Shown here: positions 1-64,000 of the stretch, piece after piece
Position numbering within the stretch: the first letter of the stretch is position 1
Layout of the letters: every line of letters begins with the position of its first letter
Source: Prevotella sp.
GTDB taxonomy: Bacteria > Bacteroidota > Bacteroidia > Bacteroidales > Bacteroidaceae
Reading direction: 5' to 3'
NCBI GenBank assembly: GCA_017623655.1
Contig: JAGAON010000007.1
Span: 248,001 to 312,000 of the forward strand
Length of the DNA: 64,000 bases
Translations under genes and position numbers: made by a program
The notes under the pieces: generated by a model
What the model was told of the DNA's origin: nothing
The model's input: only the letters and a program-made list of their open reading frames with translations
The model's database searches: none

Positions 1-997
1 CACCGTCGCCTATCATGCCGAAACGCTGGTAGAGATACCAGTAGATGTAGCCGCTGATGCCGGCGAGCATGGATTCGTTGAGTTCTTCGGCGAAGACCAG
101 CTCGTCCTGCCAGCGCGGCACGTCGTAGATTTTCTTCTCGTCGCCAAGCGGATCGACGGTGTGCTCGGTCATCCATGTCTCCTTGCCGTATTGTGTGGCC
201 TTGGCGCAGGCGGTCTTCATGTTTCCGAGCGGTTTGCTGCCGTAGATGTGTCCGCCGACGAGGTCGATGATGTTGCGCGTCTTCTCGTCGTCAAGCAGTT
301 TGTCGGTGTATTCCGGGTTGAAGTAGAATGACTCTCCGCCAAGCAGCCTTACGCCGCTTGACTTGTTGAAACGGCTGCCGTAGTTGGCCACAAGGTCGTG
401 CATTTCGTCGGGGGTGTAGAGGCAACCGCTATATCCTACCCACCAGTCCGGCTCGTTCTGTATGGCCACTACGTCAACGGGCGCACCTTGGTTCTTCATG
501 TATGTGACGAAGTTGTTGAGCCAGCTGAAGAACATCTTGTAGCCGGTGGCGTTGAGTTTGCCGCGCACTGACTTGGAGTCATCTTCGTCATTCTTGCCGC
601 CTGAGGCGTCGTTGTTGGTCTTGTATGCCGCCGGCGGCGACCACGGCGTGCCGAGGATGATGGCTCCCTTGCTGCGCGCCATCTTAACGGCCTTTACATA
701 TCCCTGCCAGTCATAGACGGGATCCCAGTAGTCATACTTTACATCGCCCACGAGGTTTGGCGACACTTCCATGCGGAGGATGTTGAGACCGACGGGGGAG
801 TCGGCTCCGTAGGCCATGTCGATGAGGCGGTCATCGGTGATGGGACACATCAGCGTACCCATTGCCGCGGCGCCGAAACCGGTGACTTTTTGGCAGGAGT
901 CGGTGGTGACAGTGACGTCAATGATGGTGTTTGCCGCCCTCAGCGCAAAGGGGAGAATGGCGAGGAGGGCGAGAATGGGGTATCTTAATGTTTTCAT
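1..997 (-). CDS. GH30-family glycoside hydrolase, 3'-truncated by window edge
   Basis: Secreted glycoside hydrolase, most like bacterial GH30 glucuronoxylanases (XynC type). The ATG at 997 opens a signal peptide (MKTLRYPILALLAILPFALRA), and 332 residues are visible before the window ends. Landmarks in order: GFG near 40-42, LRMEVSP 74-80, PWSPPAAYKTN 118-128, the acid/base motif IQNEPD with E182, and WMTEH with the putative nucleophile E278, followed by GYIYWYLYQRFG. The order and spacing fit the GH30 barrel. It is the last visible gene of the SusC/SusD operon, 198 nt after the SusD stop, so it probably acts outside the cytoplasm on the glycan handled by that operon. Family assignment is firm; the glucuronoxylan substrate is inferred from resemblance. 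The C-terminal beta-sandwich lies outside the window. Confidence 0.85.
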   Translation of the reverse strand, partial: MKTLRYPILALLAILPFALRAANTIIDVTVTTDSCQKVTGFGAAAMGTLMCPITDDRLIDMAYGADSPVGLNILRMEVSPNLVGDVKYDYWDPVYDWQGYVKAVKMARSKGAIILGTPWSPPAAYKTNNDASGGKNDEDDSKSVRGKLNATGYKMFFSWLNNFVTYMKNQGAPVDVVAIQNEPDWWVGYSGCLYTPDEMHDLVANYGSRFNKSSGVRLLGGESFYFNPEYTDKLLDDEKTRNIIDLVGGHIYGSKPLGNMKTACAKATQYGKETWMTEHTVDPLGDEKKIYDVPRWQDELVFAEELNESMLAGISGYIYWYLYQRFGMIGDG

Positions 998-1037
998 ACG
1001 GTTATGGTTGGGTTACTGAACAGTCTGTAAAAGAAAA

Positions 1038-1145
1038 AAAGTTAAGAGCCGGAAGCCTTGGCTTGTGACCCGTGACGCTGCCCTTGGCGTGATGAAAAGG
1101 GACTGGCGCACAGTCGGGTAACCGCGACTTCTGATTCTTAACTTT
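1038..1145. repeat. 10-bp inverted repeat in the SusD-GH30 gap
   Basis: AAAGTTAAGA (1038-1047) and TCTTAACTTT (1136-1145) are exact inverse complements separated by 88 nt, in the only sizeable gap between SusD and GH30. The right arm resembles the TTGATTCTTAAC arm of the element at 61661-61780. It could be a decayed repeat element or an mRNA processing structure. No gene is seen in 998-1195. Confidence 0.4.
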
Positions 1146-1195
1146 CCGTTCTTACTATTGTTTTGCCTTGCTCAATATTGTCATCTCCGTTACGC

Positions 1196-2944
1196 TTACT
1201 TTAACGGCAGATACCAGTTTTTATTGTCAAGGAGCTGGTTATACACCTCCTCGTCTTTCGTGCCGGTACGCATTGAGATCGGCGTGGCGAGGTATGAGTT
1301 GTCGTTTCTGCGCATTGCCACACGCATGAGGTCGTAGTAGCGGCGGCCTTCAAAGGCGAGTTCCAGCACCCTTTCCTGCATTATAAGGTCCTCAACGCGC
1401 GGTATCATGTACTGTACGCTGTCCTCGTATGACGTTTCCTCTGGCGGAACGGGCAGGACGTAGTAGTCGTTATCTACCTTTGTGGTGCCGTCCGGGCCGT
1501 TGATTTTCTCCTCCGCTACGCCGCCACAGCCGATGGCGTGTACGCCTTGGGTAGTGAGTTTCGGGAATATCTCGTCGTCAAAGCTGAGCAGGATGCCCGC
1601 ACGCTCACGCTCTTTCTCGCAGATGTACTTCTTGATGTTGGTGGCACGCAGGCCGTATCGCAGTATGCAGAAGGCTGACTCGGGGTAACCGGCCCGGCAA
1701 AGAGCCTCGGCGAAGAGGAGATACACTTCCTGCCGTCTGTATATGGTGACGTAATAGGCATACTCGAACTTGCGGATTGTCTGCACTTCACTGCTGTATT
1801 GTGATGTCTCCGAGCGGTTCTCTGTGCGCTTTTCATAAACGTCAAACAGCCTGAGGTCGCCCTTTTGCAGTTCATCACGCAAGCCTTCCTTTGGTGCCGC
1901 CCATGCCGCCACCACTTCATTGTTCTGCCATCTTGTGCTGATGTGGGTCTGTGCGGCGGAGATTTCGCGTATGGTGGCGGAGGGAGTAATCTGGAAATAG
2001 TAATCGTTGTTGATGGTTGAGTTGTAAACATCGGCCAGACGGCTCGCTATTCCGTCAAACTCTGAGGTCTCCATCGGTATGTAGGAGAATATCTCTGACG
2101 TGGAGGGACCGTTGAAAAGAAGAGAGAATGAGGGCATAATGCCGGCTGAGCCGTAGTCGTCATTCTGGCTATTGACAGCCCATTCCACCTTATTTATGCC
2201 GGTTATTACCGGCGCGCCCTTCATGGTCAGGTACTGGCTGAGGTATGTTGCGGCCTCCTGATAGCGGCCGGTCCACAGGCACATCTCGCCCATAAGCACC
2301 CTTACGGGGATGAAGATGCATTGTGACACGCCTTCATACTGCGGGAACTCCGTGTCAATGTATTTCCGGAGATCGTCGATGAAGTAGTTACAGATGCCGG
2401 TGATGTCGGTTTTTTCGGCGCTCATGGCCAGCTCTGCCTCGTTCTCTGTCAGCACGGGTGTCGTCACAAGGGGCACCGCTCCGTATATCTTCGCCATCTG
2501 AAGGTATGTCCACGCACGGTAGGCCTTGACGGCGGCGTACTCCTTTTCAAACACTTTCTTGCCCAGACGCACCAGCGTGGTGTCGGCATTGGCGAGGTAA
2601 TAGTTGCAACTGTTGATGACAGCGTAGAAGTCACTGATCTTATTATAGGGGTTGTCCTCCGTGAAGTCGCCGGCCGCCATGTTCTTAATGGCCGTTGTCG
2701 CCTTTGGAGTCGGCACCATAAGGTCGGCGCGTACCTCACCGAGCAGCACTGTCCTGTCGGCTATCACCTGCATCTGGCGTACTATACCCATGAGGCTGTA
2801 CTGCAAATCCTGCGGCGTTGACAGTGTGTTGTCATCTACAAACTCCACCATGTCCGACGTGGTGTCGAGCATATCGGAGCAGCTTGCCATCGTACTCAGG
2901 CAGAAGAGTGCCGCTATAGCTTGCTTATATCTATATATTTTCAT
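1196..2944 (-). CDS. SusD/RagB-family glycan-binding lipoprotein
   Basis: Outer-surface lipoprotein of 582 residues that would bind oligosaccharides and form the lid of the SusC-type transporter encoded immediately upstream (27-nt gap). The signal peptide ends in a lipobox (STMASC, lipidated C22). The body has SusD hallmarks: early helices after DMLDT, a mid-protein TPR-like region (YRAWTYLQMAKIYGAVPLVTTP) and the C-terminal ERVLELAFEGRRYYDLMR motif near 540-560. Length is normal for the family. The start is supported by a TATAACT sequence directly before the ATG, also seen before the second SusD gene. The ligand cannot be read from sequence. Confidence 0.93.
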   Translation of the reverse strand: MKIYRYKQAIAALFCLSTMASCSDMLDTTSDMVEFVDDNTLSTPQDLQYSLMGIVRQMQVIADRTVLLGEVRADLMVPTPKATTAIKNMAAGDFTEDNPYNKISDFYAVINSCNYYLANADTTLVRLGKKVFEKEYAAVKAYRAWTYLQMAKIYGAVPLVTTPVLTENEAELAMSAEKTDITGICNYFIDDLRKYIDTEFPQYEGVSQCIFIPVRVLMGEMCLWTGRYQEAATYLSQYLTMKGAPVITGINKVEWAVNSQNDDYGSAGIMPSFSLLFNGPSTSEIFSYIPMETSEFDGIASRLADVYNSTINNDYYFQITPSATIREISAAQTHISTRWQNNEVVAAWAAPKEGLRDELQKGDLRLFDVYEKRTENRSETSQYSSEVQTIRKFEYAYYVTIYRRQEVYLLFAEALCRAGYPESAFCILRYGLRATNIKKYICEKERERAGILLSFDDEIFPKLTTQGVHAIGCGGVAEEKINGPDGTTKVDNDYYVLPVPPEETSYEDSVQYMIPRVEDLIMQERVLELAFEGRRYYDLMRVAMRRNDNSYLATPISMRTGTKDEEVYNQLLDNKNWYLPLK

Positions 2945-2971
2945 AGTTATAATGGTTGTTTTTCGGTTTTG

Positions 2972-5900
2972 TTACAGATTAATCTTGACACCCATGGCGA
3001 ATGACCTGCCCAGTCCGAGCAGACCTCTGTCGATGCCCTGTGCCAGCACATTGCCGGAGAGTGCGCAGTCGGGGTTGCTGCCGAGGTATTTGGTTATGGT
3101 GAAAAGGTTCATCGCTGAGCCCCATACGGTGATGCCTTGCAGGAACGTGCTGTTGACGGGCAGAGCGTAACTGAGGGTCACGTTGCTCAGGCGCAGGTAG
3201 CTGCCATCCTCTATCCAGCGGTCGCTGAAGCGTGCGTTGCCGTGAGGGTCCTGATAGCTTATGCGCGGAATGTCCGTCTGCTGGCCGTCTGTTGTCCAGC
3301 GTCCGTTCATCGCCTTGGTCTGATTGTAGAAGTACTTGCCGCTTTCGAGTATGCTGCGCTCATAGTTGAAGATGTCGTTGCCGAGGCAGTAGGTCATGGT
3401 AACGTCGAGTGACCAGCGCTTCCAGTTGAGGCGGCTGTATATGTTTCCATATACCGACGGGTTCGGATCGCCTATCACCACACGGTCATTGTCGTCTATG
3501 CAGCCGTTGCCGTCGGTGTCAACAAACCTCATGTCGCCTGCTTGGAAATATACTTTGTCGCCACTTGCGTCAACTTGGTAGAGGCCGGCAGCCTTGGCTT
3601 CCGCCGTAGAGGCATAGACTCCGTTTGTCTGGTAGCCGTAGAACAGGCCGACAGGGTTGTTGACTGACGTGAGGACAGTGGCTCCGTAGATTTTTGTCTC
3701 AATGCTCTTGTCGTCTGTTCCGATGGCTGTGACCTTGTTGGAGTAATGTCCTGCGGTCGCGCCAACCTCCCAACGCCAGTCCTTTGTGTTGAGAGCCTTC
3801 ACTCCGACGTTGATGTCAAAGCCGGCGTTCTGCAGCTTGCCGGAGTTGCACCATGCCTCGTTCATGCCGCTGGTCCATGCCAGTTGGCGCATGGTGAGCA
3901 GGTTGTTGGTCCATGACTTGAAGAAGTTGAAGCCGAAGTGAATCTTGTTGTCGAAGAAGTTTCCTTCCACTCCTGCCGTGATGCGGCGTGTAGTCTCCCA
4001 CTTCAAGGAGCTGTTTCCGACGTTGCCGAGCAGCTTTCCGTCCAGAGTCTGCCCCATCATGCTCTTCGCCACGAAGTAAGTGCGTGACGCGGTGTTGTCG
4101 ATGTCGTCGTTACCTGTTACGTCGTAGCCGAGGTTCAGGCGCAGATAGTCTATCCCCTTGATGTCAGCCAGCCAGCTTTCATTGCTCATTACCCATGAAG
4201 CCTGTATGCTCGGGAACAAGCCCCACACCACTCCGAATGCCTTAAGGCCGTCGGCATCCTTGCCGAAGCGTGACGATGCCTGTGCGGACAAGCCTGCGGT
4301 GAGGTAGTATTTCTCCGCATAGTTATAGTCAGCGTTGGCATACCATGTTATGTCCGAGTACTCATCATCCACGCCATCGGTTGACTTGTAAGAGAGGGAG
4401 CTTGATATGTTCGGCGTCTTGTCGTTAGGAGTGTTGTACGCTTTCTGCGTGTTCAGCTTGTAAGTGTTGCTTATGTACCTCACGCCTCCGTATGCCTTGA
4501 CAGAATGCGCGTCGTAACGGTTCTGCCAGTTCACCCTTGTGTCGCTCTGTATCGAGTTCTGCCTTGCGGCCATAGAGGCCACCATGTTCTTGACATACAC
4601 ACGGTCCGTGATTCCGGGAACGCGGAAACTCGGCATTCCTGTTTCCGGTATAAAGTAGTTCTCGTTGGTGTTCACCAAGGTGAAGTTGAACGCTTCCTGT
4701 ACTGACCAGTTCTTGTTTATCTGGTATTTCGGCGTTACTGAGAATGTAACGAGACGGTTGCCGAAGTCGTTGCGGTTGCGTCCGTCACCGAGGTCCAGTA
4801 TCGTAACGGGGTTGGCAAGGCTTCTGTCGGCAGTGTCTATGTACCCTTCGAGGTAATCATCGGCCTCTGAATGGAATGAGCTGAGGTTGCCGTTGAAGTC
4901 GTATGCGTATGGTGAGAGGAACGGTGCCTTTATAAGTGCGAGCACGTTGGGCGCTGTTATGGTGCTGCTCTCCACGTCCGCCGCCATGCCTATGTCCCTA
5001 AGGTCGCGGCTTACATCGCTGAACGACGCGTCGAAACGCACGTCAAGGTTCTCGATGATGCAGATGTCGGTGTTCATGCGCATATCGAAGCGTGAGAAGT
5101 CATTGCCTTTCAGCGTGCTGTTGGCGCTGGTGTAACCCACGCTAAGGTTATAGTTCGCCACCGCATCGCCGCCTTGCACGTTGATGCCGTATGACTGTGC
5201 GAAGGCTTCACGGTACGCCTCTTTCTTCCAGTCCGTGTTGTTGTGGTATGTGGGATAATAGTAATAGTTCGGGTCTGACACGAGGAATTTCAGGCCGGAC
5301 ACGTCTGTCATCTTCGCCGACAGCATCTCCGTGGCGTATGTCCTGTACTCGTCCGCGTCGAGCATGGATGCCGTCCGTGGCTGCAACTGGTACTTTCCGC
5401 CTATCGTCACGTCAATCTTCGTGGCCATGCTGCGGTTGCGTTTCGTGGTGATGAGCACCACGCCGTTCGCGCCTTTCGCGCCGTAGATGGCCGTACCGTT
5501 CTTCAACACCTCCACCTTGTCGATGTCATTCACGTTGAGGTTGGCCAGTATGTTGTTGTAATATCCGTCGTGCAACATACTGCGGTTGTACTGCATATCC
5601 ATCAGCACGCCGTCGATTACGATGAGCGGCTGCGCGTTTGCGCTGAGGCTGTTAAGTCCGTTGATGAACATAACGTTGCCCACTCCCTCGTTTCCTCCAC
5701 GGCTTACCGTCCTTACATCGGCCGCAAGACGCTGCTGTATCAGCGGGTCTATGCTCTGCTCGGCGTTGTTCCCGAAACCGGAAGCGGCTGACAGGCGGGT
5801 GGCCGTGGTCTGCTGGCCGTATGTCCCGCTGAAAACGTCGGAGTACATCCTTGCGTTCACGCCGTTAAGGTCAGAGCCTATGGCCACCTGCTGGCCCAAC

Positions 5901-6157
5901 TGGCCGTCAAGGGTCATGTAAACACTCGTGACATAGTCGGGCAATGAGAGCGAGTATTCACCCTCCGCGTTGCTCATGGCACTGTACTTGTCGTTGCCGT
6001 AAGCCTGTATGCGCACTCCGGCAAGCGGCTCTCCCGTGGCAGCGTCAACCACCTTTCCTTTGATGTCCTTAGCCATTGTTCCACAGGGCAGCATGGAGAG
6101 GCCGAGGGTGGAAAGCAGGGCAAGAGCCTTTATGGATTGTCTATATCTATACTTCAT
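2972..6157 (-). CDS. SusC/RagA-family TonB-dependent outer-membrane transporter
   Basis: Predicted 22-strand outer-membrane receptor (1061 residues) that imports oligosaccharides with its SusD partner encoded next. Signal peptide to about residue 29, then a carboxypeptidase-regulatory-like domain (GKVVDAATGEPLAGVRIQAYG). The plug includes PLIVIDGVLMD and VLKNGTAIYGAKGANGVVLITTK, and the barrel ends in FAMGVKINL. The linker between the regulatory domain and plug lacks the usual EVVVVGYGTQ-like TonB box and instead reads NARMYSDVFSGTYGQQTT, so TonB coupling may use a divergent sequence. It shares an operon with FasC upstream (18-nt gap) and SusD downstream. Confidence 0.93.
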   Translation of the reverse strand: MKYRYRQSIKALALLSTLGLSMLPCGTMAKDIKGKVVDAATGEPLAGVRIQAYGNDKYSAMSNAEGEYSLSLPDYVTSVYMTLDGQLGQQVAIGSDLNGVNARMYSDVFSGTYGQQTTATRLSAASGFGNNAEQSIDPLIQQRLAADVRTVSRGGNEGVGNVMFINGLNSLSANAQPLIVIDGVLMDMQYNRSMLHDGYYNNILANLNVNDIDKVEVLKNGTAIYGAKGANGVVLITTKRNRSMATKIDVTIGGKYQLQPRTASMLDADEYRTYATEMLSAKMTDVSGLKFLVSDPNYYYYPTYHNNTDWKKEAYREAFAQSYGINVQGGDAVANYNLSVGYTSANSTLKGNDFSRFDMRMNTDICIIENLDVRFDASFSDVSRDLRDIGMAADVESSTITAPNVLALIKAPFLSPYAYDFNGNLSSFHSEADDYLEGYIDTADRSLANPVTILDLGDGRNRNDFGNRLVTFSVTPKYQINKNWSVQEAFNFTLVNTNENYFIPETGMPSFRVPGITDRVYVKNMVASMAARQNSIQSDTRVNWQNRYDAHSVKAYGGVRYISNTYKLNTQKAYNTPNDKTPNISSSLSYKSTDGVDDEYSDITWYANADYNYAEKYYLTAGLSAQASSRFGKDADGLKAFGVVWGLFPSIQASWVMSNESWLADIKGIDYLRLNLGYDVTGNDDIDNTASRTYFVAKSMMGQTLDGKLLGNVGNSSLKWETTRRITAGVEGNFFDNKIHFGFNFFKSWTNNLLTMRQLAWTSGMNEAWCNSGKLQNAGFDINVGVKALNTKDWRWEVGATAGHYSNKVTAIGTDDKSIETKIYGATVLTSVNNPVGLFYGYQTNGVYASTAEAKAAGLYQVDASGDKVYFQAGDMRFVDTDGNGCIDDNDRVVIGDPNPSVYGNIYSRLNWKRWSLDVTMTYCLGNDIFNYERSILESGKYFYNQTKAMNGRWTTDGQQTDIPRISYQDPHGNARFSDRWIEDGSYLRLSNVTLSYALPVNSTFLQGITVWGSAMNLFTITKYLGSNPDCALSGNVLAQGIDRGLLGLGRSFAMGVKINL

Positions 6158-6175
6158 AGTTGTATTTTTTTAGGT

Positions 6176-7828
6176 TTAGTTGTCAGTAGGGCGCAGGAAT
6201 ATGCAGTCAAGGAGCATTTCCCTGACGAATTTCGTGTTGTCAGCTCCGCTGGCACGCGCGTTCTGCTTTATGGTAATGGTCACGTTGTTGTTGTCCTGCG
6301 CATAGTTGCAGGTCGGGAACTCGAACGCTTTCGCCACCACTATGGTGTCGATGCGGGCATAGTCTTCGGACTCAAACGCCGTTCCGCCGTTGCAGTTGTA
6401 GGTCTGCGCCTTTCCGCTTGCATCGACATACTGTACCGAGGTTGTGAACTTATAGCGTTTCTTTGAGTTCTTCTGTATGATGGTATGCGGCAGCGTCACC
6501 ACGCAGATGTCATACTTTCCTGAGAGTGTGTTGCTCAGCTTGTAGGTCAATGTCCAGTTCGCAACCTGCGGGCGGACATAAAGGTATGCACCCTTTGACA
6601 CTGAGTCGGCGTCTATGCTGGTTGCCGCAAAGCTGCATCCGCTGTTGCTTGTGATGTTCCATGTGTTCTCGCCTTCCTGCTCTATCTTCCTGAAATAGGT
6701 CTGCTGCGGGGTGAACGGCCACTCGTCATAGTAATAGAAATATCCGTTGCTGCACTTCTTCACGCCCTGTGCCTTGCCGAAAAGGCCGTCGCTGTCGAAC
6801 GGACGGAAGAACACGTGGTACTCGGGATATTGCGCGTCATAGCGGTAGTTCCTTATGCGGGCGTTCATGTCGGGCTGTATTGTCTTGCTGAACACCGCGT
6901 AGTCGAAGATGGCGCGGCTTGCATAATAGTGCTGCAAGGAGTCGCCTTTCTCCACGTTGGCGGCGTACTTGAAGTGTCCGGTCACCTTCTCCCACGCCTT
7001 TTGCCATCCGTTGTTGGACGGTATGGCGACATAGTATGTGGAGTCCTCGTTGTTGAACAGGCCCACGCTGCTCATCAGGTCGTTGGTCTCATAGACGACG
7101 GAATCTACATATACGGGCACGCCGTCCACGTATCCGCTGCTGATGCTGGCGTTCTCGTCAAACACGTCCTTGTTGTATTTCTTGACCACATCGCCCACGG
7201 AGGAGAACTCCGGCACCTGCGTCATGGTCTCATATATGGTGAGCATATACGGCAGCTGTGACTGCATGACGTGCATCACGCCGTTCTTTGTGCGCACGTT
7301 GCTGTCCTCGAAGGAGACATCGCCGGCATTGTCGCTCTTCATGGTGATGAACTTGCCGTTGAGCAGGCGGAACGTGGTGGTGGTGTCAGCCGCCGAGCGC
7401 AGCGTGCTTGCGAGATGGTTCTTCACGAAACACCTCTCCACGGCAGAGTCGCCTTCCGCGGTCTCGGTGAGGGCTATGAGCGAATCCTTGTTGAAGGTGC
7501 CGTTGACCGGCGCGAAGACGGTGTAGGTCTGTCCGCCGTTCAGCAGGTCGCCGTATGACACGGATGTCTTCTTGTGCTGGCGGAAGACCTTGGTGCTGTT
7601 CAGTACCTCCACGAAGTCCGACAGTTCCGGACGTGCGGCCATCTCCTGCCACAGCGTTACATTGTTGCCCTCCACTTGTGTGTTGTCATAGTGGTCATCC
7701 CACTCCGAGCAGCCGGAGAGAAGCCCTGCAAGGACGGCAAGCAGCGTGGCGCCATGCCGCAGCCCCTTTCCCGCCCTCACGTGACGGGAGGGAGAGAAGG
7801 AGAGTATGTTTTTCTTGATTACGTTCAT
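6176..7828 (-). CDS. Fasciclin (FAS1) domain lipoprotein, FasC
   Basis: Surface lipoprotein of 550 residues with a FAS1 domain after lipidated C40 (AGLLSGC). The domain runs from about residue 64 (LSDFVEVLNSTKVFRQ) through YTVFAPVNGTFN to a second conserved block, NGVMHVMQSQLPYML. The C-terminal half (about 330-550) is a beta-rich region of unknown fold. Fasciclin proteins beside SusC/SusD may act as surface glycan-binding accessories, like SusE/F; this is inference. The N-terminus is odd: between the positive n-region and the hydrophobic core, residues about 10-26 (SFSPSRHVRAGKGLRHG) are encoded by a GC-rich palindromic repeat (7762-7800). The repeat appears to have lengthened the signal peptide. 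Confidence 0.85.
   Translation of the reverse strand: MNVIKKNILSFSPSRHVRAGKGLRHGATLLAVLAGLLSGCSEWDDHYDNTQVEGNNVTLWQEMAARPELSDFVEVLNSTKVFRQHKKTSVSYGDLLNGGQTYTVFAPVNGTFNKDSLIALTETAEGDSAVERCFVKNHLASTLRSAADTTTTFRLLNGKFITMKSDNAGDVSFEDSNVRTKNGVMHVMQSQLPYMLTIYETMTQVPEFSSVGDVVKKYNKDVFDENASISSGYVDGVPVYVDSVVYETNDLMSSVGLFNNEDSTYYVAIPSNNGWQKAWEKVTGHFKYAANVEKGDSLQHYYASRAIFDYAVFSKTIQPDMNARIRNYRYDAQYPEYHVFFRPFDSDGLFGKAQGVKKCSNGYFYYYDEWPFTPQQTYFRKIEQEGENTWNITSNSGCSFAATSIDADSVSKGAYLYVRPQVANWTLTYKLSNTLSGKYDICVVTLPHTIIQKNSKKRYKFTTSVQYVDASGKAQTYNCNGGTAFESEDYARIDTIVVAKAFEFPTCNYAQDNNNVTITIKQNARASGADNTKFVREMLLDCIFLRPTDN
7762..7800. repeat. GC-rich palindrome (family F) inside the FasC signal-peptide codons
   Basis: On the minus strand this reads CTCCCTCCCGTCACGTGAGG followed by a G-rich stretch. 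It has the same plan as repeats at 46662-46690, 60440-60472 and 60618-60656: a CTCCCTCCC arm, a short palindromic centre, a G-rich arm, then GGGGC. Here it is in frame within codons of the signal peptide. Confidence 0.6.
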
Positions 7829-7910
7829 AATATTCTTTTGTTTTATGGTTTCGTTGTTCGGTTTTGGATTTTCATGCCGTTGACGGTGAGCGGGTTACGG
7901 CCCGTGCTGT

Positions 7911-7994
7911 AAAAGGGTGCCTTTTACGGTGCAATCAGCACCTGATTACGGTGTGATCAGCACCATTTTACCGAGTGATCAGCACCCTTTTGCC
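7911..7994. repeat. Family D 22-bp palindromic tandem repeat, copy D1
   Basis: Three successive units with a 22-bp period built on ATCAGCACC followed by a TTAC-type half-site, ending in CAGCACCCTTTTGCC. It occupies the 226-nt gap between FasB and FasC inside the operon, so it is probably transcribed. A GC-rich CCGGA-type series follows at about 8002-8035. Confidence 0.8.
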
Positions 7995-8054
7995 GGGTTG
8001 TCCGGATTCTCCGGAGTTTCCGGGACTTCCGGATTACCCGCACACCCCGACAGA

Positions 8055-10025
8055 CTAATGCCTGTCTTCTCCGTCAGGATTGGCATATACACTCTTAGGA
8101 CACAGCTCGATATAGTCAAAAGACCATTCGGCGTCACCTTCCATCACCTGACGGAAGCGCAGCCAGTAGTCCTCGCCTTCCCTTATCTGCACCGTGGTAA
8201 GTATGCGGCGCAGGTGCTCGGCGGCATCCTTGCGGAAGTGTGTCGCGCCCGGCTTGCCGTATGAGTCCATACCCTTCATGTAGCCGCGGTTGCGCAAAGC
8301 CTTGTCATTGGCGAGGTCTGTCTCTTCATCGCCGGTGTCGGCTATACTGCCTATTATAGGATCCCATGAGCCTACACGGAGATCTACGGGGATGCCGCAC
8401 GGCTCGTTGTTGAGATATACCTGAACGACACCGCGCTCTTCGCCGGCCACATAGCCGAGACGTATCTCATACAGTCCGGGAGGAGGTGTTGGCAGTTTGA
8501 ACTGGACGTCGTACTGGCCCTTGACGCAGACGGCATTTCCAAGGTATGAACTCCACCATGGGTCGTCGTTATGCACGGCCACGAAGGTTTCCTTGGTGGT
8601 CTTCCAGCCTGTCATGTAGCCGTTCTTCATGCCGGTGAACGTCTCCACGCCGTAGTGGCCGCGCGCGTTCTGGTTCATGAAGTCGGCGCAGAGCGTGGTA
8701 GCGTCAATCCTCATGCGGCAGTTGAGTGCCTTGTCCCTGACGTTGACATCATAGACAAGTATGTCCTCAAGATAGTGGTATGTGCCGTTTATGGCGTCAC
8801 GCTTCTTGCTGTACTTGGTGCTTTCCAGTGCCTTAAGCACTCTCACGCCCTTGCATCCGTCAATGACCGTTCTCTTGTGTCCCTTACGGTTGGCGTAGAG
8901 TTCGTCGTTGGCGCGGCAGAACCTTATCATGGCTCCGGGGCACATGGTCTGCCAGAAGTCCTCGGCATCGGCTATGTCGGGACGGCAGCATTGCGTAAGG
9001 ATGTCACCGTATGGCGCCCAGTCGCCGTAGCTGCCGATGCGGTCCATGAGGTGATAGCTGACAAAGCGGTTGAGAGGGTTCTTGCGGTTGGTGAAATCAT
9101 CGTCGTAAAGGCCGGCGTCGCCCGGGAAAGACGCGTCATAGACACTCTTGGCGTAAGCGATGAGATCGTCTATGGTGTTGATGTTACGCTTGCGGAACAC
9201 GTCGTCGGTCTCCACGAAGGCGGTGTATTTGAAGTAACGCTTCTCCGGATACTTGGCCGTTCTGTCCTGTCCGCCGTAACGCTTCGGTATGCCGTCATAC
9301 ACTGAGTCGTCGCCGCAACGGTATGTCTCGTCAATGTACTTGCGGAGCGAGTCGCACATGCCTGTCAGCACCAGTGCCTTTGAGAAGAGCGTGGTGGTGG
9401 TGTCCTCGGCTATGAGGTCCGGCAGTGTGACGCTGCTGGCGGTGATGACACGGTCGATGGTGTGTACAACGCCGTTGGTCACCGAGTCGTCCTTCTGTAT
9501 GAGACGTGCGTCACCGTTGACACGGAGTATCATGCGGTTGTTGTTGGTAACGTCGCTGTCGCTGGTGATTTCGATGAAGCGGTCGTTCATGTTCAGCTCG
9601 GGCAACACGTTGTTGTCGCCTTCCTGGTCGGTGGTGAAGAACGCGCCCTTGGAGATGATGTGTGTGCGCACTATGGTGTCACATATTTCCAACGGTATCT
9701 CATCGACACTGCCGTAGCCGTTCTCTGAGAGGTAAAGGTTGAAGGCGTCGTTGGTCGGAGCGAACACGGTGAACGTGCCGTAGGTGGTCAGCAGACTGTA
9801 ATAGTTTGCGCGCTTAAGGGTGGCCTGGAACTGGCTGTAACGCTCAGGGGCGGCATCGAGGAACTGGGCCGCGGTGCGCTTGGTGGCAGTATAGAAGTTG
9901 GAGTTTGCGGCGTCGTCCTCAAAATCATTGTCAACACACGCCACCAGACCGGACAAGCTAATGACTGCCAGGATGAAGAGAGCCGGCAGCTTCTTCATTG
10001 CGGACTTGCATATATTATTAGTCAT
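8055..10025 (-). CDS. Two-domain fasciclin lipoprotein with C-terminal beta-sandwich, FasB
   Basis: Surface lipoprotein of 656 residues, lipidated at C30 (SLSGLVAC). A first FAS1 domain spans about 45-195 (FQATLKRANYYSLL, then GTFTVFAPTNDAFN, then NGVVHTIDRVI). A second divergent FAS1-like segment follows (LFSKALVLTGMCDSL to about 410). The C-terminal 220 residues (FMNQNARGHYGVETF to WSFDYIELCPKSVY) look like a beta-sandwich, carbohydrate-binding-like domain. It lies between SusD-2 and FasC on the same strand. A second in-frame Met (residue 10) could also be the start. Proposed role: surface glycan capture; the FAS1 call is firm, the role is inferred. Confidence 0.85.
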   Translation of the reverse strand: MTNNICKSAMKKLPALFILAVISLSGLVACVDNDFEDDAANSNFYTATKRTAAQFLDAAPERYSQFQATLKRANYYSLLTTYGTFTVFAPTNDAFNLYLSENGYGSVDEIPLEICDTIVRTHIISKGAFFTTDQEGDNNVLPELNMNDRFIEITSDSDVTNNNRMILRVNGDARLIQKDDSVTNGVVHTIDRVITASSVTLPDLIAEDTTTTLFSKALVLTGMCDSLRKYIDETYRCGDDSVYDGIPKRYGGQDRTAKYPEKRYFKYTAFVETDDVFRKRNINTIDDLIAYAKSVYDASFPGDAGLYDDDFTNRKNPLNRFVSYHLMDRIGSYGDWAPYGDILTQCCRPDIADAEDFWQTMCPGAMIRFCRANDELYANRKGHKRTVIDGCKGVRVLKALESTKYSKKRDAINGTYHYLEDILVYDVNVRDKALNCRMRIDATTLCADFMNQNARGHYGVETFTGMKNGYMTGWKTTKETFVAVHNDDPWWSSYLGNAVCVKGQYDVQFKLPTPPPGLYEIRLGYVAGEERGVVQVYLNNEPCGIPVDLRVGSWDPIIGSIADTGDEETDLANDKALRNRGYMKGMDSYGKPGATHFRKDAAEHLRRILTTVQIREGEDYWLRFRQVMEGDAEWSFDYIELCPKSVYANPDGEDRH

Positions 10026-10130
10026 GGTTTTTCTTTTTTGCTTTTGGGTTGTTGTTGTTTGGAATATCCCGTATATGGCGGAGGGGGAGTAACCTGTCAG
10101 GGGTGCCGCCCCCGCCGCCCCTTACGGATG

Positions 10131-11894
10131 TCACTTGCTGAAGTCTTCTGTATTACTGTAAGCGCTGTTCTGCTGCAAGTAAGGGTTGAGGTCAAGCTCA
10201 TCCTTGTGGTAAGGCAGGAAGATGGCGTTGATGTCGCTGAGTTTTACCTTTACGGCATTCTGTCCGGACTGTTGCTTCTCGCTGGCCTTCGACGCAAGCT
10301 GCTTGGTATTGCCGGTGCGCAAGGACAGGCGCACGAGGTCGTACCACCTCTTGCCCTCAAACATGAGTTCCCTCTGGCGCTCGTCTATCACCAGCTGTTC
10401 CATCTTCTCGCGGCTGGTGCCGTAGTTGTTATATACGAGCGTGTCGCCCTTGTTGTCGGAACTGAGGAGGCGGGATCTCTTGTTGACGGCGTTGATAAGA
10501 TTAAAAGCTTCGCGGAAGTTACCGTCACCCTGCATAATCTTCGCCTCAGCCTTCATGAGTATGACTTCGGTAAGGCGGTAGATGATCCAGTTGGCGAACT
10601 CGTTACTGGTGCGTGGCGAGCCAAACAGACCGGAGCCGATGCTGGTCAAGCCACGGATGATGCTCTGCATATTGGAATTGGAGTAGCTTGTGCACGCATA
10701 CTTGAGAATCCTTGTGCCGTCGGCTTGCAGCGTACCATATACGCGGCTGTCGTTATATGCGAACAGCATTGTTGTGCCTTTGTTGCTCTTGTCATACACC
10801 TTATTGCCCAGTTCGCTGTAAGCGGCGAAGTGACCCTGTGAACTGCTGTTGTTCTCTATCCTGTAATAGTATGGGTCGGTATATTCGTTTTTGTTGCCGC
10901 GGTTGTTCTCGTAATAGAGTTCAAACAGGCTTTCGAAGCTGTTTCCACGACCGAAGATAGCGGTGAAGGCATCGCCGCTGGTGGTGCTTCCGTCCTGGTA
11001 GTCACGGATGAGCGGTATGCCGTAGAACTCCTGAAGGTCTTTTATATTGTTGCTTGAGAGGTTCGCCTTCTTCAAGCGGTACTGTTCCTTCTTGAAGTCG
11101 ATGACAAGGTCGCAGTACTCGATGCACTTTTCCCAGTTGCCGCGCCAGAGGTTGAGGTCGGCAAGCAGCGCGTAGATGGCCACGCGGGTCACGCGGCTGC
11201 TGTTCTCACGTGCCACTGAGTATGCTTGTAGGTTGGTATATTTGCTGTCATCGAAGTAACGGCGCACGGCTTTGTCCTTGACGCTCTCAAGGTCGGCTAT
11301 CAGTAAGTCAAGAGCCTCGTTCATGGGAGTCGGGGGAATCTTGAAGTCCTTGGTGTCGTCGATGCTCGGCTCGAAGGAGACGGGCACGTCCCTGAACGTG
11401 CGGATGAGGTAGAAATAGCAGAGGTCGCGGATGAACGTGGCTTCGGCTATGTTGGCGTTCATCTCATCCACGGTATAGTTAGGGTCTTTCTCCTGTACCA
11501 TGGGCGCATAGTGGCACACGGTGTTGCAGCGGTTGATGGTCTGGTACATCACCGCCCACTTTACTATGCCGTAGGTGGGGAGTATCTTCTCCTTGAGCAT
11601 CTCGGAGTACTCGTATGGCGTGGCGCTTCCCGCAATGATGTTGTCGGAACGCATCTCACCCCACATTCCCATACGGATGATGCTCTCTTTGGAACCCAAT
11701 GACTCGTAACAGCTGTTGAGTACGCTTGTGACATCGGACTTCTGGGTCCAGAAGTTCTCAAGTACCACATCGTTAAGCGGCAGCGTATCGAGGAAGTCAT
11801 TGCATCCTGTCAGCATGAGGGAGGATGCAGGGAGGGCAACGGACAGGGCTATTGTCCTCGCCATACGCTTGTATTTTGATATAATGGTATTCAT
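10131..11894 (-). CDS. SusD/RagB-family glycan-binding lipoprotein (second copy)
   Basis: SusD-type lipoprotein of 587 residues, partner of the SusC encoded 40 nt upstream. I place the start at 11894, not at the in-frame ATG at 11921. It gives a compact signal peptide with lipobox MLTGC (C31), and the preceding TATAACT matches the leader of the first SusD gene. Family landmarks: NDFLDTLPLNDV after the Cys, EATFIRDLCYFYLIRTFRDVPV, a NLWRGNWEKCIEYCDLVI helix pair, and the C-terminal IDERQRELMFEGKRWYDLVRL motif. It diverges strongly from the first SusD in the window, so the two pairs probably recognise different ligands or chain sections. Confidence 0.93.
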   Translation of the reverse strand: MNTIISKYKRMARTIALSVALPASSLMLTGCNDFLDTLPLNDVVLENFWTQKSDVTSVLNSCYESLGSKESIIRMGMWGEMRSDNIIAGSATPYEYSEMLKEKILPTYGIVKWAVMYQTINRCNTVCHYAPMVQEKDPNYTVDEMNANIAEATFIRDLCYFYLIRTFRDVPVSFEPSIDDTKDFKIPPTPMNEALDLLIADLESVKDKAVRRYFDDSKYTNLQAYSVARENSSRVTRVAIYALLADLNLWRGNWEKCIEYCDLVIDFKKEQYRLKKANLSSNNIKDLQEFYGIPLIRDYQDGSTTSGDAFTAIFGRGNSFESLFELYYENNRGNKNEYTDPYYYRIENNSSSQGHFAAYSELGNKVYDKSNKGTTMLFAYNDSRVYGTLQADGTRILKYACTSYSNSNMQSIIRGLTSIGSGLFGSPRTSNEFANWIIYRLTEVILMKAEAKIMQGDGNFREAFNLINAVNKRSRLLSSDNKGDTLVYNNYGTSREKMEQLVIDERQRELMFEGKRWYDLVRLSLRTGNTKQLASKASEKQQSGQNAVKVKLSDINAIFLPYHKDELDLNPYLQQNSAYSNTEDFSK

Positions 11895-11934
11895 AGTTAT
11901 ATGATGATTGTTGAAATTCATTATTCCATTATTG

Positions 11935-14900
11935 TTAGAACTGAACGGTGATACCGCCTGTCACTGACTTTGACCTTGGGGTCTGCGCATTGTCATACAC
12001 AATGCCGTAGCCGCCGTAGTTAACCTCCGGGTCTGCGCCGGAATACTTGGTAAGACAGAACAGGTTGTTGGCCGAAACGTAGAAGTTAAGCTGGTTGAGG
12101 CCGAGTTTCTTTATCATCTTGGCCGGGAACGAATAGCTTATCTGAGAGTAGTTCAGACGGATGAACGAGCCGTCTTCCACGAAACGGTCGCTGCCAAGAT
12201 AGTTGTAACCTGCCTGATGAAGGGCTCTCGGCACGCTAACAATGTCACCCTCGACACGCCAACGGTGGTTGACGGCGCGGCTCTGGTTGTTGTTGTTATA
12301 CATGCTCTCGGCGTTCATGCGGTTGGCATTGATGATCTTGTTGCCGTAACGGAAGTTGAACTGGTTGTTCCAAGACCAGTTGCCCCACTTGAACTTGAAG
12401 CCGAAACCGCCGGTTATCTTAGGCAGTGACGAGCCGAGATATACAATGTCCAGCTCGTTGATGTTACCGTCGTGGTTTACATCCTCATACATTGCGTCGC
12501 CACCCTTGAACTCATACTCGGCGTTGGTGCCTGCACAGAACATCATTGGCTTGGTACGGTTCTTGTTGTCCTTGATTACCGCACCGTTCTCGTCACGCAC
12601 TACCGGCGCGTTGGGGCCGCTTACGCCTGCCACCTCGTTGTCACTGTACTCGCTGTACTGATAAACGCCTTTGTACTTGAAGCCGTAGATACTTCCGAAA
12701 GGCTTGTCTATTTCCACACGGGTAAGGTAAGAACCGTTCTTGTGGTCGAAGTCCTTGTTCATGGACTTGAGGCAGGTCTCGTCCATCTCGGTTATGACGT
12801 TCTTGTTGTTTGCGAAGGTAACGTTGATGTCTATGCCGAGCTTTCCGAACTTGATAAGGTTGTTACTGTTGATGTTGAACTCCCAACCGGTGTTCTCCAT
12901 CTTGCCCACGTTGTCGTAAGCGAGCTGTGTGTAACCGGCTGATGACGGTATCGCACGGTTCAGCATAAGCAGGTCTGAGGTGTACTGCTTGTATATTTCA
13001 AGGTTACCGTTAATCTTGTCGTTGAAGAAACCGAAGTCAAAACCAAGGTTATAGGTTTCCTTCTGTTCCCATTTCAACTTCTTCAGCTGCACGTTGTCAG
13101 GGTGGATTGAGCCGTTACCCATATAGGCTGCGCCGCTCTTGTACTTGCTGTAATAAAGGTATTCGGCGTTAGGCTGCTGGCCTACGATACCCCATCCCGG
13201 ACGGATTGACAGCATTGACAGCCATTTCTCTGTTCTCTGCATCCACGGTTCCCTGTTGACGTTCCAGCGCATTGACACGGCCGGGAACGTTCCCCACCTG
13301 TTGTCAGGACCGAACTTGGTGCTGCCATCCTGACGGACAGAGAAGTCGAACATATACCTTCCCTTGTAGGCGTAGTGGATGGAGTATGTGAAGTAAAGGC
13401 TGCGCCACTGTCCTGCCGAGCTGGAGAACGTGTTGCCGTTGGCTATCACACCTTCCGCTCCCGTATTGGTGATGCTGCCTGTCGGCAGTCCGTAAACCTC
13501 TGTCTCCTGCGTGGTACTGCTGCCGTCGGTGAGCTGTCCGCGCGCCATCATCATCATGCTGTGGTCCTCATTCTTGAAGTGAGGGATGAAGGTAAGGGTG
13601 TGAGTGGTGGTTATACCAAGGCTCTTGTAGCTTTTGGCAAAGCTATTGTTCACCAGTTTCTTCTGGTCTCCGTCCTTTTTCTCGTTGAGAGAGCTTGGAA
13701 GGTATTTGTCAACATAGTTGTTGAAGATGTCGAACACAATCTTTCCCTCATACTTGAGCTGTGACTTGCCCTCTTCTGTACCGAGAAGGTTATACACAAG
13801 CTGGAACTCCGGAGACACCTTGTAGCTCGTCTCGTCATTGGTAGCGAGGTTCGCCAACCCTACCGGGTTCATCTGAAGAACCAGATCATCCTCGCCTTTT
13901 CTCAGTTTTTCGGAGATTGTAGTAGGGATATTATGGTAATATCCGGTGCTGTTGCCATCGTTGTCACGCTCGAATATAGGCAGGTTAGGCATACGCTTGT
14001 ACGCTATGCCGAGCAGGTCGGAGTAGTTCTTGCGGTTCTTGGTGTAAGTGAACGAGAGGTTGGTGACAATCTTTATGCGGTCGCTGACAAAGTAGTCCAG
14101 CGCCACACGTGAGGAGAGACGATCCAGCTTCTGCTGTATGATGGAGCCGGTCTCGCTGTCATATCCCGCACCGATACGGAAGTTGGCCTTCTCGCCACCG
14201 CCTGTAAGTGACACGTAATGGTTGTGCCTGTAACCTGTCTGCTTAACGGCGTCAACCCAGTCGGTGTTGTTGTTGAAGTTATACCATCCGTTAGGGTTGC
14301 TCGGATCATAGTTGAACTCTATGATGTCCGCATCCGCACTGCTGAGCCTTGGGTTGAAGTAAGCCTCCTTCTGCAACATGGTGTATTCGTCACCCGTCAG
14401 CATCTTGTATCCGTCAGGCTGCCATGTGCCGGTGATACGGTAGCTGTAGCTGACGCGTGTCTTGCCTCTCGTACCGCGCTTGGTCTTGATTTCCACGACA
14501 CCGTTTGCGCCCTGCGAGCCCCAGATGGCCGTCGCAGCGGCATCCTTGAGCACGCTGATGCTCTCGATGTCCTCCGGGTTGACGTTCAGCAGCTCCGCGA
14601 ATTTCTCATCATTGGCTGACGAGAAGTCGATGTTGTTGTTGAGGTCGCTCTCCCATACGTTGCCATCTACCACGATAAGCGGCTCGGCGCTGGAGTTGAT
14701 TGAGCTGACACCACGCAGACGCATTGACGTTCCCGAACCGAGGTTACCGCTGTTCGCCACGATGTCAAGACCTGCTATACGTCCTTGCAGCGCCTCATCG
14801 ATGGTGGTGATGGCGAGTCCCTCGAACTCCTTGGTGCTGATTGTCTGGTTGGAGATGGACAGCTCGTCCTTTGGAATGGCGAGTCCTGAGCCGCCTCCAC

Positions 14901-15276
14901 GGCGCTTGCTCACCACCGTAACCTCCTTCAACGAGGTCTGGTCTTCGAGCATTATATTATAAGAGGTGGAATTGATGGGTACTATCTTTGTCGTATATCC
15001 CACATAACTGAACTTCAGTTTGTTCTTCGGATCCTTAATCTTGAACGAGAAGTTACCGTTCATGTCCGTCTGTGTGGAGCTCACGATACGGTTAGACTTG
15101 TCCACCTCCACTACGTTGGCCATCATGATTGGGCCGATAGCGTCAGACACGGTGCCTGATACCACGTCTCCCGCGTTCTGCGCGAAGGCAGTGCCGCATG
15201 ACAGCGAAAGCTGGAGAGTGAGAAGCAAGGCAAAACGCCGCACGCCTCCGTTTATATCTGTTAATGATGTGTTCAT
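11935..15276 (-). CDS. SusC/RagA-family TonB-dependent transporter (second copy)
   Basis: Outer-membrane receptor of 1113 residues. Signal peptide to about residue 33, carboxypeptidase-regulatory-like domain (VSGTVSDAIGPIMMANVV), then a recognisable TonB box (LKEVTVVSK). The plug has EALQGRIAGLDIV, PLIVVDGNVWE and VLKDAAATAIWGSQGANGVV, and the barrel ends in SVTGGITVQF. It would import oligosaccharides with the SusD encoded immediately downstream. It follows FasA in the operon with a 73-nt gap. Unlike the SusC at 2972-6157 it keeps the canonical TonB box. Confidence 0.95.
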   Translation of the reverse strand: MNTSLTDINGGVRRFALLLTLQLSLSCGTAFAQNAGDVVSGTVSDAIGPIMMANVVEVDKSNRIVSSTQTDMNGNFSFKIKDPKNKLKFSYVGYTTKIVPINSTSYNIMLEDQTSLKEVTVVSKRRGGGSGLAIPKDELSISNQTISTKEFEGLAITTIDEALQGRIAGLDIVANSGNLGSGTSMRLRGVSSINSSAEPLIVVDGNVWESDLNNNIDFSSANDEKFAELLNVNPEDIESISVLKDAAATAIWGSQGANGVVEIKTKRGTRGKTRVSYSYRITGTWQPDGYKMLTGDEYTMLQKEAYFNPRLSSADADIIEFNYDPSNPNGWYNFNNNTDWVDAVKQTGYRHNHYVSLTGGGEKANFRIGAGYDSETGSIIQQKLDRLSSRVALDYFVSDRIKIVTNLSFTYTKNRKNYSDLLGIAYKRMPNLPIFERDNDGNSTGYYHNIPTTISEKLRKGEDDLVLQMNPVGLANLATNDETSYKVSPEFQLVYNLLGTEEGKSQLKYEGKIVFDIFNNYVDKYLPSSLNEKKDGDQKKLVNNSFAKSYKSLGITTTHTLTFIPHFKNEDHSMMMMARGQLTDGSSTTQETEVYGLPTGSITNTGAEGVIANGNTFSSSAGQWRSLYFTYSIHYAYKGRYMFDFSVRQDGSTKFGPDNRWGTFPAVSMRWNVNREPWMQRTEKWLSMLSIRPGWGIVGQQPNAEYLYYSKYKSGAAYMGNGSIHPDNVQLKKLKWEQKETYNLGFDFGFFNDKINGNLEIYKQYTSDLLMLNRAIPSSAGYTQLAYDNVGKMENTGWEFNINSNNLIKFGKLGIDINVTFANNKNVITEMDETCLKSMNKDFDHKNGSYLTRVEIDKPFGSIYGFKYKGVYQYSEYSDNEVAGVSGPNAPVVRDENGAVIKDNKNRTKPMMFCAGTNAEYEFKGGDAMYEDVNHDGNINELDIVYLGSSLPKITGGFGFKFKWGNWSWNNQFNFRYGNKIINANRMNAESMYNNNNQSRAVNHRWRVEGDIVSVPRALHQAGYNYLGSDRFVEDGSFIRLNYSQISYSFPAKMIKKLGLNQLNFYVSANNLFCLTKYSGADPEVNYGGYGIVYDNAQTPRSKSVTGGITVQF

Positions 15277-15349
15277 AACATTCTTGGGTTTATTATTGTT
15301 TAGTTTGTCGCAAACCTTTCGTCAAGGTTCTGTTTGCGGCTGTCCGCTT

Positions 15350-17911
15350 CTATTTATAAATCAATGGTCCGTCAATAAGGTGTACCACCGCCGTTGACGT
15401 GGTATAGACCCTCGTCGCCGTCAAAAGATCGGTTCCTTCAAGCTGGTATTCCCTTGCCATGAGGTTATAAAGTCCCGGTGTCTTCACCACCTTGCGCGGT
15501 GTCTTGTCGTTCAATGAGGTTTTAATCGTGAGGTCCGAGCTGGAAAGTTTGGCTCTCACTCTCGCGAACTTTCCGTTTGAACCTATCAAAGCGGTCTCGT
15601 ATTCCTCCTCAGCCATCGGCTCAGCGCCAACGAAGATGGAGCCGTCCTGTATGTGGTATCTCAGGAACTTCTCTATCGCGAGAGAGTCACGGGTCTTGTC
15701 GCCGTAGCGGCCTTCCTGCTCGGCAAGCTCCACGTCTTCCCATGTGGGCAACTGGCCGTTCTCACGCAATTTCTTTATCGACTCGTTTGTCGGAACATAC
15801 ACGGTGTAGTTGTAAGTGTTGAACACGCTGAGGTTGTTGCTTACACAGGCGTATTTCTTGTCATGTATCTGCTCTATCATTCCCGAGCCTTCAAGGAGAG
15901 CCCGCATTTCGCTCATCTCGTCATGCTCGCCAAGCAAGTCGAGCACGCTCTTCCTTGTGGTCTGTATCGGCTCGTCGTTGAGAACGTAGCACTTACCGTT
16001 CTTCTGCGTATATACCTGGCTTACTCGCAGCGGACGGTTTCCGTTGCCTTCGTTCAGCTGCATACTGCCTTCCACGGTCATGCCGTTAGCGCCCATCGAG
16101 GCGTTGAGCACCTTCAGCTCCTGTCCGCCCTTTGTCTTATAATAGGTGTTGCCGTCCTCCACATTGCCTACCACGATGTGGTTGTCCAGCACGTCACGCA
16201 GTTTGGATTTCAGGTTGTTCACGTCTCTCTCCTCACGCAGCAGTTCGCCCGTCTCTCCTGTCTCCATATCATATTCGTAGATTTCCGCCCAGACAGGGTT
16301 ACTGAGGGAGGCATCGTAATGGAAGAGGTACATTTCCTGCGGCTCTCTGCCGAATGATGCCGGGTCAATGTATTTCAGCAGGGCATCGTTTGTGGGTATG
16401 AAGAAGCTGTAATAAGAGTTCAGCGAGTTGAGATAGACGTCATACTGCCACTGCGTCACCGCCCAGTCTATCACCGCCATGGTCTGGTTCACCGTCGCGG
16501 GATACAGCACGCTGACGAACGATGTGGGCGAGAACACCTCGTTGGTGAGATATACCGCGCCGTTACATCCGAGCCATACGCTGTCTATGCTCTCCTTCTT
16601 CACGCCCATAGGGTCATTGGCGTCGTTGAGGATGGAGTTGAACTTGCTCGGTACGCCGTTGTCGATGAACGATGTCAGCATGTTGTTGTTCAGCAGCTTC
16701 ACCACCACCTTCATAGGCACGTTGTCCCATGAGCCGTACTGTTCCTTAAGCACCTTGCCCGGTCCTTCGTTCCAGTAAGTCTCCATGGCGGCGTTGCTCG
16801 GCACGAGCATGAAGCCCATGTTCTTCTCCAATGCGGAGTTGCCGCCCAGCACACCCTCGTAGTATGTGTTCCACTCAGGGTCGAACTTCAGCAGCGACTG
16901 CACTATTGTCCCGTTGTCATCGTAGTTCAGGCGAGCTCCGCCCTGCGACTTCTCCGAGAAAAAGCGTTTCTGGAACACCGAGTCCACATTTTTATTGTAA
17001 TACAGGTTGTACTGCTCCACCACGTCCTTCGGCAGCGCGAACGGCGCGCAGAACCTCTCAAGCAGCTTGTTGTAGATAGACGTCTGCGGTTTCTTGGCCA
17101 CAATCTCCGCCATGTTGTCCAGCGGCATGATGACGTTCTCCATCTTGTGTATGAAGCCGTTGCTGCACCTTATGTTGCTTCCGGTAATCTTTACGCCGTT
17201 TACGCTGGCGTCACCCGGCTGGCGGTCGGTGGTGTAGTTGTAGAGGAAGTTGTAGTCGTCGTTGGTTATCTTGTTGTTGGTCATCTGCGCTTCGATGAAG
17301 TGCAGCATCGGCGGCGTGGTCTCGTCCCTCATCAGTACAATCTCGCTTCTGTCGTTAAACTTCTTCCACGTCTGGTTCCAACGCCAGTCCTCCGGCGACA
17401 TATTCGGCAGGTCCTGCGTCTTCACCACAGAGATGGTGTCATACATCGTCTGCGAGCTGTAACGCCTCATGCACTGTCCGTCAACCGGATCACTCGACCC
17501 TTGCGGAGCCTCGAGGCTTGAAAGGTCGTCAACCTGATAGCTGCTGTTGATCATGGAGCCCATGAGCAGCATCTTCTTCTGGCTTGTCGTCAGCTGTTCA
17601 TAGCTGCGCACACCCCACTCGTTGTTCGCGTAAAAGCGTGCATAAGCGTCATCGTCGGCCACGAACATGGTTTTGGAGCCGGTCTTTGACAGGACTTCCC
17701 TCATGCCGAGGTCGTCTATCAGCCGGACCGTGTTCGTGTAGTGACCATCTTCAGCAAGATAACTGTAGATGCTCGCGCCCCATCCCTCGGGGTCGTTAAC
17801 ATCCAAATCATACTTGTTGCACGCCGTAAAGTTCACGAGACACGCAGACAACGCGACGGCAGCGGCTGCACCGCGCCATCCCGATTTAAGCATTTCTTTG
17901 TTTGTCTTCAT
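15350..17911 (-). CDS. Large multi-FAS1 fasciclin lipoprotein, FasA
   Basis: First gene of the operon: an 853-residue lipoprotein with lipobox FTAC (C31). Several FAS1-like segments can be seen. One at about 55-270 holds VRLIDDLGMREVLSKTG, SKTMFVADDDAYARF and NGFIHKMENVIMPL. A middle one holds FMLVPSNAAMETYWNEGP, another SFFIPTNDALLKYIDPASF, and a last one near 720-850 holds YTVYVPTNESIKKLRENGQL, ending in TAVVHLIDGPLIYK. Repeated domains on a lipoprotein next to SusC/SusD fit a surface glycan-binding scaffold, but no ligand can be inferred. A TAATTTTG box lies about 85 nt upstream. Confidence 0.85.
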   Translation of the reverse strand: MKTNKEMLKSGWRGAAAAVALSACLVNFTACNKYDLDVNDPEGWGASIYSYLAEDGHYTNTVRLIDDLGMREVLSKTGSKTMFVADDDAYARFYANNEWGVRSYEQLTTSQKKMLLMGSMINSSYQVDDLSSLEAPQGSSDPVDGQCMRRYSSQTMYDTISVVKTQDLPNMSPEDWRWNQTWKKFNDRSEIVLMRDETTPPMLHFIEAQMTNNKITNDDYNFLYNYTTDRQPGDASVNGVKITGSNIRCSNGFIHKMENVIMPLDNMAEIVAKKPQTSIYNKLLERFCAPFALPKDVVEQYNLYYNKNVDSVFQKRFFSEKSQGGARLNYDDNGTIVQSLLKFDPEWNTYYEGVLGGNSALEKNMGFMLVPSNAAMETYWNEGPGKVLKEQYGSWDNVPMKVVVKLLNNNMLTSFIDNGVPSKFNSILNDANDPMGVKKESIDSVWLGCNGAVYLTNEVFSPTSFVSVLYPATVNQTMAVIDWAVTQWQYDVYLNSLNSYYSFFIPTNDALLKYIDPASFGREPQEMYLFHYDASLSNPVWAEIYEYDMETGETGELLREERDVNNLKSKLRDVLDNHIVVGNVEDGNTYYKTKGGQELKVLNASMGANGMTVEGSMQLNEGNGNRPLRVSQVYTQKNGKCYVLNDEPIQTTRKSVLDLLGEHDEMSEMRALLEGSGMIEQIHDKKYACVSNNLSVFNTYNYTVYVPTNESIKKLRENGQLPTWEDVELAEQEGRYGDKTRDSLAIEKFLRYHIQDGSIFVGAEPMAEEEYETALIGSNGKFARVRAKLSSSDLTIKTSLNDKTPRKVVKTPGLYNLMAREYQLEGTDLLTATRVYTTSTAVVHLIDGPLIYK

Positions 17912-17996
17912 TTTGGTCAGTTTATAATTTTGTTTTTAGGTTTCATCATGTTCGCCGCGATTCCGGTCAGGAAAAAGAACCGCGTTTGTCTGTTTG

Positions 17997-18004
17997 CAAA
18001 ATTA
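17997..18004 (-). promoter_or_regulatory. Candidate -7 box for the Fas-SusC-SusD operon
   Basis: The minus strand reads TAATTTTG, matching the Bacteroidetes -7 consensus TAnnTTTG. The best upstream TTTG lies only 16 nt away, shorter than the usual 19-21, so the -33 box is uncertain. The 579-nt gap 17912-18490 otherwise holds a degenerate family C repeat and family D copy D2. Confidence 0.5.
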
Positions 18005-18191
18005 ATATAATATTTATTTACAAATACGTAAAAAAGTTCCGTGTACTTTTTCGTTTGTTACAATATTGCCCCCGCGCCGCCGAAACAAGGCGGGCATATC
18101 ACGGCTTTGTGCCAAAAACTTTCGAAAATATAACATTTCACCGTTTTTGCACCCCAAAAGCGTAAAATGACGCAAAATTACGAATGGCATC

Positions 18192-18264
18192 GTTGGGACG
18201 CACTTCGGCGGGTACGCCAATGCGGAGAAACGGTCACTCTGACTCACCAAGGTGCGTCCCTACA
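18192..18264. repeat. Family C palindromic doublet, degenerate copy
   Basis: The right half CACCAAGGTGCGTCCCTACA is intact; the left half (TTGGGACGCACTTCGGCG) is diverged. Same family as 22602-22678, 23314-23411, 28748-28834 and 56596-56622. Confidence 0.6.
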
Positions 18265-18307
18265 TGGCATTGCGATTTAGCGTAACGCCAAAGCCAAAAC
18301 AATCTGC

Positions 18308-18383
18308 CGCTGATTACAGTACAATCAGCACCTGATTGCAGTGTAATCAGCACCATATTACACTGTAATCGGCACCCTTTTAC
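18308..18383. repeat. Family D 22-bp palindromic tandem repeat, copy D2
   Basis: Units AATCAGCACCTGATTGCAGT and AATCAGCACCATATTACACT repeat with an exact 22-bp period and end in CGGCACCCTTTTAC. It lies between the divergent Fas operon and the sensor gene, about 65 nt before the sensor's -7 box. Confidence 0.8.
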
Positions 18384-18448
18384 ACGGCACACGTCGGCAC
18401 TGTCGAAAAAAAACGCAAAAAAAATAACGCTTTTTCGAAAATAATTAC

Positions 18449-18456
18449 TAAATTTG
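18449..18456 (+). promoter_or_regulatory. Candidate -7 box for the hybrid sensor gene
   Basis: TAAATTTG matches TAnnTTTG exactly, 34 nt before the ATG at 18491. There is no good TTTG at the expected -33 position; only a T-rich CTTTTTCG lies nearby. Confidence 0.55.
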
Positions 18457-18490
18457 CAACATACTTACAGTATGACATAACCAACTAACT

Positions 18491-21418
18491 ATGACTTATC
18501 GTAACTTTTATCTACCATTTATAATCACCCTCTTACTGTTATCGCAAGCGGTTAGGCTCAACGCCCAGAAGGGAATTTTCTTCAACGCCAACGAACAGCT
18601 TAGCTCCAGCCTTGTGCACCAAGTGTATCAGGACAGGGAGGGACTGGTCTGGGTATGCACGGAAAACGGGCTGAACAGATATGACGGTTACAACTTCCAG
18701 GTCTATACCTCTGCCGACGGACTGTGCAGCGACAACGTGAACTGCGTGGCGCAGGACAGCAAGAACAACCTGTACATAGGCACCGTAAGCGGTATGTCCG
18801 TACTCACAAACAACCGCATCCACCCCGTATTCCATGAAGGAAGCAACGACCAAACCGTCTTTGACGCCTACGTGACCTGCTTCTGCACCGCTCCTGACGG
18901 CACACTGTACTTCGGCACGTCGGGGCGCGGCATCTGGAAAGTGACGGGAGAACGGACGGCGAAAAAGATGTACGACAACATCGACGGCATACTTTTCGCG
19001 CAGAAAATGGCTTTCGACCGCAGCGGGACGCTATGGGTCGTCACCAACATCAACGGCGTATTCGCCATCAACGGCAACCATGCAAGGAAATATAACATCA
19101 ACGAGACCATCAACCACGCAAACATAGTGGTGGACGGCAACAACGACATTTACATAGGAATCATAAACGGAGGCGTATATAAGGCCGACCGCTCAAGGCG
19201 AGGCTTCAAGCTGATACCGTCCACCGCCAACGTGCCCGTCACCGCACTGATGCTGAGAAAAGACCATAACCTCCTTGTAGGAACAAACGGCTCGGGACTG
19301 AAGCTGCTCGACACAAGGACCGGCGCGCTGATGCCCAGCCACATATACAGCAACGAAGTGGACCTCAGCAAGGTAAAGGTATATTCCATCACCGAGGACA
19401 GGACGGGGAACCTGTGGCTGGGACTGCTGCAAAAAGGCGTGTATATGCAGTCGCCGCACCCCAACTCCATCTATTACGTCGGCCGCGACCAAGGCCCGCT
19501 GAACCCGATAGGGCCGTCATGCGTCATGGGAGTCTTCAAGCAACGCAACGGCACACTGTGGGTGGCATCAGACCAAGACGGACTGTACGCACTGAACGAC
19601 AAGGGCGAGCTATTAAGACACTACACGCCGGACTCCTCGTCGCCGAAAAGCGTTCCGAGCACGGTACTCACCATGACAGAGGACGAAACGGGACGGCTGT
19701 GGATAGGATCGTTCACCAACGGATACGGATGGCTCGATACACAGACGGGGGAATACCACCGCGCGGCGTTCAGCTACGGAAAGAGCCAGAGCGTGTTTGA
19801 CCTGCGGATGGGCAAGGGAGGCAACCTGTGGGTGGGAACACTGGGCAACGGCCTGCAAAGATTCAACATCATGACAGGCAAGATGAAGGAGTACAAGACG
19901 GACGACAGCGGGCGGAGCAAGACCAACTGTCTTGGCAACGACTTCATAATGCAGATGGAAACAGACAGCGAGGGACGGTATCTCTTCGTGGGAACCACCA
20001 CCGGACTGTCATGCCTTGACCTGCGCACGGGCAGGTGGGACAACGTGTTGGGAACGAACCAACTGCTGAAAGGCAGCGCGATACGGGCCATAAGATACCG
20101 CAAGGACATGGGGCTATGGGTGGGAACACCGCTCGGACTGTACCACATCACGCTCACGCCGGGACAGAAGAGCAAATACACGATGAAGCACTACACCGCC
20201 GCCAACGGGCTGACGGACAACCACGTGTCGGCGATAGAGTTCGACAATACCAAGCAAGTGTGGATAAGTACCAGCAAGGGACTGTGCAGCCTCAACCCCG
20301 CAACGGGGCAGTTCACAAGCTACTACGAATCCGACGGGCTGCAAGCCAACGAGTATTCCGAGGGTGCGTCGTTCCATGACACGGAAGGAAAAATGTACTT
20401 CGGCGGAACCATGGGACTGTCCTTCTTCAACCCGAGGCAGGTATCACACAGGCATCAGAAACTGAATGTCACGCTGTCGCAGCTCCTTGTGGGAGGAGAG
20501 ATGATAAAGGCGGGCGACAAGTCGGGCATCTTCGAGATATGCGACACCGCCATCACGGCGGCCTCACGCTTTGACTTCGGGCACGACGACAACACCATCA
20601 CCCTGCGGTTCTCCACTCTTACATACTCCGGACTGAAATACATCACCTACCGTTACAGCATCAACGGCGGAGAATGGATAACGCTTCCCCCGGGAAAGAA
20701 CGAGCTGACACTGAGCCGTATGCCGCCGGGAGACTACGATTTCCGCATAGAGGCGCTGGACAACGGGGTGCCTTCCACCGCCAAAGAGTTCCTCATCGTG
20801 ATACACAACCCGTGGTATTTCACCCCAATCGCCAAGTTTGTCTATTTCCTTATAGTGCTGGCACTGGTCTTCTGGTACCTCAGTTCCGTGAAGACACGTA
20901 ACCTTGAGCGCCTGAAATTGCAGGCTCACATACACGCCGAGGAGCTGAACGAGCAGAAACTGCGTTCCTTCATCAACCTCAGCCATGAGATACGCACGCC
21001 GATGACGCTGATAATGACGCCGCTCATGCAGCTTATAAAGGAAGACACGGACTCTCACCGTCAGGCTACATACGACATAATACGCCGCAACGCGGAGCGG
21101 ATTCTGCACCTTGTGAACCAAATCATGGACATAAGGAAAATCGACAAGGGGCAGATGACCATGCAGATGCGGGAGACGGATATCATAGACTTCATGAAGG
21201 ACGTGATGAATATGTTCCGGATGCAGGCCACGAACAAGCAGATACAGATGCAGTTCCTGCACGAAGGCATGGAGACATTGCCGGTGTGGATAGACCGGGC
21301 ACAGTTTGACAAGGTGCTCATAAACCTCATGTCAAACGCCGTGAAATACACTCCGGCAGGCGGTAACATAAGGGCAAGCATCACTACAAACACGGAACCT
21401 GCCCCCCCCATATTCTGA
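18491..21418 (+). CDS. Hybrid two-component system sensor, N-terminal part (frameshifted)
   Basis: Sensor half of a HTCS regulator, divergent from the SusC/SusD operon it probably controls. After a signal peptide (to about residue 25) come periplasmic beta-propeller repeats (many GLWVGT/LWIGS-type motifs, about 25-680), a Y_Y_Y domain, a membrane segment near 779-799 (FVYFLIVLALVFWYL), and HisKA with the phosphoacceptor His near 831 (LSHEIRTPM). The ATPase N-box follows (LINLMSNAVKYTP, about 943). The frame then ends just after eight C at 21402-21409. With seven C the frame would continue (PPYSDGKRTSTV...) into the ATPase, receiver and AraC domains at 21555-22574. Either phase variation, a true mutation or a sequence error. 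Confidence 0.9.
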   Translation: MTYRNFYLPFIITLLLLSQAVRLNAQKGIFFNANEQLSSSLVHQVYQDREGLVWVCTENGLNRYDGYNFQVYTSADGLCSDNVNCVAQDSKNNLYIGTVSGMSVLTNNRIHPVFHEGSNDQTVFDAYVTCFCTAPDGTLYFGTSGRGIWKVTGERTAKKMYDNIDGILFAQKMAFDRSGTLWVVTNINGVFAINGNHARKYNINETINHANIVVDGNNDIYIGIINGGVYKADRSRRGFKLIPSTANVPVTALMLRKDHNLLVGTNGSGLKLLDTRTGALMPSHIYSNEVDLSKVKVYSITEDRTGNLWLGLLQKGVYMQSPHPNSIYYVGRDQGPLNPIGPSCVMGVFKQRNGTLWVASDQDGLYALNDKGELLRHYTPDSSSPKSVPSTVLTMTEDETGRLWIGSFTNGYGWLDTQTGEYHRAAFSYGKSQSVFDLRMGKGGNLWVGTLGNGLQRFNIMTGKMKEYKTDDSGRSKTNCLGNDFIMQMETDSEGRYLFVGTTTGLSCLDLRTGRWDNVLGTNQLLKGSAIRAIRYRKDMGLWVGTPLGLYHITLTPGQKSKYTMKHYTAANGLTDNHVSAIEFDNTKQVWISTSKGLCSLNPATGQFTSYYESDGLQANEYSEGASFHDTEGKMYFGGTMGLSFFNPRQVSHRHQKLNVTLSQLLVGGEMIKAGDKSGIFEICDTAITAASRFDFGHDDNTITLRFSTLTYSGLKYITYRYSINGGEWITLPPGKNELTLSRMPPGDYDFRIEALDNGVPSTAKEFLIVIHNPWYFTPIAKFVYFLIVLALVFWYLSSVKTRNLERLKLQAHIHAEELNEQKLRSFINLSHEIRTPMTLIMTPLMQLIKEDTDSHRQATYDIIRRNAERILHLVNQIMDIRKIDKGQMTMQMRETDIIDFMKDVMNMFRMQATNKQIQMQFLHEGMETLPVWIDRAQFDKVLINLMSNAVKYTPAGGNIRASITTNTEPAPPIF
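21402..21409 (+). other. C8 homopolymer at the hybrid-sensor frameshift
   Basis: Eight consecutive C. Removing one C (or adding two) joins the two reading frames within the histidine-kinase ATPase domain. It is the only interruption of an otherwise complete regulator. Confidence 0.85.
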
Positions 21419-21554
21419 CGGGAAGCGCACCTCCACCGTCACGCTGACACTCTTCAACAGCGGCGACAAGATACCGGAGGAGAGCCTTACGCGCATATTC
21501 GAGCGCTTCTACCAGACACCTTCCGCATCCGCACAGTACAAGACAGGAACCGGT

Positions 21555-22574
21555 GTGGGGCTTGACTTGGCACGCTCGCTTGTCCTTCTGCACCACGGAA
21601 GCATCTCCGCGCGCAACGTTGACGGCGGAGTGGAGTTCATCGTGACGCTGCCGCTGGGCAAAGACCATCTGCCGCAGGAGGAACTGGCCACATGGAGCGA
21701 CGAGGAACAGAACGAGAAGACGCTGCAGACGGAGCTGTCGGAACCGGAAGAGGACCTGCAACCGGCGGCGATAATACGCCAGCAACCGGCCAACAACAGT
21801 TCACGCAAGGCGACGGTGGTCATTGTGGAAGACGACGACGAGATAAGAAACTATCTCATGACGGAGCTGGCCACCACATACAGGACACTCAGTTTCACCA
21901 ACGGAGCGGACGCATTGCCGGTCATACTGCGCGAGATACCGCACCTGGTGATAAGCGACGTGATGATGCCGAACATGGACGGCAACACACTCTGCGCCAA
22001 GATAAAGTCCAACATCAACACGAACCACATACCCGTAATACTCGTCACGGCCAACAGCCGCGACGAGGACAAGCTGGAAGGACTGGAGACAGGAGCGGAC
22101 CTGTACGTCACAAAGCCGTTCAACCTTGACATACTGCGCCGCAACATAGCCAACCTCATAGCGTCAAGAAAACTCATGCAGAACAAGTTTACAGGCCGTG
22201 AGGACAGGAGCGACACGATAGAAGAGATAGAGATAGAGGACGCCGACGAGAAACTGCTGGGCAGAATAATGGATGTCATCAACGCAAACATATACAACTC
22301 CGACCTCAACATCGAGATGATATGCGGCGAGGTGGGCATCAGCCGTGTGCACCTGCACCGCAAGATGAAGGAGATGACCAACCAGACGCCGCACGACTTC
22401 ATCAAGAACCTGCGCCTGAAACAGGCCGCGCGCCTGCTGACGAAGAAAGGGGTAAGCGTCACGGAGGTGATGTACCGCTGCGGATTCAACAGTTCCACGT
22501 CGTTCTCCACCATGTTCAAGCGTATGTATGGCCTGACTCCCCGCGATTACAAGAAAGAACACGAGGAGGCATAG
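21555..22574 (+). CDS. Hybrid two-component system, C-terminal part: ATPase end, receiver, AraC HTH
   Basis: Continuation of the gene at 18491 in the next frame. The frame is open from about 21411, before this first Met, and encodes the missing ATPase segment (GDKIPEESLTRIFERFYQT). The part from 21555 begins within the ATPase G-box region (GLDLARSLVLLHHG). A receiver follows at about 90-205 (VVIVEDDDEI, phosphoacceptor Asp in VISDVMMP near 135, Lys in VTKPF). An AraC-type DNA-binding domain follows at about 235-335 (EMICGEVGISRVHLHRKM, then CGFNSSTSFSTMFKRMYGLTPRDY). Alone it would be a cytoplasmic response regulator without its sensor. It more likely belongs to one 1360-residue protein. Confidence 0.88.
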   Translation: MGLDLARSLVLLHHGSISARNVDGGVEFIVTLPLGKDHLPQEELATWSDEEQNEKTLQTELSEPEEDLQPAAIIRQQPANNSSRKATVVIVEDDDEIRNYLMTELATTYRTLSFTNGADALPVILREIPHLVISDVMMPNMDGNTLCAKIKSNINTNHIPVILVTANSRDEDKLEGLETGADLYVTKPFNLDILRRNIANLIASRKLMQNKFTGREDRSDTIEEIEIEDADEKLLGRIMDVINANIYNSDLNIEMICGEVGISRVHLHRKMKEMTNQTPHDFIKNLRLKQAARLLTKKGVSVTEVMYRCGFNSSTSFSTMFKRMYGLTPRDYKKEHEEA

Positions 22575-22601
22575 GCAGGGGAAGACCGCACGCGGCAAAC
22601 C

Positions 22602-22678
22602 TTGTAGGGACGCACCTTGGTGCGTCCGCCCATACGGTCAATGCGCCGATTCGGACGCACCAAGGTGCGTCCCTACAA
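22602..22678. repeat. Family C inverted palindrome doublet (REPIN-like)
   Basis: TTGTAGGGACGCACCTTGG at the left and its inverse complement ending CGTCCCTACAA at the right. Each half is itself a palindrome (GGACGCACC...GGTGCGTCC). It starts 27 nt after the regulator stop and may act as its terminator. Confidence 0.8.
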
Positions 22679-22712
22679 TGTACCGCAATTCAAGGGTTCA
22701 CCAATGGGTTTG

Positions 22713-23299
22713 CAAAAGGGTGCTGATTACCCGGTAAACAGGTGCTGATTGCAATGTAATCAGGCCTCTTTTACCGGGTAATCAGCACCCTTTTGTTTTG
22801 GGACGCCGCACACGTTTGTTTTGGAATACCACGCACGCTTGTAGAGACGATGTACCACATCGTCTCAGCACCGGTATATGGTAACCGCCGGAAAGGTAAA
22901 AGTTATTGAGACGATGAGGTTCATCGTCTCTACAAATTGCGCCCATATATCGTTCTTTTAGATTATCTGCACCGAAGCAAAAGCCCTGAAAGGGCGGAAT
23001 AATACAGCACAGGGTGTCAACCCTGTGTAACACGTTACGACCATAAAATACTATTAAAACCCCGAAGCCGGCAGGCGAGGAGGCCATAGGCCGACGAGGG
23101 GTGAAAACAAAAACGGATAACGGTAAATGCCCTGCAAACGGCAAAAATCGCCGTAAACGGAACGCGGATGTATCACCCCTCGTCGCACTTCGTGCTCCTC
23201 GCCTGCCGGCTTCGGGGTGCCGATACCTTTTCCTCCATGCACAATCAATTCACAGGGTTGACACCCTGTGCTGTACTCTGCCGCCCTTTCAGGGCTTTT
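22713..23299. repeat. Composite D-A-B intergenic element, fullest copy
   Basis: Three repeat modules in order. D (22713-22795) is a near-perfect palindrome of about 80 bp with arms CAAAAGGGTGCTGATTACCC and its complement. A linker (TTTTGTTTTGGGACGCCGCA...CACGC) leads to A (22839-22935), two GAGACGATG...CATCGTCTC palindromes in inverted orientation with TTGTAGAGAC ends. B (22979-23299) is bounded by GCCCTGAAAGGGC and its inverse. Inside it are ACAGGGTG...CACCCTGT arms and an inner CCCCGAAGCCGGCAGGCGAG inverted repeat. The modules and linkers recur at 28295-28693, 52174-52437 and, inverted, 58951-59508. No gene is present; open frames here are translated repeats. Confidence 0.8.
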
Positions 23300-23313
23300 T
23301 CTATGCCTATTGT

Positions 23314-23411
23314 TTGTAGGGACGCACCTTGGTGCGTCCGCCATACGTGTCGGTTCGCACGCATATCCCGCATTATCCGGACGGCGAACGCACCAAGGTG
23401 CGTCCCTACAA
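23314..23411. repeat. Family C inverted palindrome doublet (REPIN-like)
   Basis: TTGTAGGGACGCACCTTGG and its inverse complement separated by about 45 nt. It abuts the composite element on the left and lies 52 nt from the 3' end of the ComEC-like gene. Nothing else is seen in 23412-23462. Confidence 0.8.
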
Positions 23412-23462
23412 ACAACACAAAATAACGCAAAATAACGCGCAACAATCGCGCAAACGCCACCG

Positions 23463-24695
23463 CTATGCCCCCGGCAACGAGGCTATCCACCCGATACACT
23501 GGTTCTGAAAACGCACCACGATGGTGAGGAGGGCGGCGCATAGCGACGTGAAAGGGGCAAGGAACGGGAGGACGGGCAGCAGAACGCCGGACAGGAGAAG
23601 GGCGAACGAAAGGAAGATAATGGCAAAGGAGCACGGCGAGACAATGAAACTGCTGAGCACGGAGTATGTGGCGAAACGCCCGAAATAATGCGCCGCAAGC
23701 AGCATCACGCCCACATTGGCCGACAAGGACAGCACGAAGACGCTCCACACCCACCCCGCGAACATGACAACGGCATCGCCGGTGCGGCGCCTTACCGTTT
23801 CCTTGCCGAAAGGAGGGGACGGTTCCGAAGGCGTGGGACGGAAGAGACCGTCACGCCGGGGGCGCAGACCGGCAAGACGGACGTGCGGCTTATGGAACAC
23901 GACTATCGAGAGTACGGCCATGAAGGACATCTGGAAACCGACATCGAAAAGCCACGAGGGACGCAGGACAAGCAGCAGGAAGGCGGTGGCGGAGAGTGAC
24001 TCCAGACCGCCGGAGTGCCGTCCTGAAAGGGTGAGGAGGCTGTAAAGGCTGAGCATGACGGCGGCACGGACAACGGAGGGACGGCCGCCTACCAGCGCGA
24101 CATACGCCCACATCAGCAGCAGGAGCGCGGACAGGGCGGACTTGGGGAAACGCCGGCGTGGCAGCAACAGCGACAGGATGAGGTATATCATGCCCAGATG
24201 CAGGCCGGAAAGGGCGAACACATGAGACGCTCCACTGACGATATAGTCCTCACGCAGGGCGCCGCTGATATGCTGCCTGTCACCCAACGTCATGGCCGAC
24301 ACCACCGAATACTCGTCGCCGGACAGCCCCTCCCTTGCATAAACGGCCGCCAGTTCGGCGCGTTTCCCGGCCATGAAGTCGGACAGGACGGGCGGAACGG
24401 GAGCGTCGGAGGGGACTACTCCGGCAGCAGTCCCGTTGTTGCGGGCGAGGAATATGCCAAGGAAAAAGACCGAAGCGAGAACCGCCGGCACAGCCATCCG
24501 ACCGTGGCGGTTCAGCAGCAACGCCGCCATTGACAGGACGACAGCCGCCGCACCCGTCACGGAAGGACACAAAAGCCATTCCGTGACGGATGCGGCGGAA
24601 ATGGAAGACGCACCCGACGCATCTCCCGACACTATGCCGGCGACAAGCAATGCCAGCGCCGCAAGAGAGGAAGGAATGCGTGGGTGCGTCCTCAT
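23463..24695 (-). CDS. ComEC/Rec2-like DNA-uptake channel, short form
   Basis: Integral membrane protein of 410 residues carrying the ComEC/Rec2 competence domain, which in the family moves single-stranded DNA across the inner membrane. Visible hallmarks: LSGDEYSVVSAMTLGDRQHI, then SGASHVFALSGLHLGMIY (about 155-172), GGRPSVVRAAVMLSLY and DVGFQMSFMAVLSIVVF, with about ten hydrophobic segments. It is short: I see no metallo-beta-lactamase domain at the C-terminus and no clear OB-fold (DUF4131) before the competence domain. It starts 22 nt after the PL11 lyase stop on the same strand, so read-through is possible. Its 3' side faces the repeat cluster. Whether it works in DNA uptake is unproven. 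Confidence 0.8.
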   Translation of the reverse strand: MRTHPRIPSSLAALALLVAGIVSGDASGASSISAASVTEWLLCPSVTGAAAVVLSMAALLLNRHGRMAVPAVLASVFFLGIFLARNNGTAAGVVPSDAPVPPVLSDFMAGKRAELAAVYAREGLSGDEYSVVSAMTLGDRQHISGALREDYIVSGASHVFALSGLHLGMIYLILSLLLPRRRFPKSALSALLLLMWAYVALVGGRPSVVRAAVMLSLYSLLTLSGRHSGGLESLSATAFLLLVLRPSWLFDVGFQMSFMAVLSIVVFHKPHVRLAGLRPRRDGLFRPTPSEPSPPFGKETVRRRTGDAVVMFAGWVWSVFVLSLSANVGVMLLAAHYFGRFATYSVLSSFIVSPCSFAIIFLSFALLLSGVLLPVLPFLAPFTSLCAALLTIVVRFQNQCIGWIASLPGA

Positions 24696-24717
24696 TATAC
24701 GTTGTTACGGTAGCGCC

Positions 24718-27700
24718 CTACCTCGTATATTTCTTCTTGTTGATGATATACATCCCGTCTTTCGGTATGCTTCCGAGACGTATGCCCTGCATATTGTATA
24801 TGGCATTGTCGCCTTTCTCCGCCTGACTGTCGGTGATGCGCTCCGTGATGCCGGTCGGCTCGGACGGGTTCCACCATGGGCCGAGGACGTAAGAGTCATG
24901 CAGCGGCGCAGATGCTGTGCCCGTGAGATAGACGAAACCGGTGCCGCCCTCGATGGTCTTGCCGTCCGCAAGGTAGAAGCCGAGGCCGCGGTTGCCGTTG
25001 CGGAACTCATAGTAGCCCTTGGTATCGGTATGCTCCACGAGGGTGGAGTCGCAGTAGCTGCCCTTTATTGTGGATAGGGACATGGTGTTGCCGGTACGTG
25101 CCGTCGGCACGAAAGTAACCTCCGGAGTGGTAGAGTTGTAGATAATGCCGGTGTTGGCCTCCATTATCGTGCCTGCCGCGAGCTTCGTCATCTTCATCGT
25201 ATCCACACCGTTCGTATAGGTGCGTGACGTGACTTTCCATGCCGTCACGCCTTCCGGAACCTTCACCGGATATGTGGTGTAGAAGCAATCCCAGTACTTT
25301 CCGAGTGCCGTTCCGCCGTTGTCAAGGCCTGAGACAGGCTCAACCTCGAAGCAGCGGCGCGTTATCTTCTTGGAGTTACGCAGGTTATAGCTCAGATGCG
25401 GCGGCTGGTTGTAGCAGCAGTTCTGGTTAATCACCTGTGCACGGTAGTTCAAGTCGTCCATGAGATGCGGCACGGTGTAAGGCGTTTCGTAGTTGGTGGC
25501 GTTGATGATAAGGTTATACACCCCGTCAACCTCAGTCCATGTGACTATCTCCTCACGCCAGTCGCCAAGCAGGTCACCAAGCACACAGGGGTTATACTTA
25601 GTATAGTTGTTCAGCGTTCCGATGGTGTAGTTGCCGCCGTTGACCTGCATTCGCCCGAAAGAGTTGGTCGAAGCGTTGTACTCTTCCAGCACGGACTTGT
25701 CGAAGAAGTCATCCGCCAGCGTGCCGTTCCAATATACACGGTTGTTGAGTGAGGCTCCTCCGCCGTGCGAAACGGTCTCGTTCACCGTGGCACCGGTCCA
25801 GTCATACAGCGCGGACGATGCGCTGTGCTGGAAGTATGCGCCCTCCGCCTCAGGGTTAAAGTGCGCCATCAGTCCCCTGCCCGTGTCGCTTCCGGCAGTT
25901 TGGCGCACAAGGAACTTGCCCGTCTTGGCGTCTCTCAGGTCTGCACCATACGGTTTATGCTCATGCGCCATGAATACTTCCAGACCGGGATTCTCTGGCA
26001 CGAAGTCGCCGAGATGCAGCGCATCGCCGTGTCCGAGGCCTGTCCTGTAAAGCAGGGTACCGTCACTTTTCAGCGCGGCGGAGCCATAGACGATGTCCTG
26101 TTTGCCGTCACCGTCGCAGTCGCCGACGCTTAACCAGTGCGCTCCCTCACCCCACAGGCCTTTCCCAGAGGTAGTGTTACGGCTCACCCAACGCTCTTTC
26201 AGCGTCTCGCCATCCCAGTCATACGCACCTACAAAGGCACCGCTGTAATAGCCGCGGGCGAATATCGGCGACGGATTCCCTTCCGGTCCGTCAAGCCATG
26301 CGATGCCGGCGAGGTAGCGTTCGGAGCGGTTCTGCTTGTCGTCTCCCCAGTAATTCAGTCCTGTCTTATAGTCAGTGTGGTAAGGAATGGTGGCCAGTTC
26401 CGCGCCGGTCATGCCGTCAAAGACGGTGATGTACTCCGAACCGTGGTCCTGCTTGCCCCTTCCGCTTTTCAGGTTCGCCGTAGGGTCGTCATCGCCAAGT
26501 ATCACATAGTTGCCCTGTCCGTCAACGGTTCCGGGGGCGGTCTTTACCATAAACTCGCCGTAACCGTCGCCGTCAAAGTCCCATGCGATGAACTGTATGG
26601 TGTGGGCGGAGGCAAAAAAGTTCTGCCCCATGTCTATGCGCCACAGGCGTGTGCCGTCCATCTTGTAGCAATCGAAGAACACATTTGACGTGGCACCGCT
26701 GCTTGCGGCGTCCTTTTCGTTTGAAGGCGACCATTTAAGTATTATCTCATACTCTCCGTCGCCGTCCATGTCGCAGTATGAAGCATCGTTCGGGGTGTAT
26801 GTGGCGCCATTGCCTGACGGGTCAGTCGGCGCTCCGCCCTTCAATGGTATGTAGAAGGTCTGGTTGTCCCATGTCTTCTTGCTCACCTCCGTCTCTATGA
26901 CATTGCCGCCGGCATCAATCACTTCCAGCTTGTAATAAGCCGTCGCCGTCGCTCCCTTGTCAAGGAAATTGGTCTTTCCGGAGATAAAGTTCCCGCTGTT
27001 GACCTTAATGTTCTGCGCCGTGGCCGACGTGCCTCTCCACAGTCGGAAGCGCAGGTTACGGTCATCGTTGGCGCGCGCTCTCCACGATACGAGGTTGCCC
27101 GAAGACTGGTGAAGAGCCATAAGTCCGCGCTTCAGCGGCACCGCCGCCGGCTTCACCGGCCTTGTTGAGACGGTGAATATGACGGAGAACTTCATCTTCT
27201 CCACGCCGTTCTGCATTACCGTCACCGTGGCCGTGTGGTCAGAGTAATCGACGCTTGCGGTGCATCCGGCAGTCATTCCGCCCGTGAGCAGCACGGAGAA
27301 GTCAGTCGGTTCGGCCGACAGCTTGGTGGTGTAACGCACGGAACCGCCGTTTTTCAGTCCCTCCACCAGACTGAACAGCGACACTTTCTCCGCCGTTCCG
27401 CCGCTTGTCGTGGCAAGGAAGGTGAAGTCTGACAGGTAATCCGCCACTGTCATCTCCTTGGAGTCCATCTCTCCCTCTATGCAGATGTTGCGCAGCGCCA
27501 TGTCCTTTGTCGTGCCTATGTCGGTGATGTAGAGCATCAGCAGGAAGGCCTTGCCCTCAACGTTGTAGTCGTTGACATAGAACTCATGGTGGCTGAAGCC
27601 CGTGCTGTTGCCCGACATTATCTTGTTGCGCAGCGGGGTGACGCTCTCCAGCGTCTTCTCCGTGCCTCCGCTCTCTTTCACCCTTACTGTTATTCCGCCC

Positions 27701-28089
27701 TTGTCCGTGCCTACCTTGCAGGCGTCGAACGACACCTTGGTGGGCTTGAACTTGTGGCCTGCCGCCGGAGTGACGCCGAACGCCACGTTATGCCCGGAGG
27801 TAGCGGACGCCACCTGCGCCGACGGCCGGAGCGAGGTGAATGCCGGGGTGTATGTAACAGCCGTGTAACCGGCGTCGGCATTGCTTGCGGTAAGCGTACC
27901 GTTAGCCGTGAGAGACGAGCCAAGGGCATAGCTGCCGCTGACCAGAGAGACGCCTGCGGCATCGCCGCTGACGGTTGCCGCGGCAAGGTTTGCCTTGTCA
28001 CTGAACTCCCATGTCACCTTCACGCTTTGCGCAAAGGCGGCAAGAACCGTGACGAACGCCACGATGGTGGAAAGTAGTCTTTTATTCAT
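24718..28089 (-). CDS. Rhamnogalacturonan endolyase, PL11 family, with C-terminal sorting tail
   Basis: Secreted polysaccharide lyase of 1123 residues that would cut rhamnogalacturonan I of pectin by beta-elimination. Signal peptide MNKRLLSTIVAFVTVLAAFA; an N-terminal beta-rich region to about 320; then the PL11 eight-bladed propeller from about 325 (VPLKRGLMAL) with many calcium-binding-type loops (CDMDGDGEYE, WDFDGDGYGE, GDCDGDGKQD). Other typical segments are LGDLLGDWREEIV and NQPPHLSYNL. The end (IYNMQGIRL...GMYIINKKKYTR) resembles a Por/type IX secretion tail. The N-terminal extension is unassigned. Promoter boxes lie at 28165-28196. Confidence 0.9.
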   Translation of the reverse strand: MNKRLLSTIVAFVTVLAAFAQSVKVTWEFSDKANLAAATVSGDAAGVSLVSGSYALGSSLTANGTLTASNADAGYTAVTYTPAFTSLRPSAQVASATSGHNVAFGVTPAAGHKFKPTKVSFDACKVGTDKGGITVRVKESGGTEKTLESVTPLRNKIMSGNSTGFSHHEFYVNDYNVEGKAFLLMLYITDIGTTKDMALRNICIEGEMDSKEMTVADYLSDFTFLATTSGGTAEKVSLFSLVEGLKNGGSVRYTTKLSAEPTDFSVLLTGGMTAGCTASVDYSDHTATVTVMQNGVEKMKFSVIFTVSTRPVKPAAVPLKRGLMALHQSSGNLVSWRARANDDRNLRFRLWRGTSATAQNIKVNSGNFISGKTNFLDKGATATAYYKLEVIDAGGNVIETEVSKKTWDNQTFYIPLKGGAPTDPSGNGATYTPNDASYCDMDGDGEYEIILKWSPSNEKDAASSGATSNVFFDCYKMDGTRLWRIDMGQNFFASAHTIQFIAWDFDGDGYGEFMVKTAPGTVDGQGNYVILGDDDPTANLKSGRGKQDHGSEYITVFDGMTGAELATIPYHTDYKTGLNYWGDDKQNRSERYLAGIAWLDGPEGNPSPIFARGYYSGAFVGAYDWDGETLKERWVSRNTTSGKGLWGEGAHWLSVGDCDGDGKQDIVYGSAALKSDGTLLYRTGLGHGDALHLGDFVPENPGLEVFMAHEHKPYGADLRDAKTGKFLVRQTAGSDTGRGLMAHFNPEAEGAYFQHSASSALYDWTGATVNETVSHGGGASLNNRVYWNGTLADDFFDKSVLEEYNASTNSFGRMQVNGGNYTIGTLNNYTKYNPCVLGDLLGDWREEIVTWTEVDGVYNLIINATNYETPYTVPHLMDDLNYRAQVINQNCCYNQPPHLSYNLRNSKKITRRCFEVEPVSGLDNGGTALGKYWDCFYTTYPVKVPEGVTAWKVTSRTYTNGVDTMKMTKLAAGTIMEANTGIIYNSTTPEVTFVPTARTGNTMSLSTIKGSYCDSTLVEHTDTKGYYEFRNGNRGLGFYLADGKTIEGGTGFVYLTGTASAPLHDSYVLGPWWNPSEPTGITERITDSQAEKGDNAIYNMQGIRLGSIPKDGMYIINKKKYTR

Positions 28090-28164
28090 ATTCTTACGGT
28101 TAGTTAGTTATCTGTCGTTGTTTAGCGGTGGTTCTGAACACCTTAGGTTTATGATATTCCGTTG

Positions 28165-28196
28165 CAAAGATACGAATATTTTTTCTAAAAGCCAAC
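28165..28196 (-). promoter_or_regulatory. Candidate promoter of the PL11 lyase gene
   Basis: The minus strand has GTTG (28196-28193), 20 nt, then TATCTTTG (28172-28165), close to the Bacteroidetes TTTG/TAnnTTTG pattern, 76 nt before the ATG at 28089. Confidence 0.6.
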
Positions 28197-28294
28197 ATTC
28201 CGAGGGCAATTTCTCACAAATAAGCCATTCCGCAGCGGCTTTTAACGCCGTGCATCACCGCCGCACGCCGTCATGCGGGTTATTAACGCCGCCG

Positions 28295-28563
28295 CAAAAG
28301 GGTGCTGATTACATTGTAAACAGGTGCTGATTACACGGTAATTTGGTGCTGATTGCAGTGTAATCAGCACCTGTTTGTTTTTAAGACACCGCACACGCTT
28401 GTAGAGACGATGTGCCACATCGTCTCAGTGCCGGTATATTTTAGCCACAGAAAAGACGAACGGCATTGAGACGATGAGGTTCATCGTCTCTACAAATTTC
28501 GCTCATATATCGGTTTGATATGCGATTCACAACAATGCAAAAGCCCTGAAAGGGCGGCAGAAC
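28295..28563. repeat. Composite D-A-B element, second copy with short B
   Basis: D4 (28295-28376), the linker TTTTAAGACACCGCACACGC, A2 (28399-28495), a linker beginning AAATTTCGC, then a solo B end with GCCCTGAAAGGGCGG (about 28543-28563). Same order and linkers as 22713-23299 and 52174-52437. Confidence 0.8.
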
Positions 28564-28567
28564 AAAG

Positions 28568-28728
28568 CGCCTTTTGTTTTGGGAAACCGTGCACGCTTGT
28601 AGAGACGATGTACCACATCGTCTCAGCACCGGTATATTTTAGCCACAGAAAAGACGAACGGCATTGAGACGATGAGGTTCATCGTCTCTACAAATTTCGC
28701 CCATGTATCGTTCTTTCAGGGCTTTTCC
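28568..28728. repeat. Partial composite element: D-linker end, A doublet, B stub
   Basis: CGCCTTTTGTTTTGGGAAAC (the D-A linker without D), then A3 (28597-28693, TTGTAGAGACGATG to CATCGTCTCTACAA), the AAATTTCGC linker and a half B palindrome (TTTCAGGGCTTTT). It looks like a tandem partial duplication of the preceding element; the central 50 nt (CAGCACCGGTATATTTTAGC...) are nearly identical between A2 and A3. Confidence 0.75.
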
Positions 28729-28747
28729 TTATGTCTTTCCGTAATTT

Positions 28748-28834
28748 CGGACGCACCAAGGTGCGTCCCTACACCATCCGTTTGTAACGCTATTGGTGCA
28801 TGAGATCATGTAGGGACGCACCTTGGTGCGTCCG
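28748..28834. repeat. Two family C half-units facing outward
   Basis: CGGACGCACCAAGGTGCGTC with CCTACA (28748-28773) and TGTAGGGACGCACCTTGG onward (28809-28834). The halves are in the opposite relative order to the doublets at 22602 and 23314. Confidence 0.75.
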
Positions 28835-28891
28835 ATTTCACGTGCCGGCGTGCCCGAAGCAAAAGGAAACGGGCAATGCCTGCCCCTCTCA

Positions 28892-28973
28892 TGTAGAGAC
28901 GATGAACCTCATCGTCTCAATAAACAGACGCTTGATAACGACGTGGAGACGATGTGGTACATCGTCTCTACAA
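28892..28973. repeat. Family A doublet, copy A4
   Basis: TGTAGAGACGATGAACCTC and CATCGTCTCTACAA enclose two GAGACGATG palindromes. The remainder of the 1054-nt gap 28090-29143 has GGCGGGCGACAAACAACCA-type direct repeats near 28975-29058 and no gene. Confidence 0.75.
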
Positions 28974-29072
28974 AGGCAGGCGACAGACAACCATATCCCG
29001 GAAAATGTGGATAACCGTATGGTAAATCTTCCCTACAAAGGCGGGCGACAAACAACCACGGTGGCTGATATA

Positions 29073-29106
29073 CAAAAAAGTTCCGCAAACCATTGGCTTG
29101 CGGAAC
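29073..29106 (-). terminator. Rho-independent terminator after the uxu-type operon
   Basis: On the minus strand, GTTCCGCAA, a 9-nt loop and TTGCGGAAC make a perfect 9-bp stem followed directly by TTTTTT. It lies 38 nt after the mannonate dehydratase stop. Confidence 0.88.
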
Positions 29107-29143
29107 CTGTATATCCATTACATAATACCGTACTGACACCCCC

Positions 29144-30406
29144 TTATCCGAAGAATCCGGGCTGTTTGTACTCTATCCCCAATTCCTTATCGACGGCGGC
29201 GATGATGCCCTGCACCTGTGCCAGTCCGAACATACGGCCGAGGAAGGAATAACCGGCGTTGTAACCCTTGCTCTCATCGCCGAGCATGGTCATTCCGTGA
29301 TCCACGCGCATGGGAAGTTTCTGCGTCGTAGGCTTGCGTGTGGTCATGCGGCGCTGCTCCTCCTTCTCGAAGATATGCGCCAGTTCCACGAGGTCGGCAC
29401 GGCCTCCGAGGTGTGAAGCCTCGGTGAAGTCGCCGTTGGGGAAGATGTGGCAGGAGCGCAGATGCACGAAATGCGTGCGCTCATGGTATTTCTCCGCCAG
29501 CTTGGTGATGTCGTTATGCCCGCCTGCCGAGAGCGAGCCTGCACAGAAGGTGAGGCCGTTATGCTCGTTGGGCACGGCGTCAAGGAAGTGCTGTATGTCC
29601 TCGTCGCAGTTCACGATGCGCGGCAGTCCGAGTATCGGGAACGGCGGATCGTCCGGATGCACGCACATATCGATGTCGTACTCGTCGCATATCGGCATGA
29701 TGGCTTCCAGCCATGTCTTCATGTTGTCCTGCAACTGTTCCTTCGTAACGCCGTCATACAGGGCGAGAAGCTGCCGGAACAGTTCCACGGGCTTGTCGTC
29801 TCCCTCCTTGAAGTTGCCGCTCACGAAGCCCTGCGTCTTTATCACTATCGTCTCCACGAGGTCGTGGTCATACTCCGGTGTGGCCTTCGCCTTTATCTCG
29901 CTTACCTCCGCGAGTATGTCGCGGTGCCATTCCTTGTGCGCCTCGTTAAAGGCCTTCCACTGCTCTTCGGCGCCCTCGCGTTTAAGTATGTGTATGTCAA
30001 AATACGCGAACTCCGCCCAGTTGAAGTACAGGTTGCTCGTGCCGTTGGGGTTATCGTGCAGGAGGTCGGTGCGCGCCCAGTCCAGTACGGGCATGAAGTT
30101 GTAGCACACGCAGTGTATTCCCTCCTTGCCGAGGTTGGCGAGCGACTCCTTATATACCTCTATCTGCTGGTCACGGTCGGGGCCACCGTACTTGATGGTC
30201 TCGGTGACGGGCAGTGACTCCACCACCGACCACCGCATTCCGTATGACTCTATATACTCTTTCAGGTCACGTATCTTCTCGCGTGTCCATACTTCTCCGA
30301 GCGGGACGTCGTGCAATGCGGTCACGATGCCCTCCACTCCTATCTGTTTCAGCATGGCAAGGGTAATCTTGTCGTTCTTGCCAAACCATCTCCATGTTCT
30401 TTCCAT
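29144..30406 (-). CDS. uxuA: D-mannonate dehydratase
   Basis: Cytoplasmic enzyme (420 residues) that dehydrates D-mannonate to 2-keto-3-deoxygluconate in hexuronate catabolism. The sequence begins MERTWRWFGKNDKITLAML and shows the UxuA landmarks YNFMPVLDWARTDL, MCVHPDDPPFPILGLPRIV (a probable metal-binding region), HFVHLRSCHIF and DHG near the C-terminus (MRVDHGMTMLGDE). Length is normal. The SDR at 30957-31769 would supply mannonate from fructuronate. The pair connects the window's pectin/xylan enzymes to uronic acid use. A four-helix-bundle gene interrupts the two, and a strong terminator follows uxuA. Confidence 0.96.
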   Translation of the reverse strand: MERTWRWFGKNDKITLAMLKQIGVEGIVTALHDVPLGEVWTREKIRDLKEYIESYGMRWSVVESLPVTETIKYGGPDRDQQIEVYKESLANLGKEGIHCVCYNFMPVLDWARTDLLHDNPNGTSNLYFNWAEFAYFDIHILKREGAEEQWKAFNEAHKEWHRDILAEVSEIKAKATPEYDHDLVETIVIKTQGFVSGNFKEGDDKPVELFRQLLALYDGVTKEQLQDNMKTWLEAIMPICDEYDIDMCVHPDDPPFPILGLPRIVNCDEDIQHFLDAVPNEHNGLTFCAGSLSAGGHNDITKLAEKYHERTHFVHLRSCHIFPNGDFTEASHLGGRADLVELAHIFEKEEQRRMTTRKPTTQKLPMRVDHGMTMLGDESKGYNAGYSFLGRMFGLAQVQGIIAAVDKELGIEYKQPGFFG

Positions 30407-30420
30407 AAAAACAATTTTAG

Positions 30421-30455
30421 TTATAAGTTATGAGTTATTAATTATCAGTTACGCC
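30421..30455. repeat. AT-rich inverted repeat arm, 3' side of the four-helix-bundle gene
   Basis: TTATAAGTTATGAGTTATTA, paired in inverse orientation with the arm at 30918-30953 through a shared GTTATGAGTTAT / ATAACTCATAAC core. It marks one edge of the inserted cassette. Confidence 0.6.
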
Positions 30456-30514
30456 TTTATTTATACAGCCAGAAGGACAGGATTAGAGATAATTTACAAA
30501 TCACAAGTTGACCG

Positions 30515-30919
30515 TTACATCTTGCGTTGCGCCTCTTCCCGTTCCTGTTTCCCTTTGCAAGATTTTATTATACTTGTCAATATTTTTGACAATTCTTCAT
30601 GATCCGCCTTTATCGACGAGAACTCTTCATCTGTCAGATAGCCTGTGCGCAACAATAGCCTCAGCCAATACAGCGTTTCCATGCACTCTTTTTGGGCAAT
30701 AGCCAATTTGTTTATGAAGTCTCTGTTACTTGAACCACACAACGCTTCGGCTATATTCGCCCCGATACTGGTGCCGGACCTTTTCAGTTGCAAGCTCATG
30801 TCGTATTCGTTTTTTGTTTTGAGATATTTCCAAAGGTTAACGATACGCACCGCAAAGTCCTCTGCCTTTTCGTATATTATGCTGTTACTCACTTGAAAGC
30901 GGTATTGATAAAGGTGCAA
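30515..30919 (-). CDS. Four-helix-bundle protein (23S rRNA intervening-sequence type)
   Basis: Small protein of 134 residues of the four helix bundle / S23 family, related to proteins encoded in rRNA intervening sequences and to Avd of diversity-generating retroelements. Typical blocks: YEKAEDFAVRIVNLWKYL (helix 1), SLQLKRSGTSIGANIAEA (the conserved family signature), DFINKLAIAQKECMETLYWL and a basic C-terminus. Biochemical role is unknown. It sits between uxuA and the SDR gene, flanked by AT-rich inverted repeats, so it looks like an inserted cassette. I find no reverse transcriptase or template repeat nearby. Confidence 0.88.
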   Translation of the reverse strand: MHLYQYRFQVSNSIIYEKAEDFAVRIVNLWKYLKTKNEYDMSLQLKRSGTSIGANIAEALCGSSNRDFINKLAIAQKECMETLYWLRLLLRTGYLTDEEFSSIKADHEELSKILTSIIKSCKGKQEREEAQRKM

Positions 30920-30953
30920 ACTTATAACTCATAACTATCAATTAATAACTGTC
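30918..30953. repeat. AT-rich inverted repeat arm, 5' side of the four-helix-bundle gene
   Basis: AACTTATAACTCATAACTAT followed by CAATTAATAACTGTCAC; the ATAACTCATAAC core is the inverse of the arm at 30421. It covers the gap between the four-helix-bundle start and the SDR stop. Confidence 0.6.
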
Positions 30954-30956
30954 ACA

Positions 30957-31769
30957 CTACATCGCCGTCACGTTAAATCCGCCGTCAACCACGGCCACCG
31001 TGCCGGTAACGAACTTGGCGGCGTCGGACATGAGGTAGTGGATTGTACCGCAAAGCTCTTCCGGCTCACCCATGCGCGAGAACGGTGTCTGGCGTATCAC
31101 GGCCTCACCGCGGGCGGTGAACGAACCGTCAGGGTTGGTAAGGAGCGAGCGGTTCTGCTCTGTTATGAAGAAACCGGGGGCTATGGCGTTGACGCGTATG
31201 CCCTCGCCGAACTTGCGGGCGGCCTCCTGAGCCATCCAGCCTGTGAAGCTGTTGATGCCGGACTTGGCCGCACTGTAACCGCATACGCGTGTGATAGGAC
31301 GGAAAGCGGACATTGACGAGAAGTTGATGATGCTGCCCTTGCCCTGCTTCACCATCGGCTTGAGGAATATCTGCGTGGGTATCACCGTGCCGGTGAGGTT
31401 GAGGTTGAGCACTGTCTGGAACTGCTCCGGCGCAAGATCGAAGAATGTCTGGTCGGGAGAGATGGTCGCTCCGGGCATATTTCCGCCTGCGGCGTTGAGC
31501 AGGGTATCTACCTTTCCGTATTTGGAGACGATGTAGTCACACGCCTGCTGCATCTGCTCCACGTTCATGACGTCCATCTTCACGAACTCGCACTCGCCGC
31601 CTGCGGCCTGTATGTCGCTGACGATTTCCGCCCCGACGTTCTCCTTACGTCCGCCGATGATTACTTTCGCTCCTTCAAGGGCGAGATACTTTGCGATGCA
31701 CCTGCCAAGGATTCCGGTGCCGCCGGTGACGACTACAACGTAGTCTTTGATGTCGAATAAGTTGTTCAT
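30957..31769 (-). CDS. SDR-family D-mannonate oxidoreductase (fructuronate reductase)
   Basis: Short-chain dehydrogenase of 270 residues. NAD(P)-binding motif TGGTGILG at 15-22, NAAGG, catalytic Ser in NFSSMSAF, and the Tyr/Lys pair in GYSAAKSG. Closest in layout to the SDR fructuronate reductases that take the place of UxuB in Bacteroidetes: the typical start is LFDIKDYVVVVTGGTGILG and the end is TGTVAVVDGGFNVTAM. It would interconvert D-fructuronate and D-mannonate, feeding UxuA. First gene of the operon, with a good promoter at 31826-31856. A glucose/ribitol-type SDR is possible, but linkage to uxuA favours the mannonate role. Confidence 0.88.
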   Translation of the reverse strand: MNNLFDIKDYVVVVTGGTGILGRCIAKYLALEGAKVIIGGRKENVGAEIVSDIQAAGGECEFVKMDVMNVEQMQQACDYIVSKYGKVDTLLNAAGGNMPGATISPDQTFFDLAPEQFQTVLNLNLTGTVIPTQIFLKPMVKQGKGSIINFSSMSAFRPITRVCGYSAAKSGINSFTGWMAQEAARKFGEGIRVNAIAPGFFITEQNRSLLTNPDGSFTARGEAVIRQTPFSRMGEPEELCGTIHYLMSDAAKFVTGTVAVVDGGFNVTAM

Positions 31770-31825
31770 AGTTTATTTTTGTTATTTGTTTGTTTAGTGG
31801 TTAGTATTGAACAAAACCTTGAATG

Positions 31826-31856
31826 CAAAGGTAACAAAAAACTTCCGAAGGGCAAG
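31826..31856 (-). promoter_or_regulatory. Promoter of the uxu-type operon
   Basis: Minus strand CTTG (31856-31853), 19 nt, then TACCTTTG (31833-31826), an exact TAnnTTTG box, 57 nt before the SDR ATG. Confidence 0.7.
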
Positions 31857-31937
31857 CGCCTGCGGAAGAAAATGTAATATATGCGGACATAATTGGTATA
31901 TATGCACAAATAACAGTGAGGGGAGTATGGGGGAAAC

Positions 31938-31972
31938 ATAAACGGCGAACCCCGTCGGGATTCGCCGTTTAT
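31938..31972 (-). terminator. Hairpin terminator after the giant beta-helix gene
   Basis: ATAAACGGCGAA and TTCGCCGTTTAT form a perfect 12-bp stem with an 11-nt loop, starting 8 nt past the stop. There is no strong U-run, so termination may be partial. Confidence 0.7.
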
Positions 31973-31980
31973 TCAAACAT

Positions 31981-34900
31981 CTACCGTACTTTCAGCACCT
32001 TTCTCACTTTATCGCCGACTTCGATATACACACCGGTGCCGTAAGGCTTGCTTACCCTTACGCCCCCCGCGTTATACATACCCGTTTTGCGGCGACGCTG
32101 ATCCGCTTCCATGCTTCCGCCGATGACAAGGGAGAAGCGGGAAGGGGAATCTGAGGGACTGACAGATGTAGTATAGTCACCTGACAGCAGATTGGTAACC
32201 GTACCGGACGCCTTGTCCTTGATGCACACATTAGCGTAAGCGGCGTACACTGTCTTGTCGGTGAGGGAGAAGGTGTATGCGGATTCGCCCTTTACCGCTA
32301 CCGTCAGCGGTATCTCTGTACCGACAGGAGCATGGGACAGGAGTGACAGACCTACGCCGTCTGTGCCGCATACGGAAATCTGCGGCAGCGTATCGTTGAG
32401 CGAAGCAAACTTCACTCCGTCCACACCGAAGCGGTAATCCAGACCATTTGCCGCACGGCCGCTTCCCGTTTCATCCGCGGTTTCATCCCCGTAAGGGAGG
32501 ATTATGACCTCATCCGTGCCATATCCTTCCGCAGACATTGCAAGTGCCGGCATTCTGTATGCCACTGTTCCGGAAGTGTTATCGGCATAATACAGTTTGG
32601 AGAAACGCAGGTTCTCTGTCTTCCCGTCACCTATCACGGCCGTCTGCGTGAAGAAGGCGTCACCCGGAGAGAGTGTGGCAGAAGCGGTTTCGTCCCACTT
32701 CCATGAGTACTTCGTTTCATACTTGCCCTCAACATTCATGGTATAGAGCACATGAGGCACGAACATTGTCTCCCTGCCGTCATCGCCTGTCACACCTGTA
32801 TCATATCCGCTAATCAGGTAAGGCACACCTTTCAGGTTCCAGCCCATGTTGTATTCGGAGGTGAACCGGAAAGAAGAGCCGCCGGCGTCAACGTCACTTT
32901 GGTCATGCTGCACCAGCGTAACAATCTTGTCCGCGGCGCCTTCCTGATAAGGATAAAGGCTGGAGGCATTGCCGAAAGACGTGAAACGCAGCACTTCTCC
33001 ACCTGTATTGTCTCCCCTGTCCAGCAGGATACCGTCATTGGCGGCTATGACGCCATCCACGGCGAATGTCTCGTCCACAGGCTTCCAGCAAGGGGAATTG
33101 TCAGCCTTGTACTCATAATTCCATCCGCTTCGTTCCCTGCCGTCATACCAATATTTCCCATAACCGTCGCCCGCAACCTCTTCCGCCATTGAGATTACCT
33201 TACCGTCTTCCTCTGCGTATGTGGTGCAGGTGATATGGTTGTCATCATTCTTCATGTCGAAAGGCATCGCCACCATGGCGTAACGGCCGGCCACCTTACG
33301 CTCGGCGGCCACATACTGCAAGCGTATCTCATTGCCCTGGCCGTAGAGTGAGCCTCCCTCCATCGCCAACAGGTAACCGGGTCTCAGCGGGTTCTCCGCC
33401 GTGAAGTAAGGTGACCCGATACCGGGGGCAAGTTCACACACGAGATTTCCCTTGTCCTGCAAATAGACCACAGAGCCTTCATGCGGGTAATGGTTTCCGG
33501 CGTATGAGCCTTCCTTCCTGTTTGCGAACAATGTCTCCGGTGTCATCGCTGCGGAAGAAAGCGACTCATAAGAGCCTGTTGACCACGTCTCGTAACATCC
33601 GAGGTCTATCTTGTTGCCCAACACACGGGGATTGCCCAGCAGGTCGCGGTCAACGGTAAAGTCAACATATTCCCGCAATGCGGCGTTTGACAGGAGCTGC
33701 TTTCCGGTAACGTCGTCATTGTTACTGCCTGTTCCTATATACCGTGCCTTCTCATGCAGCTGATACCACAGGTTCCTGTTGTCGCTATCGGGTACGTCAC
33801 CGGCATGATAAGCCACATCCGACGGACGGAAATACGGGGCGAAAGGCTTTACTCTGTCACCGTCCCTATATACTATATTATTTATGGAGCGGCTGTTATC
33901 CGGAGACAACAGGCTTTCCCAACTGCCGGTTTCTCCCGCAAGGGTGCAGTTCAACATATATCCGTCTGCCCCAAGATTTACATCTGCCTTGCCGTTGTCA
34001 CGCACAAGGACGTTATACAACAGGCCGGAATGGTTCTCTATCAGTTTCGCGTCACCCGTCACCTTATTATTATTAATGACCGAATTGACGAGAGCCACGG
34101 TGCTGTTCTGTCCTAACGACACCACCGGTTCCGTTGTTTCGGCAGGCTCATTGCCGTCTCCACTGCCTATTTCCAGTCCGTCAAAGAGGCAGAAGTCCAC
34201 ATTGTCACCCGCTTTCACGCTTCCCACAACGGTATGTTCGCTCATGGCCATGCCTTCGCGGTCGGCTTTCATCAGGGTCAGGTACGCGTCTATGTTTTCG
34301 TTGGAGTAGGTAACGTTGGTCTCGCCCTCTTTCACTTCACCATCCACCTGTTTGATATAGGTAGGGTCGATGCTTCCGTATAGCGACACGCCATTCCTCA
34401 TTATCAGCGCCTCGTCTGTATGTTTGTTTTCCAGTCCCTTTACAAAGACGTATGCCCTTCTTTCCGCTTCCGTCCCGCCATCACTGACATCGTAATATAC
34501 GGAAGCGGCATCGATGGCCGTCTGTATCTGTCCCTTGCCGTATGCGTTCTCCCATGATATGCCATTGCCAAGGATTGCCTTCTTGGGATCTACATAGAGC
34601 ACGCGGTTCAGAGCCACGACACACTCGTAGGCTCCACGTTCCAGACCGCTGCCGTAGAAGCGTGTGATGTCCGCCAAGTCCTTGTCTTGTCTTACCCTTT
34701 CAATGTTTGAATCCGCCGTATATGGGTACTCTCCCGTCAGGTTCTTTACCAGCTTTACATAAATATCTACATCGCCCTTGCTCAAAATCTTTGAACTCGG
34801 ATTGACATGAAAGTCACGCGGACTGACGGTAACCGTCAGGTCAGCGGCGGAAGTCCCGTCGGGCACTTCCATCGGGGCAAAGAAGTTCGGGCCGTTGATA

Positions 34901-37900
34901 ACGTCTGTGTTATTGGCGGAGAGCGGGACATTGTTATAGTGTTCCCTGTTGAGATAAGACATCGCGTTGGAAGTCATCACCGGCTTGTCTTCCGTATTTG
35001 CCGCAAGCCCCGTGACATCCGGGTTGGTCTCACTGCTTACGCCGCCCTTCAAGGCATTGCGCCAGAGTATGGAGTTGTGCAGTTCCGACACGTCATCACC
35101 GGTATTGGTGAACACTATCGGGCTGTCGTTCAGCGCGAATGTGCAGTTCACCACCTTGGTGTTGTCGGCTATGAGCGCGTTACCCTTGTTGCTGTGGAAA
35201 AGGGAGTTGCAGATAAGCGCATTGCCGCCACCCTTGCCGATGGTGACGGAAGGCATGGACTCTTCTTCCGGCGAGCCGTTGTTGAAGAAAGAGCACTGCG
35301 ACATGACAAACTTGTAGAGTTCCTTACCGTCTGTTCCCGCCTCACCGCTTATGTCATCATAGGTATATTCAACTTTCGTATTATAATCCTGAGCCGTCTT
35401 CTTTACCGCATAAGTTTTTTTCTTGGCGTCTGTATCTTTGTAATACACGGCCACACCGCCACCACTCAAGTCGTCATTGGCTTTCGTGTTGGAGATATTT
35501 AGTCCCTTAAACACCACGGGCACCACATACTCTTGCAGTTCACGCTTGTCGTCCTTGCCGGAAAGACGCTGTCTCATGTCCTCTATCACGAAGACATGAC
35601 CACGGTTCAGGTTTCCGCCCATGCGTTCGGACGCATAAATATAGACAGGGTTATTCTCTATATTCTCACGCCCTTCCAGCTCATTGCTGTACCCGCCGCG
35701 TATGGTCAGGGACTTCACGCCCTGCATACCACGTTCCGTTTCTGTCTTTTCGTCAGGAGGCGTAATGCCTGTCTGCAAGTTGGTGGTTACCGTGAAAGCA
35801 AGATTACCGTTGATGGTATATACAGGCTGGTATCTGCCTGCAAGCATACGTATCTCCTTGTCGTGACCGTTGCGCGAAGCGAGAAGAGTCTCTATGGCAC
35901 GCTGCAAGTCGCTTGTCGCTGTCGCCCATGTCTTGCCGTCAGATATATTTCCTCCCGTCCTTTCTTTTTCCGTCACCCAAAGTATATCGGTGTGTCCCTC
36001 GGTATTCGGAGAAAGTTTCACGTGCTGATACTCATACACGCCGATGTCAATGAATGTCTGGTTGTGGGTGGGGTTAGGGTCTGTTGACACACGCAGGAAG
36101 GGTTTTGCTTCCGCATCACTGTATGACATATACAGGTCGTCACCTATCGGTATCGCTGTCCTTTCCTCACTCAACTTTCCATAGTCGTATGAGGCGCTGT
36201 GATAGATACCGGCACCCACGACATTGCATTGGTTGGCTTCATCCTCATACACGAACTTGGGATCCTCACCGCTCAAGTCCTGTTGCAGGTAAGTCCAGCC
36301 GTTATCGACGAGATTGTTGATACGCCCTATCATCCAGTCGGCGGAAACATAGAATCCGGACTTGCCCGCCTTGGGGGACGGTGAGATAAAGTTAGGGCCG
36401 TCGATGGCGTCATTGTCACTGTTGATTATGATGTTGTTGGTTACAGGGTTAAGGCCGTCAACAACATCAGGATTTGAAGTGCCGCCATCTATAAGATGCA
36501 CATTGTCATCAGCGAGTTTTGTGTACTGCCCCTTCCAAAGATAAGGGATGTAAGTGCCATTGCCTGTAAATCTGTCGTCAGGGTTGTTGTCCTCCGGTGT
36601 GAGGATATAGCCTTTATAGTCCTGCAAACGATAGTCAATGTCATTAGATGAATAGACAGGCTCATTGCCTTTGCCTTCCTCATAAGCACAGAACCATAAA
36701 GCCTCCGGGGAATCAGACATAGTGCCGCCTGCATCTATTGTGCCGTCTGCATTGTACTTCTTAAAGTTTATAACCTTGTCCATATCCTCATTTACAGACT
36801 CGTTTCCCCAGAAGATGGAGTTTATCACCTTATGAAGGTTGTCTGCCTTGAGCTGTTCCTCGTCTCCCTTCGTGGCGGCGGTGAATCCCTTGTTAGGCTG
36901 ATAGCAGTATATGGCCGGGTAGCCGTACGCCTTGTTGCGCACGAAGTTACAGTTGACGGCATGCAGCTTTGAATGCTCGCCCATGAGCAATGCTCCGCCC
37001 ACACCGGACATATCGCCGGTGTTACCATTCTCCACCTCCGCCTCATTATTGGCAAAGAGACTGTTCACGATGATGGTTTCATAAGTGGCGTTGACGGCAC
37101 CTCCGCGTCCTGCGTATGATATTGTCACGTCATTGTCACCGTCCCTGAACGTGTCAGAGCCCACTTGCGCATAGTTCTGCGCGAAGTTGCAGGCAAAGAC
37201 CTTCAACGCGCCATCGGTAAAGATTGCGCCGCCACGTCCGCCACTGTTATTCATGAAAGAACAGTTACGCACTTCCAGCGGTATGTTCCTGTAACCTACC
37301 GGACGCGCATCGAGTCCGCCTTCATTCACGAAACCATCATTAGTCCAGTTGCCCTCAACACATATCGCACCGCCTTTGTAATACGTATATTTACTGTTGA
37401 CGGCACCTTCCACATACTTCAAGGCCATTCCGTCTTCAAGGTTTATGCCGTCAATGACAATCGGCACGCCCCTGTATTTCGGCATACGTCCTGTTCCCGC
37501 GCCATCTATTGTATATGTATAAGTAGGGTCAGGCATACCACCTACACAACTTTCATCCGCAATACACGCCATCACGTGATACACGTTGTAGGAAGAGGTA
37601 GAGTTGATAACCTGTCCGGACAGTATGGTCTGAATCTCCATCTCCCATGGTTCGGCTATGTTGTTGTGATTGATGTCATGCAGCTTACGTCTTTTGATTA
37701 TACTCTCTATATTCGCATGATCGATGACAACGGACATTCCGCTTTCCGCATCGGTAAACGTCGTAGTTGCAGTATTCTCCGCTATGCCCCCGACCGCAGG
37801 GACATTACCGTAATACTTGCCGTCGTTCTCAACACTCACGCCACCCACAAGGGTCACTCCTTCCGGGACGAGGAAGGTACATCCGCGGCTGTTGATGTAC

Positions 37901-40900
37901 TCTCCCTTGATGTTACGCCTCGGATAGAATGTACCGCCGCCGAGCACAATCTCAAACGGTATGTTCTTGTTTATATATTCGCCCTTTTCATTTTTCTTCT
38001 TACGCGCACTCCTCACATACTCAAGAGCGTCGCCCAGATAACGCATGGGGTATGCGAACGATGAACCCTCCTGACTGTAATAAGTGTTGTCGGTCTGGTT
38101 ACGCATGACGTTCACGGCGTCCATCGACACCTCATATTCATTCTTGGCGACAAAGATACGGGTCATCAGGTTGTTCTCGTCAATCTCCGGCAATACACGT
38201 CCCGGATATGCACGTGCACCTATATCGATGAACTCGTTATCATATCCTGTTCTATCTACTCCCGCAAGGTCCACCTTCAATAAGTCTTTGTTATTCTTGA
38301 GCAGGTTATTGTATTCGGAATATTCCATGCCGCTGCGCACAATAAGACTGTACTTCTCCAGCTTATAGAACTCATGGTCATTGTGCATCACCTTCACCGG
38401 CGTTCCGTCCGAAGCGATATAGTCATGGTTGTAACTCTCGTCATCAAAGCGCACGCCCTTGTTCATGTCCGTATTGACGGCGATATTGTTGATGCCCGGC
38501 TCGCGTGTAGTTTCCGTTGCGCAGAAAGAGACGGGATAGTCATTGATGCCGAGTTCCCTGTCACCGGCATCGGTAGGCATGGTCTCTCCCGCCACATTAG
38601 CCAACTCGCCGCTTGCGTTCTGCCAGAAGAGGGAACTGTTGGCACGCAGGTTGGTATAGAAATAGATGCCTCCACCGGCACGGCTTGCCGTATTGTAGAT
38701 AACGTCCGACGTATAGATACGGGCATAGTTACCCGTTGCCTCCTCCGGTTCTTCCACATACACGCCGCCGCCATCGCCACCGGTGACGGCGTTATACTGT
38801 ATGATTGAGCCGCTGACAAGAGCGCCGGGCTTCAGGTATAGGCCGCCACCCATATCCGCCGCCGTGTTGTTCTGCACTATGCAGTTGCGGATATGCGCAT
38901 AGCCTGTCACGATTGCCGCCCCGCCCACACGCGTCTCAGCCAGTTCTCCCGTACTCATCCGCTCACCGTCAGCCATTCCGTTCTCTATAAAAATACCGTC
39001 AAGCACCGCACGCTCCTGTATATTCGCAAGAGCATCTTCCACCAGTAATTCGCCATCGGCATCATACGTGTTGTCGGTGAACGTCACCACATTATACGCC
39101 TGCACATCCACATCGTCCTGCCGGAATATCCCGCTGAATGACGTGCGGTATTCAAGTATGTCCCTCGTCTTGAAATCCTCGCTGTAACCTCCCCACACTT
39201 CCACGCCATGCGGCACTATGAGCGAGTACGTTCTCGGATTCTCCTCTTCGCCGGGCGATGTCACCGTGTTGGAACGTCTCGGACGATAAGTGAAGCCCTC
39301 ATAACCGTTTACAGTATTCCCGGCTACCGTCCTATCCTTCTTCGAGTCACCCGCCAGCTTTATCACTACCGTCCTCCTGCCGGCATCATCCTTATGTGCA
39401 TAGACATACCGTCCTGCCGCGTCAAGAATCTTCTGCAACTTCCGCCAGCAGGCCGCATTCTCCGGAGAATCGGCGGAGGCGTTACCCGTACCGTGAGGAA
39501 TGACATAGTAGAAAGCATATCCGTCAGTCTTCGTGTCAGGCATTATGTCCTTGGCACCGTTATACTCGTATGCACCAATATCCACGATACAGTCCTTCAC
39601 ACGGTCGGTATAGTCCATGTCGAAATCGGGCAATACTGCTCCTTCCATTTCTTCTCGACCGGCATTAACACAGACATTATTGCCCAAACGGTAATCATTC
39701 TTTGCGTTGGCCTCAGTCAACGACAATGCAAAAGGATGATAACTGTCCGCACTATAATCCTTGCCCAAATATAGAATATTACCATTTGCTGCCGTGTATG
39801 CGTTGGCTTCATTGTTAGAAGTTTCATAACTCGTACCCTGAAGATAACAGTTATAGAAGTTCACCTGTGTATCCCATCCCTGCTTTTTCAGAGGAGCAGA
39901 ACTCCCACCTATTACAATGGTATTGTAAACCGTCAAGCTTGCACTTGCACCGGATGCAGTCCATACATGTATAGCCGCGCCACCGGTATTATTCACTATT
40001 GTATTATTATAGAATTTCGCAAATTCAAGGAACGCGCCGCATCCATAAGGGAAAGTAGTGCCGCTGTTGTCATTCTGTGAGATAACCGAATTATATATAT
40101 GTCCGTCAATGGCATAGATACCGGCTCCATACATCTCATATCCGTCGGTCATGTCATTATTGTAAATATAGCAGTTCTCTATTGTACCGCCATCACAATA
40201 GACACCTCCGCCTCTTCCTGTACCATAGCCTGCCATTTTGTTGTCCCTGACAACGCAGTTACTCAATGTTACATTCTCAAACAGGTTCACGCCCGCTCCG
40301 CCATTGCGTCCTCCTTTCACGCCTATTCTTCCATGCCTTATCGTAAAGCCGTCCCACCTTACGTTATCATATATTATATGGTCTCTCGGAACATCACTTC
40401 CGTCACCTTCGGTCGTCCGGCAGTCATCTTCTTTATGTGTCAATACCCTTGCGCCATCATCTGACGGTATCGAAGCCGCAGTCTGAAGAATTGTCTCATA
40501 ATCGGAAACTTCATAATTATCTCCTTCCTGTTGGGCTATACCATCTGTCAACAAAGGATGCCTTTCATTCATTCCCGGATTGCCCGTTGCAGGGAACGAG
40601 CCATATACGGAAACATTGTTTTTCATCGTATATCCGCTGCTCCTCGTGTATGTTCCTGCCGCAACCCAAACCTGCACCAATGGTTTGGTCGTTTTGCTAC
40701 GGGTAATCTTCACATCCTTTGTCTTTCTTTTAGAGTTATCACTCCAATCCGTATATTCCCGTGACTCTTCTGTAACGGTTGTCTGCACGTATGACGCGTC
40801 TCCCATCATCGTCTGGTATGCCGCATCCACCGCATCCTGAACATCTCCCATTGCCTTAGCCCAGGAAGAACCGTCTCCTGTTCCTCCTTGCCTGACATAA

Positions 40901-43893
40901 ACCACACGTCCGAACGCCGGCTGGTACGTGTTCTCCAATGCGCCGATGTCGGCTGCGCCACCGTAGTCGCGTGTGGTGTTGCCGGTCAGGTCATACCCTT
41001 TCATGCCGTCGTCCGTCGCCGCGTTGACCATAGGGTTGGTGTTCGTGGGCATCCAGTCCGGGTCGCTGCCATACACGGTGACGTCACCGTCCATGTTCAC
41101 GCCGATGTTGCTTGTGGCGTTTACGAAGTTCGGGTTCTCGTTGGTATATGTCGAATGGTATCTCAATATAGGGTCGGCAACATCGGTGAAGTCCGTCAGG
41201 CCTATATCCATCATGTTGTTGTTGCCCGTCAGCGTGCCGCCGTTCAATACGTTGAATGTACGCACACGCCCGTCGGCCTTGTCCGCCGTGGCGGTCAGGT
41301 CAGCCACTTTCAGGTTTGCATCCGCAGGCGCACTGTCAAAACCGATGTTCGCATGCAGCGCGGTATTCGTCATTGTTATCCCTGCATTGTTCATTGCCTG
41401 CACAGCATATCCCACGTTTCCCCGGACAAGGCAGTGGTTGAGCTCCAGCCGCGTGTTCTCGCCCGACGCCGCCACGATGGCTGAATCGGCGGCAAGCACG
41501 GCGTTGTTATGGAAGATGCAGTTCTCCACTTTCAGTTCCATCGTCCTGCCGGAATAGTTGCCCATATACAGCGCCGCACCCTGCGGGGCGGTACAGTTGG
41601 CCACGATGCAGTTGCGTATTATGTTGCCCGTCATGGCGGGAGTGGGTTTTCCCGTGCTCGGATAGGTCGGGGCATTCAGCACCGCTATTCCCGCCCCGCT
41701 CCTGAATCCCAACTCTTTCAACACCTCATTGGGCTGTGTGTTGGCGAAATACAGCTGGAATCCATCCACCACGGCGTGGCTCGTGCCATGTCCTATGACT
41801 ATGATATGCGTACCGTTGTCCTTGTAGCTTCCGCCGGTTATGTTGGCGGTGATGCGTGTGGGATGGTTCTTCGGGTCGCGCCGTGATATGTCCGTGCCGG
41901 TGAGCGATTCGGGGAATCCGCCGTAGAGGTGCACATTACTGGGTACTGTGATGGTTGATGCGCGGAGGTGTGACAGGTCTGCGTTGCCTGCCGTGGTGGT
42001 TGTTCCCTCCTTCACCACTATCTGTATCGGCGAGTCCGGTGACGGTGCATCCGCCAGCCCGTTGACGTAGTACAGGGCATCGTTGATGTTGTAGAAGGGT
42101 GTTTCCCATGATGAGCCTACCTTTGTCTCGTCGGACGTGTCCAAGGACTTGCTTTTTTCCACCTTCGGATCCACGAAGACGGTGCGTACGGTCTTGCCGC
42201 TGTTCTCAAGGTCAGGCAGTTCCGCGGCGTTTGTGCCTTGTATGGGATAGGGCACCAGTGCACCTATTACACAGCGTGGGGCGAAAGCGTCGCCGCCGTA
42301 GTCGCAGCTTATGCGTCCATGATATATGTTGCCGTTGTCCGGGTAGTTGTCTATCTGTACCCCCTTGTGTCGCAGGTATGAGAAGAATCGCGGTGTCCAG
42401 TCAGACTTATCGTATTCATAATCCATATTGTCATTCCCGTCTGACGCTATTACTCCTGCCGTGGAGGTGGGTTTCACGAACTCGGGATAAAATGAAGCCA
42501 CAGCCGTGTTGGTGTTGTCATCGCTCAGGTAATATACGCCGTTGGTCTTCTTTATGGTTCCGCCCCAGTCTGAGTAGTTGCCGTGCGACAGCGCCACGTA
42601 TGCTAAGGTGGTCTTGGTGGTGGCGGCGGATTCACGGTATGTGGCATACTGCACATTGTTGTTTGCCGCCACCTCGTTGCCCCAGATGACGCTGTTGACA
42701 ACTAACGCTCCGCCGTCAACGTACAGTCCTCCGCTCCGTGCATAGCGGCGGTTGTTATATACCACGTTCACGCCCACGCACTTGTTTCTTGCTATCGTCA
42801 CGTGGTTGAGCATACCGCCGTTGCGCATATACACGCCTCCCGCCTCGGCGGTGGAGGTATTGTTGTTTATCACGGTGCCCACCACTGCCGTGGCGTAACG
42901 CCGCTTGTCGTCCTCCGGCACTTTGGAGTACAGCAGCGCCAGTCCTCCTCCGCCGCGGGCCACGTTGTTCTCTATGACGCAGTTGCGCACCATGCCGCCG
43001 TCATCCATGGCCACACCGCCGCCGTAGCCGTCTGTCACGCCCACGCCGGCCGACTGGTTGCGGATGACGTAACACTGCTCCAGCAGTCCGCCGCCGTCCA
43101 TATACACACCTCCTCCGCGCAGGGTCGAGGCGTTCTGGGTGATGAAGCAGTTGCGCACCTCGCTGCCGGCCACCATATAGACTCCTCCGCCGTAGCTGTT
43201 GTGGTAGGCGTGGCTGCCGTCGTTGGCGGCGGGTGTGATGCGGTTGGAGGATTGTCCGTCGCGTATGGTGAATCCGTCCAGTACGGCGGTCTCGCCGAGA
43301 GCCTTGGCGCGGTTGGTGGCATCGTCAAAGCCCGCGCTGGCGAACCACACCACATGATATGAGTTGCCGGTGAACGTCTCGGTGTACTGGTTTTTGCCGG
43401 AGTCCCATGTGAGGGGATTGCCGGTGGTGGAGGTGTGGTTGCCGCTCAGTATGGTCTCGTGTTTCAGCAACCATGTCTCGCCTTTTGCCGTGCCGACGGT
43501 GGAGCCGTTTGTCAACACCCTGTCCCCGGGCTTGTCCTCGGGGGTGTCGGGGTTGAAGCCTCCATAGACGCTGATGCCGTCATACAGTATGAACGAGGTG
43601 TAGAGTGTACCGTCGCCGCCGGGTGTGGCGGTGGTGGGGGTGTATCTGCCGGCGGACACATAGACGTGTCCCTTGGTCAGGTTGTTCTCGTCCATATATT
43701 TCCTCAGGTCCTCTATGGCATCCTGCAAGTTGTTCTTGGCCGTTGCCCACGACCTGCCGTCGTTGGTGTAGTTGCCTTTGGACTTGCTGACATAGCGCAC
43801 GGGCACCTCTGCCGGTGTCTGCGCGGATGAAGTGACGGCAAAGAACAGCATTGCCATTATGATGTGTAAGCCCTGAAAGGGCAATAAGCGCAT
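31981..43893 (-). CDS. Giant secreted protein with seven pectin-lyase-fold modules
   Basis: Secreted surface protein of about 3970 residues. The frame stays open to 44061, but the upstream codons are translated REP repeats, so I place the start at 43893 (MRLLPFQGLHIIMAMLFFAV..., cleavage after SSA); ATG 43857 is an alternative. Seven modules of roughly 300-750 residues start with a pattern like YVxxxGxxxDGxSWxxAxxxLQxAI. They begin near nucleotides 43800, 42190, 40900, 39500, 38160, 35970 and 34600, and most end in an (I)DIGAYE-type strand. Each has right-handed beta-helix coils rich in GGGVYMxGG and NCxIxNN motifs. The C-terminus ends in a Por-like tail (MYNAGGVRV...GVYIEVGDKVRKVLKVR). No enzymatic residues recognised; an adhesin or glycan-binding role is inferred. 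Confidence 0.85.
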   Translation of the reverse strand: MRLLPFQGLHIIMAMLFFAVTSSAQTPAEVPVRYVSKSKGNYTNDGRSWATAKNNLQDAIEDLRKYMDENNLTKGHVYVSAGRYTPTTATPGGDGTLYTSFILYDGISVYGGFNPDTPEDKPGDRVLTNGSTVGTAKGETWLLKHETILSGNHTSTTGNPLTWDSGKNQYTETFTGNSYHVVWFASAGFDDATNRAKALGETAVLDGFTIRDGQSSNRITPAANDGSHAYHNSYGGGVYMVAGSEVRNCFITQNASTLRGGGVYMDGGGLLEQCYVIRNQSAGVGVTDGYGGGVAMDDGGMVRNCVIENNVARGGGGLALLYSKVPEDDKRRYATAVVGTVINNNTSTAEAGGVYMRNGGMLNHVTIARNKCVGVNVVYNNRRYARSGGLYVDGGALVVNSVIWGNEVAANNNVQYATYRESAATTKTTLAYVALSHGNYSDWGGTIKKTNGVYYLSDDNTNTAVASFYPEFVKPTSTAGVIASDGNDNMDYEYDKSDWTPRFFSYLRHKGVQIDNYPDNGNIYHGRISCDYGGDAFAPRCVIGALVPYPIQGTNAAELPDLENSGKTVRTVFVDPKVEKSKSLDTSDETKVGSSWETPFYNINDALYYVNGLADAPSPDSPIQIVVKEGTTTTAGNADLSHLRASTITVPSNVHLYGGFPESLTGTDISRRDPKNHPTRITANITGGSYKDNGTHIIVIGHGTSHAVVDGFQLYFANTQPNEVLKELGFRSGAGIAVLNAPTYPSTGKPTPAMTGNIIRNCIVANCTAPQGAALYMGNYSGRTMELKVENCIFHNNAVLAADSAIVAASGENTRLELNHCLVRGNVGYAVQAMNNAGITMTNTALHANIGFDSAPADANLKVADLTATADKADGRVRTFNVLNGGTLTGNNNMMDIGLTDFTDVADPILRYHSTYTNENPNFVNATSNIGVNMDGDVTVYGSDPDWMPTNTNPMVNAATDDGMKGYDLTGNTTRDYGGAADIGALENTYQPAFGRVVYVRQGGTGDGSSWAKAMGDVQDAVDAAYQTMMGDASYVQTTVTEESREYTDWSDNSKRKTKDVKITRSKTTKPLVQVWVAAGTYTRSSGYTMKNNVSVYGSFPATGNPGMNERHPLLTDGIAQQEGDNYEVSDYETILQTAASIPSDDGARVLTHKEDDCRTTEGDGSDVPRDHIIYDNVRWDGFTIRHGRIGVKGGRNGGAGVNLFENVTLSNCVVRDNKMAGYGTGRGGGVYCDGGTIENCYIYNNDMTDGYEMYGAGIYAIDGHIYNSVISQNDNSGTTFPYGCGAFLEFAKFYNNTIVNNTGGAAIHVWTASGASASLTVYNTIVIGGSSAPLKKQGWDTQVNFYNCYLQGTSYETSNNEANAYTAANGNILYLGKDYSADSYHPFALSLTEANAKNDYRLGNNVCVNAGREEMEGAVLPDFDMDYTDRVKDCIVDIGAYEYNGAKDIMPDTKTDGYAFYYVIPHGTGNASADSPENAACWRKLQKILDAAGRYVYAHKDDAGRRTVVIKLAGDSKKDRTVAGNTVNGYEGFTYRPRRSNTVTSPGEEENPRTYSLIVPHGVEVWGGYSEDFKTRDILEYRTSFSGIFRQDDVDVQAYNVVTFTDNTYDADGELLVEDALANIQERAVLDGIFIENGMADGERMSTGELAETRVGGAAIVTGYAHIRNCIVQNNTAADMGGGLYLKPGALVSGSIIQYNAVTGGDGGGVYVEEPEEATGNYARIYTSDVIYNTASRAGGGIYFYTNLRANSSLFWQNASGELANVAGETMPTDAGDRELGINDYPVSFCATETTREPGINNIAVNTDMNKGVRFDDESYNHDYIASDGTPVKVMHNDHEFYKLEKYSLIVRSGMEYSEYNNLLKNNKDLLKVDLAGVDRTGYDNEFIDIGARAYPGRVLPEIDENNLMTRIFVAKNEYEVSMDAVNVMRNQTDNTYYSQEGSSFAYPMRYLGDALEYVRSARKKKNEKGEYINKNIPFEIVLGGGTFYPRRNIKGEYINSRGCTFLVPEGVTLVGGVSVENDGKYYGNVPAVGGIAENTATTTFTDAESGMSVVIDHANIESIIKRRKLHDINHNNIAEPWEMEIQTILSGQVINSTSSYNVYHVMACIADESCVGGMPDPTYTYTIDGAGTGRMPKYRGVPIVIDGINLEDGMALKYVEGAVNSKYTYYKGGAICVEGNWTNDGFVNEGGLDARPVGYRNIPLEVRNCSFMNNSGGRGGAIFTDGALKVFACNFAQNYAQVGSDTFRDGDNDVTISYAGRGGAVNATYETIIVNSLFANNEAEVENGNTGDMSGVGGALLMGEHSKLHAVNCNFVRNKAYGYPAIYCYQPNKGFTAATKGDEEQLKADNLHKVINSIFWGNESVNEDMDKVINFKKYNADGTIDAGGTMSDSPEALWFCAYEEGKGNEPVYSSNDIDYRLQDYKGYILTPEDNNPDDRFTGNGTYIPYLWKGQYTKLADDNVHLIDGGTSNPDVVDGLNPVTNNIIINSDNDAIDGPNFISPSPKAGKSGFYVSADWMIGRINNLVDNGWTYLQQDLSGEDPKFVYEDEANQCNVVGAGIYHSASYDYGKLSEERTAIPIGDDLYMSYSDAEAKPFLRVSTDPNPTHNQTFIDIGVYEYQHVKLSPNTEGHTDILWVTEKERTGGNISDGKTWATATSDLQRAIETLLASRNGHDKEIRMLAGRYQPVYTINGNLAFTVTTNLQTGITPPDEKTETERGMQGVKSLTIRGGYSNELEGRENIENNPVYIYASERMGGNLNRGHVFVIEDMRQRLSGKDDKRELQEYVVPVVFKGLNISNTKANDDLSGGGVAVYYKDTDAKKKTYAVKKTAQDYNTKVEYTYDDISGEAGTDGKELYKFVMSQCSFFNNGSPEEESMPSVTIGKGGGNALICNSLFHSNKGNALIADNTKVVNCTFALNDSPIVFTNTGDDVSELHNSILWRNALKGGVSSETNPDVTGLAANTEDKPVMTSNAMSYLNREHYNNVPLSANNTDVINGPNFFAPMEVPDGTSAADLTVTVSPRDFHVNPSSKILSKGDVDIYVKLVKNLTGEYPYTADSNIERVRQDKDLADITRFYGSGLERGAYECVVALNRVLYVDPKKAILGNGISWENAYGKGQIQTAIDAASVYYDVSDGGTEAERRAYVFVKGLENKHTDEALIMRNGVSLYGSIDPTYIKQVDGEVKEGETNVTYSNENIDAYLTLMKADREGMAMSEHTVVGSVKAGDNVDFCLFDGLEIGSGDGNEPAETTEPVVSLGQNSTVALVNSVINNNKVTGDAKLIENHSGLLYNVLVRDNGKADVNLGADGYMLNCTLAGETGSWESLLSPDNSRSINNIVYRDGDRVKPFAPYFRPSDVAYHAGDVPDSDNRNLWYQLHEKARYIGTGSNNDDVTGKQLLSNAALREYVDFTVDRDLLGNPRVLGNKIDLGCYETWSTGSYESLSSAAMTPETLFANRKEGSYAGNHYPHEGSVVYLQDKGNLVCELAPGIGSPYFTAENPLRPGYLLAMEGGSLYGQGNEIRLQYVAAERKVAGRYAMVAMPFDMKNDDNHITCTTYAEEDGKVISMAEEVAGDGYGKYWYDGRERSGWNYEYKADNSPCWKPVDETFAVDGVIAANDGILLDRGDNTGGEVLRFTSFGNASSLYPYQEGAADKIVTLVQHDQSDVDAGGSSFRFTSEYNMGWNLKGVPYLISGYDTGVTGDDGRETMFVPHVLYTMNVEGKYETKYSWKWDETASATLSPGDAFFTQTAVIGDGKTENLRFSKLYYADNTSGTVAYRMPALAMSAEGYGTDEVIILPYGDETADETGSGRAANGLDYRFGVDGVKFASLNDTLPQISVCGTDGVGLSLLSHAPVGTEIPLTVAVKGESAYTFSLTDKTVYAAYANVCIKDKASGTVTNLLSGDYTTSVSPSDSPSRFSLVIGGSMEADQRRRKTGMYNAGGVRVSKPYGTGVYIEVGDKVRKVLKVR

Positions 43894-44002
43894 GACATGA
43901 CTTACGGAAAGTGATCTTATGCCGTTGATGCTTACGCCCTGAAAGGGCAATGGGCACTTAGCCCGGGGCAACACCCCGGGGATAATACGCCGATATGGCA
44001 AT
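43866..44002. repeat. REP array (family B palindromes) at the start of the giant gene
   Basis: GCCCTGAAAGGGCAATAAGC (43870-43889) lies inside codons 2-9 of the giant gene. A second palindrome with GCCCTGAAAGGGCAATGGGC is at about 43932-43952, followed by TTAGCCCGGGGCAACACCCC with GGGG. The transposase unit begins at 44003. No separate gene is seen in 43894-44023. Confidence 0.8.
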
Positions 44003-44538
44003 CGCCCTGAAAGGGCAAAAGCGTTAATCAACAAACACATATTTCTCATCATATTCAACATCGTATAATTTCAAGAAGTCGATATATTCGTCTCTGAATG
44101 TGCGCTTCTCATGATGCGCACGCTGATTCTTTATGTATTGTAATGTTTTGTCAACCACCGACCGGCTTACGGAGAATGCGCCGTAACCGCTCTGCCACTC
44201 AAATGTCCGGTAACATGGGGCAATGTTTTTTATCCATCTGCTGCTATTGCGTTTCACCTCCTCCACCACATGGGACAAACTCTCGTTCTTTGAGAGCAGG
44301 AACAGTATGTGGACATGATTGCCTATGCCGCCTACCTGTATCACATGACTTCCGGTCGTGTTTACCAGTTGGCCTATATATGAGTGCACACGTTCCAATT
44401 CCCCGTCACGGATTTCCGGACTTGTTGTTTTTATGTGGAATATCAGATGAATGTATATTTTACTTAATGACTGTGACATTTGTTTCTTTGTTCTCCGGGG
44501 TGTTGCCCCGGACTGTACGCTTTTGCCCTTTCAGGGCG
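44003..44538. mobile_element. REP-associated transposase unit bounded by perfect 21-bp inverted repeats
   Basis: The left end 44003-44023 (CGCCCTGAAAGGGC plus AAAAGCG) and right end 44518-44538 are exact inverse complements over 21 bp. They enclose a single transposase gene whose stop codon abuts the left repeat. The palindrome core GCCCTGAAAGGGC is the same one that bounds family B elements elsewhere in the window. Confidence 0.85.
44024..44479 (-). CDS. IS200-like Y1 transposase of the REP-associated (RAYT) type
   Basis: Single-strand DNA transposase of 151 residues in the Y1_Tnp (IS200) family. The HUH metal motif is seen as GNHVHILF (H55, H57) and the likely catalytic tyrosine is Y115 in KTLQYIKNQRAHHEKRTF. 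Size and the NQRxHH motif fit Bacteroidetes RAYT-type enzymes. It lies alone between perfect 21-bp inverted REP sequences, with further REPs on both sides, as expected of a RAYT that acts on its own flanking palindromes. It may mobilise the window's family B repeats; the link is based on the shared GCCCTGAAAGGGC core, not on direct evidence. Confidence 0.93.
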   Translation of the reverse strand: MSQSLSKIYIHLIFHIKTTSPEIRDGELERVHSYIGQLVNTTGSHVIQVGGIGNHVHILFLLSKNESLSHVVEEVKRNSSRWIKNIAPCYRTFEWQSGYGAFSVSRSVVDKTLQYIKNQRAHHEKRTFRDEYIDFLKLYDVEYDEKYVFVD

Positions 44539-44566
44539 ATTAGTAATTTATCGCATTTCGTTTTCC

Positions 44567-44612
44567 CGGGGTGTTACCCCGGGCTAAGTGCCCATTGCCC
44601 TTTCAGGGCGAA
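44567..44612. repeat. REP pair beyond the transposase unit
   Basis: CCCGGGGTGTTACCCCGGGC (about 44572-44591) and TTGCCCTTTCAGGGCG (about 44596-44612). These mirror the repeats at 43932-43985 in reverse orientation, so the transposase unit sits inside a larger inverted arrangement. Confidence 0.75.
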
Positions 44613-44628
44613 GACGTTTGTTGCATCA

Positions 44629-44915
44629 ACGGACGGGTGAAACCGTTGCATTGCGAATCCATTGCGTTATCAACGGATGGGTGAAACCGTTGCATTGCGA
44701 ATCCATTGCGTTATCAACGGACGGGTGAAACCGTTACATTGCGAATCCATTGCGTTATCAACGGACGGGTGAAACCGTTACATTGCGAATCCATTGCGTT
44801 ATCAACGGATGGGTGAAACCGTTGCATTGCGAATCCATTGCGTTATCAACGGACGGGTGAAACCGTTACATTGCGAATCCATTGCGTTATCGGCGGACGG
44901 GTGAAACCGTTGCAC
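44629..44915. repeat. 44-bp tandem repeat, six full copies and a partial seventh
   Basis: Unit ACGGACGGGTGAAACCGTTG followed by CATTGCGAATCCATTGCGTTATCA, repeating exactly every 44 bp from 44629 to 44892, with a decayed last copy. Variation is limited to ACGGA(C/T)GGG and CCGTT(G/A)CA. It lies between the transposase unit and the fimbrial operon. There are no spacers, so it is not a CRISPR array. Probably a variable-number repeat. Confidence 0.92.
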
Positions 44916-44918
44916 CGA

Positions 44919-45010
44919 TGGCGGGCTGAAAGCCCAACCTGCTCTTAGCCCGGGGCAACACCCCGGGAAACAAGATGCCATTTGTTTGATGCCGCCCTGA
45001 AAGGGCAAAA
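44919..45010. repeat. REP cluster downstream of the fimbrial operon
   Basis: GGGCTGAAAGCCC, TTAGCCCGGGGCAACACCCC with GGG, and GCCGCCCTGAAAGGGCAAAA with GCG, i.e. the same palindromes that surround the transposase. The gap 45011-45203 otherwise holds only D5. Confidence 0.75.
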
Positions 45011-45091
45011 GCGCTCATTGTCATGTCACGGCATCCTGCCGTGCAATCACCTCTGCGGCCGGGCTTTATCGTTTCCTTGACATTTACCCGC

Positions 45092-45155
45092 GCAATCGGG
45101 TGCCGATTACCGTGCAATCAGGTGCTGATTACACTGTAAAAGGGTGCTGATTGCA
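45092..45155. repeat. Family D 22-bp palindromic tandem repeat, copy D5
   Basis: GGTGCCGATTACCGTGCAAT, GGTGCTGATTACACTGTAAA and GGTGCTGATTGCAC are three units with a 22-bp period, 50 nt downstream of the last fimbrial gene's stop. Confidence 0.8.
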
Positions 45156-45203
45156 CCCATATCTCCTTACTCCTGATTTCCAACCGGTTACGTCCGCCTT
45201 TCT

Positions 45204-46550
45204 TCACGGCATTGCGGAGTAATCCGCCTCCTTGTTGAATTTCACCAACTTTCCCACGTTGTCTTTCGTGACATGTATGAAAGCTCTCACCCACGGTGTG
45301 AACACGGGACTGCCGTCTGACGTGGCAAGGTCCTCATCCTTTATCCTTATATAGGCGTGATGCCCCGCCGTGGCGTGGTCTTCCTGTCTCAGCAGCACCT
45401 TGTAGCCGGCGTCGGTGCTTTTGGGTGACGACGCGGTGGTGTAGTTGTTTACCAGCAGCCTGAGAGTGAGGAAATAGTCTCCGCTATTAGTGTATCTCTG
45501 CGGTATGGCGTATATCACGCTGCGGCCGTTGTATTGCTGCCCCTTGCTGTCCTTGGGCATCACCTGACAGTAGTCTGTCCTCTCCTTATTTTCGTTGTCT
45601 ATATGCGTTCCTCCTGTCGCCACCTCTTTGCCGTGGAGCGCCAAGCCGAAAGTGCCGGTTCCTGCCGTGAAGTTCATCGGCATGAACAGCGGACACCCGT
45701 CTTTCGGTATATTGCACGCCTCGATATATGAGAAGAACACCTTGTCGCCCTCCTCCGAGCACATATTGTCCGAGTCGCCGTTATTGTCTTTGGCCACCTG
45801 CACCCATTCCTTCACTCCCTGGCAGTCCTCGTCTATCTGCCACTGCACGTCGAACTTGGTGGCGGTGTGGTAAAGCACTATGTCAAGATGCGGCACATTG
45901 CCGGCGAAGTCCTCTATCGTGCCGTAGTAGTCGCCGTTCTTGTTCTTGAGGTTGTAGGGGGTGGAATAGAGGTTCTTCATGTTGTTGCGCAGCTCGCCGT
46001 CGCAAGTGAAGGTGACTTCTTCCGGTATTTTGTCGGCGGAAGTGACATTGGTGTTCAGACTATATGCCTCCAGATCCACGTTGCACGCCGCCACATACAC
46101 CCGGCCTTTCTCACGCTCTCTCGGCACGAACAGTGACAGGTGGCCCTGATAGACATACAGTCCGTCGCGCGCCTCGGCGCTGAAATGGTCGTTTTCGTTG
46201 TCGGCCGACGTGCTGAGTTTCCACTCCTGCGGGTTTATGCCGAACTTTCTGTATGTGACCTCGGACGTGCCTTGGTTCTCGGTCACGAGAAAGAGGTATA
46301 TGTATCGCGGCAGTTCAAACGTCTCGACGGTGCCGGGATCGCCCGGCACGGCGGCACGCGTGAGGCCGCCTTCCGCCGGTTCGCCGTTCATGCCGACATC
46401 CACCGGGGAGGAGAAGCCGTCGGACGGGATGGCGATGTTCACCGGCATCTCTATCATCTCCACCTCCTCCGGAGTGTCGTCATGACCGGAACACGCCGCC
46501 ATCACCAACGCCATCGCCACGTATAATGTATATCGTATGTATGTAAACAT
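45204..46550 (-). CDS. Fimbrial accessory/tip lipoprotein
   Basis: Lipoprotein of 448 residues (lipobox MAAC, C20), last gene of the fimbrial operon. After a disordered segment come fimbrillin-like beta-rich regions (ELPRYIYLFLVTENQG, RVYVAACNVDLEAYSL, VPHLDIVLYHTATKFDVQW) and a C-terminal part with RAFIHVTKDNVGKLVKF. Its position after the FimB/Mfa2-like gene matches the minor tip components (FimC-E or Mfa3-5 type) of Porphyromonas and Bacteroides fimbriae. The exact subfamily cannot be settled by reading. It could anchor or cap the fibre. The 140-nt gap to the preceding gene contains an E-type and an F-type repeat. Confidence 0.72.
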   Translation of the reverse strand: MFTYIRYTLYVAMALVMAACSGHDDTPEEVEMIEMPVNIAIPSDGFSSPVDVGMNGEPAEGGLTRAAVPGDPGTVETFELPRYIYLFLVTENQGTSEVTYRKFGINPQEWKLSTSADNENDHFSAEARDGLYVYQGHLSLFVPREREKGRVYVAACNVDLEAYSLNTNVTSADKIPEEVTFTCDGELRNNMKNLYSTPYNLKNKNGDYYGTIEDFAGNVPHLDIVLYHTATKFDVQWQIDEDCQGVKEWVQVAKDNNGDSDNMCSEEGDKVFFSYIEACNIPKDGCPLFMPMNFTAGTGTFGLALHGKEVATGGTHIDNENKERTDYCQVMPKDSKGQQYNGRSVIYAIPQRYTNSGDYFLTLRLLVNNYTTASSPKSTDAGYKVLLRQEDHATAGHHAYIRIKDEDLATSDGSPVFTPWVRAFIHVTKDNVGKLVKFNKEADYSAMP

Positions 46551-46557
46551 CGTTCTT

Positions 46558-46592
46558 TTTATGGAATTATCGGAAGTTAACGGGAGTTATGC
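46558..46592. repeat. Family E repeat, single unit
   Basis: TATGGAATTATCGGAAGTTA plus ACGGGAGTTATGC just upstream of the accessory subunit gene. It matches the right arm of the inverted pair at 47731-47899 (TGGAATTTATCAGAAGTTAA on the minus strand). Confidence 0.6.
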
Positions 46593-46661
46593 TGAGTTAT
46601 CGTCTTCATCGCGGCGTTTGTCGCTTTGCGGCGATTGCACGGCAGGGATGCCGTGCCTGCT

Positions 46662-46690
46662 CTCCTCCCCTCGGGGAGGACGGGAGGGGG
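46662..46690. repeat. Family F GC-rich palindrome at the 3' end of the FimB/Mfa2-like gene
   Basis: CTCCTCCCCTCGGGGAGGAC followed by GGGAGGGGG, ending exactly at the TAG stop of the preceding gene. Related to 7762-7800, 60440-60472 and 60618-60656. Confidence 0.65.
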
Positions 46691-47680
46691 CTACAACTCC
46701 GGCTCATAAACGCCTCCCTGCTTCCAGTTCAGCGTGACGCTCACGCCCACGTCATTGGTCTGCGGAACGAGCGAGCCGTCATCTTTCATTCTCATCTTCA
46801 CCACCTTCAGATGCGCGGGCAACAAGGGCTTTTCTATGGAGATGATGTTCTCCGTGACGCTCCCGTCGGCCACTGTCACGTAGGCTATGAAACGCCAGTA
46901 TTCCGCCGTCGCCCTCGAAACAGGACGTTGGAACGACGGGAAGTTCACCGTATAGTGGCAGACGTGGTGTCCGCCGCTCATGCCGACCGGCACCGAGCGC
47001 ACTATGGGGTTACGGTTATATGTGTATAAGCTGTCACGCACAACAAAGCTGTTGGCGAATCCGCTTGAGTATATTCTTATGTCTTGTATGCCTGCAACGC
47101 CCGCGGTATCTATCACGAGGGCGGCGGCGGAGTTGGCCATATACAGGTCAACCTTGAATGTCTGGCTCTCCTCCTCGGTCACACGCATCGGCAGACGCGC
47201 GGAGAAAAGGCCTGTGGTGTGTGAGGCAACGGTATCACCGTCCGCCTGAAGCAGGCGGGAGTGCTGTGCCTTGTTGTCGTCAGAGACGCTGACATTGGCG
47301 GCGTCCGCAACGTTGGCTAACGCCAAGTGCATATATTCACGCACCGGCAGGTAGATGGTATAGGATGTCTGCGAGGCATCCATGATATGCGTTTCGTGCT
47401 TGGCACGGACGGAATCGGTGCCGTAGAATGAAAGGCTTACATCGTGCGCCGTCTCCGTGAAGATGCCTGACAGGGCGGCTTTCAGAGCCTCCGCAACGTG
47501 CTGTTCCTCCGCTGAATGCAGCTGGTCGTCCAGCTCGGCCTGTATGTTGGTGATAAGCCGGAGCCGGTAGTCTATCCTGTTGTCACGCCCGCAGTCGGAC
47601 AGGTCCTCGTCTATTACGGAACAAGACCACATAAGGAAAGGCAACGTCAATAACGACACGATGATTCTGTTCATTCTCAT
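46691..47680 (-). CDS. FimB/Mfa2-family fimbrial anchor lipoprotein
   Basis: Lipoprotein of 329 residues that would anchor the fimbria at the outer membrane. The frame extends to 47716, but I start at 47680 (MRMNRIIVSLLTLPFLMWSC) because this gives a compact signal peptide with lipidated C20. Mfa2 hallmarks: CSVIDEDLSDCG at the N-terminus, DASQTSYTIYLPVREYMHLALANV, then a transthyretin-like second domain, and VGVSVTLNWKQGGVYEPEL at the end. It follows the major fimbrillin with a 248-nt gap that contains an inverted pair of E-type repeats, so its expression relative to the fimbrillin may be attenuated. Confidence 0.88.
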   Translation of the reverse strand: MRMNRIIVSLLTLPFLMWSCSVIDEDLSDCGRDNRIDYRLRLITNIQAELDDQLHSAEEQHVAEALKAALSGIFTETAHDVSLSFYGTDSVRAKHETHIMDASQTSYTIYLPVREYMHLALANVADAANVSVSDDNKAQHSRLLQADGDTVASHTTGLFSARLPMRVTEEESQTFKVDLYMANSAAALVIDTAGVAGIQDIRIYSSGFANSFVVRDSLYTYNRNPIVRSVPVGMSGGHHVCHYTVNFPSFQRPVSRATAEYWRFIAYVTVADGSVTENIISIEKPLLPAHLKVVKMRMKDDGSLVPQTNDVGVSVTLNWKQGGVYEPEL

Positions 47681-47730
47681 TCTGATGGATGTTTTTCCTG
47701 ATTGGTAGGGAAACAAGGGAGTGTGTCAAA

Positions 47731-47899
47731 AAGGAGTTAATGAAAGTCAACGGGAGTTAGTGCTGCGCTCAGGAGTTACCGGAAGTTAACGGACAAATGG
47801 TTTGCCCTGACATACAGGCTATTGTCCGCTAACTCCTTACGGCGTAAGACGTATAACTCCCGTTAACTTCTGATAAATTCCATATTTTAACACACCCTC
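47731..47899. repeat. Family E inverted repeat pair between fimbrillin and anchor genes
   Basis: Left arm GTGTGTCAAAAAGGAGTTAA...CAACGGGAGTTAG and right arm CCCGTTAACTTCTGATAAAT...TTTTAACACACCC are imperfect inverse complements about 165 bp apart. Inner sequences (CCGGAAGTTAACGGAC / GTCCGCTAACTCC) also pair. The transcript would form a long hairpin inside the operon. Confidence 0.65.
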
Positions 47900-47928
47900 T
47901 TGTGCAATATTCTTTATCTTATGAACGT

Positions 47929-49851
47929 TTATTCTATCTCGACATTGAACATCAAGCCGCTCTGCCATTGGAGGTCAACGGAAAGACCAAGCTGGAGAAG
48001 TGTGGCGCGGAGGTCAGGAATTGTCACATACGCGTTCTTCAGACTGCTGATGGTGAAGTTGGCTTCCGTTGTGTAGTCTTGGATGAAGATACGCTTTCCG
48101 TCTGCCGTTCCGGCTGTTCCCGCCTTGACAGGATAACGGCCTTCGTATGAAGTGTTAAGTCCGTCCGTACCGTATGCAGGCCACTTGAATGCGCCCTCTG
48201 GCGTAAGGGAAGCGTTATCCAATTTCAGTTCGCCTATCAGATAAAACTTCTGGCCTTCTTTGATAATGCCTTGTTGACCGTAAAACTCTTTGTTAGTGTT
48301 TTTAAGTTCTATTACAACCTTTACGTCTTCTTGGTTCACTGCATTCTTATAGTTGTCGAATACAAGTGTGTATATAGGCGCACTTATTGCGTTATATTCG
48401 GCTTTTGCTCCATTCATCTCCTTGTCATACACTACATAGTCACGAACCTCTGCATCGTCTTTGACCATCTGCCAACCTACTTTCGACGGTTGTCCGCCAA
48501 TAAGAATACCGGTAACTTCAAACGGGTTGGTCACAGAGATGGACTGATTCTCTTCCGTAGGATAATAGGCTTTCTTATTGTCTTCCAGTGTGTTTGTCTT
48601 ACACGTTATTGTAGTCTTCAATCCCGCAACACCGTAATTGATGTTGTTTTGCAGGGCGATAGAACGGGTTGTCGCCTTAACTGCGTCATACCAACCGTTG
48701 GCGGTTGACCAGCCACCGGCGTAAGCATCCCAATCTCCTACTGTACTTGGCCACATTCCGTTTGCTATTTCATTGTCACTTGCACGTGCGGGAGTATTGT
48801 CGAAATATACAATCGGAAGAGGATAGGTAATCTTGGTGATGTCAATTATGTCATCACCACCTGCGCCAATGGCCGATGTATTCTTATAAGAGAAATTCGT
48901 ACCGTCGTATGTCAGGATCTGAGTACCGTCCGGCAGCCCTTGCTCTATCGGGAAGTTATAGTATGCGGCTTGGCTGTTGGCAGTGTCATAAGACAGGACA
49001 CCGTCCGTTACTTTTATGGCGAACAGTGTGGTTTCACCCTGTTTCACTTCTTCAACAATGGCGTCCATGATAGCCTTCGCTTCGGCTTTTGTTGCATCAG
49101 TGGAGCCGGTATTGCTGTAAACCTCTCCTGCTTTGCCGTAAAGGTCCTGCACCTGTCTTAATATAGCGTCGGCGGAACCTGCGCGATGTGCATCAGTGAA
49201 GTCTTTGAGGAACTCGTCTTTCACAGCCACCAGCGTTCCGTTCGTAGCAGCCTTTAATGCCGTTACAATGTCATTAAGGTATTTTGTGAATGCCTCTTGC
49301 GGTGCGGCACACGGATTACCTGTCAAGATTGGCTCTCCCGCAAATGTTATATTGACCAAATCTGTGATTGATGTAGCATTGTCAAACATTTTAATGGCGC
49401 CTGTCTGGAACTTGCTTGTCATGTCTGTACCCAAGCCGGCTCTTGTGGAATAGAACAAGAAGTCCGTTGTCCCTTCTTTAATCTCCACGTTGGAATAGAT
49501 ATGGCTGCTACGGGAAGTTGTTACATTGGTAGGGTCAGCAAGAGCGATGTCTGATGTCAAGGTGGTTGTTTCGCCTGTTCCTGTACCCGGTACTCCCGCC
49601 ATCGTAAACAGGCGAACGTTGGTCATCTCCAAGTAGTTACCAGCGTTCTGCGTATTCTCGTCGCTCATACGTGTGGTGTTTTTGTTTGCGCCTGCCACGT
49701 TAATGGCGAACTGGGTCTTAACGCTGACTCCGTCATACGTCGGGTTTACGGGAGCTTCCGCCGCTTCATCGGATGAAGAGCAGGCCACCATTCCGGTTGC
49801 GGCACAAAGTGCTAATGCGCACTTTATTGCCTTGTCTTGAAACTTTTTCAT
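47929..49851 (-). CDS. Mfa1-type major fimbrillin lipoprotein
   Basis: Major fimbrial subunit precursor of 640 residues. Lipidation signal (ATGMVAC, C24), then a prodomain-like first strand region (VKTQFAINVAG) and a long body. The C-terminus has the Mfa1-family pattern (VTIPDLRATLLQLGLSVDLQWQSGLMFNVEIE), thought to supply the donor strand. In the family a gingipain-type protease removes the N-terminal part so that subunits polymerise; no clear Arg cleavage site was confirmed here. The position, between the DUF3868/OmpA-like and Mfa2-like genes, fits the usual fim/mfa operon order. Composition is less GC-rich than its neighbours, as often seen in fimbrillins. Confidence 0.85.
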   Translation of the reverse strand: MKKFQDKAIKCALALCAATGMVACSSSDEAAEAPVNPTYDGVSVKTQFAINVAGANKNTTRMSDENTQNAGNYLEMTNVRLFTMAGVPGTGTGETTTLTSDIALADPTNVTTSRSSHIYSNVEIKEGTTDFLFYSTRAGLGTDMTSKFQTGAIKMFDNATSITDLVNITFAGEPILTGNPCAAPQEAFTKYLNDIVTALKAATNGTLVAVKDEFLKDFTDAHRAGSADAILRQVQDLYGKAGEVYSNTGSTDATKAEAKAIMDAIVEEVKQGETTLFAIKVTDGVLSYDTANSQAAYYNFPIEQGLPDGTQILTYDGTNFSYKNTSAIGAGGDDIIDITKITYPLPIVYFDNTPARASDNEIANGMWPSTVGDWDAYAGGWSTANGWYDAVKATTRSIALQNNINYGVAGLKTTITCKTNTLEDNKKAYYPTEENQSISVTNPFEVTGILIGGQPSKVGWQMVKDDAEVRDYVVYDKEMNGAKAEYNAISAPIYTLVFDNYKNAVNQEDVKVVIELKNTNKEFYGQQGIIKEGQKFYLIGELKLDNASLTPEGAFKWPAYGTDGLNTSYEGRYPVKAGTAGTADGKRIFIQDYTTEANFTISSLKNAYVTIPDLRATLLQLGLSVDLQWQSGLMFNVEIE

Positions 49852-49894
49852 AATACTTATTGTTTTTAGAATTAATAATCCTTGTTATATCGGG

Positions 49895-51232
49895 TCATCT
49901 TGTCAGCTGCGTCAGGTTGTCCTTTGCCTGCTTGTCGCCGAGTTCCGCTCCGCGCCTGAAGCAGTTTAGGGCCTCTTCCTTGCGCCCTGTCATATACAGT
50001 GCCACGCCTTGCGCGTTGAGACTGCGTGTGTCGTGCCTTACGGGTTCAAGCGTATCGAGTGCCTCTTGGTACTTCTCGCGGCGCAGAAGTGCGGATGCCT
50101 TGTTGATGACTGCCGCCGCACTGTCGGGCACATAGTCATAGTATATGCGTATATAGCCGGAGTTTCGCTGGTCGCTGAGCACGTTGTCTTTCAGGTAGCG
50201 GTATGTCCTTCCCCCGTTGAGCCGCTTCATCTTGCGCTCCCTCACGTCGGGGTCGGGCTCGTTGTCGATGATGCCCAGAAGCAGGTCACGCCCTTCCATG
50301 TCAAGTTCTTCCACCTGCGACCGCAGTTCCGTCCATGCCTCCCCGCCGTTGCAGAGTTCAAACGCGGTGTCAGGCACGCTGACTCTTGACTGTATGTAGT
50401 TCCTCAGCGCAACGGCACGGTTCTGTCCCAAGAGGTTGTTGCGGGCCACAGAGCCTTCCGGAGAGGCAAGGCCGACAATCTGTATCACCTTTACGCTGGA
50501 CGTGGTGTCGGCCATAATCTGGCGCGTGATGCTGACAATGGTGTCGAGCGTGGCGGCATTCCCGCGGTAGTCATGGCGCAATGTCCACTTGTCAAGCGGG
50601 AAGAACACGTAGAGCGCGCCTTCCTCCTTGCGCAGAATGCGTGTGGAATTGTATGGCTTGTACTGTGATATGTGGCGCAAGACGGGGTTGTTGCGCTCAA
50701 GCAGTCCGGCCTTTCCGGTGTTGTCGGGCACGTCGGCAACGGAGGGAACAAACGGTATCGGGCAGCGGAAAGAGTCTCCGCACACGTATCTTGTCTCCAA
50801 TATTTCGCAGCATCCCTCGCCCTCTATGCGTGTGCAGAGCGTGAGATTCCCGCCCTTTATCCACGGATATTCCGCCGCACTGACGGTGATTACCCTCCGC
50901 ACCACGCTGTCTTCGCCCGCCTTTATGTACGGAGGCATGGGGGCTTCGGCATCACCGAGCACCGTCGCCCGCCTCAACTTCTTGGCGTTCAGCCGTCCCC
51001 TCACGGTGACGGGAGTGTCCGTCAGCGAGTCGTTGCCATGCCGGAAAACCGGCGTTACGGTGTATGAGTAATCGCTCTTGGGCTGCGGGAGACTGATTTC
51101 ATAGCTCACCTCATAGGTGGCACCGCCATCTCTTGCGGCGGCACCGTCGCCTGTCAGGCGCACTCCGGTTACGGTCTGCGCCATTGCCAAGGGCGCTGCC
51201 AGCAGCAGCAAATATGTTATATACCGTCTCAT
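49895..51232 (-). CDS. DUF3868/OmpA-domain fimbrial-assembly protein
   Basis: Exported protein of 445 residues (MRRYITYLLLLAAPLAMAQ signal). An N-terminal DUF3868-like domain to about 175 is followed by an OmpA-like peptidoglycan-binding region at about 200-330 (LYVFFPLDKWTLRHD, VVGLASPEGSVARNNLLGQNRAVALRNYI read with its neighbours). The C-terminal tail of about 75 residues resembles TPR helices (KYQEALDTLEPVRHDTRSLNAQGVALYMTGRKEEALNCF). It overlaps the DUF3575 gene by 4 nt, so the two are translationally coupled. Such pairs commonly precede Bacteroidales fimbrillin genes and are thought to form an outer-membrane/peptidoglycan anchor for the fibre. Confidence 0.82.
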   Translation of the reverse strand: MRRYITYLLLLAAPLAMAQTVTGVRLTGDGAAARDGGATYEVSYEISLPQPKSDYSYTVTPVFRHGNDSLTDTPVTVRGRLNAKKLRRATVLGDAEAPMPPYIKAGEDSVVRRVITVSAAEYPWIKGGNLTLCTRIEGEGCCEILETRYVCGDSFRCPIPFVPSVADVPDNTGKAGLLERNNPVLRHISQYKPYNSTRILRKEEGALYVFFPLDKWTLRHDYRGNAATLDTIVSITRQIMADTTSSVKVIQIVGLASPEGSVARNNLLGQNRAVALRNYIQSRVSVPDTAFELCNGGEAWTELRSQVEELDMEGRDLLLGIIDNEPDPDVRERKMKRLNGGRTYRYLKDNVLSDQRNSGYIRIYYDYVPDSAAAVINKASALLRREKYQEALDTLEPVRHDTRSLNAQGVALYMTGRKEEALNCFRRGAELGDKQAKDNLTQLTR

Positions 51233-51834
51233 TTCACATTATATATTATGTTAACACCTACCTTCGGCAGCACCACGAGGTGGTTTTCGTTGCCGATGAA
51301 CATTCCGCAGTGGTGGTACTTGTATCTCTTTGACCATGCGTAGCCCACATCCGCTCCCGCTTCGGCTTCCAGACTCCAACGCGGGGACAATATCCATGAG
51401 TAGCCGTAGGATGCTCCCACCGCCACAAGGTCGCCCTGCCTGCGCTCCTTATCGACGCCCTTGAACAGCCCAAAGGGGAACTTCTTATTGCTGACGTTAT
51501 AGTGTACGTATGCCACGTTACAGCTGACAAAGTGTCCCGCAAAGGCTTCGCAGAACCAGTATCTCCACATCGGAGCCACCAACAAATGCCTCATTTTCTT
51601 GTTATCCCCATCATACGAGAACTCGTCTTTCAACGGGAAGGGGTTGAAACCCAAGATAAGTCCGGCCGTCTGTCGTTGGCCTATCTTCACTTCCGCCTCC
51701 AGATTCGGCGTAAGAGTGGCGTCATAAAGCAGGTTATTCTTTATCACTATACTTTGCGAATATGCTTTCGAAGCCGCCAACGCCCCAATAAGAAGCATAC
51801 AGAAGATTAATAATGTATGTCTTACCACTTTCAT
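51229..51834 (-). CDS. DUF3575 outer-membrane protein, first gene of the fimbrial operon
   Basis: Predicted small outer-membrane beta-barrel of 201 residues: signal peptide to about residue 27 (ALAASKAYSQ), then the DUF3575 signature VIKNNLLYDATLTPNLEAEV. Alternating strands follow (QTAGLILGFNPF, MRHLLVAPMWRYWF, GHFVSCNVAYVHYNV, LVAVGASYGYSWIL, WSLEAEAGADVGYAWSKRY), closing with LPKVGVNIIYNVK. It leads the operon and overlaps the OmpA-like gene by 4 nt. The promoter is probably at 51997-52028, directly below the poly-C/poly-G tracts. Role unknown, presumed outer-membrane support for fimbrial assembly. Confidence 0.85.
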   Translation of the reverse strand: MKVVRHTLLIFCMLLIGALAASKAYSQSIVIKNNLLYDATLTPNLEAEVKIGQRQTAGLILGFNPFPLKDEFSYDGDNKKMRHLLVAPMWRYWFCEAFAGHFVSCNVAYVHYNVSNKKFPFGLFKGVDKERRQGDLVAVGASYGYSWILSPRWSLEAEAGADVGYAWSKRYKYHHCGMFIGNENHLVVLPKVGVNIIYNVK

Positions 51835-51996
51835 AATAATTTTATAATCAACGGTATGTTAGTATTACCTTTATCTTGTTATCTGATGTTCCACTACTCT
51901 TTCCATGTTTCCTATGTTTTTATATCCTGACAACATAGTTCCTTACATTATTGATATATTTCCATATTTTCACTCCCTTTTTACAGAAATGATGTG

Positions 51997-52028
51997 CAAA
52001 ATAAGTAAAAAAATCTCAACTTAACAAA
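51997..52028 (-). promoter_or_regulatory. Candidate promoter of the fimbrial operon
   Basis: Minus strand TTTG (52028-52025), 21 nt, then TATTTTG (52003-51997), one base short of the TAnnTTTG consensus. It gives an AT-rich leader of about 155 nt to the DUF3575 ATG. Confidence 0.5.
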
Positions 52029-52049
52029 TAAATACAATAGTAATGTCTT

Positions 52050-52094
52050 CCCCCCCCCCCCGCATTTAACTAACATTAACGCTTCTGGGGGGGG
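52050..52094. repeat. C12 and G8 homopolymer tracts facing each other
   Basis: Twelve C (52050-52061), 25 nt, then eight G (52087-52094). The tracts are complementary, so they can pair as a hairpin. The C12 edge lies 22 bp upstream of the -33 box of the candidate fimbrial promoter. Homopolymers of this length are prone to slippage. Confidence 0.9.
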
Positions 52095-52173
52095 ATTAAC
52101 AGTTCCGCAACACATCAACACACAGAAACAAGTGCGTATGTGCTCCTGAAGCACTCATATAACATCCCTGTGT

Positions 52174-52437
52174 GAAAGGGTGCTGATTACCTTGTAAACA
52201 GGTGCCGATTACACAGTAAAAGGGTGCTGATTGCAATGCAATCAGCACCCTTTTGTTTTAAGACACCGCACCCGCTTGTAGAGACGATGTAGTACATCGT
52301 CTCAGCACCGGTATATGGTAACCATCGGAAAGGCAAACGGCATTGAGACGATGAGGTTCATCGTCTCTACAAATTTCGCCCATGTATCATTCTGTCAGAT
52401 TATCTACAACAACACAAAAGCCCTGAAAGGGCGCAAA
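52174..52437. repeat. Composite D-A-B element, third copy, abutting miaB
   Basis: D6 (52174-52255), the linker TTTTAAGACACCGCACCCGC, A5 (52276-52372), the AAATTTCGCCCATGTATC linker and a short B end (AAAAGCCCTGAAAGGGCGC, about 52418-52437). It ends 4 nt before the miaB stop codon and may terminate miaB transcription. Confidence 0.8.
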
Positions 52438-52440
52438 GGC

Positions 52441-53772
52441 TCACACTACCTCTCCGAAGAGCGTGGCCGAGGTGCTTCCCGTTATGCGCACCCTTACGGT
52501 GTCGCCTATGTAGTGGTCACCCTTGTCGAACACCACCATCTTGTTCTGCGAGGTGCGTCCGCAGAGCTGCTCACGGCTGCGCTTGCTGAAATTCTCCACC
52601 AGCACGTCAAACTCCTTGCCCTCGTCCATACGGTAGTTGGCGGCGGACAGTTCCGTCTGCAACTGTATCATCTCGTTCAGGCGGCGTATCTTCACCTCCT
52701 CCGGCACATCGTCCGGCAGGTGCTTTGAGGCGTATGTACCCGGCCGCTCGCTGTACTTGAACATGAACGCGCTTGCATATCCCACTTCCTTCATCAGCGA
52801 CAGCGACATCCGGTGGTCCTCCTCCGTCTCCGAGTGGTAGCCCACGAAGATGTCGGTGGTTATGGCGCAGTCGGGAATGATGCGCCTTATGGCCTCCACA
52901 CGCCCCATGTACCACTCGCGGGTGTAGCGGCGGTTCATCAGTTGCAGTATCCTGTCCGAGCCGGACTGCACCGGCAGGTGTATGTGGCGGCACAGATTCG
53001 GATGGCGGGCAATGGTCTCCAGCGTCTCGTCGCTCATGTCCTTCGGGTGCGAGGTGGTGAACCTCACCCTCATCTGCGGCACTTCCTCGGCCACCATGCG
53101 CAGCAGTTCGGGGAACGTCACGACGGCGTTTCCCTCTCCCGTCACGCACCGGTAGCTGTTCACATTCTGCCCGAGCAGCGTCACCTCCTTATAGTTTCTC
53201 TCCGCAAGGTCACGCACCTCACGCAGTATGCTCTCCACATCCCGCGAGCGTTCCCTGCCCCTTGTGTATGGCACTATGCAGTAATGGCAGAAGTTGTTGC
53301 AGCCACGCATGATGCTGACGAACCCCGAAAGGCGCGCGCCATGGCTGCGCCGCGGCATCACGTCACGGTAAGTCTCGGTGGTGGAGAGGTCGGTGTCTAT
53401 CGCCTTCTGCCCCATCTCGCACTGGGCGATGAGGCCGGGCAGGGAGAGATAGGCGTCCGGTCCCGCCACGAGGTCGGCGTGATGCTTGTCCAGCAGCTCC
53501 CCCTTCACGCGCTCGGCCATGCAGCCTAATACGCCGATGATGCGCCGTCCGCACAGTCCGCGCTTCACGTTCTCGGCGTGAAGAGCCTCCAGACGGTGGA
53601 GAATCTTGTTCTCCGCATTCTCCCTTACGGAGCAGGTGTTGAGGAAAACGGCGTCCGCCGTGTCTATGTCATCACCGGGTTCGTAGCCCGCCATCTGCAT
53701 GATTGCGGCCACAACCTCCGAGTCCGCCACGTTCATCTGGCATCCGTATGTCTCTATAAACAGTTTCTTCAT
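52441..53772 (-). CDS. miaB: tRNA-2-methylthio-N6-dimethylallyladenosine synthase
   Basis: Radical-SAM methylthiotransferase of 443 residues that adds the 2-methylthio group to i6A37 of tRNAs. Three N-terminal cluster cysteines are visible: C11 (ETYGCQMN), C47 (LNTCSVRE) and C84 (LGCMAE). The radical-SAM motif GCNNFCHYC gives C158, C162 and C165. A C-terminal TRAM-like domain spans about 380-443 (EFDVLVENFSKRSREQLCGRTSQNKMVVF). Length is normal. The start overlaps the stop of the histidine phosphatase gene by 4 nt (translational coupling). A composite repeat begins 4 nt past the stop. It is a housekeeping gene and marks this part as core chromosome. Confidence 0.97.
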   Translation of the reverse strand: MKKLFIETYGCQMNVADSEVVAAIMQMAGYEPGDDIDTADAVFLNTCSVRENAENKILHRLEALHAENVKRGLCGRRIIGVLGCMAERVKGELLDKHHADLVAGPDAYLSLPGLIAQCEMGQKAIDTDLSTTETYRDVMPRRSHGARLSGFVSIMRGCNNFCHYCIVPYTRGRERSRDVESILREVRDLAERNYKEVTLLGQNVNSYRCVTGEGNAVVTFPELLRMVAEEVPQMRVRFTTSHPKDMSDETLETIARHPNLCRHIHLPVQSGSDRILQLMNRRYTREWYMGRVEAIRRIIPDCAITTDIFVGYHSETEEDHRMSLSLMKEVGYASAFMFKYSERPGTYASKHLPDDVPEEVKIRRLNEMIQLQTELSAANYRMDEGKEFDVLVENFSKRSREQLCGRTSQNKMVVFDKGDHYIGDTVRVRITGSTSATLFGEVV

Positions 53773-55070
53773 TCCTTGTAATCACTCAGTTTCTTCATAT
53801 AATACTCCCTCACGTCCGCCCATTTGTAGTAAGGTCCGGTGACAGGGCTGAGGGATTGCGGCAGAGTGGCCTCCTCCTCGTTCAGCAACACCTTCACCAG
53901 CGGGTCGCGGTCGGCGGCATTGCGGCGGTAGAACACGAACTGCACGTTGCTTGCCATCATGAAAATCTTATAGTCGCGCCAGCCGTTTTTCTCTATGTCG
54001 GCAAGGTCACGGTACTGCGTTCCGTAGCCGTTGAGGTCGAGAAGGCACACCAAGGGCAGCACGCACACCTCGTGGCCGTAGCGCAAGGTGGCGCCGGGCA
54101 CGGGCAGGGCAAGTGCGGAATCCGCCTCTTCCACTATCTTTCTCAGCAGGTTGCGCTGCGAATAGACCTGCGTTCCGCCGTTGAGCGGCGAGGGGCCGAA
54201 AGTGATGTACCAGTTGGCATTGCGCACAAGCCAGATGTTGTAGAGCTCTTCAAAGGTGAAGAAGTCATACAGCGACAGGCTGTGCCGCAGCTCCGTGCTC
54301 TGCATATCGGAGCAGATTTTCCATATCTCGTCCACATAGAACTGCTTGGGACGCTTCACGTTGTCCCGCCAGTAGTTCTCATCCTTGAAGATACGGTTCA
54401 TGAACGGCACCCAGTCCAGGTGCTGTCTCTCGAACTCCATGTACGCTTTCTGCGCCTCGGAACCGTCCGGCATCTTCTGCGCCGACAGTTTTTTGTCGTC
54501 GAAATGGATGTATCTCATGTCGCCTTTCGAGGCGTCCAGCCTGAACGTGAGGTTGGGATTGCGGCTTTGCAGGGCCAGAAGGGCGTTGCTCATGGACAGT
54601 ATGCAGCGCACCACCACCGAGCTGTTGGCCTTGATGCAGGTGCTGCCGCCGAACACGGCGGGGAACCTGTCGTACATCCGCAAGGCTATGTCATGGTGCT
54701 GCTGCGCGCCGAGCAGCGTCAGTTCCTCTATGTGTCCCGCCGCGTCATCCTTCACTTTGCGCAGTATCTCCATCAGTTTCCGCCCCTTTTCCGTCAGCAT
54801 CCCGGCGTCGTCAGCCGTCTTCAGCACGGAATACGGACGGGAATACGCCTTCTCGCCGATGAGGTAACGGGAGCCGTGGCGGCCGTAATGGCTGATATAG
54901 CACGCCTCGTAACCCTCTGGAGCCGCCGTAAGAGGCTTCTGCGGGGCGCGGTACGCCACGTAATTGTCGCCCGACAGGGTTATGTCGCGCCTGAAATCGT
55001 CCATCGCCGTCTGCGCGTTAAGGCACAGACTGCATAACAGGATGAGGAGGGAGGTAAGTTGTCTGGTCAT
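53769..55070 (-). CDS. Secreted histidine acid phosphatase (MINPP/phytase-like)
   Basis: Exported phosphomonoesterase of 433 residues in histidine phosphatase clade 2. I start at 55070 (MTRQLTSLLILLCSLCLNAQ signal) instead of the longer frame at 55178, whose extra 36 residues resemble no signal peptide and run into the antitoxin gene. Motif HYGRHGSRYL holds the catalytic His (about H65); the proton-donor region is RYGHEVCVLPL, an HE form. This fits the multiple inositol-polyphosphate phosphatases of Bacteroides, which degrade phytate, but other phosphomonoesters are possible. It overlaps miaB by 4 nt. Confidence 0.88.
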   Translation of the reverse strand: MTRQLTSLLILLCSLCLNAQTAMDDFRRDITLSGDNYVAYRAPQKPLTAAPEGYEACYISHYGRHGSRYLIGEKAYSRPYSVLKTADDAGMLTEKGRKLMEILRKVKDDAAGHIEELTLLGAQQHHDIALRMYDRFPAVFGGSTCIKANSSVVVRCILSMSNALLALQSRNPNLTFRLDASKGDMRYIHFDDKKLSAQKMPDGSEAQKAYMEFERQHLDWVPFMNRIFKDENYWRDNVKRPKQFYVDEIWKICSDMQSTELRHSLSLYDFFTFEELYNIWLVRNANWYITFGPSPLNGGTQVYSQRNLLRKIVEEADSALALPVPGATLRYGHEVCVLPLVCLLDLNGYGTQYRDLADIEKNGWRDYKIFMMASNVQFVFYRRNAADRDPLVKVLLNEEEATLPQSLSPVTGPYYKWADVREYYMKKLSDYKE

Positions 55071-55113
55071 GGATGTTAAGTTTATTGTATGGCAATGATA
55101 TGGTGAATGTTTC

Positions 55114-55425
55114 TCAGGCCATTGCAACGTCAAGCCTGATGCCAAGCGCATTGCACACTTTTGAGAGCAAGGAGACACTGCCGCCGTTACCGTTTTCCAA
55201 GCGTGTGAGCTGTGATCGGCGCACGCCTACACGCTCTGCAAGCTGGCTGGCGGTAATACATTGCGCCTCACGTTCCTTGCGCAGCTTTTCGCCAAGGCGG
55301 TATTCGTCAATCTTTGCCTTGGCTTCTTTCTCGAAAAGGGTACGCTCCGGTGTGCCCTCTTCTCCTATTTGCTCGTCCAATACCTCCTCAAAGGTGTAGA
55401 ACTTCATATCTCCTATCTTCTCCAT
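55114..55425 (-). CDS. XRE-family antitoxin (HigA-like)
   Basis: DNA-binding antitoxin of 103 residues. The N-terminal half (FYTFEEVLDEQIGEEGTPER) probably binds the toxin. The C-terminal half is a helix-turn-helix (ITASQLAERVGVRRSQLTRLENGNGGSVSLLSKVCNALGI read in two helices). It follows the toxin gene with a 2-nt gap, in the toxin-first order typical of HigBA. It would autoregulate the operon, possibly through the tandem GCAAAAGTA sites near 55797-55815. Confidence 0.9.
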   Translation of the reverse strand: MEKIGDMKFYTFEEVLDEQIGEEGTPERTLFEKEAKAKIDEYRLGEKLRKEREAQCITASQLAERVGVRRSQLTRLENGNGGSVSLLSKVCNALGIRLDVAMA

Positions 55426-55427
55426 GG

Positions 55428-55766
55428 CTAATGTTTTTTCTTGTATTCAAAATATTTCCTCATTATAGCCTCAGCCTTGGCTATCTCTTTTTGTGGTGTC
55501 TTCTTGATGATGCCGTGGGTGGCAACCACGAGCGTATCGGTGTCAGTGTCCCAAAAGGCGAATAGCCGATATGCCATTTTGTTATACAGAGTCCGGAACT
55601 CCCAGATGTCTGTATTGTCCAGTTTCTTGAACAGTTCCTTGTTCCTTTCTCCACCGGCAACCCTGTATATGTTGTGATATATCTTCCTTGAAGCCTGTTG
55701 CGGCAAGCCTTCAACAAACTGCCTTGCTTCTTCTGACATTATCAGCCGGAACGTGCCTTTATCCAT
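55428..55766 (-). CDS. RelE/HigB-like toxin (Gp49 family)
   Basis: Predicted ribosome-dependent mRNA interferase of 112 residues. RelE-fold segments: FRLIMSEEARQFVEGLPQQASRKI, then IWEFRTLYNKMAYRLFAFWD and DTLVVATHGIIKKTPQKEIAKAEAIMRKY, the last being the common HG-xxKK-TPxxEI-A motif of phage-derived Gp49-like toxins. Paired with the antitoxin downstream. The pair lies just upstream of the phosphatase-miaB genes and could be a small mobile stability module. Confidence 0.92.
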   Translation of the reverse strand: MDKGTFRLIMSEEARQFVEGLPQQASRKIYHNIYRVAGGERNKELFKKLDNTDIWEFRTLYNKMAYRLFAFWDTDTDTLVVATHGIIKKTPQKEIAKAEAIMRKYFEYKKKH

Positions 55767-55774
55767 TTCACTTG

Positions 55775-55815
55775 CAAATGTACGGTTATTCTTTGTGCAA
55801 AAGTACGCAAAAGTA
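55775..55815 (-). promoter_or_regulatory. Promoter/operator region of the toxin-antitoxin operon
   Basis: Three TAnnTTTG-type boxes on the minus strand: TACATTTG (55782-55775) and two TACTTTTG (55805-55798, 55815-55808). The last two are part of a 10-bp direct repeat (GCAAAAGTA) that could be an antitoxin operator. The nearest box is 9 nt from the toxin ATG. Confidence 0.45.
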
Positions 55816-55855
55816 TTGGAATGGCAAAATTATCCGTACAAAAAACACCCGCCAC

Positions 55856-55887
55856 CTTGGCCATTCCGAAAAAAAACGTTACTTTTG
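55856..55887 (+). promoter_or_regulatory. Promoter of the M15 peptidase gene
   Basis: CTTG (55856-55859), 20 nt, TACTTTTG (55880-55887), an exact -7 box. The ATG at 55895 follows after 7 nt, so the transcript would have almost no leader. Confidence 0.65.
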
Positions 55888-55894
55888 CAACGTT

Positions 55895-56578
55895 ATGATT
55901 CGACTTATATATACCTTATTATATATGCTCCTCACGCTGCCGTCCATGGCGCAGAAGGCCGGCGACGTGCTGCCCGAATGCCGCACGGAGGCCGAGGCGC
56001 GACAGCGTGCCGCACGTTATTTCACCGGCGAAGAGATACCCGACGAGGTATTCCGGCGCATGAGGGGCAAGTCGTTTCCGGCTGGTTGCACCGTGAAACG
56101 CAGCGACCTGCGCTACCTCTGTATGCTGCACCGCAACAGGGAGGGGCGCACACAGGTGGGGGAGATGGTCTGCAACAAGGCCATCGCCGGCGACCTGCTC
56201 CGCATTTTCCGCCGTTTGTATGAGGAGGGCTACCGCATCGAGCGCATGATGCTCATCGACGACTACGGCGCTGACGACGAACGGTCCATGGCGGCGAACA
56301 ATACCTCATGCTTTAACTTCCGCCTTGTCACCGGTTCCCGCACCCGTGTGTCGAAACACGGCATGGGCATGGCGGTAGATATAAACCCGCTTTACAACCC
56401 GTACGTCAAGGGGAAGGTCGTGAGACCGGCCGCCTCACGGCCATACGCACGCGACCGCGGCAAGGTGCCGATGGCCATACAGCGGGGCGACGTGTGCCAC
56501 CGGCTTTTCACACGGCATGGCTTTTCATGGGGCGGAGCGTGGAGAAGCCTGAAAGACTACCAGCATTTCGAGAAGTGA
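55895..56578 (+). CDS. M15-family D-alanyl-D-alanine carboxypeptidase-like metallopeptidase
   Basis: Exported zinc peptidase of 227 residues. Start chosen at 55895 (MIRLIYTLLYMLLTLPSMAQ signal); the frame is open further upstream but that region holds the promoter. The zinc-ligand motif SKHGMGMAVDIN fits SxHxxGxAxD, and a second ligand is in the terminal DYQHFEK (H). The central IERMMLIDDYGADDERSMAANNTSCFNFR fits the M15 substrate cleft. It probably trims peptidoglycan peptides in the periplasm; the exact bond is not established. A family C half-repeat lies just after the gene. Confidence 0.88.
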   Translation: MIRLIYTLLYMLLTLPSMAQKAGDVLPECRTEAEARQRAARYFTGEEIPDEVFRRMRGKSFPAGCTVKRSDLRYLCMLHRNREGRTQVGEMVCNKAIAGDLLRIFRRLYEEGYRIERMMLIDDYGADDERSMAANNTSCFNFRLVTGSRTRVSKHGMGMAVDINPLYNPYVKGKVVRPAASRPYARDRGKVPMAIQRGDVCHRLFTRHGFSWGGAWRSLKDYQHFEK

Positions 56579-56595
56579 GAGAACAGCAACCGCCC

Positions 56596-56622
56596 TTGTA
56601 GGGACGCACCTTGGTGCGTCCG
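56596..56622. repeat. Family C single palindrome
   Basis: TTGTAGGGACGCACCTTGG followed by TGCGTCCG, a half-unit 18 nt after the peptidase stop; it could serve as a terminator. Confidence 0.7.
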
Positions 56623-56642
56623 AAATCACAGAATTTGCATAG

Positions 56643-57192
56643 AAAAAGCCCTGAAAGGGCGGAATAACACAGCACAGGGTGTAAACCCTGTGAATTGATT
56701 GCGTATGGAGAAAAAGGTATTGGCACCCCGAAGCCGGCAGGCGAGGAGCACTATGTGCGACGAGGGGTGAAGCGTCCGCATTCCGTTCACGACAATCCTT
56801 ACCGTTTGCAGGGCATTTACTGCTATCCGTTTTTGTTTTCACCCCTCGCTGCCCTGCGGGCATCTCGCCTGCCGGCTTCGGGGTGCCAATGGCATTTTAT
56901 GGTCGCAATGTGTTACACAGGGTTTACACCCTGTGCTGTGTTATTCCGCCCTTTCAGGGCTGTGCTTTTACGCTCTATTAACTAACGTATTACAAACGGG
57001 TGCTGATTACCTTGCGAAAGAGGCCTGATTACACTGCAATCAGCACCTGTTTACAGGGTAATCAGCACCCTTTTGCAAATCCACCGGTTATGACTTATGC
57101 GCCGTTATTGTAGAGACGATGTACCACATCGTCTCCGCAACCGCACCGCGTTACATTATTTACTGATACGATGTGGTACATCGTCTCTACAA
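56643..57192. repeat. Composite element in B-D-A order
   Basis: B2 (56643-56961) is a 320-bp nested inverted repeat with outer GCCCTGAAAGGGC, ACAGGGTGTAAACCCTGT and inner CCCCGAAGCCGGCAGGCGAG arms. D7 (56992-57077) and A6 (57108-57192) follow. The module order differs from the D-A-B copies, so the modules can be combined separately. It fills most of the 766-nt gap before the esterase gene; nothing else is seen there except its promoter. Confidence 0.78.
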
Positions 57193-57278
57193 TAACGGCG
57201 GCAACACGTCTGAAAAAACGCTTTCCATCCTTTTCCCGTTGCCGACGGTGACGCACCGGAATCTTTCTTTTCCTTTTA

Positions 57279-57310
57279 TTTGGCGGTATGGAATTTATTG
57301 CATAACTTTG
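57279..57310 (+). promoter_or_regulatory. Promoter of the double-esterase gene
   Basis: TTTG (57279-57282), 20 nt, TAACTTTG (57303-57310): both boxes match the Bacteroidetes consensus, 33 nt before the ATG at 57344. Confidence 0.8.
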
Positions 57311-57343
57311 CATACAGAAAACCACTTACTAACTATAACTGAC

Positions 57344-58765
57344 ATGAAGAAAACCTTATCTCTCATCATTATCGCCGCGCTGGCACTGTCGGCGGCGGCA
57401 CAGAGCACCGCGCGCAAATTCGTATTGAAAAACTCCGAAGACGGCAAGTCGGAGCTGACCGTATATCTCCCCACCCCCGAAGCGGCTTCACGGGCCAACG
57501 GAATGGCGGTGGTTGACTGCCCCGGAGGCGGGTACAGCCACCTGTCCATGCAGAACGAGGGGCACGACTGGGCGGAGTTTTTCAACGCCAAGGGCATCGC
57601 ATACGTGGTGTTGCAGTACCGTATGCCCCACGGTGACCGCAACATCCCGCTCTCTGACGCGTACAACGCCATGCGCACCGTGCGCGACTCCGCCGCCGTG
57701 TGGCACGTGAACCCGCGCGCCGTGGGCATCATGGGATTCTCGGCGGGCGGACATCTGGCGTCAAGCGTATCGACACACGCCCCCTATGAGGCACGCCCCG
57801 ACTTCAGCATACTGTTCTATCCCGTGGTGTCGATGGTGGAGAGAGACACGCACAAAGGCTCGGTAAGGGGATTCTTGGGTGACAATTACGGCGACAAGGG
57901 GCTGCAACGGGAGTGGTCAAACTTCAATGCCGTGCGCCGGCACATAACTCCTCCCGCCATAATACTGCTGGCCAACGACGACCGTGCGGTGCCGCCGGTG
58001 ACGAACGGAGTGGCGTATTACAGCGCCATGCGCCGTGCGGGAAACCTTTGCGAGATGCACATCTACCCCACAGGCGGCCACGGCTTCGGCTTCAAGGCGT
58101 CATACAAGTACCACGACCGTATGCTGGCCGACCTCTCGCAGTGGCTTAAAGACGTGCCCCTGCCGGCCGAAAAGGACGTGAAGGTGGCGTGCATCGGAAA
58201 CAGCATAACCGACGGCCACGGCATAGACATGGCCGGGAGCCTGTCCTATCCCGCCCTGTTGCGCAAGCGTCTCGGCAGGGGTTACGAGGTAAAGAACTTC
58301 GGAGTGAGCAGCAGGACGATGTGCTCCGCCGGCGACAAGCCGTATATCCGGGAGCAGGCATGGCGTGACGCCAAGGCGTACAACCCCGACATAGTGGTCA
58401 TCAAGCTCGGGACCAACGACACGAAGCCGCAGAACCGCGACGTGGCAGTGCGTGACTTCGCGAAGGACTGTCAGGCGATGATAGACACATTGAAGGCTCT
58501 GCCGTCGAAGCCGAGGATTTATCTCTGCACGCCTATACCCGCGTTCAAGGACACATGGGGCATCAGCGACTCGGTGATAGTGAGCCTTGAGATTCCCGCC
58601 ATACAGAAACTGGCGAAGAAAAACAAGTTGAAAGTGATAGACCTGCATACGCTTTTCGCCGATCAGGCGAAGAATATGCTCAACGACGGCATACACCCCA
58701 ATGACAAGGGCGCCGCCCGTCTGGCGGAAATCGTGGCGGAGGCGTTGAAGGAAGAGAAGAAGTAA
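57344..58765 (+). CDS. Secreted two-domain esterase: alpha/beta hydrolase plus SGNH hydrolase
   Basis: Exported fusion protein of 473 residues, start chosen at 57344 (MKKTLSLIIIAALALSAAAQ); the longer frame runs through the promoter. Domain 1 (about 25-270) is an alpha/beta hydrolase like acetyl-xylan esterases: oxyanion PGGGY 60-64, nucleophile S133 in GFSAGGH, D212 and H246 (TGGHGF). Domain 2 (about 278-473) is an SGNH/GDSL esterase: block I GNSITDG with S287, GTND, and IHPNDKGA with the Asp/His pair. Both are common deacetylases of plant glycans, so the fusion probably strips acetyl or feruloyl groups from xylan or pectin. Substrate is inferred. Confidence 0.88.
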   Translation: MKKTLSLIIIAALALSAAAQSTARKFVLKNSEDGKSELTVYLPTPEAASRANGMAVVDCPGGGYSHLSMQNEGHDWAEFFNAKGIAYVVLQYRMPHGDRNIPLSDAYNAMRTVRDSAAVWHVNPRAVGIMGFSAGGHLASSVSTHAPYEARPDFSILFYPVVSMVERDTHKGSVRGFLGDNYGDKGLQREWSNFNAVRRHITPPAIILLANDDRAVPPVTNGVAYYSAMRRAGNLCEMHIYPTGGHGFGFKASYKYHDRMLADLSQWLKDVPLPAEKDVKVACIGNSITDGHGIDMAGSLSYPALLRKRLGRGYEVKNFGVSSRTMCSAGDKPYIREQAWRDAKAYNPDIVVIKLGTNDTKPQNRDVAVRDFAKDCQAMIDTLKALPSKPRIYLCTPIPAFKDTWGISDSVIVSLEIPAIQKLAKKNKLKVIDLHTLFADQAKNMLNDGIHPNDKGAARLAEIVAEALKEEKK

Positions 58766-58808
58766 ACAAGGCAGGAACCGCCCCGAAAGGACGATATTTA
58801 TACGAAAT

Positions 58809-58905
58809 TTGTAGAGACGATGAGCCTCATCGTCTCAATGCCGTTTGCCTTTCCGGTGATTACCATATTCTGGTGCTGAGACGATGTGATACATCGTCTC
58901 TACAA
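58809..58905. repeat. Family A doublet, copy A7
   Basis: TTGTAGAGACGATGAGCCTC to CATCGTCTCTACAA, two inverted palindromes with CAATGCCGTTTGCCTTTCCG between them. It lies 44 nt after the esterase stop and leads into the next composite. Confidence 0.78.
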
Positions 58906-58950
58906 GCGGGTGCGATGTCTTGAAACGAACATGTACCAATTATAAAGCAA

Positions 58951-59508
58951 GAAAGCCCTGAAAGGGCGACAGAACACAGCACAGGGTGTTAACCCTGTGA
59001 ATTGATTGCGTATGAAGAAAAAGGTATCGGCACCCCGAAGCCGGCAGGCGAGGAGCACGGAGTGCGACGAGGGGTGATACATCCGCATTCCGTTCACGAT
59101 GATTCTTGCCGCTTGCCGCACATTTACCGTTATTCGTTTTTGTTTTCACCCCTCGTCGCACTCCGTGCTCCTCGCCTACCGGCTTCGGGGTTCTAATAGT
59201 ATTGTAGGGTCGCAACGTGTTACACAGGGCTTACACCCTGTGCTGTATTATTCCGCCCTTTCAGGGCTTTTGATTTGTTGTGAATTGCATATAAAACCGA
59301 TACATGCGCGAAATTTGTAGAGACGATGAACCTCATCGTCTCAATACCATTTGCCTTTCCGGCGATTACCATATTCTGGTGCTGAGACGATGTGGTACAT
59401 CGTCTCTACAAGCGGGTGCAGGGGCTAAAAACAAACAGGTGCTGATTACAGTGTAATCAGCACCTAATCACACTGCAATCAGCACCTGTTTGCAAGGTAA
59501 TCAGCGGC
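58951..59508. repeat. Composite element, inverted copy (B-A-D)
   Basis: B3 (58951-59271), A8 (59315-59411), linker GCGGGTGCAGGGGCTAAAAA (the reverse of the D-A linker), then D8 (59432-59508). Read on the minus strand this is D-A-B, as in the three copies above. It ends 26 nt before the xerD stop. No gene in 58766-59533. Confidence 0.8.
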
Positions 59509-59533
59509 AAATTACCGGCATGACGGTTATCGG

Positions 59534-60487
59534 TCACTCCATGAGCCGCATATTTCTCGGATGGTGCTCCAGCACTTCACGGCGCAAGGTGGACATATCT
59601 ATGTGGGTGTAAATCTGCGTGGTGCCTATCTTCTCGTGCCCCAGCATGGCCTGTATGGCACGCAGCGATGCGCCGCTTTCCAGCAGTGCGGTGGCGAAGG
59701 AATGGCGCAGCGTATGGGGAGAGATGGTCTTTTTGATGCCCGCCTCCGCCGCAAGGCGTTTTATCATTATCAGTATCATGGTGCGGGTGAGATGCGCCCC
59801 ACGGCGGTTGAGGAACGCATAGTCCTCCTCGCCGGGCTTGATGTTCATCCGCCGGCGGTCGTCATACCACAGGTGCAGTTCCTTTATGGCGACGGGGGAG
59901 ATGGGCACAAGGCGTTCCTTAGCCCCCTTGCCCGTCACCCTCACGAAGCCTTCCTCCTCGTATATCTGCGACAGGGGCAGCGTTACGAGCTCTGACACGC
60001 GCAGACCGCATGAGAAAAGCACCTCGATGATGGCGCGGTTGCGGTGTCCCTCCCACTTGGTGAGGTCTATTTTGTCTTTAAGCATATCGACCTCGGCGGT
60101 TGTAAGCACCTCCGGCAGGTGTTTGTCCTGTATCGGTGACTCCAACAATTCGGAGGGGTCTTGCTCCACATAGCCGTCGAGTTCAAGGAAATGGTAGAAC
60201 GCCCTCACGCCGCACAGAATCCGGGCGTGTGTGGATGACGCTATGCCGAGGTCGTGAAGGGAGGCGGAAAATGTCTCCAAGTCGCTGAGTTCAAGGTGCA
60301 TGGGGCTTTTGTTCTCTTCCCCGCACCACGCCAACAGCCTGCCGACGTCGTGCATATAGGCTTCGAGCGTGTGGGGCGAAAGGCCGCGCAACAGGCGCAG
60401 GTGGCGGCGGAAGGCGGACAGAACTCCGCCCAGCCCCCCAGCAGCCCCTCCCCTCGTGGAGGGAGATGTATGTGGCATTGTGGACAT
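59534..60487 (-). CDS. xerD: Tyrosine recombinase XerD
   Basis: Site-specific recombinase of 317 residues that with XerC resolves chromosome dimers at dif. N-terminal SAM-like domain about 20-115 (LRLLRGLSPHTLEAYMHDV), catalytic domain with Arg in CGLRVSELV, Lys in GKGAKERLVPI, HTLRHSFAT (H-x-x-R), LGHEKIGTTQIYTH (His and nucleophile Tyr). The C-terminus is normal for XerD. The first 20 residues (MPHTSPSTRGGAAGGLGG) are unlike the family and are encoded by a GC-rich family F repeat (60440-60472), a repeat-derived extension. A start at 60478 is equally possible. Gene order with the YqiA-like gene gives no further hint. Confidence 0.93.
   Translation of the reverse strand: MSTMPHTSPSTRGGAAGGLGGVLSAFRRHLRLLRGLSPHTLEAYMHDVGRLLAWCGEENKSPMHLELSDLETFSASLHDLGIASSTHARILCGVRAFYHFLELDGYVEQDPSELLESPIQDKHLPEVLTTAEVDMLKDKIDLTKWEGHRNRAIIEVLFSCGLRVSELVTLPLSQIYEEEGFVRVTGKGAKERLVPISPVAIKELHLWYDDRRRMNIKPGEEDYAFLNRRGAHLTRTMILIMIKRLAAEAGIKKTISPHTLRHSFATALLESGASLRAIQAMLGHEKIGTTQIYTHIDMSTLRREVLEHHPRNMRLME
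60440..60472. repeat. Family F GC-rich palindrome inside xerD codons
   Basis: CCCCTCCCCTCGTGGAGGGA and flanking GC-rich bases at codons about 7-17. Same plan as the other F copies, read in frame. Confidence 0.6.
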
Positions 60488-60535
60488 TTTTGTTTGTTAC
60501 ATTATCTTTATAGCGTACAGTTCATCGCCTTGCCC

Positions 60536-60583
60536 GCCCTCATCCACGGGCGGAGAAGGGCGGTAAAACACAAGGATGAGGGC
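60536..60583. terminator. Hairpin between xerD and the YqiA-like gene
   Basis: GCCCTCATCC (60536-60545) and GGATGAGGGC (60574-60583) form a 10-bp stem with a 28-nt loop, between the upstream gene's stop and the xerD start on the minus strand. No U-run follows, so it may be a processing or attenuation structure instead of a full terminator. Confidence 0.4.
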
Positions 60584-60617
60584 TGAACACACTTACTTCT
60601 TGGCAGGAGCAGCACTA

Positions 60618-60656
60618 TCTACTCCCTCCCCTCGGGGAGGGACGGGGAGGGGGCGG
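60618..60656. repeat. Family F GC-rich palindrome overlapping the end of the YqiA-like gene
   Basis: CTCCCTCCCCTCGGGGAGGG followed by ACGGGGAGGGGGCGG. It encodes the last 12 or so residues (AAPSPSLPEGRE) of the upstream esterase and its stop. Confidence 0.7.
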
Positions 60657-61221
60657 CAAGCTGTTGGATAAGCGGCAGCACCACTTTTTTCAGCACTTTC
60701 TCGTTCAAACGGTGCTCTCCCTCGAAGCGGATGCACTGCGGGTAGTGCTTATGGAAGAGGTCGTAGGTGTGGCATACGGGGTCGTTGATGCCGAAAAGGC
60801 CATAGACCTGCTCCCTGTCCTCGTCCGTAAGGTTCTTGAACTGCTGCCGTTCCACTTGGTTGTGGTGCTGTATTATGTCGCGGGTGATACGGAACGTCTT
60901 TTGGTTGTCCTTGCGTCCGTTGAAGAACTTGTGCTCGCCGGTTTTTAATACCTTGCTCATCGTTGACATATTGACGGCGGGGTTGACGCAGATGCGCCTG
61001 AAACCGTGCATCTGGTGGGCGTACATACCGCCCATGCTGGTTCCGAGTACCACGTCGGGCTGTTCCTCCTCGCACAGCCGGCGCAGGTAAGGCAGGGCTT
61101 CAAGAGGGTCAACGGGGATGTCGGGGGCTACCACCTCAGCCTCCGGCAACAGTTTACGCAGCAGTTCGACTGTGCCGCTCGCCCCGGAAGAACCGAAGCC
61201 ATGGAAATAAACTATCTTCAT
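60619..61221 (-). CDS. YqiA/YcfP-like alpha/beta-hydrolase esterase
   Basis: Cytoplasmic esterase-like protein of 200 residues (UPF0227/YqiA group). MKIVYFHGFGSSG gives the oxyanion region, GTSMGGMYA holds nucleophile S62, and the C-terminal GEHRLNE supplies the likely catalytic His. The middle (NGRKDNQKTF...) is typical of the Bacteroidetes branch. The last 12 residues come from a family F repeat (60618-60656), which probably replaced the original end. Substrate unknown. Its only neighbour on the strand is xerD, 131 nt downstream. Confidence 0.82.
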   Translation of the reverse strand: MKIVYFHGFGSSGASGTVELLRKLLPEAEVVAPDIPVDPLEALPYLRRLCEEEQPDVVLGTSMGGMYAHQMHGFRRICVNPAVNMSTMSKVLKTGEHKFFNGRKDNQKTFRITRDIIQHHNQVERQQFKNLTDEDREQVYGLFGINDPVCHTYDLFHKHYPQCIRFEGEHRLNEKVLKKVVLPLIQQLAAPSPSLPEGRE

Positions 61222-61295
61222 CTTTGATTAATTTATAATTAATAATTTATAATGTATAATTATGGGATTGTGGTCTCACTATTGCTTGTTCGACG

Positions 61296-61607
61296 AACCC
61301 TGAAAGGGTGACAGAACTCAGCCCGGGGTGCAAACCCCGGGTAAAAGCGGGCATTCGGCAAAACGTATTGGAACCCCGCAGCCGGCAGGCGAGGAGTGCG
61401 AAGCATGACGAGGGGTATAAAGTAAGGCAGAAGAAGAACCTTTTAAGACGTTCCGATACGCATTGCAAGCCGCAGGAACAGCATCCACCCCTCGGTGGCC
61501 AATAGCCACCTCGCCTACCGGCTGCGGGGTTCCAATACCATCTCCGGCCTCCATTCTTTACCCGGGGTTTGCACCCCGGGCTGAGTTCTGTCACCCTTTC
61601 AGGGTTC
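61296..61607. repeat. Family B variant nested inverted repeat
   Basis: Outer arms AACCCTGAAAGGGTGACAGA and inverse, then CAGCCCGGGGTGCAAACCCC with GGG and inverse, then CCCCGCAGCCGGCAGGCGAG and inverse. The same three-layer plan as B1-B3 with changed palindromes, ending near an unrelated 17-bp inverted repeat. The open frames here are repeat translations, not genes. Confidence 0.8.
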
Positions 61608-61660
61608 ATTACGTAAAACATAAACAACGTTGTAGTGCCTTTGATTAATTAAAAGTTAAA

Positions 61661-61780
61661 AATTAAGAATTAAAAATTGTGATTACTGATAACGGGTTTG
61701 CTGCCTTTCATTAACCGATGGCATAAACATTCCGTGCAGTAATCACAATTTTTGATTCTTAACTCGTAATTCTTAATTCA
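61661..61780. repeat. Inverted repeat with perfect 17-bp arms after the autotransporter-repeat gene
   Basis: AAAAATTGTGATTACTG (61672-61688) and its exact inverse complement (61737-61753), within AT-rich AATTAAGAAT sequences on both sides. It directly follows the stop at 61787 on the minus strand. It may be a small repeat element or a terminator; related to the arms at 1038-1145. The 565-nt gap 61222-61786 holds nothing else but B4 and an AT-rich stretch at 61225-61262. Confidence 0.7.
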
Positions 61781-61786
61781 ACAAGT

Positions 61787-64000
61787 TTACTTGATGTACT
61801 TCTTGCTTTGCTTTATAACATATCCGCGGTAAGCGTCGTTCACCCTCTGGCCGGCGACGTTGTAGATGGCGGAATTGCCGTTGCCGTCTTCCAAAGAAGC
61901 GTTGACACCCTTCTCGTCGATGCCTGTCGGGCCGCCGTAGTGATAGTCTATGTTGAGAATCACGCACTGCTGCTCGCCCGTGTTGGTGAATGTTATGACG
62001 TCCACATTAGGAAGGTCGAACGTAACGCAGTTCACCTTGCCCGCCGTAATGTCAAGTATCGTGGCGTCAGCCTCGGTGAATATCTTGCCGCACACTTCCT
62101 TCCAGTAGCTCGTGCGGTTCTGGGTGTTGGTGCCGACAACGCTCCATATCTCCAGCTTTGTGGCGCGGGCGTTCTCCGGAAGGTTCACGGTCACCTGCGC
62201 ACCGTTGGATATTTTGATGTTGGTGCGTTGCGTTCCGTCAAACGTGTAGGTCATCTTTGAGCCCTTGTCCAGTGTCTTTTCCAGCTTCTCCGTATATACA
62301 ATGCTGAATCCGAGGTTATTGTTCGTAATGCCGTTGGTCTCCTTGTTCTCCGCACCTACAAGCATATTGTTGATGCCACTGTCGTCGTATGACTTCGGAG
62401 TCATGTTACCGTAAGCGAGAGTAACCCTCATTGTCTCTCCGGCGGGCTCATCCGGGTCTTCCGGTTCGATTGGCTCGTCAGGCTTGATGTCACCGCCTTT
62501 CACACGCAGGATGCCCTTTGTATAGAGGTCTGTGGTGTCCCATGTCTGGCCCTCGGTGAGCACTTCGTCGCTGATTGACGCGAACTGACCCGTTATGCTG
62601 CCATTAGTTCCGAGCTTAAAGACCTGATATTCGGTGTCGGCATACGGCGCACGTGCCAGCCCGTCCTCACTAACCGTGATGTTAAGTACTGCCGTTTCGC
62701 CTATGGTAGCCGCCCCGTTGAGCGTGATGGTGTTGCACTTGGTGAGGCTTACGGGCATATTCACCGTGCTACCGTTGGACAATGTCAGCGTGGAAGAGAA
62801 CACAAGACCCTTTCCGTTGACCAAAGTGTCACCGCCTTCTACCGTCGCGCCGTTGAACAACGTTACCTTTCCGGCTATCTTACCCATACCTTTCAGCGTG
62901 GCACCGCTCATTACTGTTACCGCGCCTGTGCCGCTATGAGTGCCGTTAACGATGAGAGTACCGCCTGCAACCTGCGTTGTTCCGCTGTAAGTATTAGCCC
63001 CGTTAAGTCTCCAAATGCCTGTACCTACTTTCTTAATAGACACCGTTCCACTGTAAGAACTGTTCAGACTATAAGGCAGATTATTGATGATACCGTTGAA
63101 AGTCTCGTCGGTATTCGCGCCACCCACTTCCCATGAACACTTGAAGCCCTTGGTATTCTTACTTGAACCGATAAGATATGTACCGGCATCACCTGACAGT
63201 CCGCCGATGACATTGACAGCATTGGTAGCCCATGCGGTCATATGCGTTTTGCCGGTCAAGGTAAACGGAACGTTAGGACTGTTCCATTGGCTCTGGTGAC
63301 AGAATATAGTCTGTGAAGCAGTGCCCCTTGCTACAATGCGTCCATGGAAGTTCTCGAAACCAGAACCGTTGTCTATTTTGAAGCGAAGGTATGGAATAAG
63401 GAACTCAAGCGTACCGCTGCCTGTTACACTACTCTTGAGATAGCCGTGTGACGGAGCGTAGAATTTGGAGTAAGTTCCTTCATTTACCTGAATGGGGAAT
63501 GAATATGTCTGATAATCCTCGTTCTTATAAGCGAACTTTATCGCGCCTCCGTTGAATACAACAGGCTGTGTTGTGGCTCCGAACGCCTTGCATCCGTTCT
63601 CTATGTCGGTGAAAGACAGCATGCCGTTTGTAAGCACTGTCGAGCCGTTGTACTTGAAGAAGTTTGCCGCATCGGGCACGACAAGAGTGCCCGCTCCGCT
63701 CAGTTCGAGGTCGCCTTCGCCCTCAAAGCTGCCGTTAACGGTGAGGGTCGTGTTGCTTTGGGCTATTTCGAGCGCCGTGTTGCGCATGAGTTTCGCACTG
63801 CGGTTGGTCGCTGCCGATGCGCCGGTGTAGCGGTATGTGCCACCGTCCATCACCCAGTTGGCCGGGAACTCCAATGACGCGCCGATGCCGGAAGGCTCTC
63901 CGCCGTTGGCGATGGTGTTGAATGTTATCACGCCGCCGTGCAGCACTGTCGCGCCCTTGTATGTGTTCAGCCCGTCAAGGAAAAGCGTGCCGCTGTTGCC
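61787..64000 (-). CDS. Autotransporter-repeat surface protein, 5' end outside the window
   Basis: At least 738 residues; the frame is open to the window edge, so the start lies beyond 64000 (the GTG at 63946 is internal, the preceding codons continue GNSGTLFLDGLNTYKGATVL). It is built of autotransporter-associated beta-strand repeats: NTYSGTTQVAGGTLIVNGTHSG and ATLKGMGKIAGKVTLFNGATV show the repeat pattern GTGxLxLxGxNTYxGxTxVxxGTL. After about 500 residues comes a beta-sandwich region (MRVTLAYGNMTPKSYDDSGI to VVILNIDYHYGG). The tail (IYNVAGQRVNDAYRGYVIKQSKKYIK) resembles Por/type IX secretion signals. Probably a secreted surface adhesin-like protein; function unknown. Confidence 0.82.
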   Translation of the reverse strand, partial: GNSGTLFLDGLNTYKGATVLHGGVITFNTIANGGEPSGIGASLEFPANWVMDGGTYRYTGASAATNRSAKLMRNTALEIAQSNTTLTVNGSFEGEGDLELSGAGTLVVPDAANFFKYNGSTVLTNGMLSFTDIENGCKAFGATTQPVVFNGGAIKFAYKNEDYQTYSFPIQVNEGTYSKFYAPSHGYLKSSVTGSGTLEFLIPYLRFKIDNGSGFENFHGRIVARGTASQTIFCHQSQWNSPNVPFTLTGKTHMTAWATNAVNVIGGLSGDAGTYLIGSSKNTKGFKCSWEVGGANTDETFNGIINNLPYSLNSSYSGTVSIKKVGTGIWRLNGANTYSGTTQVAGGTLIVNGTHSGTGAVTVMSGATLKGMGKIAGKVTLFNGATVEGGDTLVNGKGLVFSSTLTLSNGSTVNMPVSLTKCNTITLNGAATIGETAVLNITVSEDGLARAPYADTEYQVFKLGTNGSITGQFASISDEVLTEGQTWDTTDLYTKGILRVKGGDIKPDEPIEPEDPDEPAGETMRVTLAYGNMTPKSYDDSGINNMLVGAENKETNGITNNNLGFSIVYTEKLEKTLDKGSKMTYTFDGTQRTNIKISNGAQVTVNLPENARATKLEIWSVVGTNTQNRTSYWKEVCGKIFTEADATILDITAGKVNCVTFDLPNVDVITFTNTGEQQCVILNIDYHYGGPTGIDEKGVNASLEDGNGNSAIYNVAGQRVNDAYRGYVIKQSKKYIK

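Follow-up and report, generated by a model that had tools for sequence, protein, structure and literature searches.

Double-hairpin units around a subclass 1.2 Y1 transposase gene and a local composite repeat in a Prevotella genome

Three intergenic repeats, D, A and B, recur side by side in the window (the whole 64,000-nucleotide stretch of Prevotella sp. DNA analysed here), which raises the question of whether they form one mobile element and whether the transposase gene at 44024 drives it, as the original prediction suggested. Sequence checks confirmed the repeats where they had been reported. D consists of palindromic arrays with a 22-bp period, A of GAGACGATG-N5-CATCGTCTC doublets, and B of GCCCTGAAAGGGC plus a second hairpin, arranged as inverted pairs. 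All three are families dispersed through the genome, best explained as unrelated repeats that share the intergenic spaces of a Prevotellaceae-like genome.

The modules and the D-A-B composite

The D arrays are palindromic and fold in the manner of a transcription terminator. Exact matches to the A pattern number 139 genome-wide and those to the reversed pattern none, far above chance, and each of the 33 doublets listed has a GTAG foot at either side. With its 5' GTAG foot, inverted doublets and high copy number (139 palindromes), A is a canonical GTAG-footed REPIN, belonging to another system than B. The 1.93 Mb searched (genome 60% complete) hold one Y1_Tnp match only, the 44024 gene, and thus no cognate class 2 candidate for A.

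The D-A-B order with conserved linkers held up. The composite is present in full at 22713..23299 (plus strand; composite 1) and, inverted, at 58951..59508 (minus strand; composite 4), with linkers aligned in both. At 28295..28563 and 52174..52437 (both plus strand) only the first hairpin of B is left, scoring 20.4 bits (E 0.0018, at 28543) and 14.6 bits (E 0.043, at 52420) with the model R1 described below. These four share their linkers with another copy of the composite core, lying in tandem at 28573..28710 (plus strand; C3:276573-276710 on the contig), with an extra A copy carrying the composite linker sequence on the opposite side of a B element at 58792..58934 (minus strand; C3:306792-306934), and with four copies outside the window. 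In all, the 1.93 Mb examined hold at least 10 copies at six sites (40 of 125 candidates were scored, making 10 a lower bound). The 10 aligned copies keep the linkers in both orientations, share a 64-bp A spacing and are 80-100% identical to the query across 138-192 bp. Since the linkers are kept, the D-A-B core appears to have been copied as a unit. This part of the predicted spread stands; a general mobile element is not supported, as the copies found lie in one 91-kb span.

The modules mostly occur apart. Against at least 10 composites stand 139 A palindromes, at least 40 D places (40 of 244 candidates scored) and at least 133 matches to the Rfam family RF01687, to which the B ends belong, contradicting a dispersed composite whose modules are together as often as apart. 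Independent modules combined with unconserved linkers had been named as the outcome that would leave only chance adjacency; the modules are indeed mostly independent, but the linkers are conserved. Chance adjacency would make intergenic regions a common landing place and leave the composite without a history of its own. It agrees with the 28 stretches of the examined genome part that combine at least two modules in varied orders and spacings (counted with a loose D pattern, in a part chosen around such repeats), yet the spacing, linkers and identity of the 10 copies refute it there. We consider it highly improbable.

Chance adjacency also fits the site at 56643-57192, where the order is B-D-A. 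A B element outside any composite (56648..56960; RF01687 54.9 bits at each end) is followed by a D array without the composite linker (56995..57079) and an ordinary A REPIN with 52-bp spacing (57113..57187). This arrangement had been read as a form of the composite; with ordinary spacing and no linkers, it is not a rearranged one. Another ordinary A REPIN, at 28896..28968, has 50-bp spacing and likewise stands without the composite linkers.

The transposase gene and its flanking units

The gene at 44024..44479 (minus strand) encodes a 151-aa protein matching PF01797 (E 8.6e-21), whose HuH, WQ and Y---Q--HH motifs read NHVH, WQ and YIKNQRAHH. A published table gives DH[IV]H, WQ, YIKNQKEHH and a median of 148 aa for TnpA_Y1 subclass 1.2, for which REPs are entered as 'no' (PMC6006769). 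By motif and size the protein is thus predicted to belong to this subclass. Residues H55, H57, Y115, Q119, H122 and H123 are invariant among 23 aligned proteins, and the pattern HxH..W..Y---Q--HH is found at 29/29 Bacteroidota and 30/30 Acidobacteriota best-scoring loci. The invariant Y115-Q119-H122-H123 argues against a RAYT (class 2, Y---NP), so strictly speaking the proposed driver is no RAYT, although its gene is linked to module B. Subclass 2.6 and class 3, whose genes have 'atypical secondary structures' (PMC6006769), were considered too; their Y motifs (YIH[QN]NP; YV[VI][AENY]EQ) differ.

An IS200/IS605 insertion sequence with several near-identical copies was also considered and rejected, given the single Y1_Tnp match in 1.93 Mb; the NCBIfam IS200 model gives the protein 44.7 bits against a cut-off of 55. 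Its likeness to IS200/IS605 lies in solved structures: the eight retrieved by sequence are all transposases, one of them named ISHp608 TnpA. We take structure 2xm3 to be ISDra2 TnpA.

Double-hairpin units of the B kind, absent from the original prediction, stand on both sides of this gene (tnpA). One lies to the left at 43936..43980 (plus strand; R1 60 bits, E 6.6e-13), two lie inverted to the right at 44494..44537 (minus strand; 52.9 bits, E 3.1e-11) and 44565..44609 (minus strand; 58.4 bits, E 1.6e-12), and a fourth lies past a 44-bp tandem array at 44923..44967 (plus strand; 58.2 bits, E 1.7e-12). The units immediately flanking the gene are thus of the B kind, and the distance to a D array (45095..45179) is about 600 bp. 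RF01687 finds one weak match between 43700 and 45300 (18.6 bits, below its 37-bit gathering score) and reaches its cut-off at only 2/52 tnpA loci of the first scan. As the units around this tnpA fall below the Rfam cut-off, their link to B is drawn from R1, other genomes and architecture.

R1 was built from 22 flank units, hand-picked from 18/52 tnpA loci with this genome excluded, and it recovers the four units around tnpA as well as all eight B ends in the window. The hairpins of the R1 units covary, their full pairing being partly by construction, as they came from a scan that required hairpins. Within 250 bp of tnpA lie 27/42 R1 matches against 7.1 expected, at 14/29 loci. In three sets of loci, the two flanks of tnpA are mutually inverted repeats at 32/50, 14/28 and 22/30 loci, compared with 0/38, 0/27 and 0/29 for controls about 1 kb farther out, while the direct orientation passes too at 18, 10 and 8 loci. 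A YAG foot stands 5' of the strongest flank hairpin in 42/72 flanks, compared with 2 for the opposite side; the figures are 30/49 against 3 in Acidobacteriota, and the signal is weak in the Bacteroidota sample (5 against 3 of 36 flanks). The loci in these flank tests, and in the RF01687 proximity counts below, are the best-scoring ones and no random sample, with locus L189 left out of the inverted-repeat and foot tests.

A loose scan for hairpin pairs was dropped as a flank test in favour of R1 and the inverted-repeat test. The expected orientation was seen in 37/52 upstream and 37/50 downstream flanks, but the opposite one also in 22 and 28, probably owing to the near-palindromic nature of the units; shuffled upstream flanks gave 5.8.

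Such flanks recall TIRtrons or TIRYTs, in which Y1 transposase genes lie between long inverted repeats, some of them 'double palindromic'; several are from Acidobacteria and some make repeat families, a likeness by description only (PMC3733652). In contrast to our gene, the 26 TIRYTs fall in subclasses 2.1, 2.2 and 2.5, with none in 1.2 (PMC6006769).

B elements and the Acido-Lenti-1 family

In the window, all eight B ends match RF01687 (Acido-Lenti-1) above its curated cut-off, forming four inverted pairs with covariance-model scores of 49.1-55.1 bits. Besides the B-D-A site, these are the B elements of composite 1 (22983..23295; 55.1 and 52.1 bits, with R1 scores of 32.7 and 35.1 bits) and of the inverted composite 4 (58955..59267; 50.7 and 51.3 bits), and one missing from the original list (61297..61605; 49.1 bits at each end). 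Genome-wide, where 150 of 612 candidates were scored and counts are lower bounds, 102 of the at least 133 matches form 51 inverted pairs in which hairpin 1 lies on the outside, three of them just 26 bp apart and sharing one hairpin. Against these 51, one pair has the opposite arrangement and none lies on the same strand within 400 bp. We examined 58 of the 133 matches as B ends: the composite A-B linker is present on four, and outside hairpin 1 no position is common to more than 60%.

This layout suggests that B is a REPIN-like mobile element with an Acido-Lenti-1 unit at either end, each unit probably comprising an outermost hairpin 1, then about 12 nt of linker with YAG as its last bases, and hairpin 2. 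As in the class 2 REP/REPIN/REPtron systems with TnpA-REP (RAYT), hairpins are dispersed, form inverted pairs, flank a single-copy Y1 transposase gene and carry a tetranucleotide foot on their 5' side. Unlike in class 2, the transposase is of subclass 1.2 (Y---Q--HH rather than Y---NP), and the unit has two hairpins with an NYAG rather than a GT[AG]G foot.

Rfam types RF01687 as an sRNA gene, whereas we read B as a DNA end-signal. The family could be a genuine non-coding RNA that just happens to be encoded near transposases. The table of the original survey enters 'y' under 'RNA?' (PMC2864571), and an RNA structure would also give the covarying hairpins of R1. Folding of single-stranded DNA accounts for that covariation equally well, though, and the inverted pairing, the inverted repeats around tnpA and the lack of common positions outside hairpin 1 all speak against an RNA gene, which we regard as quite improbable. 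In their accessible portions, published descriptions of RF01687 state no tie to a transposase.

Other genomes connect the two. Among 199 Acidobacteriota genomes, Acido-Lenti-1 occurs in 50, the subclass 1.2 transposase in 44 and both in 38 (p=5e-24), with an odds ratio of 75 for TnpA at E 1e-20 and 49 at E 1e-10; in 296 Bacteroidota genomes co-occurrence is weaker (odds ratio 3.8). The genomes are related, making these Fisher p-values too optimistic, and only 20 and 29 RF01687 candidates per genome were scored in the two phylum samples. The calculation covers subclass 1.2 alone among transposase classes. RF01687 stands without such a TnpA in 12/50 Acidobacteriota and 18/61 Bacteroidota genomes (12 of these 18 from a single family), and TnpA without RF01687 in 6/44 and 90/133, respectively. 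Within 250 bp of tnpA lie 10/14 Acidobacteriota RF01687 matches against 2.4 expected, at 6/20 loci; proximity is marginal in Bacteroidota (6/14 matches, 4/20 loci, p 0.02).

Very probably, then, subclass 1.2 has Acido-Lenti-1 as its cognate REP-type DNA element, which in B takes a paired form, and the composite was assembled locally and secondarily. The units would be the putative substrate of the TnpA encoded at 44024, whose own gene is flanked by like units in inverted orientation. If it works as in IS200/IS605 and REP systems, TnpA may bind folded single-stranded DNA at replication forks and cleave it close to the hairpins before copying or moving B-type doublets. We lean, with more reserve, towards a wider reading: Acido-Lenti-1 is primarily a recognition end and not an RNA, and it marks an unrecognised REPtron lineage, in at least Bacteroidota and Acidobacteriota, in which a TnpA_Y1 of subclass 1.2 acts on a substrate with two hairpins and an NYAG foot, generating REPIN-like elements of about 310 bp. 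One of these would here have become part of a chimera, together with a GTAG REPIN and a palindromic array, that multiplied around the transposase gene. Two orphans would thereby be paired, an Rfam 'ncRNA' family of unknown function, cited in one article as a hint of neighbouring-gene regulation (PMC13298647), and a transposase subclass listed without REPs. If true, many of the 'ncRNAs' annotated in Bacteroidota and Acidobacteriota are ends of mobile DNA, and Y1 enzymes have a further mode of DNA recognition.

Origin of the composite

Could the composite itself be a true non-autonomous mobile unit with D and B as termini, moved whole by the 44024 TnpA, preferentially near its own gene, and losing modules later? 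The kept linkers in 10 copies, in both orientations and at six sites, would agree with this, as would the midpoint of the cluster (C3:290.7 kb) beside tnpA (C3:292.0 kb) and the Acido-Lenti-1-type hairpin with which the composite ends on its right. However, a TnpA-type unit is present at that one end only, and two of the four named composites in the window retain just one of its hairpins. The close pairs at 3/6 sites fit duplication equally well, and B elements as a whole show no clear concentration around tnpA (12 RF01687 matches in the span, composites included, vs 6.3 expected). Among the scored candidates in the 1.93 Mb of this genome, no composite was found beyond the 91-kb span, which stops about 2 kb short of the contig end (338,615), and the core was found in 0/149 other sampled genomes of the genus (E 1e-12, at most five candidates scored per genome). 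Movement of the whole composite is therefore unlikely.

Under the preferred reading, a local secondary assembly, the three families would have come to adjoin once, and the joined D-A-B core would then have been copied within the neighbourhood, both in tandem and to sites close by. A single origin and the mode of copying are what we infer, and the composite would illustrate the fusion of independent REP families into a larger repeat. A Bacteroidales MITE with a minisatellite, BrickBuilt of Porphyromonas gingivalis, recalls the D array inside the composite by description only, with no common module shown (PMC4596501). A gene with radical SAM, UPF0004 and TRAM domains ends next to the composite at 52174..52437.

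The transposase and its flanking hairpins

The gene at 44024..44479 (- strand; tnpA) encodes the only Pfam Y1_Tnp match in the genome (nine contigs totalling 1.93 Mb, 60% complete, with the window at C3:248001-312000). Its closest named relatives are Prevotellaceae proteins with 74-76% identity. A profile search matched eight PDB sequences, all of them transposases, including 2a6m (ISHp608) and, at the top, 2xm3, which we take to be ISDra2 TnpA. Six residues (H55, H57, Y115, Q119, H122 and H123) are invariant in the protein and 22 aligned relatives; judged by sequence, they are the Y---Q--HH signature of subclass 1.2 (PMC6006769), for which Table 1 of that paper lists DH[IV]H, YIKNQKEHH and WQ, with "no" under REP. 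The original prediction called this gene a RAYT, whereas class 2 proteins, the RAYTs, are described there as having a Y---NP motif, and hence we do not retain that name. An open frame of 4026 aa without a Pfam match (31981-44061, - strand) has its first ATG overlapping tnpA.

We gathered 52 loci of related transposases, and many of their flanks hold a double-hairpin unit (hairpin 1, about 13 nt, hairpin 2). These units are associated with the gene. The 9-mer CCTGAAAGG, counted on either strand, occurs at 4.67/kb within 200 bp of the gene vs 0.136/kb elsewhere. The 9-mer is oriented as expected on at least one side in 38 of the 52 loci and on both sides in 19, and is reversed in 8 flanks. In a model-free comparison of upstream and downstream flanks (score at least 36), the two were mutually inverted repeats in 32/50, 14/28 and 22/30 loci of three sets, vs 0/38, 0/27 and 0/29 about 1 kb away and 0 in shuffled sequence. 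Direct orientation also passes (18, 10 and 8 loci), which probably reflects the near-palindromic sequence of the units. When folded, the inverted repeats contained at least two hairpins in 20/22 cases from Acidobacteriota and 9/14 from Bacteroidota, counts that have no shuffled control. In the window, a 44-bp tandem repeat (44625-44914; 6.6 copies, 95% matches) adjoins the right-hand units of tnpA.

Canonical REPs carry GT[AG]G immediately 5' of the hairpin. In the 52 loci, YAG stands directly 5' of the strongest flank hairpin in 42 of 72 flanks vs 2 on the opposite side. This foot is found in Acidobacteriota (30/49 vs 3; most commonly ATAG, TTAG and GTAG), with only 5 vs 3 of 36 in the Bacteroidota sample; the window's B element at 22983 has ACAG. 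By analogy with IS200/IS605 and REP biochemistry (PMC8266576), the hairpins would be recognised as single strands and the foot would direct cleavage. Three distant relatives from Muribaculaceae (L079, L080, L082) have other flanking hairpins, such as GCCTCGGAGAGGC in L080, which suggests that unit and enzyme diverge together.

B elements as inverted pairs of Acido-Lenti-1 units

The three repeat families D, A and B lie where the original prediction placed them. Each end of B carries two hairpins, one of them 13 nt long, and matches Rfam RF01687 (Acido-Lenti-1). The window holds eight such ends as four inverted pairs, one of which, at 61297-61605, was absent from the original prediction. Across the contigs there are at least 133 RF01687 matches, 121 of them above the cut-off (150 of 612 candidates scored). 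Of the 133, 102 combine into 51 inverted pairs that have hairpin 1 on the outside; 27 pairs are spaced 260-270 bp start to start, and three only 26 bp, sharing a hairpin. One pair faces the opposite way and no pair lies on the same strand. No position outside hairpin 1 is common to more than 60% of 58 B ends, as expected if a mobile element ends there. A second, GC-rich inverted repeat (CCCCGAAGCCGGCAGGCGAGG) lies within B (e.g. 23060-23225) in all four full window copies.

To link B with the transposase flanks we used R1, a model built from 22 hand-picked flank units of 18 of the 52 loci. All pairs in these units are standard, in part a result of how the units were chosen. Four of the pairs, three of them in helix 1, change on both sides, a count that exceeds those of 499 out of 500 shuffles. 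In the window, R1 ranks four units round tnpA first (E 3e-11 to 7e-13), followed by all eight B ends (E 6e-8 to 2e-6). Further down come lone hairpins, among them, with weak scores, those belonging to two composites (28543, E 0.0018; 52420, E 0.043); two more matches, at E 0.33 and 0.51, resemble chance hits. Since one model finds both the tnpA flanks and every B end, these are, on sequence grounds, the same kind of element. The Rfam model gives one match round tnpA (18.6 bits) and no direct link to B; among the 52 loci it exceeds its cut-off in two (L057 and the acidobacterial L074, where it matches on both sides of the gene).

Acido-Lenti-1 and the transposase across phyla

Of 199 Acidobacteriota genomes, 50 have RF01687, 44 have the transposase (E 1e-20) and 38 have both, vs 11.1 expected (p 5e-24); among 296 Bacteroidota genomes the counts are 61 and 133 (E 1e-15), with both in 43 vs 27.4 expected (p 6e-6). 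As the genomes are related, these p-values overstate independence. At these thresholds, RF01687 is found without the transposase in 12/50 Acidobacteriota and 18/61 Bacteroidota genomes (12 of the 18 from one family), and the transposase with no RF01687 shown in 6/44 and 90/133. The two are also physically close: within 250 bp of the gene lie 10/14 RF01687 matches in Acidobacteriota (6 of 20 loci) and 6/14 in Bacteroidota (4 of 20 loci), each against 2.4 expected, and 27/42 R1 matches in Bacteroidota (14 of 29 loci; 7.1 expected). The subclass 1.2 signature is present in every one of the best-scoring loci retained, 29 from Bacteroidota and 30 from Acidobacteriota. An R1 unit also lies 56 bp past the end of a transposase relative in Myxococcota (L075; E 1.4e-8), so the pairing may extend to further phyla.

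Acido-Lenti-1 has been suggested to help regulate protease genes (PMC13298647). We found no tie of Acido-Lenti-1/RF01687 to a transposase in the passages covered from open papers that mention it, nor Acido-Lenti-1 named in open-access search listings on RAYTs, REPINs, REPtrons and mosaic elements.

The D-A-B composite

A is a REP doublet, GAGACGATG-N5-CATCGTCTC, with 139 exact palindromes genome-wide vs 0 for the reversed pattern, and D an array with a period of 22 bp. A search with a core of 192 nt, running from the end of D through A and the linker into the start of B, gave at least ten strong copies (40 of 125 candidates scored), every one within C3:244,995-336,455. The predicted conservation of linkers holds: the 64-bp A spacing and the D-A and A-B linkers are common to the ten copies as far as each extends, with the A-B linker reduced to its first part at C3:306792. 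The copies occupy six intergenic sites, with close pairs at three and copies flanking a B on both sides at a fourth. With random placement over the genome, six sites would fall within such a span with a probability of ~1.4e-6 (7.6e-8 in a seven-site version, or 0.002 if placement is random on their own contig alone). The cluster may continue further, because the contig stops ~2 kb after the last copy.

A 254-kb part of the genome, selected round repeats of this type, contains 33 A doublets, which are spaced 49-52 (21) or 63-64 (12). Ten of the latter are composites; the other two, on C5, are without the linkers. The A flanks of all twelve have a mean pairwise identity (ungapped) of 0.68 and 0.49, vs 0.46 and 0.34 for those of the 21 others. 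The B-D-A site (56643-57192), proposed as a further arrangement, has none of the composite linkers.

The idea that the modules are copied as a unit is supported by the conserved linkers of the ten copies, but genome-wide D, A and B are mostly apart. D occurs in at least 40 places spread over the contigs (40 of 244 candidates scored), and the A-B linker is present at only 4 of 58 B ends examined from the 133 matches. With a loose D pattern, 28 stretches of the surveyed 254 kb combine at least two of the modules in varying order, many also holding a further GTAG family. The core was found in 0/149 other sampled genomes of the genus at E 1e-12. The composite is therefore real but local, and looks recent. 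Exact A palindromes occur in three of the 149 (14 in G021, 2 in G010 and 1 in G089). Only G021 (50% complete) among these has many; its spacing is 50-52 wherever two listed palindromes are close, and it has no composite at E 1e-12.

The D array at 52174 is predicted to form a 17-bp stem with a T-rich stretch after it, and 52000-59700 contains 22 terminator-like matches (some overlapping) vs a shuffle mean of 7.2, which is not proof of function. Another palindrome family with a GTAG foot, GTAGGGACGCACC-TT-GGTGCGTCC, lies at 22603-22690, 23315-23423, 28747-28841 and 56597; it too forms inverted pairs, often with D and A alongside. A tyrosine recombinase of the XerC/XerD kind (59534-60487, - strand) adjoins the inverted composite.
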